A stretch of DNA of 23,736 bases from a virus. Shown one piece after another: positions 1-23,736 of the stretch. Location of the stretch: positions 1 through 23,736 of the IMG/VR virus record IMGVR_UViG_3300001750_000025; one strand, given 5' to 3'. The notes beneath the pieces are model-generated. The model saw only the letters and a program-made list of their open reading frames with translations. It did no database searches and had not been told where the DNA came from. Both the position numbers and the translations under genes were made by a program. The number at the start of each line of letters is the position of its first letter. Position 1 is the stretch's first letter.

Positions 1-240
1 TACTCTTCCTTCAACAAGCTCCCATCCGATACTGCATCCGCCAAGAAACTTTTCTTTGTCATATCTCTCGGTTGCAATACCAACTCCACATGCAAACATG
101 ATAGAGCCACCAATAACGCTGGTTGAATCTATGGAGTTATCTTCGTCACAAAGCTCTTTGAGAGCTTGTGCTAGTTTTCTGGCCACCTTGTTGCCGTCTT
201 CTTGAAATTTTTTCATTTCCTTGTCGGTTGGTTCTGACAT
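1..240 (-). CDS. Unknown protein, 3' end cut by window edge
   Basis: An open leftward frame starts at ATG 240-238 and runs off the left edge with 80 codons visible, so the C-terminus is missing. It begins MSEPTDKEMKKFQEDGNK. A charged helical N-terminal third is followed by a Gly-rich stretch with three cysteines near residues 31, 51 and 69. A purine-rich site (AAGGAAGG) lies about 10 nt before the ATG. Its first 95 bases overlap the end of the 146-415 frame in another phase. I do not recognise the family. It is the last visible member of the leftward run. Confidence 0.6.
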   Translation of the reverse strand, partial: MSEPTDKEMKKFQEDGNKVARKLAQALKELCDEDNSIDSTSVIGGSIMFACGVGIATERYDKEKFLGGCSIGWELVEGRV

Positions 241-415
241 TCTCTTTTGCCTTCCTTTCAATAAGATTCCATTGGGCTCTTGAAATCTTTGCTCTCTTGT
301 TGTTTGCAGGGCATCTCAAGTGAACCCATTTCCACCCCTTTTTCTCTACTCTCACAATTCGATGACCACTCCCAAAAGATGGGATTTCGTCATATAACTG
401 AACTCGCAGCAGCAT
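146..415 (-). CDS. Small basic hypothetical protein
   Basis: An 89-residue frame starts MLLRVQLYDEIPSFGSGH. The start at 415 was chosen over upstream in-frame codons because a perfect AGGAGG lies 7 nt before it, and because the promoter-like element at 444-479 ends about 30 nt upstream. The central part is rich in Trp, Lys and Arg, with one Cys. The last 30 or so residues overlap the next gene (240-1) by 95 bp and are low-complexity Gln/Arg/Ser, so this tail may be a by-product of the overlap. No family recognised; a nucleic-acid-binding role would be a guess from charge only. Confidence 0.6.
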   Translation of the reverse strand: MLLRVQLYDEIPSFGSGHRIVRVEKKGWKWVHLRCPANNKRAKISRAQWNLIERKAKENVRTNRQGNEKISRRRQQGGQKTSTSSQRAL

Positions 416-443
416 AGTCGTGCCTCCTTGTTCTTGCCGTCTA

Positions 444-479
444 TTTTCCATAATGGCAGTCGAATGCGGCGGAATTTTG
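444..479 (-). promoter_or_regulatory. Promoter-like conserved element, copy D
   Basis: Read leftward from 479 it begins CAAAATTCCGCCGCATTC and continues with ACTGCCATTAT. It matches the copy at 12138-12173 at 23 of the first 30 positions. It sits between the stop of the 495-695 gene and the AGGAGG of the 146-415 gene. The -10-equivalent bases (GGAAAA) are not sigma-70-like, so it may serve a phage-specific polymerase or activator. Confidence 0.5.
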
Positions 480-494
480 GCAGCCCACGCGGAT

Positions 495-695
495 CTATTT
501 ATCATCCATAGTGATGAGGCACACACCAACTAGGAACGGATATGCCGAGAAGCATAAAATCATGACCGCGACCAGCATCCCATATTTGTTCCCCATGAAG
601 GCCGCGAACCACCCGATCAGAATGATTGGGATTGCACAAGCGGCAACAGTCACTACAGATAATGCAGCCATCTTCATTGCTTTAATGAGCCTCAC
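495..695 (-). CDS. Small two-helix membrane protein
   Basis: 66 residues from a GTG at 695-693, beginning VRLIKAMKMAALSVVTV. I prefer this GTG to longer in-frame starts because GGAGGAG lies just before it and it overlaps the stop of the preceding gene as GTGA, a typical coupled start. Two hydrophobic stretches (about residues 9-28 and 35-57) are separated by a short GNKYG turn, and the tail ends in MDDK. This is a membrane protein with a holin-like size, but holin function is only a possibility: no lysin gene is visible beside it. Stop is TAG at 497-495. Confidence 0.6.
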   Translation of the reverse strand: MRLIKAMKMAALSVVTVAACAIPIILIGWFAAFMGNKYGMLVAVMILCFSAYPFLVGVCLITMDDK

Positions 696-814
696 AAACT
701 CCTCCAAAACATCACCGCAACGAAGACAAGCCCCGCACAAACAAATCCAACCCAAGTGACAGAACCCCACCACATAAGCATGGACATTCCCTCATTGACT
801 TGATGTTCAGGCAT
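692..814 (-). CDS. 40-residue single-helix membrane peptide
   Basis: The frame begins MPEHQVNEGMSMLMWWG and is mostly one hydrophobic helix rich in Val, Phe and Trp, ending FWRSL. The start at 814 is favoured over an in-frame ATG at 829 because AAGGA sits 7-8 nt before it; the upstream ATG has no ribosome site. Its TGA overlaps the GTG of the 495-695 gene. Together they look like a coupled pair of tiny membrane proteins. No family recognised. The minus strand carries the recurrent 10-mer TGCGGGGCTT at 728-737. Confidence 0.55.
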   Translation of the reverse strand: MPEHQVNEGMSMLMWWGSVTWVGFVCAGLVFVAVMFWRSL

Positions 815-825
815 GGTATTTTCCT

Positions 826-987
826 TCATAGGGTTATGAGGATTAGAATCCCCAATGCCATAATAATTGAGGCCATCAGAAAAGAGTTACCACCGCTATA
901 GATGTCTTTCTCGTTGTAGAGGGAGCCGCTAACCATAAAGAGAAATGCGGAGCCTACTAGAAGGAATATTGCTACAGCGGTGCTCAT
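826..987 (-). CDS. Small two-helix membrane protein
   Basis: 53 residues beginning MSTAVAIFLLVGSAFLFMV. Two hydrophobic helices (about residues 3-20 and 35-53) flank a polar loop with GSLYNEKDIYSGGNS. The start is uncertain: the ATG at 987 has only a weak GGATG 9-13 nt upstream, and an ATG at 1056 would add 23 residues but overlap the previous gene by 38 bp. It lies within the leftward run of small membrane proteins. Function unknown. Confidence 0.5.
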   Translation of the reverse strand: MSTAVAIFLLVGSAFLFMVSGSLYNEKDIYSGGNSFLMASIIMALGILILITL

Positions 988-1018
988 TTCATTCGCATCC
1001 AGAATCAGGGATTCTTTC

Positions 1019-1216
1019 TCAGATAGTTTCAATCGAATGGGATTTTGTTGGATCATCGTAGTAGCCGTTGGCTTTGAGCCAACCTGTCGCGGCCCACATG
1101 CTGTCAGCTTTGATTGGTTTTCCGTCAGACCGGTAGATAATCACAGGACTGATGGTTCCTTCAGCGACAAGGAAATTGTGGGTGGCAGTGTGCATTGAGT
1201 CATTGAGTTTTATCAC
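1019..1216 (-). CDS. Hypothetical protein, 65 residues
   Basis: Starts at a GTG (1216-1214) one base after the stop of the 1218-1505 gene; GGAATG lies about 5 nt upstream. The product begins MIKLNDSMHTATHNF when initiated with Met. It is a soluble, mixed sequence with two Trp close together (MWAATGWLKANGYYDD). An internal ATG at 1195 is an alternative start. Tight spacing on both sides supports expression from the same leftward transcript. No family recognised. Confidence 0.5.
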   Translation of the reverse strand: MIKLNDSMHTATHNFLVAEGTISPVIIYRSDGKPIKADSMWAATGWLKANGYYDDPTKSHSIETI

Positions 1217-1217
1217 G

Positions 1218-1505
1218 TTACATTCCGTTCAGGTAGGTGCATACAGCCATAACTATGGCTTCTGATGCAAGTTCCATATAGGGTCCAGAGTGATCCCCAC
1301 CCCATTCTGGTTTTGCAAAAGAGCAGGAACACTCTCGTTTGTCATTCGCGGTGACATTTATGATATGTCCCTCACCCTCCTCCCTCATGAGAGTGTCGCG
1401 AGCCCAAAGCCCCGCATCCACCACATCTTCTTTTATGTGTGTGGGGAGTCCGTCATACATCTCTTTTGCTTGTTTATATCTTGAATCCATCTTTTCATCC
1501 TTCAT
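1218..1505 (-). CDS. Hypothetical protein, 95 residues
   Basis: Begins MKDEKMDSRYKQAKEMYDG. The start at 1505 has AAGGA 4 nt upstream and forms an ATGA overlap with the stop of the 1502-1720 gene. The N-terminal half is charged and helical; the middle has a CSCSF pair, and the C-terminal part is helical (ELASEAIVMAVCTYLNGM). Two of the cysteines could bind metal, but there is no complete zinc motif. Function unknown. The minus strand carries TGCGGGGCTT at 1407-1416. Confidence 0.6.
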   Translation of the reverse strand: MKDEKMDSRYKQAKEMYDGLPTHIKEDVVDAGLWARDTLMREEGEGHIINVTANDKRECSCSFAKPEWGGDHSGPYMELASEAIVMAVCTYLNGM

Positions 1506-1720
1506 AATTCCTTAACCTCCACTTTAATAACTTCTGGTTCGGGAGACAGTTGGGGGACAAGCTGTGCCCACACATGGAGGATATCCTTGTCACTCCAGTC
1601 TCGCATTGCCATAACTCCACCCAAAACACATATCCCATTGACAATGGCGGATATTTTGGTTGGACCAACAGTCTTCATGTTGATCTCATCGCCCTGTTTG
1701 ATTGCGTATCCCTTAGACAT
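1502..1720 (-). CDS. Hypothetical protein, 72 residues
   Basis: Begins MSKGYAIKQGDEINMKTVG, with AGGTG about 9 nt before the ATG. The N-terminal half looks like a small beta-rich domain (hydrophobic and Gly residues alternating), and the C-terminus ends in an acidic/Val run (EPEVIKVEVKEL). It overlaps the upstream gene by 8 bp and the downstream gene by 4 bp, the normal pattern of this run. Not recognised. Confidence 0.6.
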   Translation of the reverse strand: MSKGYAIKQGDEINMKTVGPTKISAIVNGICVLGGVMAMRDWSDKDILHVWAQLVPQLSPEPEVIKVEVKEL

Positions 1721-1868
1721 GTGCTAAGCACCTGAGCATTGTCCCGAAAATACCCAAGAAAAAGAGAAGAAAGATGATCCATCCATTTTCTTTCATGCCA
1801 ACCTTTGAGGACATCCAACCGATGCCGCCACCAGCTATGACCATCATTAACAGAGACAATACCTTCAT
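1713..1868 (-). CDS. Small membrane protein, 51 residues
   Basis: Begins MKVLSLLMMVIAGGGIGWM. The ATG at 1868 was chosen because GGAGGAGG lies directly upstream and it overlaps the stop of the 1865-2014 gene as ATGA; longer in-frame extensions have no ribosome site. Two hydrophobic helices (residues 2-19 and 30-46) are joined by a basic loop (SSKVGMKENGW). Probably inner-membrane with both ends on one side. Function unknown. Confidence 0.65.
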   Translation of the reverse strand: MKVLSLLMMVIAGGGIGWMSSKVGMKENGWIIFLLFFLGIFGTMLRCLAHV

Positions 1869-2014
1869 GACCTCCTCCAAAGCATTCCATATCCAACTAA
1901 TGCAAAGAAGTAGCCAATTGCACCTATAATGAATTGGTCTGAACTGAGTGGTGCCATTTGCCACCCAAGAACTGCGGAGCCGGCAAACGCAAGAACGTAT
2001 GGGATGTACTTCAT
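1865..2014 (-). CDS. Small two-helix membrane protein, 49 residues
   Basis: Begins MKYIPYVLAFAGSAVLGW. AAGGAG lies about 7 nt before the ATG at 2014. Residues 4-20 and 29-44 are hydrophobic, the tail is basic (LWRRS). The gene starts a sub-cluster after a 268-bp gap and has a structured leader (hairpin at 2032-2072) just before its ribosome site, so it may head its own transcript or be a processed mRNA end. No family recognised. Confidence 0.65.
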   Translation of the reverse strand: MKYIPYVLAFAGSAVLGWQMAPLSSDQFIIGAIGYFFALVGYGMLWRRS

Positions 2015-2031
2015 GTCAATCTCCTTGTTAA

Positions 2032-2072
2032 GGGGGACTGGTTCACTGAACATCTCCTGTTCACAGTCCCCC
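2032..2072 (-). promoter_or_regulatory. Leader hairpin before the 1865-2014 gene
   Basis: A 9-bp perfect stem (GGGGGACTG at 2032-2040 with CAGTCCCCC at 2064-2072) encloses a second 6-bp stem (TGAACA at 2047-2052, TGTTCA at 2058-2063). It ends a few nucleotides before the AAGGAG of the downstream gene. There is no T-run, so it looks like an mRNA leader structure rather than a terminator. Confidence 0.55.
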
Positions 2073-2142
2073 AGCATTGAGTCTCCCTCAATACCAAGAT
2101 GATGCAACCCTCACATCATGTAAAAACCTACCGACGCGACCA

Positions 2143-2171
2143 GTCATGCGCTATACATAGTTATAAATGAC
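2143..2171. repeat. Nested inverted repeat in a gene gap
   Basis: GTCAT (2143-2147) and ATGAC (2167-2171) form outer arms around CTAT (2151-2154) and ATAG (2157-2160). The surrounding gap, 2073-2282, has no convincing gene; on the minus strand it also holds GCCGCATT (2227-2220), the core of the promoter-like element without its flanks. It may be an operator. Evidence is symmetry only. Confidence 0.3.
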
Positions 2172-2282
2172 CTCCGGACCCATTTACGATCCTTACAGTC
2201 CTCTGATGGGTTTGGTCGTAATGCGGCATTCCACTAAATTATGTATCTGTTGTGTTTTGGGGAGTTCTACAGGTGTTTCATC

Positions 2283-2537
2283 TTACTTCTCCTTCTTAAG
2301 CTCCTCAATCTTTGCAGCCGCTTCATCAAGCGTCATTCTGATCTTCTTGTTGAGATTTACAACCCATGTGATCATTGCCAGAAACCACATGATACCCATG
2401 ATCCACTGCATTGCTGAGGATTCAATGTAGACAGCAAAGATGATCATGGCCACCAAAGCGCCAAACCAAGCTATGGAATGGAGATACCCTTCCCAATAGT
2501 TTTCGACTATGACGATAGTATGATCTTCCTTTGGCAT
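2283..2537 (-). CDS. Membrane protein with two helices and charged tail
   Basis: 84 residues beginning MPKEDHTIVIVENYWEG. The ATG at 2537 has AGGAGA 6 nt upstream; the longer frame upstream of it runs through a hairpin and has no ribosome site. Two hydrophobic segments (about residues 21-36 and 43-62) are followed by a helical, charged C-terminus (DEAAAKIEELKKEK), likely cytoplasmic. It is the first gene of the leftward run, 84 bp after the promoter-like element at 2621-2656. Function unknown. Confidence 0.65.
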   Translation of the reverse strand: MPKEDHTIVIVENYWEGYLHSIAWFGALVAMIIFAVYIESSAMQWIMGIMWFLAMITWVVNLNKKIRMTLDEAAAKIEELKKEK

Positions 2538-2557
2538 GGTTGTCTCCTTGGTTGGGT

Positions 2558-2610
2558 GCCCCCACATGCTTCGCTCAGGGAGGGAAGAGCACTTTGAAAC
2601 ATGTGGGGGC
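2558..2610 (-). promoter_or_regulatory. Strong leader hairpin before the 2283-2537 gene
   Basis: An 11-bp perfect stem (GCCCCCACATG at 2558-2568 and CATGTGGGGGC at 2600-2610) contains an inner GCTC/GAGC stem (2573-2576, 2587-2590). It lies between the promoter-like element and the AGGAGA site of the first leftward gene. No T-run follows on either strand. It could stabilise the 5' end or control translation. Confidence 0.6.
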
Positions 2611-2620
2611 TGCTGCAAGC

Positions 2621-2656
2621 CTGTCGATCCTGCCAGCCAAATATGGCGAAAAAATG
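2621..2656 (-). promoter_or_regulatory. Promoter-like conserved element, copy E
   Basis: Read leftward from 2656: CATTTTTTCGCCATATTT, then GGCTGGCAGGAT. It matches the copy at 7676-7711 at about 19 of 30 positions, including TTTCGCC and the TG-CA-AT spacing. A TTGACA (2674-2669, minus strand) lies just upstream but has no good -10 at normal spacing. It points at the leftward run. Confidence 0.4.
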
Positions 2657-2694
2657 ACCGCCCACGCCTGTCAATTGTCTAAGCATCTGATATA

Positions 2695-2723
2695 CTGACA
2701 TTAGATGGAGGCACTTATGGAAT
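2695..2723 (+). promoter_or_regulatory. Candidate sigma-70-like promoter
   Basis: CTGACA (2695-2700), a 17-bp spacer and TGGAAT (2718-2723) would start transcription near 2730, directly at the first of the three TTTCAC repeats and upstream of the 2778-3314 gene. The -10 is weak (4 of 6). Confidence 0.35.
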
Positions 2724-2731
2724 TTAACCTG

Positions 2732-2777
2732 TTTCACGTTGTTTTAGCTTATTTCACCTTAGTTATGGTCTTTTCAC
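2732..2777 (+). repeat. Three TTTCAC repeats with exact 20-bp period
   Basis: TTTCAC occurs at 2732-2737, 2752-2757 and 2772-2777; the first and third extend to TTTCACGT. The 20-bp spacing places all three on nearly the same helix face. They lie between the rightward promoter candidate and the start of the small-terminase-like gene, as expected for a tandem operator or an iteron-type binding site. Confidence 0.5.
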
Positions 2778-3314
2778 GTGACTAAGCCCCGCACAACCCT
2801 AAAAACCCCGGATGATATGCTAGTAGAAGACAAGAACCCTGCTTCCAAAACACTAGTGGTGACAAGTGGCCTGACTGAGTGTCAAGAGATGTTCTGTAAG
2901 CACATCACATCAGGTGCCACTCAACTTGAGGCATACCGATCAGCCTACAATACCTCCATGGCAGACTCGGCAGTCTCGGTGAAAGCCTCAGAGTTAAGGC
3001 ACAAGCCACACATTGATGCCAGAATCAAGGAACTCATTGATAATAAAGAGAAAAGACTGAAGGAGATACAATACCGCAGCCATGAGAGATGGTATGAGAG
3101 TATTTGGAAGGAAGCTGACAACGGAGATACCTCATCGGCTAGAGTGAGTGCCTTAAGGGAGATTGGTAAAGCAATCGGCATAACTAAGCCAAACGAAGAG
3201 ATTATAAAGCATGAGACTGCTGTTGAGCTTGCTGCGGAGCTTAGCGAGAGGCTGTCTGATTTAGGAATAAATATAAATGTCAATGAGCTAACTGAAAGGG
3301 AAGAAGATGTATAA
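2778..3314 (+). CDS. Putative terminase small subunit
   Basis: 178 residues from a GTG at 2778, or 165 from an in-frame ATG at 2817; neither has a strong ribosome site. Residues 32-90 match the layout of small-terminase DNA-binding domains: a QEMFCKHITSG segment, then ATQLEAYRSAY and KASELRHKPHIDARIKEL, i.e. a helix-turn-helix followed by the usual R/K-rich helix. Residues 120-138 (SARVSALREIGKAIGI) match the later conserved helix of this group. The protein would recognise the packaging site and load the large subunit. It is about 15.5 kb from the large terminase gene, which is unusual, so another phage DNA-binding role remains possible. Confidence 0.6.
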   Translation: MTKPRTTLKTPDDMLVEDKNPASKTLVVTSGLTECQEMFCKHITSGATQLEAYRSAYNTSMADSAVSVKASELRHKPHIDARIKELIDNKEKRLKEIQYRSHERWYESIWKEADNGDTSSARVSALREIGKAIGITKPNEEIIKHETAVELAAELSERLSDLGININVNELTEREEDV

Positions 3315-3453
3315 ATATGTTGGGGGCACTCATGTGTTCTACACAAAGTTATTTGGGGGATTGATATACATTGGATCAAGCAGCTTCTGGAAATCTCTGA
3401 AGAACTTCTTCTTAGCTATACCAGAGCATCGGAGACAGATGAATGATCGATCA
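3307..3453 (+). CDS. Small hypothetical protein, 48 residues
   Basis: Starts MYKYVGGTHVFYTKLFGG; the ATG overlaps the last 8 bp of the preceding gene (ATGTATAA), with GGAAG upstream. It has a weakly hydrophobic, Gly/aromatic-rich N-terminal half and a basic C-terminus (EHRRQMNDRS). It overlaps the next gene by 11 bp. The overlap pattern supports it, but the short length leaves doubt. No family recognised. Confidence 0.45.
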
Positions 3454-3631
3454 TGAATGGGAAGAATATAAGGCCCAGCAAGATAGATTCAGATGGCAGA
3501 GGGAGAAAGAAAAGAAGCGCTCCTCAAGCATTATCTTCTGCCTAATGTTTCTGCCTTTATGGCCATTGGCTTTGGCATTGATTGTTGAATACACCTGTCA
3601 GGATATAGCTGATTGGTGGAGATCGAAGTGA
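3443..3631 (+). CDS. Coiled N-terminus plus one membrane helix
   Basis: 62 residues beginning MIDHEWEEYKAQQDRFRWQ. A strongly charged helix (residues 1-27, ending EKEKKRSSS) is followed by a hydrophobic segment (28-49) and a short tail. GGAG lies 8 nt before the ATG. A terminator-like hairpin follows at 3640, so this is probably the last gene of the small-terminase transcript. The layout is that of a small membrane-anchored cytoplasmic protein; function unknown. Confidence 0.6.
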   Translation: MIDHEWEEYKAQQDRFRWQREKEKKRSSSIIFCLMFLPLWPLALALIVEYTCQDIADWWRSK

Positions 3632-3639
3632 TCTCATGC

Positions 3640-3660
3640 AGAATGCTAACGCATTCTTTC
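3640..3660 (+). terminator. Rho-independent-like terminator
   Basis: AGAATGC (3640-3646), loop TAAC, GCATTCT (3651-3657), followed by T-rich TTC. A 7-bp perfect stem just after the stop codon at 3631. Confidence 0.55.
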
Positions 3661-3849
3661 TCAAGCCCCGCACCCATTCTTCATTCAAACTGATTTAAAT
3701 AGGATGCTCTAGTCCCCAGCTTCACCCATAGTTGCGCATGAAGGTATGCGGGTATATACGCGCTCCTATACGCGTACTGCGCGCACATCACCCGCGTATG
3801 CTCGACAGTTTTCGTGTGGGTCGCCAGCTTTCCCTGAAAGCTGACCGCT
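3658..3849. other. Gene-free GC-alternating palindromic stretch
   Basis: The gap 3632-3987 (356 bp) contains no convincing gene. This part carries the AAGCCCCGCA motif (3663-3672), two TATACGCG copies 12 bp apart (3755-3762, 3767-3774), several CGCG/GCGCGC steps, and an inverted pair GCGGGT (3748-3753) with ACCCGC (3790-3795). It could be a protein-binding or replication region. Nothing identifies it with certainty. Confidence 0.35.
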
Positions 3850-3870
3850 GCCACATTCTTGCCACAATAT
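3850..3870 (+). promoter_or_regulatory. Promoter-like element, short copy C
   Basis: GCCACATTCT followed by TGCCACAATAT resembles the downstream half of the copies at 7676 and 12138, with a 2-nt deletion between the blocks and no CAAAATT upstream. It lies ahead of the structured leader of the 3988-4605 gene. Confidence 0.35.
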
Positions 3871-3888
3871 CACCTTGAAGATTCCCAA

Positions 3889-3971
3889 ATCCAGTCTCAA
3901 TCCTGCCACATTAATCTGGATGATTGGAGTGGTCGGCGGCAATCAGCCCGCCAATCAAGCCCCTTTAGGGG
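3889..3971 (+). promoter_or_regulatory. Structured leader of the 3988-4605 gene
   Basis: Three possible stems follow each other: ATCCAG (3889-3894) with CTGGAT (3916-3921); TGATT(GG) (3921-3927) with (CC)AATCA (3951-3957) around GGCGG/CCGCC; and CCCC-TTTA-GGGG (3960-3971). The last hairpin ends a few bases before the AAAGGAG site. A similar ATCCAG...CTGGAT pairing opens the leader at 7724. Confidence 0.45.
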
Positions 3972-3987
3972 ATCAAAGGAGACTATC

Positions 3988-4605
3988 ATGTCAGACAAAA
4001 TCAAATTTCCGTTCAATGGTCGTGTCAACAAGAACCTGCGCAAATCCAAGCGTAATGGTGGCGGGACCAAGTGTGCCGAAGGTACAGCCGTGGTGATCCG
4101 TGGCCAACGTGAGAGCAAGTGGAAGGAAGGCGACTTCTACCTTATCGGTACCGTCGTCGAGACTGGTGAAGAACTCTCGTTCTCGCCGGGTTCCATTGAT
4201 CACGTTGGCGGCAAGGTCTCGGAGAAGTATTCAGCGCTTACAGACGGCAACGAAGCGGACTTTGTCCTGCCCGGTATGCATATTGCAACCAGTGAAACTG
4301 GCAAGCAGGTCACCATCGCCACCTATATCGGCGAGGACATGATCAAGGGCCGCCGGGTGTTCCAGAGCGGTTATCCGCTTTCACAGGTCAAGGTCCACGA
4401 CAACCCGAATGCCCAAGGCATTGGCCTCTATCAGGTGCCGGGTTGGATCGTTGACCAGACGGTCAATGACACCTATAGCGAGCGTCTTGAAGAGGGCATG
4501 ACACCAGCTGACTTGCTGGCATCCCTCCGGGATTTGTCTGATCAGACATGTGCCGAGCAAAAGCTCGACAATCCTGCCGACGAAGACGAAGCCGAAGCGG
4601 CTTAA
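3988..4605 (+). CDS. Unknown protein with acidic tail, GC-rich codons
   Basis: 205 residues beginning MSDKIKFPFNGRVNKNLRK. GGAG lies 7 nt before ATG 3988; the open frame extends back to 3859 but that part is leader sequence. The N-terminus is basic and Gly-rich, the middle beta-rich with many Gly/Val, and the end is acidic (ADEDEAEAA). An acidic tail of this kind is known from single-stranded-DNA-binding proteins such as T7 gp2.5, but no OB-fold signature is evident. Third positions are clearly richer in G and C than in the genes to the right, which suggests strong expression or a different origin. It has its own promoter-like element and leader. Confidence 0.7.
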   Translation: MSDKIKFPFNGRVNKNLRKSKRNGGGTKCAEGTAVVIRGQRESKWKEGDFYLIGTVVETGEELSFSPGSIDHVGGKVSEKYSALTDGNEADFVLPGMHIATSETGKQVTIATYIGEDMIKGRRVFQSGYPLSQVKVHDNPNAQGIGLYQVPGWIVDQTVNDTYSERLEEGMTPADLLASLRDLSDQTCAEQKLDNPADEDEAEAA

Positions 4606-4617
4606 CTACCAACTGGG

Positions 4618-4637
4618 TGTGGGGCGAAAGCCCCGCA
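4618..4637 (+). promoter_or_regulatory. GAAA-capped hairpin before a ribosome site
   Basis: TGTGGGGC (4618-4625), tetraloop GAAA, GCCCCGCA (4630-4637): 8 bp with one G-U pair. It follows the stop at 4605 and precedes the AGGAGGG site of the next gene. The stable tetraloop and lack of T-run suggest an mRNA leader or processing structure; it could also end part of the upstream transcript. Confidence 0.55.
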
Positions 4638-4658
4638 TCCTCTTTAGGAGGGAAGATT

Positions 4659-4856
4659 ATGAAACTGTTTATTATTGTGATGGTACTGTGGGCTGCTGTT
4701 ATAGGCAGCCTGACGGGCAAGCGCCTAGCAGATGAGCGCAATCACCTTGAGCGGGTCAAGCGCATTGAGATGCTGCAACGCCAATTCATATTGCGGGAGT
4801 TGATGCATATTTACAGCAAGCCCTGTAATCCACTCACCCCATGTATGGAGGCTTAG
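4659..4856 (+). CDS. Membrane-anchored small protein, 65 residues
   Basis: Begins MKLFIIVMVLWAAVIGSL: an N-terminal hydrophobic helix (3-18) followed by a basic helical domain (GKRLADERNHLERVKRIEML) and a C-terminal Cys pair (KPCNPLTPC). AGGAGGG lies 6 nt before the ATG, which identifies the start despite a longer open frame. The helix could be an uncleaved signal anchor. Size and layout are spanin-like, but a spanin pair is not shown here. The next gene starts 2 bp after its stop. Confidence 0.65.
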   Translation: MKLFIIVMVLWAAVIGSLTGKRLADERNHLERVKRIEMLQRQFILRELMHIYSKPCNPLTPCMEA

Positions 4857-4858
4857 GT

Positions 4859-5008
4859 ATGTATATCATCCACATCAAACAAACTCGCAAGTGGTCTACA
4901 CATCCATTGAGTGCAGAAACCATGGATGTCCTGCTACCCTATGGCGATCTACTTACTGCCTCATCTGAATGCGTTTGGATAGTTCCCAACACGATTAGCC
5001 CCGCATGA
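4859..5008 (+). CDS. Small hypothetical protein, 49 residues
   Basis: Begins MYIIHIKQTRKWSTHPLSAE. GGAGG in the end of the previous gene sits 7 nt before the ATG, giving a coupled start 2 bp after the preceding stop. It is a soluble sequence with two Trp and one Cys. The codons are C-rich like the neighbours on both sides and unlike the G-rich genes after 5900. Not recognised. Confidence 0.5.
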   Translation: MYIIHIKQTRKWSTHPLSAETMDVLLPYGDLLTASSECVWIVPNTISPA

Positions 5009-5092
5009 ATGCCGCATACTCAGGTCCGACCCCTGATGTGTGGTATATCCCCAACCCCCCAACTACATCCGCACCAATAGGAGAACATACAA

Positions 5093-5284
5093 ATGTACAA
5101 AGACAACATACACCAATACACAGACATCCTGAAGGACAACGGCATAACCGTACACGAGAGGTATGGAGATACATACCGTGTCAGATACACCAACGATGAA
5201 GGTGTAACGAGAGATGAAATGACATCATCAAAGGCGCTGCATCAGATGATTGATCGGCTTCAGCGCCTATCTCCTCAAGGTTAA
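5093..5284 (+). CDS. Small hypothetical protein, 63 residues
   Basis: Begins MYKDNIHQYTDILKDNGIT. AGGAGA lies 7-8 nt before the ATG. An alternative frame from 5005 overlaps but is Pro/His-rich and has no ribosome site, so this one is preferred. The order is a helix, a beta-rich centre (ERYGDTYRVRYTNDEG), then a helix (SSKALHQMIDRLQRL), a compact domain of unknown type. A hairpin follows the stop directly. Confidence 0.6.
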   Translation: MYKDNIHQYTDILKDNGITVHERYGDTYRVRYTNDEGVTRDEMTSSKALHQMIDRLQRLSPQG

Positions 5285-5301
5285 GGGGTAAGTATTACCC
5301 C
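5285..5301 (+). terminator. Hairpin directly after a stop codon
   Basis: GGGGTAA (5285-5291), loop GTA, TTACCCC (5295-5301): 7 bp with a 3-base loop, starting at the base after the TAA at 5284. No T-run follows, so efficiency is uncertain. It marks the left edge of the 5285-5907 gene-free region. Confidence 0.45.
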
Positions 5302-5760
5302 ACAGTGCGGGGAAATAGGTCGTTAACATAGCGATACTAAGCCCCGCCGCCGTGGTCACTAACGTTCCCCCACCACTGTATGTGGTATCTATCTCCCCCC
5401 TCACATCCCCCGCATCACACACACGTGCACACCACCCATGACACCGTCGCGGGTAGCGCATACGTGCGACAACCTGTCATCAAACACAACATGTAGTAGG
5501 TAGTCTCCCATTTCACGGGGGTTAGACCCCTGATTAGGGGCATGACATACCACATGTAGTAGGTGAGACTGGAACAAACCGTGAACAACTGTCGGAATGC
5601 TGTCCCAAACCAGCCAGAACAAAACGTGAACACCGGCCCAAGGGAGACCCCCCACCCCCCCTATTTCAGGGCCGCCGCTCCCACCGTGCGCATAGTATTC
5701 CACACCAACGATTACCCTATTTCACATTCAAAACAGCGCGCGAGGATTTTTTATGCCAGA
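5302..5760. other. Repeat-rich gene-free region, possible origin or control region
   Basis: The 623-bp gap 5285-5907 has no convincing gene on either strand. This part is strongly C-rich on the + strand and carries short hairpins (for example CCCC-TGATTA-GGGG near 5527-5540), two GTGAACA copies (5581-5587, 5626-5632), a 16-bp direct repeat and runs of C. To the right the sequence becomes AT-rich and then G-rich on the + strand. This combination resembles phage replication origins, but no known origin motif was recognised. Confidence 0.35.
5486..5564 (+). repeat. 16-bp direct repeat, 63-bp period
   Basis: ACAACATGTAGTAGGT (5486-5501) and ACCACATGTAGTAGGT (5549-5564) differ at one base. The 63-bp spacing equals six helical turns, so both copies face the same side of the DNA. 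The sequence between them includes the CCCC/GGGG hairpin. Confidence 0.5.
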
Positions 5761-5766
5761 AATAAA

Positions 5767-5795
5767 TTGACAAGCCCCGAAAAATTTTGTAGAAA
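5767..5795 (+). promoter_or_regulatory. Candidate sigma-70 promoter
   Basis: A perfect TTGACA (5767-5772), 17-bp spacer and TAGAAA (5790-5795, 4 of 6). It sits in AT-rich DNA at the right end of the gene-free region and points at the long rightward gene series. A second -10-like TATAAT lies at 5884-5889 without a clear -35. Confidence 0.5.
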
Positions 5796-5907
5796 AAATC
5801 CAACCTTGTCGTCTTGGCAATCCGAGGCGTTAAGTTGCAACCAAGGTGAGGCGGGGGGTGTCAGAAAAGATGCTCCTCGCCGCTATAATAAGGAAGGTAA
5901 ACCCCGC

Positions 5908-6285
5908 ATGTCTGGATTCAGCTTATCGACTCTTGAGAAGAGGTCCCCCACTATTGTTTTTGAGATATTCATTTCGGGAGACATGACTGAATGTAAATCT
6001 ATTTTGCAGGCTAGAGCAGCGAGTGGTGCTTGTTATTCTGTTGAGAAGACAGAATTCATTTATACTGGTGGCAGGGAGTCTGGTTGTGTTGTGAGGCTTA
6101 TAAATTATCCAAGATTCCCTAAAACCCATGAGGAATTAGAAGATGAGGCTATTCAACTGGCACATTATCTTTTGGAGAGGTTAATTCAGGGGTCGTGTAG
6201 TGTTGTTGGTCCCAAGGAAACTATCTGGATCACCCGTAGAAAGGAAGACGCAAGAGAAATAATGAGTGAGGAAAACCCAGCATGA
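5908..6285 (+). CDS. Hypothetical protein, 125 residues
   Basis: Begins MSGFSLSTLEKRSPTIVFE. The ATG at 5908 has AAGGAAGG about 10 nt upstream; the open frame continues back to 5563 through the repeat region, which I treat as non-coding. The sequence looks like a small alpha/beta domain, with a repeated beta-rich layout (TIVFEIFISGD, CVVRLINYP, ETIWITRR) around helical stretches. It starts the long rightward accessory series and overlaps the next start by 4 bp (ATGA). Not recognised. Confidence 0.65.
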   Translation: MSGFSLSTLEKRSPTIVFEIFISGDMTECKSILQARAASGACYSVEKTEFIYTGGRESGCVVRLINYPRFPKTHEELEDEAIQLAHYLLERLIQGSCSVVGPKETIWITRRKEDAREIMSEENPA

Positions 6286-6485
6286 AGAAGGACAGAGGCT
6301 TCATAGTTAAAAAGAGGACCTACGACTATAAATGCGGCCACAGAAGGGCTATGAGGGCCTGTATAGCTTGGTTATATAGGCGGTCAGATCAGATGTCTGA
6401 TCCCCATGCCAAACAGATCCTTAATTCTGCGGCATTTTCTTTGGGAGTTGAGGTTAAAAAGATCAAGAAAGGAATCTCCGCATGA
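6282..6485 (+). CDS. Small basic protein, 67 residues
   Basis: Begins MKKDRGFIVKKRTYDYKC. Coupled by ATGA overlaps on both sides. It is highly basic (many Lys/Arg, e.g. KCGHRRAMRACIAWLYRRSD) and probably helical, with a C-G-H and a second Cys in the middle. It could bind nucleic acid, but this is only a charge-based guess. Confidence 0.6.
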   Translation: MKKDRGFIVKKRTYDYKCGHRRAMRACIAWLYRRSDQMSDPHAKQILNSAAFSLGVEVKKIKKGISA

Positions 6486-6847
6486 ATCTTTTCAGTCTTG
6501 GTTGGTTCAGAAGCTCTTCTGGTCAGGTACTGCCATGGAAGATTGATTGTGATGCCCTGACTTCGAAAGACTGGCACTGCATTGCCACTATCATTGCCCA
6601 TTCTATCCAGTTCTCAGAGGTTGAGGGGGTTCCTAAGGGTGGGTTGGCCTTAGCAGATGCTTTAATGGAGTATAGGAGTGAGGGTGCGGGGCTTTTGATT
6701 GTCGATGATGTCCTTACTACCGGCAAGAGCATGGAGGAATTGAGGGGAGATAGGGATGCAACTGGGATTGTTTTGTTTGCTAGAGGGTCTTGTCCGGACT
6801 GGGTGAAGCCCCTTTTCACATTAGATTGGGAATTTAGGGGATATTAA
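6482..6847 (+). CDS. Phosphoribosyltransferase-like protein
   Basis: 121 residues beginning MNLFSLGWFRSSSGQVLPW. Residues 71-83 (LLIVDDVLTTGKS) fit the PRPP-binding signature of type I phosphoribosyltransferases, with the two acidic residues and the TTGKS loop intact. Upstream, VPKGGLALADAL (50-61) resembles the region around the flexible loop of orotate phosphoribosyltransferases. Family members transfer ribose-5-phosphate from PRPP to a base. At 121 residues it is much shorter than a full enzyme (about 180-210), so it may be a minimal enzyme or a PRPP/nucleotide-binding remnant. Coupled to the upstream gene by ATGA. Substrate cannot be told. The 10-mer TGCGGGGCTT occurs at 6685-6694. Confidence 0.75.
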   Translation: MNLFSLGWFRSSSGQVLPWKIDCDALTSKDWHCIATIIAHSIQFSEVEGVPKGGLALADALMEYRSEGAGLLIVDDVLTTGKSMEELRGDRDATGIVLFARGSCPDWVKPLFTLDWEFRGY

Positions 6848-7069
6848 ATGCCATACACATTAAACATGGAAGAATCTTTTGCTTGCAACTGTATTGGGCC
6901 ACAGAATGGAGAGCCTCTATGTCCTTGTATGATGCGGGGCGTTGAGATTGTTAACGGGAGGTATATCAAGAAGACTGATCTTGGTCCTGTTGAGCCTCAG
7001 CTAGGGGCTGCTAAGGATATATTAAAGGAATATAGTTGGGCTCTTGATAAACTGGGGGAAGAGGACTAG
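6848..7069 (+). CDS. Cys-rich small protein
   Basis: 73 residues beginning MPYTLNMEESFACNCIGP. The N-terminal part has a cluster of cysteines (CNC, then CPC near residues 25-27) able to bind a metal ion, followed by a helical tail (GAAKDILKEYSWALDKLGEED). The start lies directly after the preceding stop, with GGGGAT upstream. It opens a set of four adjacent Cys-containing small genes. Family not recognised. Confidence 0.6.
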   Translation: MPYTLNMEESFACNCIGPQNGEPLCPCMMRGVEIVNGRYIKKTDLGPVEPQLGAAKDILKEYSWALDKLGEED

Positions 7070-7072
7070 GAG

Positions 7073-7261
7073 ATGGAATTTTTAAAATGGGTTCGGAGTT
7101 TTAGGTGTAAGCATGATGAGCTTACTGAAGAGCATTATGAATATGACATACTCCCTATCTCGATGATGGGAAATTCTGGACGTGTCGAGGGTGTTAGGTT
7201 TGTTTGTCTGAGGTGTGGAGAATCTAAGGGGAGTGTGGTTGAGAAGGTTCACTGGGATTGA
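7073..7261 (+). CDS. Small zinc-ribbon-like protein
   Basis: 62 residues beginning MEFLKWVRSFRCKHDELTE. RCKH near the start and VCLRCG near residue 44 form a C-x-H ... C-x2-C arrangement typical of small zinc ribbons. GAGGA is 7 nt before the ATG. The 7433-7660 product has the same layout (C-x-H ... VCLDCG), suggesting two diverged copies of one fold. Function unknown; such ribbons often contact nucleic acid or protein. Confidence 0.6.
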   Translation: MEFLKWVRSFRCKHDELTEEHYEYDILPISMMGNSGRVEGVRFVCLRCGESKGSVVEKVHWD

Positions 7262-7270
7262 GAGGGTACA

Positions 7271-7411
7271 GTGTTTAAACTAATGTTGGCTTATGTCATA
7301 GAGAATTCAGTCCGTAAGTTCAGGCGTAGTCTGTGCGGAGTTTTGGGTCACAAGTTTGAGGGGCACCCCGATAGGAAGAGAAAATGCGCTAGATGCGGGG
7401 GTTGGAAATGA
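7271..7411 (+). CDS. DUF1660-like small zinc protein
   Basis: 46 residues from GTG 7271 (beginning VFKLMLAYVIENSVRKFRR) with AGAGGG 4 nt upstream; an ATG at 7283 is an alternative. The pattern LCGVLGHKFEGHP...KCARCGGW matches my memory of the phage DUF1660 family: a Cys, a conserved GH, a short gap, then C-x2-C-G at the end. Family function is unknown. It lies between two similar zinc-ribbon-like genes. Confidence 0.55.
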   Translation: MFKLMLAYVIENSVRKFRRSLCGVLGHKFEGHPDRKRKCARCGGWK

Positions 7412-7432
7412 GGGAAGAAATAATCTCTGATT

Positions 7433-7660
7433 ATGGATGGGAATGAAATGACCATTAAGGATATTTTAAGAAAGCCATTGGATTTAGTGAATCAGCGCTA
7501 TATCTGCGCTCATCTAGATCATGAAGTCCAACAGTTTAGAAGAGTTGTCCAGCATACCAGCGAGGGCGACGTTGTGGCATCTGGTTCTCATGTGGTTTGT
7601 CTGGATTGCGGCAAGGTTATGACAGTTCTGTCGAAAGAGACGAAGGTTGAAGCCCCTTAG
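7433..7660 (+). CDS. Small zinc-ribbon-like protein
   Basis: 75 residues beginning MDGNEMTIKDILRKPLDL. An ATG at 7448 (the sixth codon) is an equally possible start, with GGGA upstream. YICAHLDHEV and VVCLDCGKV give a C-x-H ... C-x2-C metal site like that in 7073-7261. A terminator-like hairpin and a promoter-like element follow, so it ends this transcription unit. Function unknown. Confidence 0.6.
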   Translation: MDGNEMTIKDILRKPLDLVNQRYICAHLDHEVQQFRRVVQHTSEGDVVASGSHVVCLDCGKVMTVLSKETKVEAP

Positions 7661-7662
7661 TT

Positions 7663-7697
7663 GCGGGTGTCCCGCCAAAATTTCGCCGAATTTTTTT
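7663..7697 (+). terminator. Terminator-like hairpin overlapping the next promoter element
   Basis: GCGGG (7663-7667), loop TGT, CCCGC (7671-7675), starting 2 bp after the stop at 7660. A second weak stem AAAATT/AATTTT and a seven-T run (7691-7697) follow and belong also to promoter-like copy A, so end and start signals are interleaved. Confidence 0.45.
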
Positions 7698-7711
7698 GCC
7701 ACAATTATAAT
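7676..7711 (+). promoter_or_regulatory. Promoter-like conserved element, copy A
   Basis: CAAAATTTCGCCGAATT, a T-run, then TTGCCACAATTATAAT. It shares 28 of 35 positions with copy B at 12138-12173. TATAAT (7706-7711) would be a perfect -10; the -35-equivalent TCGCCG is poor. It precedes a structured leader and the 7872-8087 gene. Confidence 0.55.
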
Positions 7712-7723
7712 ATGTGAATTCCC

Positions 7724-7855
7724 CATCCAGTGATCGACCCCCATTGAGGCCCTTAGCAAGGGAATGGTAGCTCTGCCCCGTTTAAGCAAGCCAAGAGAGA
7801 GTGGGGACTGGATGAGGAAGAACCTGCCGGTGGGAGTAGCTGCTCTCATCGGCAG
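7724..7855 (+). ncRNA. Structured mRNA leader, candidate cis-regulatory RNA
   Basis: CATCCAGT (7724-7731) pairs with ACTGGATG (7807-7814) and encloses a hairpin with CCATT/AATGG and CCCTT-AGC-AAGGG (7741-7767) and a possible CCCC/GGGG pairing. A separate 13-bp uninterrupted stem (7824-7836 with 7843-7855, two G-U pairs, loop TAGCTG) ends 4 nt before AAGGAG. This could be a riboswitch-like or protein-bound leader; no known class recognised. An open frame (from 7764) crosses it, so coding cannot be fully excluded. Confidence 0.5.
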
Positions 7856-7871
7856 TCCCAAGGAGATTACT

Positions 7872-8087
7872 GTGAACAAATACTGGAAGTCAGAAGCGCG
7901 TCATTGGCGGAATGAGGCCATATATCAGTTCGTCATGAATTATCGTCCTATAGGCCCTACTGACGGGGAAAGGGAATTGCGACAAGCTATATCCCATTAT
8001 GGGATTGAGGACCACGAGTTTGACCGTGAAAAGGTCAAACAGAGGCTTGTTGATTCCGGGGTTAAGCCCAAAGTGGAGTTGGCTTAA
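7872..8087 (+). CDS. Hypothetical protein, 71 residues
   Basis: Starts at GTG 7872 (VNKYWKSEARHWRNEA) with AAGGAG 6 nt upstream; the in-frame extension to 7764 is the structured leader. Helical and basic N-terminal half, then a charged helical C-terminus (EFDREKVKQRLVDSGVK). The same GGAGATTAC spacing sequence precedes the start of the 12190 gene, which also follows a copy of the promoter-like element. Function unknown. Confidence 0.65.
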   Translation: MNKYWKSEARHWRNEAIYQFVMNYRPIGPTDGERELRQAISHYGIEDHEFDREKVKQRLVDSGVKPKVELA

Positions 8088-8245
8088 TGGTTGACCCCAA
8101 AGACATTGTTTTAACCCCATTACAAGAAAAAATCCTGATTGCTATCCACGACGAGGAAACCGTCCCAGCGACCAACGAGAATATTGAGGCGCTGAACTTC
8201 CTGATGGCTATTGGGTTTATAGAGAAGAAGGAGGAGAAGTCTTGA
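8087..8245 (+). CDS. Hypothetical protein, 52 residues
   Basis: The ATG at 8087 overlaps the TAA of the preceding gene (TAATG). Begins MVDPKDIVLTPLQEKILIA; the order of a short helix, NENIEALNFLMAIGFIEKKEEK, looks like a small helical, possibly winged-helix-type domain. A GGAGG site for the next gene lies in its last codons. Function unknown. Confidence 0.6.
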   Translation: MVDPKDIVLTPLQEKILIAIHDEETVPATNENIEALNFLMAIGFIEKKEEKS

Positions 8246-8592
8246 AGGAATGGCCTGAAGATCCCATTGAGACAGTGGACCTTGAAGATTTGGTGGAACC
8301 AATAGTTAAAAGTCTTTTGTCAGCTTATGATATTGAACGAAAATCTTTATCAGCTATTCCCTATTCAGGATACAACATTGGTGGAGAGGAATTGATATCT
8401 GGTTCATCCCCAGAGGAGATGCTGAGACCGGAGGATCTTAGAATAGCATGGCAGAATGGCAAAATGGCTTATCACGCTCTCTTCAGCATTGCGGTGCAAT
8501 TGGGGATCGAACAGGGTCGTAGGCTGGAGAGGAAAAGATGGTTTTCTCTCATTGATGCTGCCAAGACGTCTTTGGAGGGTATGAAGAAATGA
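8242..8592 (+). CDS. Hypothetical protein, 116 residues
   Basis: Starts at a TTG (8242) overlapping the previous stop as TTGA; the preceding AAGGAGGAG is one of the best ribosome sites in the window and decides the start. Begins with Met-KEWPEDPIETVDLEDLVEP. The N-terminal half is acidic; the C-terminal half is helical (AYHALFSIAVQLGIEQGRRLERKRW). Coupled to the next gene by ATGA. Not recognised. Confidence 0.65.
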   Translation: MKEWPEDPIETVDLEDLVEPIVKSLLSAYDIERKSLSAIPYSGYNIGGEELISGSSPEEMLRPEDLRIAWQNGKMAYHALFSIAVQLGIEQGRRLERKRWFSLIDAAKTSLEGMKK

Positions 8593-8828
8593 AAACAACT
8601 ATTACCAGAGTGTATTTCAGACACTACGCAGACGAGAGCCAGATAGGCAGCATATTTGGGTATAGCCTTCAACATGTCCCCAGAAAAGATGATGTTGTAA
8701 AGATTGACGAAACTGGGGACGCTAAATGGATGGTCAGACAAATTGATCACGAAGTAAACAAATCTGGTGGAACTTGTGTTCACGATATCCTTGTGGGAGT
8801 TACGGCATTCCCTTCAACGAAATTCTAA
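8589..8828 (+). CDS. Hypothetical protein, 79 residues
   Basis: Begins MKTTITRVYFRHYADESQIG. ATGA overlap with the preceding gene and GGAGGG upstream. Predominantly beta-type sequence (VKIDETGDAKWMVRQIDHEV), with one Cys-His pair near the end (TCVHDILVG). It could be a small beta-barrel. Function unknown. Confidence 0.6.
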   Translation: MKTTITRVYFRHYADESQIGSIFGYSLQHVPRKDDVVKIDETGDAKWMVRQIDHEVNKSGGTCVHDILVGVTAFPSTKF

Positions 8829-8849
8829 GGTGGATTGGAGAATGATCTA

Positions 8850-9053
8850 ATGGGAATTCAGGATGATGTGTTTGATATACGTGCGGAGCTTGAAGAAAAA
8901 TCCACCCCAGAGGTGGTTCAAGCATTTGATGAGTTTACCGAATGGGCTTGGAAGCAGGAGTATGACTTAGGGACTGCTCGAGGGATTCTTATTGATATTG
9001 GGAGAGGAATTATGTCTTTAAAGAAGATAGAAAAGATGATGAAAGACGGTTAG
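8850..9053 (+). CDS. Hypothetical helical protein, 67 residues
   Basis: Begins MGIQDDVFDIRAELEEKST. The ATG at 8850 has GGAG 9 nt upstream; a TTG at 8835 would add five residues but sits too close to its AAGGTGG. Helical, acidic with two Trp in the middle (FDEFTEWAWKQEYDLG) and a Lys-rich end. Function unknown. Confidence 0.55.
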   Translation: MGIQDDVFDIRAELEEKSTPEVVQAFDEFTEWAWKQEYDLGTARGILIDIGRGIMSLKKIEKMMKDG

Positions 9054-9057
9054 AAAA

Positions 9058-9192
9058 ATGGATAGCATGATTGTCACTTTCATTTTCTCTGGAATATTTA
9101 TTCTTGCAATGAAAAATAACTGGGAATTTACTGCCTTAGTATTCGGCATTGGAACCTTAATTGTAGGTTGTGAAACGGCTGGTGTGAGATGA
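9058..9192 (+). CDS. Two-helix membrane peptide, 44 residues
   Basis: Begins MDSMIVTFIFSGIFILAMK; a second hydrophobic stretch (TALVFGIGTLIVG) follows a short NNWEF loop. It starts 4 bp after the preceding stop and its TGA overlaps the ATG of the next gene (ATGA). The ribosome site is weak. Fits the many tiny membrane proteins of the window; no function known. Confidence 0.55.
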   Translation: MDSMIVTFIFSGIFILAMKNNWEFTALVFGIGTLIVGCETAGVR

Positions 9193-9536
9193 ACCTGTAC
9201 AGCATTGTCAAAACTAAAAATCGTGTTGGTTATCATGCTGGAATGATTCCTTCTGGCACCCGTGGAATGATTGTTGAGGTATATGCTGACGGCAAGGCTT
9301 GTGAGGTTGAGTTTCATGATGGCATAACAGTGACTATGGATTCAACCAATGTAGAGGTTGTAGAGGATCATGTTGGTGTCCTTAAAGACAAGATAGATGG
9401 CTTGGAGTCAGAGTTGTATTGTCTTATTGCGGCTATAGCTAGGAGATACAACGGTGATGCTGAGATAGAAACTCTCTATCGATTTGTTGAGGACAATTTT
9501 CCCAAGGCTTGGGCAGAACTAACAAGGAGAGATTAA
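9189..9536 (+). CDS. Hypothetical protein with DUF4926-like N-terminus
   Basis: 115 residues beginning MNLYSIVKTKNRVGYHAG. The stretch IPSGTRGMIVEVYADG then ACEVEFHDG (about residues 20-46) resembles the small beta-barrel of DUF4926-type proteins, which carry G-x-V-V-E-V ... G ... Y-E-V-E-F. The rest is helical (GVLKDKIDGLESELYCLIAA), with a charged end. Coupled by ATGA to the preceding gene. The assignment is from memory of the pattern only; the family itself has no certain function here. Confidence 0.6.
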   Translation: MNLYSIVKTKNRVGYHAGMIPSGTRGMIVEVYADGKACEVEFHDGITVTMDSTNVEVVEDHVGVLKDKIDGLESELYCLIAAIARRYNGDAEIETLYRFVEDNFPKAWAELTRRD

Positions 9537-9541
9537 ATGGG

Positions 9542-9715
9542 GTGGGGAATAGCAGAAGAAGGATACACATCCTTCGGATGTTTCTATTTGCTGGCCTTTT
9601 TATAGGCTTAGGTCTTTCTGACATTGGGCGTGGCCTAAAGTGTATTGCTGAGGTTTTAAAGGAGAGAAAAGATGAGAAAGACATACGCAGGAATTGGCAG
9701 TCGCCAGACACCTGA
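9542..9715 (+). CDS. Small membrane protein overlapping the next gene
   Basis: A 57-residue frame from GTG 9542: basic N-terminus (VGNSRRRIHILRM), one hydrophobic helix (FLFAGLFIGLGL), then a charged helix. AAGGAGAG upstream could serve either this GTG (10 nt) or an ATG at 9537 in another frame that gives only 22 residues. An ATG at 9578 is a shorter alternative, following an AAGGAT/ATCCTT inverted repeat. It overlaps the SLOG-like gene by 44 bp, so its last 14 residues may be incidental. Confidence 0.4.
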   Translation: MGNSRRRIHILRMFLFAGLFIGLGLSDIGRGLKCIAEVLKERKDEKDIRRNWQSPDT

Positions 9716-10154
9716 TCGGATCCTTAAGATAATGAAGCAAATGGCTTCTGAGTATGAGGATTCTGGTTGGAAGCTACGTACTGGTGGAGCGGATGGAGCT
9801 GACAATGCCTTTGCAAGCGGTGTTCGGTTAAGATATAATGGAACGGTTTTTCTTCCTTGGACAGGATTTAATAACTGGGACGATAGTCTTTACACCGTAG
9901 CTAATCCAAATGATGATGGTTTTAAGATTGCAGAGAAATATCATCCAGCATGGGGTTGTTGCTCGCCGGCAGTTAAAAGACTCCATGCCAGAAACTCTCA
10001 TATTATTTTGGGATATGACTGTAAATTTCCAGCCGATCTTGTCATTTGTTGGTGCCCAAAAACTCCTCTAGGAGAATACAAAGGCGGAACTGCTCAAGGA
10101 CTCAGGATAGCCGAGGACTACAACATCCCAATAATCAATCTATGGGGTTTGTGA
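9672..10154 (+). CDS. SLOG-like nucleotide-binding protein
   Basis: 160 residues beginning MRKTYAGIGSRQTPDRILK. AGIGSR (6-11) and TGGADGADNAF (37-47) are the paired Gly-rich motifs of the SLOG/DprA-like Rossmann group; DLVICWCPK (122-130) and GGTAQGLRIA (138-147) complete the conserved core as in many tailed-phage relatives. These proteins are thought to bind nucleotides or nucleotide-derived ligands; some SLOG domains in bacterial immunity proteins sense NAD-derived signals. Here the partner and ligand are unknown. AAGGAG 7 nt upstream fixes the start. It is a full-length phage-type protein. A role in countering host nucleotide signalling is only an inference. Confidence 0.75.
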   Translation: MRKTYAGIGSRQTPDRILKIMKQMASEYEDSGWKLRTGGADGADNAFASGVRLRYNGTVFLPWTGFNNWDDSLYTVANPNDDGFKIAEKYHPAWGCCSPAVKRLHARNSHIILGYDCKFPADLVICWCPKTPLGEYKGGTAQGLRIAEDYNIPIINLWGL

Positions 10155-10399
10155 TGACCATAATTATTTATCTCTTAGTTGCAGTTGTCCTATTTGGGTT
10201 ATCTCTAGGTTTTTTCACTACTTGTGAGGATTTCGAGGGAGATGATGCTGTTTTTTTGTTTTCAATCTGCCTGTTTTGGCTTCCGGTTCTGGTTTTAGCT
10301 ATTGTTGCGGGTCTTGTGTGGTGTTGTGTTGCGCCATTCTATTTCATGGGGAAATATGTCGGGGACCAAATGAAAGGAAAAGAAGATGAGACTAAGTGA
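10154..10399 (+). CDS. Two-helix membrane protein, 81 residues
   Basis: Begins MTIIIYLLVAVVLFGLSLG. The ATG overlaps the preceding stop by one base (TGATG). Hydrophobic segments at about 2-19 and 32-58 are separated by an acidic loop (TCEDFEGDDA). The C-terminus is charged (GDQMKGKEDETK). The loop probably faces the opposite side from the charged tail. Unknown function. Confidence 0.6.
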   Translation: MTIIIYLLVAVVLFGLSLGFFTTCEDFEGDDAVFLFSICLFWLPVLVLAIVAGLVWCCVAPFYFMGKYVGDQMKGKEDETK

Positions 10400-10784
10400 A
10401 GGAATGAAGGCCACTTACAAGGTGGATTACCTTGTTGAAACTCTGAAGAAGTTCAGAGAGGAGCATCGCTCCGACTACATCAAAGCGGTAGAGGTCTACC
10501 ACCGTGATCTTAAGAAAGAGCTTTCCGAGTTCTCTAAAAAGATCAACAAATCTAACAAAGATATAAAGTCCCCGGAAGACGTCAAGCCTGTTATGGTTAG
10601 GATTGACCTTGCTACGCCGGAAAACAAGGTGAAGGAGTATGACAAACTCATTAATGTTTTGGACAATAGTGTAGGGGATGATGTTGAACTTGACTCGGTA
10701 GATGCCAATCACATCATCAATGATGACTGGGACTGGATAAAGATGGCCAAGTTCTCAAATGCGGTCTATAGTTCTCGGTACTAA
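10386..10784 (+). CDS. Conserved phage-type hypothetical protein
   Basis: 132 residues beginning MRLSEGMKATYKVDYLVET. AAAGGAAAAG precedes the ATG. Order: N-terminal helix with LKKFREEHRSDYIKAVEVYH, basic helix, then KVKEYDKLINVLDNS-VGDDVELD and DDWDWIKMAKFSNAVY at the end. I remember small phage and mobile-element proteins with the same sequence of motifs (YD-x2-I-x2-L, ELD, W-x-W, SN-x2-Y), always without known function. Overlaps the preceding gene by 14 bp. Confidence 0.65.
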   Translation: MRLSEGMKATYKVDYLVETLKKFREEHRSDYIKAVEVYHRDLKKELSEFSKKINKSNKDIKSPEDVKPVMVRIDLATPENKVKEYDKLINVLDNSVGDDVELDSVDANHIINDDWDWIKMAKFSNAVYSSRY

Positions 10785-10855
10785 GGGTGTTCCGTGGGGC
10801 GGGGCCGGATTCTAAACCTAAGCCCCGGCTGGTTCGATTCCAGCAATGCCCGCCA
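10785..10855 (+). pseudogene. tRNA-like sequence with decayed middle
   Basis: GGGTGTT (10785-10791) pairs with AATGCCC (10845-10851), with two G-U pairs; a complete T arm (GCTGG-TTCGATT-CCAGC, 10828-10844), a G discriminator and an encoded CCA (10853-10855) follow. The middle 36 nt do not form normal D and anticodon arms; CGGGGC pairs with GCCCCG around a 16-nt loop containing TTCTAAA. It begins at the base after the upstream stop. Best read as a degenerate tRNA or a tRNA-like structure. Confidence 0.5.
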
Positions 10856-10867
10856 ATGAGGTGTGAA

Positions 10868-11104
10868 ATGAAGATTAAAGATTTGATCAGAAAATTGAAA
10901 AAACTACCTCCGGAAACTAAGGTTTTGATGTCTAGAGATTCAGAGGGTAACGGGTTTTCATATCTTTACGAGATTTCAGATGGTTTGAAATTCAACGGCG
11001 AAGATATTGGCTTCCCTGAATTAACAGATGAATTAAGGAGTCAGGGCTACAACAAGGAGGATATAATAGAGGGGGAAGAGGTTATTTGCCTCTGGCCTGC
11101 ATAG
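10868..11104 (+). CDS. Small hypothetical protein of a common phage type
   Basis: 78 residues beginning MKIKDLIRKLKKLPPETKV. The ATG at 10868 has GAGGTG 4-5 nt upstream; the longer frame from 10787 crosses the tRNA-like sequence and is not used. MKIKDLI-x-L-x-KL-P-x-T-x-V-x2-S-x-DSEGNGF is a pattern seen in many small phage proteins of unknown role. The remainder is acidic with a Cys near the end. Confidence 0.65.
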   Translation: MKIKDLIRKLKKLPPETKVLMSRDSEGNGFSYLYEISDGLKFNGEDIGFPELTDELRSQGYNKEDIIEGEEVICLWPA

Positions 11105-11106
11105 AA

Positions 11107-11193
11107 ACCCCGGAGGGGTGTAATAGGAGCGAAGCGACTATGACATAGATGCCGATCACCACCTTTTCCAGTTTTAACCTTTGTTTTAACTGG
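11107..11193 (+). promoter_or_regulatory. Two hairpins in the 11105-11204 gap
   Basis: ACCCC-GGA-GGGGT (11107-11119) directly follows the stop at 11104 and may be a weak terminator. CCAGTT (11168-11173) and AACTGG (11188-11193) form a second stem that ends at the GGAG ribosome site of the 11205 gene. No gene seen between them. Confidence 0.45.
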
Positions 11194-11204
11194 AGAAAAG
11201 AAAA

Positions 11205-11543
11205 ATGAGCATTGAACTTAAAATCAAAATCAAACACCTTGCCGAAGAGGCCCGCATAATCCGTAAAGAGGAAAAGAAGGCCAAAGAGCGCAGGGACTAC
11301 CCAACCCTAGATAAACTCCACCATCATCGAATATTTGTGGTTAGGAGAGCGGCAAGAGAAACGCAGCTTGCTTATGCATTTCTGCGTGGTCGTGATTATC
11401 TGACAACGGAGAAGTGTAAGAGAGATAATCGACCAACACCGTATTCCTCAACAAGGAAAGAGGTCGAGCGACTAGTCAAGAAATATGGTGAGCTTGAATC
11501 CGAAACGGTCAGTGGATGTTTATCTAACTGGATCGGGTATTAA
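11205..11543 (+). CDS. Conserved phage-type basic helical protein
   Basis: 112 residues beginning MSIELKIKIKHLAEEARIIR. Highly basic and helical in the first half (KEEKKAKERRD), then HHHRIFVVRRAARETQLAYAFLRGRDY. Phage proteins with the ordering K-x-K-I-K-x-LA-x-EARIIRKEE ... LR-x-H ... LAY-x-FLRGR are familiar to me from many tailed phages, without an assigned function. GGAG lies about 9 nt upstream, just after the hairpin. Confidence 0.65.
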   Translation: MSIELKIKIKHLAEEARIIRKEEKKAKERRDYPTLDKLHHHRIFVVRRAARETQLAYAFLRGRDYLTTEKCKRDNRPTPYSSTRKEVERLVKKYGELESETVSGCLSNWIGY

Positions 11544-11564
11544 TCCTTAGTGGGGCTCGGAGAG

Positions 11565-11590
11565 ACAATCTTTGATTGTGTATTATTTTT
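11565..11590 (+). terminator. Terminator between convergent genes
   Basis: ACAATC (11565-11570), loop TTT, GATTGT (11574-11579), then GTATTATTTTTT. It closes the rightward unit ending at 11543. The T-run covers the stop codon region of the leftward 11583-11798 gene. Confidence 0.65.
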
Positions 11591-11798
11591 TCTCCGGGTC
11601 CCAGAACCCTTTTATTGAATCCATATAGGCATCGCAGGAGGCGCACTGAACATGTCCGTCTTCGTAGAGAAAGAATGTCTGACTCTCACAATTACATACC
11701 CATACTCTATGCCACTCAGCTTCTTCAGAAACAATCTCTGATTGTGCATACCCATTGGGTATCTTTTTCTTAGTTTTGAAATCAATGATGTCACCCAC
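11583..11798 (-). CDS. Leftward small zinc-binding protein
   Basis: 71 residues from GTG 11798, with GGAGG 6 nt upstream. Begins VGDIIDFKTKKKIPNGYAQ (Met at the start). WVCNCESQTFFLYEDGHVQCASC contains a C-x-C ... C-x2-C site; small phage proteins with this kind of FxLxxDG-x-VxCxxC arrangement are common, and bind zinc. It is the only leftward gene between 2537 and 23107. Its divergent neighbour starts at 11855. Confidence 0.65.
   Translation of the reverse strand: MGDIIDFKTKKKIPNGYAQSEIVSEEAEWHRVWVCNCESQTFFLYEDGHVQCASCDAYMDSIKGFWDPEKK
11731..11745. repeat. Second copy of the ACAATC palindrome
   Basis: ACAATC-TCT-GATTGT at 11731-11745 is nearly identical to the terminator stem ACAATC-TTT-GATTGT at 11565-11579, 166 bp away, but lies inside the leftward gene and has no T-run. 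It may be a binding site or a coincidence of duplication. Confidence 0.35.
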
Positions 11799-11854
11799 AG
11801 CAATCCTCCATAGAGATACATACCTGAAAAGGTATTTCTAAGGGAAATTCTACC

Positions 11855-12115
11855 ATGAAATATAGAGTGAAGATAAAGGCTAAAGCAGAAGACGTTATTC
11901 GTGTAGCTGATCGCCTTGACGATGAGATTGAGGACTTCCATAAAGGCTCTGTGCTGGTTAGAACAAGAGCAGACTTGGGGATTGTTTCAGCAGAAATTAT
12001 GAAAGATTACGCTCATATTGGATATGCAATGAATGACGCTGCTCTAATTTCTGGGCTTATGATGGGCAATGACTGTCATATAAACTCAGTGATAATAACC
12101 TTCAATAAGGGATGA
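11855..12115 (+). CDS. Hypothetical protein, 86 residues
   Basis: Begins MKYRVKIKAKAEDVIRVAD. GGGAAA lies about 8 nt upstream and a short ATACC/GGTAT hairpin precedes it. The sequence alternates beta strands (MKYRVKIKA, GSVLVRTRA, INSVIITFNKG) and helices, like a small ferredoxin-like fold. It is not recognised. Its stop is followed by promoter-like copy B. Confidence 0.6.
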   Translation: MKYRVKIKAKAEDVIRVADRLDDEIEDFHKGSVLVRTRADLGIVSAEIMKDYAHIGYAMNDAALISGLMMGNDCHINSVIITFNKG

Positions 12116-12137
12116 TTCTTAATCACGGGTGAGCCGT

Positions 12138-12173
12138 CAAAATTTTGCCGCATTCTGTTGCAATAATTAAAAA
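12138..12173 (+). promoter_or_regulatory. Promoter-like conserved element, copy B
   Basis: CAAAATTTTGCCGCATTCTG followed by TTGCAATAATTAAAAA. It matches copy A at 28 of 35 positions. The -35-equivalent is TTGCCG and the -10-equivalent TAAAAA. It ends 16 nt before the start codon at 12190, so the leader must be very short; the ribosome site is GGAAGGAG. Confidence 0.55.
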
Positions 12174-12189
12174 TCGGAAGGAGATTACC

Positions 12190-12459
12190 ATGAATGACGA
12201 CCTTAAAAAATGCGAGATTATTCCTGTTTTAGGGCTGGTGTTGGCGCGAGATCATGCAATCGAGATTGGTATTTTGAAGGCCCTTACGCCACTTTTCAAG
12301 AAATACAAAAAAGAGCTGACTTCTAGGGGGTTTTCTGATGGTCATGCTGCGGAAATTCTGACGTCAGTCACTATGTTTCCTGATCTTGCAGCAGAAATCT
12401 CAAACAAGACAAGAGAGGTTTGGGAGGCGGAGATGTTGAAAGAGCTGGATAAACACTAA
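12190..12459 (+). CDS. Paralogue 1 of a tandem pair
   Basis: 89 residues beginning MNDDLKKCEIIPVLGLVLA. GGAAGGAG 8 nt before the ATG fixes the start; the open frame back to 12145 runs into promoter-like copy B. It is about 40 percent identical to the next product over roughly 66 positions, sharing GLVL, H-A, GFSD, AAEI, MFPD and RE-x-WE. Compact, helical, acidic and basic residues mixed; no domain recognised. The shared GFSD-x2-AAEI segment resembles a helix-capping turn. Confidence 0.65.
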   Translation: MNDDLKKCEIIPVLGLVLARDHAIEIGILKALTPLFKKYKKELTSRGFSDGHAAEILTSVTMFPDLAAEISNKTREVWEAEMLKELDKH

Positions 12460-12473
12460 GGAGTGAAACGACC

Positions 12474-12743
12474 GTGGGTAAGAAACCAGATAGGTGTGGT
12501 GTTAGAGCGGGGATTGGGTTAGTCCTCACATATGAGCATGCCAAGAAACTCGGTATTGTTGAGGGCCTTAACGATGATCAACAGAGGTATGTTGAAAGCA
12601 TGGTGGATGCCGGGTTCTCCGATCAAGAGGCTGCGGAGATTGTTGTGGGCATTTCAATGTTTCCTGACATGGCCATCGACTTGGGGAAGAAATCAAGGGA
12701 GATTTGGGAGAGGAAAATAACGGAGGATGAAGATGCGCTTTGA
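12474..12743 (+). CDS. Paralogue 2 of a tandem pair
   Basis: 89 residues from GTG 12474, with AAGGAG 10 nt upstream; begins VGKKPDRCGVRAGIGLVLT (Met at the start). It keeps the core motifs of the 12190 product (GFSDQEAAEI, MFPDMA, SREIWE) and the same length, so the pair most likely arose by duplication and then diverged. Both have one Cys near residue 8. The end overlaps the next start by 11 bp. Function unknown. Confidence 0.65.
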   Translation: MGKKPDRCGVRAGIGLVLTYEHAKKLGIVEGLNDDQQRYVESMVDAGFSDQEAAEIVVGISMFPDMAIDLGKKSREIWERKITEDEDAL

Positions 12744-12981
12744 ATATCATGGACGAGAGGGAGCGGTAGCTATTATCGAAACTGATCCCGTCAAGGAAAA
12801 AGAGCGGGATGGAATTTATCTCAGGGTCAAGGTTGATGGTAGCTGGCAGACTCGTTGTTTGACTGATCTTCCATGGGGGATTGTCAAGGCTTGGATTGAT
12901 AGCAAGTCGGAGAATGCCCTTGAGCGATTGAGATATATGGAGGATGTGACAAGGCACTTGCACAGCCTGATAAGCAAATGA
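12733..12981 (+). CDS. Hypothetical protein, 82 residues
   Basis: Begins MRFEYHGREGAVAIIETD. ATG 12733 has GGAGG 6 nt upstream; an ATG at 12727 is too close to that site. Beta-rich first half (GIYLRVKVDGSWQTRCL), helical second half (AWIDSKSENALERLRYMEDV). Coupled to the next gene by ATGA. Not recognised. Confidence 0.55.
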   Translation: MRFEYHGREGAVAIIETDPVKEKERDGIYLRVKVDGSWQTRCLTDLPWGIVKAWIDSKSENALERLRYMEDVTRHLHSLISK

Positions 12982-13403
12982 ACAAAGATGAACAAGAAGA
13001 ATTCGGCGTCCTAGTAGAAGTTTTCGTTGATATGATCAATAGGATGTCAGGCCAAAGCACTGGGACTGCCCTTGAAGCTGTTAAGAGTAATTCTGAGAGC
13101 ATTGCAATCCTCAATGATAAACTCCGCATAAAAGGCGAGGGCGGTCTGACTTATGTATCTGATGGAGTTGCCAAGAAAATAGAGGACGGGATTGATGTTA
13201 TGGGGGTGGTGCGGAGTTTTTCTGTCTTCACCGAGGATAATAATCCATATGGAGAGCGGGATTTTGGGGGTTTTGAAGTTGAGGGGCAGAAATATTTTTG
13301 GAAGATAGATTACTTTGATGAAGATTTAAAGGGGTCGGCTCCTGATTATACTGACCCGAAAACAAAAAGAATTTTGACAGTGGCATTAGCAGAGGAATAT
13401 TAA
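12978..13403 (+). CDS. DUF3768-like protein
   Basis: 141 residues beginning MNKDEQEEFGVLVEVFVDM. From about residue 75 the order FTEDNNPYGERDFGGFEV, FWKIDYFDEDLKGSAPDYTDP and RILTVALAEEY matches the DUF3768 family as I remember it (FTEDNDPYGEHDFG ... WKIDYYD ... SPDPADP ... RVLTIMLA-x-EY). That family is found in phages and proteobacterial mobile elements and has no known function. The N-terminal 75 residues are helical and may be an extra domain. ATGA overlap with the gene before. Confidence 0.75.
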   Translation: MNKDEQEEFGVLVEVFVDMINRMSGQSTGTALEAVKSNSESIAILNDKLRIKGEGGLTYVSDGVAKKIEDGIDVMGVVRSFSVFTEDNNPYGERDFGGFEVEGQKYFWKIDYFDEDLKGSAPDYTDPKTKRILTVALAEEY

Positions 13404-14189
13404 ATGAGAGTCCACATAACTGGCAACAAGACCAAAAGGGACGGGGATATCTTCTCTCGTTTAACACATTTTACCATCACCAAGGGAAAGAAGCATATTA
13501 GAGGGTCATTTGAGGTTTCCATTAATCCAGATGAAGATGCTCCGTTTAACTTCTCAACCAAGGTCGGTACAAAAACTGTTAGGTATGGACCTCTTCCAAG
13601 GGGGTATTCATTTTCTGAAACCAGTGATTCTTTCACATTCCTGTTCCCCCATAAAACCAAATATGGCACCCTGACTGTTTCTGATACTAGTTACGGATTA
13701 ACAATGGATGGAGATGTCATTTCCGGAACAGATTCAGGAATATCTGTTTTTCGGGATGGTGTAAACTTGAATAAAATGGCCTCTAGTAAACCTGTAGATA
13801 TAACCCAACTAGCTCGTTATCTACAGGAAAATCCAATCATTGAGAGGATGTTTGAGTTATATGGATATGGGGTATTAACTACAGAGAGACAGGAGGAGGT
13901 GGACGAATGGCTTGATAATATTGTTTCTAAAAGTCATAGGATTCGTTGTATGCCGCCGCTTTGGCTGAGTGAGGTTCATTATTTTTTAGACGGCAAAGCT
14001 CCACTTTCTAAGTTCTCTAGAGCTATATTAGGAAACTGGTATAGTTGGTCAGCCACAAGGGTTGTAGCAACAGCAAACGAAAAAAGAGTTGTAAAATTTA
14101 ATATTTTGAGGGGCCTAAGGTCTCACTATTTCGAAATATTCAAAGGCACTGCAAGTATTGATTATTGGGCAAGAAAACACAAGCTGTGA
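13404..14189 (+). CDS. Unknown protein, 261 residues
   Basis: Begins MRVHITGNKTKRDGDIFSR, directly after the previous stop, with AGAGGA upstream. Residues 1-120 are beta-rich with many Thr/Ser/Gly (an immunoglobulin-like or jelly-roll look); from about 130 to 261 it is helical and basic with several Trp (LGNWYSWSATRVVA). This two-part layout could mean two domains. It is the largest unrecognised protein in the accessory region. Overlaps the next gene by 4 bp. Confidence 0.6.
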   Translation: MRVHITGNKTKRDGDIFSRLTHFTITKGKKHIRGSFEVSINPDEDAPFNFSTKVGTKTVRYGPLPRGYSFSETSDSFTFLFPHKTKYGTLTVSDTSYGLTMDGDVISGTDSGISVFRDGVNLNKMASSKPVDITQLARYLQENPIIERMFELYGYGVLTTERQEEVDEWLDNIVSKSHRIRCMPPLWLSEVHYFLDGKAPLSKFSRAILGNWYSWSATRVVATANEKRVVKFNILRGLRSHYFEIFKGTASIDYWARKHKL

Positions 14190-14401
14190 AATTCATACTT
14201 GATAAGCAGGGGATTTTTTGGTTTTACAACGAATGCGATCTTTGTGACTACAGAACTGAAAGTTATCTAGATGCCCCATTAGCTTGGGAGGAGTGGAGAA
14301 ACAGAAAGTGTTTTTGTAAGGAGAAACCTGATGAAGATATCACCAGAACAAAGAAGAAAAGCAGTTTTGTACGCCTCTCAGCTAAACGCCGTGTTTGGTG
14401 A
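14186..14401 (+). CDS. Small Cys-rich protein
   Basis: 71 residues from GTG 14186, overlapping the previous stop as GTGA; a TTG at 14165 is the longer alternative. Ribosome site is weak. Begins VKFILDKQGIFWFYNECDL; CDLCDY and CFCKEK give a C-x2-C ... C-x-C metal-binding pattern. The basic C-terminus overlaps the next gene by 71 bp, so the last 23 residues are less certain. Confidence 0.5.
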   Translation: MKFILDKQGIFWFYNECDLCDYRTESYLDAPLAWEEWRNRKCFCKEKPDEDITRTKKKSSFVRLSAKRRVW

Positions 14402-14681
14402 GTCTGAGGAGGGCGGAATTATCTTGATGGCTGCTGTTTATAATCTTCTAGCCAACTGGGAGATAGTTAAATTTATGGGCAAGCAAGAAGGTCTATCTAT
14501 TGATGATGAGGAACTCATCCGATTGATAAGACATGAGCTTGTAGGTATGAACAATGCTGGAGAAAGCCTTAACGAAGAATATGAAAATGGTGGCGAAGAT
14601 GCCATGAGAGAATCAGCAAAGGAGTTCAACGAATTTGCTGAGAAGGAGCTTGGTAGGCTCAAGAAGACTAAACTTAACTAA
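14331..14681 (+). CDS. Hypothetical helical protein, 116 residues
   Basis: Begins MKISPEQRRKAVLYASQLN. GGAG lies 9 nt upstream. Fully helical in appearance, with an acidic C-terminal half (NEEYENGGEDAMRESAKEFNEFAEKEL). Starts inside the preceding gene. It is followed 12 bp later by the secreted His/Asp-rich gene. No family recognised. Confidence 0.6.
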   Translation: MKISPEQRRKAVLYASQLNAVFGESEEGGIILMAAVYNLLANWEIVKFMGKQEGLSIDDEELIRLIRHELVGMNNAGESLNEEYENGGEDAMRESAKEFNEFAEKELGRLKKTKLN

Positions 14682-14693
14682 GAGGAAGAGAAA

Positions 14694-14966
14694 ATGAACT
14701 TTTTTAAAGTGTTGATGGTTTGTTTGATGTTTGCAGCAAGCACTGTTGCTCCGGCATATGCTGGTGGAAGCGGTCATGGTGGCGGCCATGGTGGTGGTCA
14801 CGGCGGCGGTCATGGCGGTCATGGCCATGGCGGCGACGACGGTGGTGACGACGGTGGTGATGATGGCGGCGATGATGGCGGCGACGGCGGTGATGCCGGT
14901 GGTGATGCTGGCGGTGCCGGTGAAACCCGTGATCATGACTGGGAGAATGAAGTAGAACGTAACTAA
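14694..14966 (+). CDS. Secreted His/Gly- then Asp/Gly-rich repeat protein
   Basis: 90 residues with a clear signal peptide (MNFFKVLMVCLMFAASTVAP, then AYA and cleavage near residue 23). The mature chain starts GGSG and has GHGG-type repeats with six His, then four GGDD repeats and related GGD/GGDA units, ending in a charged tail (ETRDHDWENEVERN). Such chains can bind metal ions (His for Zn, Ni or Cu; Asp for Ca). GAGGAAGAG precedes the ATG. It would be exported to the host periplasm or outside. The repeated units use different synonymous codons. It lies 34 bp before the SPFH gene, so the two may act together. No known family. Confidence 0.7.
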   Translation: MNFFKVLMVCLMFAASTVAPAYAGGSGHGGGHGGGHGGGHGGHGHGGDDGGDDGGDDGGDDGGDGGDAGGDAGGAGETRDHDWENEVERN

Positions 14967-15000
14967 CGGTTTTAACCACAACTGATCGAGGAGTTTTAAC

Positions 15001-16404
15001 ATGTTTTTGACATTTGTTGGACTCCTCGTTCTTGTGGGGGCATTTTTCGTCCCCCGCGAGTTCGAGGGTCTAAATACCGGCAGGATTAAAGCCTTTATGA
15101 GGCTTGTTTCTGTCCCCATGATTGTTGCCGGAGTTTTCCTTGGTGGTTTCCAATATGCTGAACCCGGGTATATCTACCATGTTCGGGATATCTTCGGTAC
15201 CGAACGAGTGGTCAGCAAAACTGGTTGGTTTTTTGCTGGTTGGCGTGACCCTATCCCTTGGAAGCGGGAAGTAACTATAGCTTACGACCACAGCAAGACT
15301 GACGGCGATACAGCCGGTGCTCCATCATCTCAGCTACTCCCCTACACAATCACAATGGCTGATAACGTTAAAGGTACGGTGACTGCTGTTGTGAGGTTTC
15401 GGGTGCCAGACGATATTGAGCAGTTTCTCGAAATTGCCCATCGCTACAGATCGCCCGGAAGACTTGTTTCAACGGCTCTCAAGCCATCTGTTGAACAAGC
15501 CTTTGATGCCACCGCTTCACTGGTAACAGCAGAAGGATACTTCACTTCAGAGCGAAACCAGTTCAAACAGAAGTTCCGGCAGATTATGCAAAAGGGAATT
15601 CCTGCAACTCGCCGGACCCAGAAACGTATTCCTGTCGCTGGTAGCGACGTAGGAGCTACCGGCACCAATCTTCCCGGAGCCGGCAAAACAGGCGACACCA
15701 CTCGCCTTGTTTATGTTCTTGAGGAGATCAAGGATAAAGATGGTGTTGTTATCAGAACTCGTCACAACTTCCAGTTGTCTGGAATCAATGTGGCTGACGC
15801 AATCCTGACTCAGTTCGATGCTGATGATGAGTTCGAAGAGAGAATTCAGGAACGTCGAGATGCTGCCGCCAAAAGAGCTATTGCTCGGGAAAAGCGGCTG
15901 GAAGAAGAAGAGCAGCGTTTATATGAGGTTGCCCGTGGCCAGAAAGAAATTGCCATTGAGCACGCAAAGGTAAAGAAAGACCAGATTGCTCGTGAAACCA
16001 AAGCCGAAACGGATAAGAAGTTGGCGGTTATCTCCGCAGAAAAGCTTCTTCGTCAGGCTGAGATTGACAAGCAGACTGCTGAGATTGCTTTGGAAAAAGC
16101 CCGCATTGATGCCCAGAGCATCAAAACCCTTGCGGATGCCAATGCCTATGAACGGCAAAAGCTTCTGGAGGCTGATGGTGCCCTGAAGCCCAAGCTCGAT
16201 GCCTTTATTGAGGTGAATAAAGAGTGGGCCAGTGCTTACTCTAATCGCCGTACTCCGTCCATTGTTTTCGGAAGTGGTGGGGAAAGCTCCCTTACTGGGG
16301 CACCGACCGGGGCAAATTCAGAAGCAACTGAATTTCAATCAATGTTGAATGCTCTGATTGCAAAACAGCTTCTTCTGGACACGACCATGAAGCCGATTGA
16401 ATAA
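15001..16404 (+). CDS. SPFH/Band-7 membrane protein
   Basis: 467 residues beginning MFLTFVGLLVLVGAFFVPRE. Two hydrophobic helices (1-18 and about 33-50) are followed by an SPFH-like domain, with a typical start (AEPGYIYHVRDIFG) and a beta-rich core (VKGTVTAVVRFRVPDD). From about 285 to 410 there is a long charged coiled coil rich in Arg, Lys and Glu. This is the layout of prohibitin, flotillin and HflK/C proteins, which form oligomeric membrane scaffolds. Length is usual for the group. GAGGAG precedes the start. Phage versions are known, but their role is unclear; modulating a host membrane protease or lysis is speculative. A terminator follows. Confidence 0.8.
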   Translation: MFLTFVGLLVLVGAFFVPREFEGLNTGRIKAFMRLVSVPMIVAGVFLGGFQYAEPGYIYHVRDIFGTERVVSKTGWFFAGWRDPIPWKREVTIAYDHSKTDGDTAGAPSSQLLPYTITMADNVKGTVTAVVRFRVPDDIEQFLEIAHRYRSPGRLVSTALKPSVEQAFDATASLVTAEGYFTSERNQFKQKFRQIMQKGIPATRRTQKRIPVAGSDVGATGTNLPGAGKTGDTTRLVYVLEEIKDKDGVVIRTRHNFQLSGINVADAILTQFDADDEFEERIQERRDAAAKRAIAREKRLEEEEQRLYEVARGQKEIAIEHAKVKKDQIARETKAETDKKLAVISAEKLLRQAEIDKQTAEIALEKARIDAQSIKTLADANAYERQKLLEADGALKPKLDAFIEVNKEWASAYSNRRTPSIVFGSGGESSLTGAPTGANSEATEFQSMLNALIAKQLLLDTTMKPIE

Positions 16405-16433
16405 GCTGGCAGTCCATCTCCTTCTGTCGGCTT

Positions 16434-16464
16434 GGCGGGGGCCTTTTGCCCTCGCCACCTTTTT
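16434..16464 (+). terminator. Rho-independent terminator
   Basis: GGCGGGGGC (16434-16442), loop CTTTT, GCCCTCGCC (16448-16456), then ACCTTTTT. Nine base pairs with one G-U. It ends the SPFH transcript and also sits directly before the AGGAG sites of the 16484 gene. Confidence 0.75.
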
Positions 16465-16483
16465 AGGAGATTAAGGAGACAAC

Positions 16484-16852
16484 ATGAAAAAGAAAATTCA
16501 TGAGAATGAATTTGACACCCATAAGTTTTCTTCTGCGATCCGCTTTGATCGCAGGGGTCCAGAAACTCTTTGTAGAGTGTTCGGGACGCATGGGGGTGGA
16601 TATCTTTCTCACAAGAAAGATATCGTTTTAAAGCCATACACAGATGACTCAGAAAATTATCACAGAGTAGATGGTAGGATTGTTTGTTATGTCAGAGTTG
16701 ATGAAGAGAGCATACCATCTATATATATTCAGGAGCCGGACGAAAGCGCGGAAGTACGATCTCTGAGAGAGGAAAATTCTAGACTAAAGGGTAGAATAGA
16801 GGGGTACGAGGAAATACTTGGGAAGCTAAAGGTAGAATTAAAGGAGAGCTGA
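16484..16852 (+). CDS. Hypothetical protein with coiled-coil tail
   Basis: 122 residues beginning MKKKIHENEFDTHKFSSAI. AAGGAG lies about 6 nt upstream. The first 80 residues are mixed alpha/beta; residues 88-122 (AEVRSLREENSRLKGRIEGY onward) have heptad-like hydrophobic spacing typical of a coiled coil. It is the first gene after a terminator, so it probably has its own promoter or an mRNA-processing event. Not recognised. Confidence 0.6.
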   Translation: MKKKIHENEFDTHKFSSAIRFDRRGPETLCRVFGTHGGGYLSHKKDIVLKPYTDDSENYHRVDGRIVCYVRVDEESIPSIYIQEPDESAEVRSLREENSRLKGRIEGYEEILGKLKVELKES

Positions 16853-16855
16853 AAG

Positions 16856-17383
16856 ATGGATGATTTAATGGGAATTCGGGTTGTTTGGGATGGGAATGAG
16901 ACTAGTGTTGTGGCTTATGGGAAACACTTCAGCGTTTTGGATGAGATTTTTTTTGAAACCGATTTTGATGAAGACATAATTGGTGCGCCACGTTCATCCA
17001 GAACCTACAATAGGAGTGGTGATTTATCAGTAATGCGAGAGAACTATAATTCTGTTTGGATAAGGCTGGATGGAGATCCGAAAATCGATTATTGTTCAAT
17101 TGATTCTCCGCCCCCAAATGATTGCAACTACACTGAAATCATAAGGGGATTGGTTGAGGTTATCGAAGAACAAAAGAAGGGGCTGGACAAAATAAAATCC
17201 CTTAGTGAGTGGAAAAAGATAGAATCATCAACTGTTTTTGATGAAGATATGGAAGTTGGTGTTTGGATATCAACAGGTTTTGCAGTAACCTACAGTTATG
17301 GTAGACGACCAGAGGATGCCATTAATTCCGGGTACACACATTACAGGAGATTGAATTGTCCAGAAAGGGACGTGGTAGAATAA
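16856..17383 (+). CDS. Unknown protein, 175 residues
   Basis: Begins MDDLMGIRVVWDGNETSVV. AAGGAGAG is about 7 nt before the ATG, 4 bp after the previous stop. Acidic and beta-rich, with two Cys in the middle (DYCSIDSPPPNDC) and a helical linker (LVEVIEEQKKGLDKIKSLSE). The C-terminal part is beta-rich again. No family recognised. Confidence 0.6.
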   Translation: MDDLMGIRVVWDGNETSVVAYGKHFSVLDEIFFETDFDEDIIGAPRSSRTYNRSGDLSVMRENYNSVWIRLDGDPKIDYCSIDSPPPNDCNYTEIIRGLVEVIEEQKKGLDKIKSLSEWKKIESSTVFDEDMEVGVWISTGFAVTYSYGRRPEDAINSGYTHYRRLNCPERDVVE

Positions 17384-17425
17384 GGAATCCGATTGTTAAG
17401 CCGATGCGTCAACGGGGGAAATCAA

Positions 17426-17701
17426 TTGAGCGTCAAAAAGCCGGTAAAGGTTCCTATATCAGACGACCCAAACATGCAAGAAATCTTCGAAGAGATCCCG
17501 GAGGGACTGAAGAACCTTCTGAGTCAGATGGCTGAAGCCGGGGAAGATTGCATTGGACTCTTGATCCTCCACGACAAAGAGGAGGGTACGTGGTCCTACA
17601 CAACGAATCTTAATAATGAGGTTGAGGTGGTTGACATTCTCAACGGTATGATTAAGATGATTGGGGTGGAGAGTGCTAGTGAGAAGGGTTGGTTGAATTA
17701 A
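17426..17701 (+). CDS. Hypothetical protein, 91 residues
   Basis: Likely starts at TTG 17426 (LSVKKPVKVPISDDPNMQE, Met at the start) with GGGGGAAA upstream; the open frame extends to a TTG at 17393, which has AAGGAA and remains possible. Mostly helical (IFEEIPEGLKNLLSQMAEAG) then a beta hairpin (GTWSYTTNLNNEVEVV). Ends 12 bp before the GcrA-like gene. Not recognised. Confidence 0.5.
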   Translation: MSVKKPVKVPISDDPNMQEIFEEIPEGLKNLLSQMAEAGEDCIGLLILHDKEEGTWSYTTNLNNEVEVVDILNGMIKMIGVESASEKGWLN

Positions 17702-17712
17702 TTTGAGGTGAT

Positions 17713-18189
17713 ATGCATCCCAATGGGTGGACAGAAAGAGAAGACCAGATTCTTAAGGAATACTGGGGTAAGAAGATTTGCCAAGAGATTGGCGATAAGA
17801 TTGGCAGAACCAAGAATTCCATTATAGGTAGGGCCAAAAGGATTGGGCTTGAGAAGCTCAAGAGTGTTGACACAAGGCCCCGCAAAGATCGAAATCCACA
17901 AAATGGCTATACGAAAGGCACCCTAAAAAGAGGTGAATGTAGAAGAGTGAGAAGAAAACCCACAATCCTTGAAACCCCGCTTCCGGGCTATGGCAAGAAG
18001 ATTGGAATTTTTTCCATGACTGGCCATACTTGTCGGTGGGTTATGGATGATAGAGGTGAGGATGGCTTGGCAACCATGTGCGGTCATTATGCTGAAGCTG
18101 GTCATTCTTACTGCTCAAAGCATGAAGAGGTGGTGTTTCTTCCCTATGACCCAAGGACAAGACGATGGACCCGTTCAAAGACTTTTTGA
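17713..18189 (+). CDS. gcrA: GcrA-family transcription regulator
   Basis: 158 residues beginning MHPNGWTEREDQILKEYWG. Residues 5-45 form the GcrA-type helix-turn-helix: WTEREDQIL ... IGRTKNSIIGRAKRIGL, with the conserved N-x-I-I-G-R/K-x-x-R-L/I-G-L. The C-terminal part has HTCRWVM (105-111), MCGH (122-125) and SYCSKHEEV (132-140), the Cys/His pattern seen in GcrA. In alphaproteobacteria GcrA binds RNA polymerase sigma-70 and acts at promoters with methylated GANTC sites. A phage copy might redirect host transcription. GAGGTG precedes the ATG. Middle linker is basic and variable, as usual. Slightly shorter than typical cellular GcrA. Confidence 0.85.
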   Translation: MHPNGWTEREDQILKEYWGKKICQEIGDKIGRTKNSIIGRAKRIGLEKLKSVDTRPRKDRNPQNGYTKGTLKRGECRRVRRKPTILETPLPGYGKKIGIFSMTGHTCRWVMDDRGEDGLATMCGHYAEAGHSYCSKHEEVVFLPYDPRTRRWTRSKTF

Positions 18190-18242
18190 TAGGATTTATG
18201 TTGGGGGTATTGTTGTTTTTAATTTTCACTGCATTGTTTTAA
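18165..18242 (+). CDS. 25-residue membrane peptide
   Basis: MDPFKDFLIGFMLGVLLFL, then IFTALF: one hydrophobic helix after a short charged start. AGGA lies 8 nt upstream. It overlaps the end of the GcrA gene by 25 bp and stops one base before the first tRNA gene. Very short, so uncertain, but its ribosome site and helix are convincing. Confidence 0.4.
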   Translation: MDPFKDFLIGFMLGVLLFLIFTALF

Positions 18243-18243
18243 T

Positions 18244-18317
18244 GCGGAGTTAGCTCAATGGCAGAGCTATAGCCTTCCAAGCTATTGACGAGGGTTCGAT
18301 TCCCTCACTCCGCTCCA
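18244..18317 (+). tRNA. tRNA-Gly (TCC)
   Basis: Acceptor GCGGAGT/ACTCCGC, D arm GCTC/GAGC, anticodon stem ATAGC/GCTAT with loop CTTCCAA, T arm GAGGG-TTCGATT-CCCTC, CCA encoded. All stems pair. Reads GGA/GGN codons. Confidence 0.92.
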
Positions 18318-18318
18318 T

Positions 18319-18394
18319 GCCGGTTTAGCTCAGTTGGTAGAGCACATGTTTTGTAATCATGATGTCGCGAGTTCGATTCTTGCAACCGGCACCA
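18319..18394 (+). tRNA. tRNA-Thr (TGT)
   Basis: Acceptor GCCGGTT/AACCGGC, D arm GCTC/GAGC, anticodon loop TTTGTAA with a stem of four pairs plus one T-T mismatch, T arm GCGAG-TTCGATT-CTTGC, discriminator A and encoded CCA. Starts one base after the previous tRNA. Confidence 0.9.
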
Positions 18395-18395
18395 C

Positions 18396-18471
18396 GCCCA
18401 CTTAGCTCAATGGATAGAGCGTCGGACTTCTAATCCGAAGGTTAAAGGTTCGAGTCCTTTAGTGGGCACCA
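18396..18471 (+). tRNA. tRNA-Arg (TCT)
   Basis: Acceptor GCCCACT/AGTGGGC, D arm GCTC/GAGC, anticodon stem TCGGA/TCCGA with loop CTTCTAA, T arm AAAGG-TTCGAGT-CCTTT, encoded CCA. Reads AGA/AGG, codons rare in many GC-rich hosts. Confidence 0.92.
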
Positions 18472-18473
18472 AA

Positions 18474-18547
18474 TCCTTCTTCGTCTAATGGTAGGACGCT
18501 ACACTTTGGATGTAGAAATACTTGTTCGAATCGAGTAGAGGGAACCA
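18474..18547 (+). tRNA. tRNA-Gln (TTG)
   Basis: Acceptor TCCTTCT/AGAGGGA with one T-G pair, D arm GTCT/GGAC, anticodon stem CTACA/TGTAG with loop CTTTGGA (anticodon TTG), T arm ACTTG-TTCGAAT-CGAGT, encoded CCA. The last A of CCA is the first base of the next start codon. Confidence 0.85.
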
Positions 18548-18711
18548 TGAACTGTAAACAGTGTAAACAAGATTTAGAAGATGATAAATTCCTCCCCGTC
18601 AGAAGGGGTCGGAAGGTTAGAATATGTAATGATTGTGCTGTAGGCAATATGAGAAAATGGGCAGCATCTCAGATGGTTGGTAAGATGCCGGAAGAATTTG
18701 AAGAGAAATAG
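18547..18711 (+). CDS. Four-Cys zinc-finger-like protein overlapping a tRNA end
   Basis: 54 residues: MNCKQCKQDLEDDKFLPVRR, then GRKVRICNDCAVGNMRKW. CKQC... more exactly C3-x2-C6 and C27-x2-C30 give a two-pair zinc site with a basic surface between them. The ATG uses the terminal A of the encoded CCA of tRNA-Gln, and the only purine-rich ribosome-like bases (GAGGG) are inside the tRNA acceptor stem. tRNA maturation would therefore cut the 5' end of this mRNA at the start codon. Ends in an acidic helix (PEEFEEK). Confidence 0.55.
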   Translation: MNCKQCKQDLEDDKFLPVRRGRKVRICNDCAVGNMRKWAASQMVGKMPEEFEEK

Positions 18712-18759
18712 AGGTGATGTTACATAGAACCGCTTAGACCGGGAAACCCCCGCATAAGA

Positions 18760-18791
18760 ATAAGCCCCGTGTCTAAGGATGCGGGGCTTAT
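18760..18791 (+). terminator. 10-bp hairpin, terminator-like
   Basis: ATAAGCCCCG (18760-18769) and CGGGGCTTAT (18782-18791) form a perfect 10-bp stem with a 12-nt loop. No long T-run follows. Its arms carry the AAGCCCCG / CGGGGCTT motif that recurs elsewhere. It separates the tRNA unit from the packaging genes. Confidence 0.55.
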
Positions 18792-18792
18792 C

Positions 18793-18801
18793 TGTTATAA
18801 T
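18793..18801 (+). promoter_or_regulatory. Extended -10 promoter candidate for terminase operon
   Basis: TGTTATAAT (18793-18801) is a perfect extended -10 (TGN plus TATAAT). No -35 is visible at 17 bp, where the hairpin lies. Transcription would start near 18808, about 23 bp before the terminase ATG. Confidence 0.45.
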
Positions 18802-18830
18802 GCTCAGGAGCTTGCAAGGCTGGAGCATTA

Positions 18831-20315
18831 ATGAAAGAAATTATAGAGGCTGTGCCCCCAGAACAACAGGGGGAGCTTCTTAAACTAATCAGAAAATATG
18901 AAGCCGCTGTTGGGCGAGAAAAAGCTCAAGGGCGGTTTCTTGATTTCGCGCGCGCGGTGTGGCCGAGTATTATTTTGGGCTCCCATATCGAGATTATGGC
19001 ACAAGCCTTTGAAGACATTGTCTCAGGCAAGCTAAAGCGCCTCATCATTAATATGCCTCCCAGACACTCAAAATCAGAGATGTCCTCGTATCTTCTTCCG
19101 GCATATTTCCTCGGGAAATATCCTGACAAGAAACTCATTCAATCCTCGCATAATGCTGACCTTGCGGTCGATTTTGGGGCTAAGGTTAGGAATCTTATCG
19201 ACACTCCGGGTTATCAAGAAATCTTTCCGGGCGTTGAGCTTCGCGCAGACAAGAAAGCTTCCGGTAAATGGGCTACAACCGCAGGTGGTGAATACTACGC
19301 TATTGGTGTTGGCGGTAAGATTGCTGGCCGTGGTGCTGATCTTTATATCATCGATGACCCGCATTCAGAACAGGATGCCATTGAAGCTTTAGGAAATCCC
19401 GAAAAATGGGATAAGGTCTATGAATGGTATACAGGTGGTCCTCGTCAGCGTCTTCAGCCGGGTGGTGCTATTTGTATTGTTATGACTAGATGGTCAACTC
19501 ATGATCTAACTGGTCAGGTGCTTCGCTCCCAAGAAGAGCGGGGTGTTGATGAGTGGCGGGTGATTGAGTTGCCTGCGATTCTTCCAACTGGAAATATTCT
19601 GTGGCCCGAGTTCTGGCCAGAAGAAGAAATCAAGGCTGTTAAGAGTGAGCTTCCTGTCGGTAAGTGGATGGCTCAATACCAGCAAGACCCGACCTCAGAA
19701 GAGGGCGCTCTCATCAAGAGAGAATACTGGCAGGAATGGAGAGCTGATGAACCTCCGGATTGCTATTTCAAGATTGTTTCTTGGGATACTGCTTTTTTGA
19801 AGACTGAACGTTCAGATTATTCTGCCTGCACTGTATGGGGTATCTTTGATAAAATCGATGATGAAGGTCTTCCGCGCGCAAGTCTAATATTACTAGATGC
19901 CTTTAAGGGGAAGTTTGAATTTCCAGAACTCAAGCGGGAAGTATTGAAGGTGTGGAAAGATCAAGAACCTGATATGATGATTGTAGAACAAAAGGCTTCT
20001 GGTACATCACTAATTTCAGAGCTTAGATATATGGGTGTGCCGGTACAGGAATATACTCCCACTAGGGGGAATGATAAAGTTGCTAGGGTCAACTCTGTTA
20101 CGGATTTGTTTGCTAGCGGCCTTGTATGGCATCCGCCGAAGAGGTGGGCGCATGAGGTCATCGAAGAGTGTGCGGCATTTCCAAGTGGACGTAATGACGA
20201 TTTTGTTGATGCTACCACTCAGGCTTTACTGCGCTTTCGCCAAGGCGGCTTCATACGTGCAGACCTTGATGAAGACGACCAAGAAGTAGAACATAGAACG
20301 GCGGATTATTACTAA
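18831..20315 (+). CDS. terL: Terminase large subunit
   Basis: 494 residues beginning MKEIIEAVPPEQQGELLKL. The N-terminal ATPase has a Walker A-like MPPRHSKSE (75-83), Walker B LYIIDD (171-176) and the coupling motif VMTRWS (217-222). The C-terminal RNase H-like nuclease has SWDT (D319), VEQKASG (385-391 region) and DDFVDA (D457/D460), the three metal-binding sites. It cuts and pumps phage DNA into the prohead. Length is normal for the family. GGAG is 5 nt before the ATG. The portal starts on its stop codon (TAATG). The small subunit is not adjacent. Confidence 0.95.
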   Translation: MKEIIEAVPPEQQGELLKLIRKYEAAVGREKAQGRFLDFARAVWPSIILGSHIEIMAQAFEDIVSGKLKRLIINMPPRHSKSEMSSYLLPAYFLGKYPDKKLIQSSHNADLAVDFGAKVRNLIDTPGYQEIFPGVELRADKKASGKWATTAGGEYYAIGVGGKIAGRGADLYIIDDPHSEQDAIEALGNPEKWDKVYEWYTGGPRQRLQPGGAICIVMTRWSTHDLTGQVLRSQEERGVDEWRVIELPAILPTGNILWPEFWPEEEIKAVKSELPVGKWMAQYQQDPTSEEGALIKREYWQEWRADEPPDCYFKIVSWDTAFLKTERSDYSACTVWGIFDKIDDEGLPRASLILLDAFKGKFEFPELKREVLKVWKDQEPDMMIVEQKASGTSLISELRYMGVPVQEYTPTRGNDKVARVNSVTDLFASGLVWHPPKRWAHEVIEECAAFPSGRNDDFVDATTQALLRFRQGGFIRADLDEDDQEVEHRTADYY

Positions 20316-22645
20316 TGGGAAAACCTATTCCAGTCGAGCTTCCCGAGGGATTCGAAGAGACAGTAGAGATTGAACTAGAGGATGATGATCTTCCAGTGGC
20401 TGAACCATTACCAGAGGAGCCACCACTCGGGCACAGCGATAATCTTGCCGAGATTCTTCCAGAAGATGAGCTTAAAGAGATTTCACTTGAGTTAATCTCA
20501 AAATACGATGAAGACAAGTCCAACCGAGAAGAGTGGGAAAGGGCCTATACAAGGGGTCTTGATCTTCTTGGGTTTAAGAGAGAAGAAAGAACAAAGCCTT
20601 GGGCCGGCGCTTGCGGAGTCACCCATCCTCTTTTAGCTGAAGCCGTTGTGATGTTTCAAGCTCAATCAACAATGGAAATTTTCCCTGCGGCAGGGCCTTG
20701 CCGGGCAAAGATTATAGGGATTGAAAACACAGAAAAGAAAGCTCAGGCTAAACGGGTTGTGGAAGAGATGAATTTCTTCCTAACTGAAAAGATGACTGAA
20801 TACAGGGCTGAAACAGAACAGCTTTTATTCCAGCTCCCCTTAGCTGGCTCCGCATTTAAGAAGATTTATTTCCATCCTCCATATATGAGGCCAGTGAGTG
20901 TTTTTGTTCCTGCGGAGGATTTCGTTGTTCCTTATGGGGCGTCCGATCTTGTAACGTGTCATCGTTACACTCATGTAATGAGGAAATACCCAACTGAACT
21001 CCAGAAATTACAGGCCACTGGATTTTATAGTGATATAGAGGTGCCGGAGCCGGGACAGGAAATCAGAAACGATGTCACTGAAAAGAAGTCAGAATTAGAG
21101 GGTGAAGGCCGCTCTGTTAAAGATGAGCGTCATACAATCCTAGAGATGCATGTTGACTATGATTTCGGAGTTGATGAAGCCCCGATTGATTTACCTTATG
21201 TAGTCACCATTGATTACCATTCTGGTATTGTTCTTTCTATCCGACGCAACTGGCGTGAGGGTGATCCAAATTATGAAAAGAGAATGCACTTCGTCCACTA
21301 CTCGTATATTCCGGGGATGGGTTTTTATGGGGTTGGTCTTATTCAGCTCATTGGTGGGATTACTGCTTCTTCCACCTCCATCCTGCGCCAACTTGTCGAT
21401 GCCGGAACCTTGTCCAACCTCCCGGGTGGTCTTAAAACTAGGGGACTTAGAGTTAAGGGCGACGACACCCCGATTACTCCGGGTGAATTTAGGGATGTAG
21501 ATGTTCCTGCGGGTAAGATTTCTGAGAATATTTCTTTCCTTCCCTACAAAGAACCATCTGCTGTTTTATTCAATCTTTTGAATAGTTTAGTGGATGAGGG
21601 CAGACGTGTAGGCTCCATAGCTGACATGAAGATGGCAGATACGGGGGCTGAAACGCCAGTCGGCACAACACTTGCCATTCTTGAACGCGCCACGAAAGTC
21701 ATGAGCGCTGTTCATGCTCGACTTCATGACTCCCTAAAGGGAGAAATGAAAATCTTGACAGAGATCATCCATACAAGGATGCCTCCTAAATATGAGTATG
21801 ATGTTGGATCAGATGCGGACAGGTCTAGGGATTTTGATGGTCGCGTTGATGTTATCCCTGTTAGTGACCCAAACTCCGCAACAATGGCTCAAAGGCAAGT
21901 TCAATATCAAGCTGCCTTAACAATGGCAACTCAAGCCCCCGATATCTACGATATGAAGGAACTTCATCGAGAGGCCCTGCAATCTCTTGGGCTGAAGAAT
22001 GTTGATAAGATCGTGCCTCCGCCCGAAGAGGCGCAACCACTTGATCCTGTTGCTGAGAATATGAATATTATTACCAACAAACCAATCCGAGCGTTCCCCC
22101 ATCAAGATCATAAGGCCCATATGGAAGTTCATCTCAATGCCACTAAAGACCCGCGCATTACAGAGATGTTAGAGAACTCCCCGAATGCCCCGGCTATCAT
22201 GGGAGCGTTTGAGGCTCATATCGCAGAGCATATGGCCATGCAGTATCGAAGAGAGATTGAAGAGAAGCTTGGAGTGGCATTGCCGCCACCAGATGAACAG
22301 CTTCCGCCAGATATTGAGAATGATGTTGCCCGCTTGACGGCACGGGCTTCTAAGAAAGTTCTTGAGGAGGGCAAAGACGAAGTTGCCAAGCAGCAGGCTG
22401 AAGAAGCCATGAAAGATCCCGTCACTCAAATTGCCATGAGAGAGCAGGACATGAAGGAGGAGGAGCTTGCTCATGATAAAGAAATTGAGAGAGATGAGAT
22501 TGAGATAAAGCGTGAAGAGCTTGATATTAAGCGGGAGAAAATTCAGGCTGACAAGCAGGTTGCCGGCTTAAAAACCGCAACTGACCATCTTGACAAAAGT
22601 CGCGATAGGTCCATTAAGAAGACAGAAGTCAGGAATAAGAAATGA
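20315..22645 (+). CDS. Portal protein
   Basis: 776 residues beginning MGKPIPVELPEGFEETVEI. A strongly acidic N-terminal 60 residues leads into KPWAGACGVTHPLLAEAVVM, a characteristic portal segment, and the central motif HYSYIPGMGFYGVGLIQLIG followed by LVDAGTLSNLPGGLK. The C-terminal 90 residues are a charged helix. Large portals (about 700-800) are usual in podovirus-like and related phages. It forms the dodecameric DNA channel at one prohead vertex and docks the terminase. Position directly after terL supports this. The coding ATG overlaps the terL stop. Confidence 0.9.
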   Translation: MGKPIPVELPEGFEETVEIELEDDDLPVAEPLPEEPPLGHSDNLAEILPEDELKEISLELISKYDEDKSNREEWERAYTRGLDLLGFKREERTKPWAGACGVTHPLLAEAVVMFQAQSTMEIFPAAGPCRAKIIGIENTEKKAQAKRVVEEMNFFLTEKMTEYRAETEQLLFQLPLAGSAFKKIYFHPPYMRPVSVFVPAEDFVVPYGASDLVTCHRYTHVMRKYPTELQKLQATGFYSDIEVPEPGQEIRNDVTEKKSELEGEGRSVKDERHTILEMHVDYDFGVDEAPIDLPYVVTIDYHSGIVLSIRRNWREGDPNYEKRMHFVHYSYIPGMGFYGVGLIQLIGGITASSTSILRQLVDAGTLSNLPGGLKTRGLRVKGDDTPITPGEFRDVDVPAGKISENISFLPYKEPSAVLFNLLNSLVDEGRRVGSIADMKMADTGAETPVGTTLAILERATKVMSAVHARLHDSLKGEMKILTEIIHTRMPPKYEYDVGSDADRSRDFDGRVDVIPVSDPNSATMAQRQVQYQAALTMATQAPDIYDMKELHREALQSLGLKNVDKIVPPPEEAQPLDPVAENMNIITNKPIRAFPHQDHKAHMEVHLNATKDPRITEMLENSPNAPAIMGAFEAHIAEHMAMQYRREIEEKLGVALPPPDEQLPPDIENDVARLTARASKKVLEEGKDEVAKQQAEEAMKDPVTQIAMREQDMKEEELAHDKEIERDEIEIKREELDIKREKIQADKQVAGLKTATDHLDKSRDRSIKKTEVRNKK

Positions 22646-22830
22646 CTCCAACAGTATTTCTTCTAGCAGCTGGGGTGATTTTGGCATGTTGGTCTGTACT
22701 TTTAATTGGGGCGGCATCTCAAGACCCCGCGCCATCTCAAAATTCAGATTATCAAAGTCTTAAATGGACAATCCCCGCATCTCTAGTTCTCATCATAATG
22801 GGTATTATAAATTTCTTTGTTGGAGGATAA
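22642..22830 (+). CDS. Two-helix membrane protein, 62 residues
   Basis: Begins MTPTVFLLAAGVILACWSV; ATGA overlap with the portal stop. Hydrophobic helices at about 4-24 and 43-59, with a polar loop (SQDPAPSQNSDYQSLKW) between them. It has no clear ribosome site apart from the portal end, so translation is probably coupled. Function unknown. Confidence 0.6.
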   Translation: MTPTVFLLAAGVILACWSVLLIGAASQDPAPSQNSDYQSLKWTIPASLVLIIMGIINFFVGG

Positions 22831-23022
22831 ATGGACGAATATGAATACCTGATAGATAAGATTGACAAAGAAGTAGAAGCTGTATCATGTCCACTAGTAG
22901 ATGGTAGTTGCGATAACATGGCTGACTACTGCACTATAACCGGAAGGATTGCGGGGCTTAGGTGGTTCAAGAATGAAATCAAAGATTTGCGATCTAGAAG
23001 ATTGAGAGAGGATGAAGACTAA
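22831..23022 (+). CDS. Hypothetical protein, 63 residues
   Basis: Begins MDEYEYLIDKIDKEVEAVS, directly after the previous stop, with GGAGG upstream. Three Cys (CPLVDGSC...YC) lie in the middle; the rest is helical and charged (NEIKDLRSRRLREDED). It contains TGCGGGGCTT at 22950-22959. Not recognised. Confidence 0.6.
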   Translation: MDEYEYLIDKIDKEVEAVSCPLVDGSCDNMADYCTITGRIAGLRWFKNEIKDLRSRRLREDED

Positions 23023-23120
23023 TGAAGAAACCAATGAAGCGAAAAAGCTCTATGAAACCCAAGAAAATCATGGTTAAAAAACCCAAAGCAAAGAAATCCA
23101 AGAAGTCTAGGGGTTACTAG
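23022..23120 (+). CDS. Very Lys-rich 32-residue peptide
   Basis: MKKPMKRKSSMKPKKIMVKK, then PKAKKSKKSRGY. About half the residues are Lys or Arg. The ATG overlaps the preceding stop (TAATG). Its tail overlaps the convergent gene 23107-23334 by 14 bp. Such a chain is likely disordered and could bind DNA or the acidic portal N-terminus; this is inference from charge. Confidence 0.5.
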   Translation: MKKPMKRKSSMKPKKIMVKKPKAKKSKKSRGY

Positions 23121-23334
23121 GCTCATTTACTACTGTCTTAATCTGTATAAAGTAATTCTGTAGGGTTGGGTCGTAGGAGATTGTATAGCGCGGTTGTCCT
23201 CTAACCTCTGCATAAAATCTAAGTTTTTCATCTATTGTCATACTATCCATCTCCCTCGCAGGAAGCATGTAGTATTCTTCAATAGTTATGACAGTTTTTG
23301 TTTTCTCGGCAATATCCCTCCAGTTATTTGTCAT
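23107..23334 (-). CDS. Hypothetical protein, 75 residues
   Basis: Begins MTNNWRDIAEKTKTVITIE; ATG 23334 overlaps the end of the upstream leftward gene by 11 bp and has AGAGAGG 6 nt upstream; an ATG at 23361 is possible. Soluble, with several Tyr (YYMLPAREMD, FYAEVRGQPRYTISYD). It is convergent with the portal-linked genes. Unknown function. Confidence 0.55.
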   Translation of the reverse strand: MTNNWRDIAEKTKTVITIEEYYMLPAREMDSMTIDEKLRFYAEVRGQPRYTISYDPTLQNYFIQIKTVVNEPSNP

Positions 23335-23533
23335 TCCAAGCCTCTCTGAATTCATCTCCATATTGATAGAGTGAAAACGGGTCTCCTAGCCAAATCAATG
23401 CCTTCATATGGGCATTGTACTTCACTGATCCATAATCATCTATTAATTTGTAAAATTCTGATCCAGTGTGTTGGGAGCAATGTCTGATATTGGCAACCCA
23501 CGTGCAGTCTAATATCATGTTATGATTCATCAT
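23324..23533 (-). CDS. Hypothetical protein, 69 residues
   Basis: From ATG 23533 (MMNHNMILDCTWVANIRHCS). The open frame extends to a TTG at 23572 that would overlap the GroES-like start; neither start has a good ribosome site. Contains C and H residues (DCTWVANIRHCSQHTG) that could bind metal, then a Tyr/Trp-rich end. It is coupled to the gene after it and divergent from the co-chaperonin gene. Confidence 0.45.
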   Translation of the reverse strand: MMNHNMILDCTWVANIRHCSQHTGSEFYKLIDDYGSVKYNAHMKALIWLGDPFSLYQYGDEFREAWNDK

Positions 23534-23565
23534 TGTGGTGCAATCGCTTATAGCGCAAGGTGAAT

Positions 23566-23736
23566 ATGACAAAAGATAATGCGGGAGCTTCAGCTCTCCC
23601 GAAACCCGCTGGCTACAGTATGCTTATAGCCCTGCCGGAAGCTGAAGTCAAGACTGAAGGTGGAATTCTTTTACCAGAAGATGCTGCTGAGAAAGAGGCA
23701 CTAGCCACTATTCTTGGATTTGTCCTCAAGATGGGG
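23566..23736 (+). CDS. GroES-like co-chaperonin, 3' end cut by window edge
   Basis: 57 codons visible, beginning MTKDNAGASALPKPAGYSML. PAGYSMLIALPEAEVKTEGG then ILLPEDAAEKEA matches the start of GroES: P-x-G/D-R/Y-V/M-L-V/I ... KT-x-GGI-x-LP, the first strand and the start of the mobile loop. The protein would cap GroEL and help fold the phage capsid protein. AAGGTG lies 6 nt upstream. Phage co-chaperonins such as T4 gp31 sit with head genes, as here. The fold beyond the mobile loop is outside the window. Confidence 0.85.
   Translation, partial: MTKDNAGASALPKPAGYSMLIALPEAEVKTEGGILLPEDAAEKEALATILGFVLKMG

Follow-up and report, generated by a model that had tools for sequence, protein, structure and literature searches.

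The phage fragment and its gene content

The DNA analyzed here (the window) is an entire IMG/VR virus record (23,736 bases), a podovirus fragment whose genome is incomplete. Its large terminase is approximately 51% identical to those of phage 023Pt_psg01 and Pelagibacter phage HTVC027P, and its portal protein is 41-43% identical to those of HTVC027P, HTVC023P and Planktothrix phage Pag-Yong1. A GcrA-like protein is encoded on the plus strand at 17713-18189 (PF07750, E = 7e-16) and aligns to Caulobacter GcrA in PDB 7ye1 (residues 5-148, E = 6e-8); no GcrA match was found in nine relatives. The sequence GANTC occurs at 70 sites in the window against 113 expected, with at least 70 sites in 100 of 100 shuffles, and such depletion would be expected for a phage whose host carries a CcrM methylase. 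Because a GcrA-like protein is encoded and GANTC is depleted, the host of this short-tailed phage is probably an alphaproteobacterium. Looking for the host through the portal protein gave no match in GTDB genomes. The reading frame at 15001-16404 specifies an SPFH/Band 7 family protein (PF01145, E = 1e-9), which also matches phrog_11908 (E = 1e-80), a family of unknown function. In an Rfam search, tRNAs alone passed the gathering score; at 10787-10855 there is a tRNA-like stretch, missed by ARAGORN, whose T-arm and 3' CCA resemble those of the tRNAs at 18244-18547 (repeat family D2).

Four copies of an intergenic element

An element of approximately 49 letters is present in four diverged copies, two on the plus strand (A, 7663-7711, and B, 12125-12173) and two on the minus strand (D, 492-444, and E, 2669-2621). 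The places and strands of all four had been given in a first-pass annotation of this DNA, and its pairwise identities (A-B 28/35, D-B 23/30, E-A about 19/30) were reproduced. Over 48 bases, A and B agree at 37 positions, B and D at 35, and A and D at 34, while in six dinucleotide-shuffled windows the best 48-base pair anywhere reached only 31-32 identities. We also constructed leave-one-out matrices spanning -13 to +38, counted from the C of CAAAATT. Each of the left-out copies A, B and D was the top remaining site in the window, scoring 32-48 bits against shuffle maxima of 13-18 (A, 32-36 bits with a shuffle maximum of 15; B, 45-48 bits; D, 34-41 bits), and the nhmmer E values of these copies were 8e-14, 1e-14 and 9e-15, respectively. 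Copy E is the most diverged: when left out, it scored 19.0 bits with the matrix of A, B and D, a narrow margin over the maximum of 17.8 in 60 shuffles, and with a shorter 0 to +36 matrix it fell below the shuffles (11.2 vs 17.5); its nhmmer value of 2e-12 is in-sample. The case for E therefore depends on the -13 to -1 block together with its place and direction. With the four-copy matrix, again in-sample, the copies scored 55-65 bits and the next site in the window -0.8 bits. The repeat family formed by A, B, D and E is thus real and beyond chance.

Two further copies had been suggested. The one placed at 3850-3870 (C, plus strand) is found by no ungapped matrix; a gapped nhmmer profile reaches E = 0.2 over 3812-3868 by allowing a 16-nt insert, so that C is a possible degenerate copy. 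The GCCGCATT half-copy at 2227-2220 on the minus strand does exist, without the remainder of the element.

All four copies are intergenic and each points at a gene start, as had been proposed, and a matrix scan of the window gave no hits inside genes, whereas equal numbers there would speak against a promoter family. According to a manually drawn gene map, non-coding DNA makes up 11% of the window, and 7.5% of positions leave room for a 48-nt element entirely within a gap; the chance of finding four of four copies in gaps is roughly 3e-5, a figure as approximate as the map. The largest non-coding gap (5285-5907, 623 nt) has no copy.

Each element aims at a start codon that is provided with a Shine-Dalgarno sequence. 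Copy A precedes GTG 7872 with a leader of approximately 160 nt, and E precedes ATG 2537 with a leader of approximately 83 nt; B and D are closer to their genes, with ATG 12190 lying 16 nt and ATG 415 about 28 nt from the respective predicted +1. The leader of A contains stem-loops at 7719-7855 (RNA fold z = -3.2), the second of which (7824-7855) lies directly before the Shine-Dalgarno sequence, and the leader of E contains a 15-bp stem-loop at 2558-2610 on the minus strand (z = -4.0), likewise ahead of the Shine-Dalgarno sequence. Strong leader stem-loops after A and E are expected if the elements are where transcripts start.

The window also contains other repeats. An inverted 48-base match between 985-1032 (minus) and 7403-7450 (plus) has 37 identities, as strong as A-B; here the beginning of the gene near 7433 is similar to the interior of the minus-strand gene 826-1056. 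The inverted repeat AATCnnnGATT, which recurs with flanks, has five exact matches (0.8 expected), at 1003-1013, 7422-7432, 11567-11577, 11733-11743 and 22977; in four copies the arms are extended to 6 bp, and changes in one arm are matched in the other (A/T, C/G, G/C). Two copies are inside predicted genes. The 9-mer AGCCCCGCA occurs 9 times (0.1 expected), at 729, 1408, 2785, 3664, 4629 and 4997 on the plus strand and at 6685, 18780 and 22950 on the minus strand, so that copies up to 4997 are all plus and those from 6685 on all minus. At 4615-4641 it forms one arm of a strong stem-loop ahead of a Shine-Dalgarno sequence.

Structure of the element

The alignment of the four copies has 23 invariant columns, in the order GnGTGnnCnG, then CA...TT..GCC..ATT, then TG..A..AT. 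The first of these blocks extends the element further 5' than previously annotated, and no copied flank is present past about -20 or +35. The 3' block, TGn-[CA]AnnAT, is at a fixed place in A, B, D and E and is weakest in E. It can be read as an extended -10, in which T, G, A, A and T at -15, -14, -11, -8 and -7 are invariant in every copy, an assignment that was made after the alignment had been seen and does not count as an independent test. In A the predicted extended -10 is TGC-CACAAT (7697-7705), which would place the transcription start near 7712; the same geometry gives TGC-AATAAT in B (12159-12167), TGC-CATTAT in D (458-450, minus) and a poor TGG-CAGGAT in E (2635-2627, minus). The first-pass annotation considered the -10 equivalent good only in A. 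A TATAAT is indeed seen in A, but the block common to all four copies lies six bases upstream of it.

No -35 hexamer accompanies this block. Positions -35 to -30 read AAAATT (ATTTTT in E) and never TTGACA, which is matched at no more than 3 of 6 positions at spacings of 15-19 in the four copies. In its place, a conserved block covers roughly -45 to -20, with the sequence GTGnSCnGYCAAAATTYYGCCgnATT. Since conservation runs through the spacer as far as -45, a second protein may contact the DNA.

The element itself shows no folded or structured RNA by RNA folding and no dyad symmetry, being asymmetric. No GANTC lies within the four elements, and the CtrA box TTAAn7TTAA occurs at one place in the window (7455), away from any of them.

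Searches in other genomes

Neither IMG/VR nor GTDB genomes nor sequenced relatives yielded a complete copy of the element. Exact-pattern scans of IMG/VR and GTDB genomes with consensus versions, which are blind to copies as diverged as E, gave isolated partial matches, none spanning the element. A matrix scan of 109 fetched loci gave a best score of 12.0, compared with 11.7 for the reversed matrix, and copy A plus its leader gave no credible match in a search for distant DNA similarity. A repeat in HTVC023P (12471-12537 and 14928-15042), with an AAAATTTT core in common, forms two clusters on one strand and was not counted as a homologue.

The relatives have repeated sites of their own. Pag-Yong1 (L027) carries at least 14 copies of the palindrome GGTTCAGnCTGAACC; TATAGTCnGACTATA is repeated in L063, L097 and L099, GTAGAAGTCnGACTTCTAC in L044, and TTACTGTCnGACAGTAA in L068. 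Many of these lineage-specific palindromes lie close before a Shine-Dalgarno sequence, and the sites in the four IMG/VR contigs L044, L063, L068 and L099 are upstream of the gene for the large terminase. Multi-copy sites particular to one lineage are thus a recurrent feature of this phage group.

A proposed promoter class and its alternatives

We propose, with somewhat better than even confidence, that A, B, D and E are a phage-specific promoter class used by host sigma70 at an extended -10 together with a further factor. The proposal draws on four intergenic copies that aim at gene starts, the lack of copies in genes and the fixed extended -10, and also on the leader stem-loops after A and E and the repeated sites near gene starts in several relatives; the support comes from one incomplete genome. 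Host sigma70 RNA polymerase would bind the extended -10 (TGn plus [CA]AnnAT) and, with the -35 hexamer missing, would need a further DNA-binding factor contacting the stretch between roughly -45 and -20. Four groups of genes, on both strands, might in this way be turned on together. Against this reading, the -10 of E is poor (CAGGAT) and, as the site of one activator, the conserved block is long. A phage-specific promoter or activator-site family, as first suggested from the sequence, is accordingly still the best description of the repeats, but the dedicated phage polymerase offered along with it is disfavoured by the searches described below.

The elements could instead be operators of a phage repressor that overlap weak host promoters and allow them to be silenced together. 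We regard this as unlikely. A position over the promoter region would suit a repressor equally well, and the repeated palindromes near gene starts in the relatives are typical of dimeric regulators. The element here, however, is without dyad symmetry, no palindrome with 7-bp arms recurs in the window, and conservation extends to the extended -10 positions, which a repressor site would not need.

A fixed two-part site without TTGACA is also what might be expected if a phage sigma factor or an alternative sigma factor of the host read these promoters with no separate activator. That the -10 block suits ordinary sigma70 makes this improbable, as does the search for sigma70 region 4, which gave no match in the window and one weak, sub-cut-off match in a single relative. 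It is similarly doubtful that the copies are non-regulatory, i.e., borders of inserted gene cassettes, or recombination or replication sites that came to lie in gaps by chance. A and D do start 2 nt past the stop codon of the preceding gene, but the lack of copied flanks argues against this reading, and the direction matches the following gene in four of four copies. Promoters of a single-subunit phage RNA polymerase are slightly less probable still. Long conserved blocks before genes would fit, and the polymerase could be encoded in the part of the genome that is missing, but PF00940 (the T7-type RNA polymerase) has no match in the window, in five complete relatives or in four further IMG/VR relatives under conditions that find the polymerase of T7 itself at 1e-109. 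The element is also roughly double a T7 promoter in length, and its 3' block agrees with a sigma70 extended -10.

Under the preferred reading, in which sigma70 acts with a further factor, the GcrA-like protein is an attractive, unproven candidate cofactor. A more specific version, in which this protein binds the -45 to -20 block without GANTC methylation and steers the host sigma70 polymerase, is a long shot; if true, a host cell-cycle cofactor would be recast as a phage-specific promoter switch. A GcrA homologue has been reported in phage phiCbK, with its role only speculated on (PMC7987155), and the promoter class, if real, would provide a testable role for a GcrA-like protein carried by a phage; what such proteins do in phages has so far been speculation (PMC7987155). 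The HTVC023P-type podoviruses, which are abundant (PMC9599517) and whose promoters we did not find described, would likewise gain a phage-specific promoter class.

Comparison with known systems

The elements most likely represent a promoter class of a known kind and fairly ordinary phage regulation. They resemble the GcrA-dependent sigma70 promoters of the Caulobacterales in that the window encodes a sigma70 cofactor of the GcrA family, but known activation by GcrA needs methylated GANTC in the promoter (PMC7987155) and the four elements have none. The palindromes of the relatives are likewise lineage-specific, multi-copy and near gene starts, and likewise found among the genes upstream of the large terminase; they are 14-19 bp long, whereas the element here is asymmetric and approximately 49 nt. 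T7-type promoters share with it the presence of several copies of one conserved sequence before genes, but the element is about twice as long, occurs on both strands and has a sigma70-like -10. In T4 middle promoters, MotA and AsiA act with host sigma70 at promoters that have a -10 and no usable -35, and a phage factor reads a block at approximately -30. The likeness to the element lies in the predicted -10 for host sigma70, the absence of a usable -35 and another conserved block, which here would have the corresponding role; the block in the element is the longer of the two, covering about -45 to -20, and has no known sequence relation to the MotA box.
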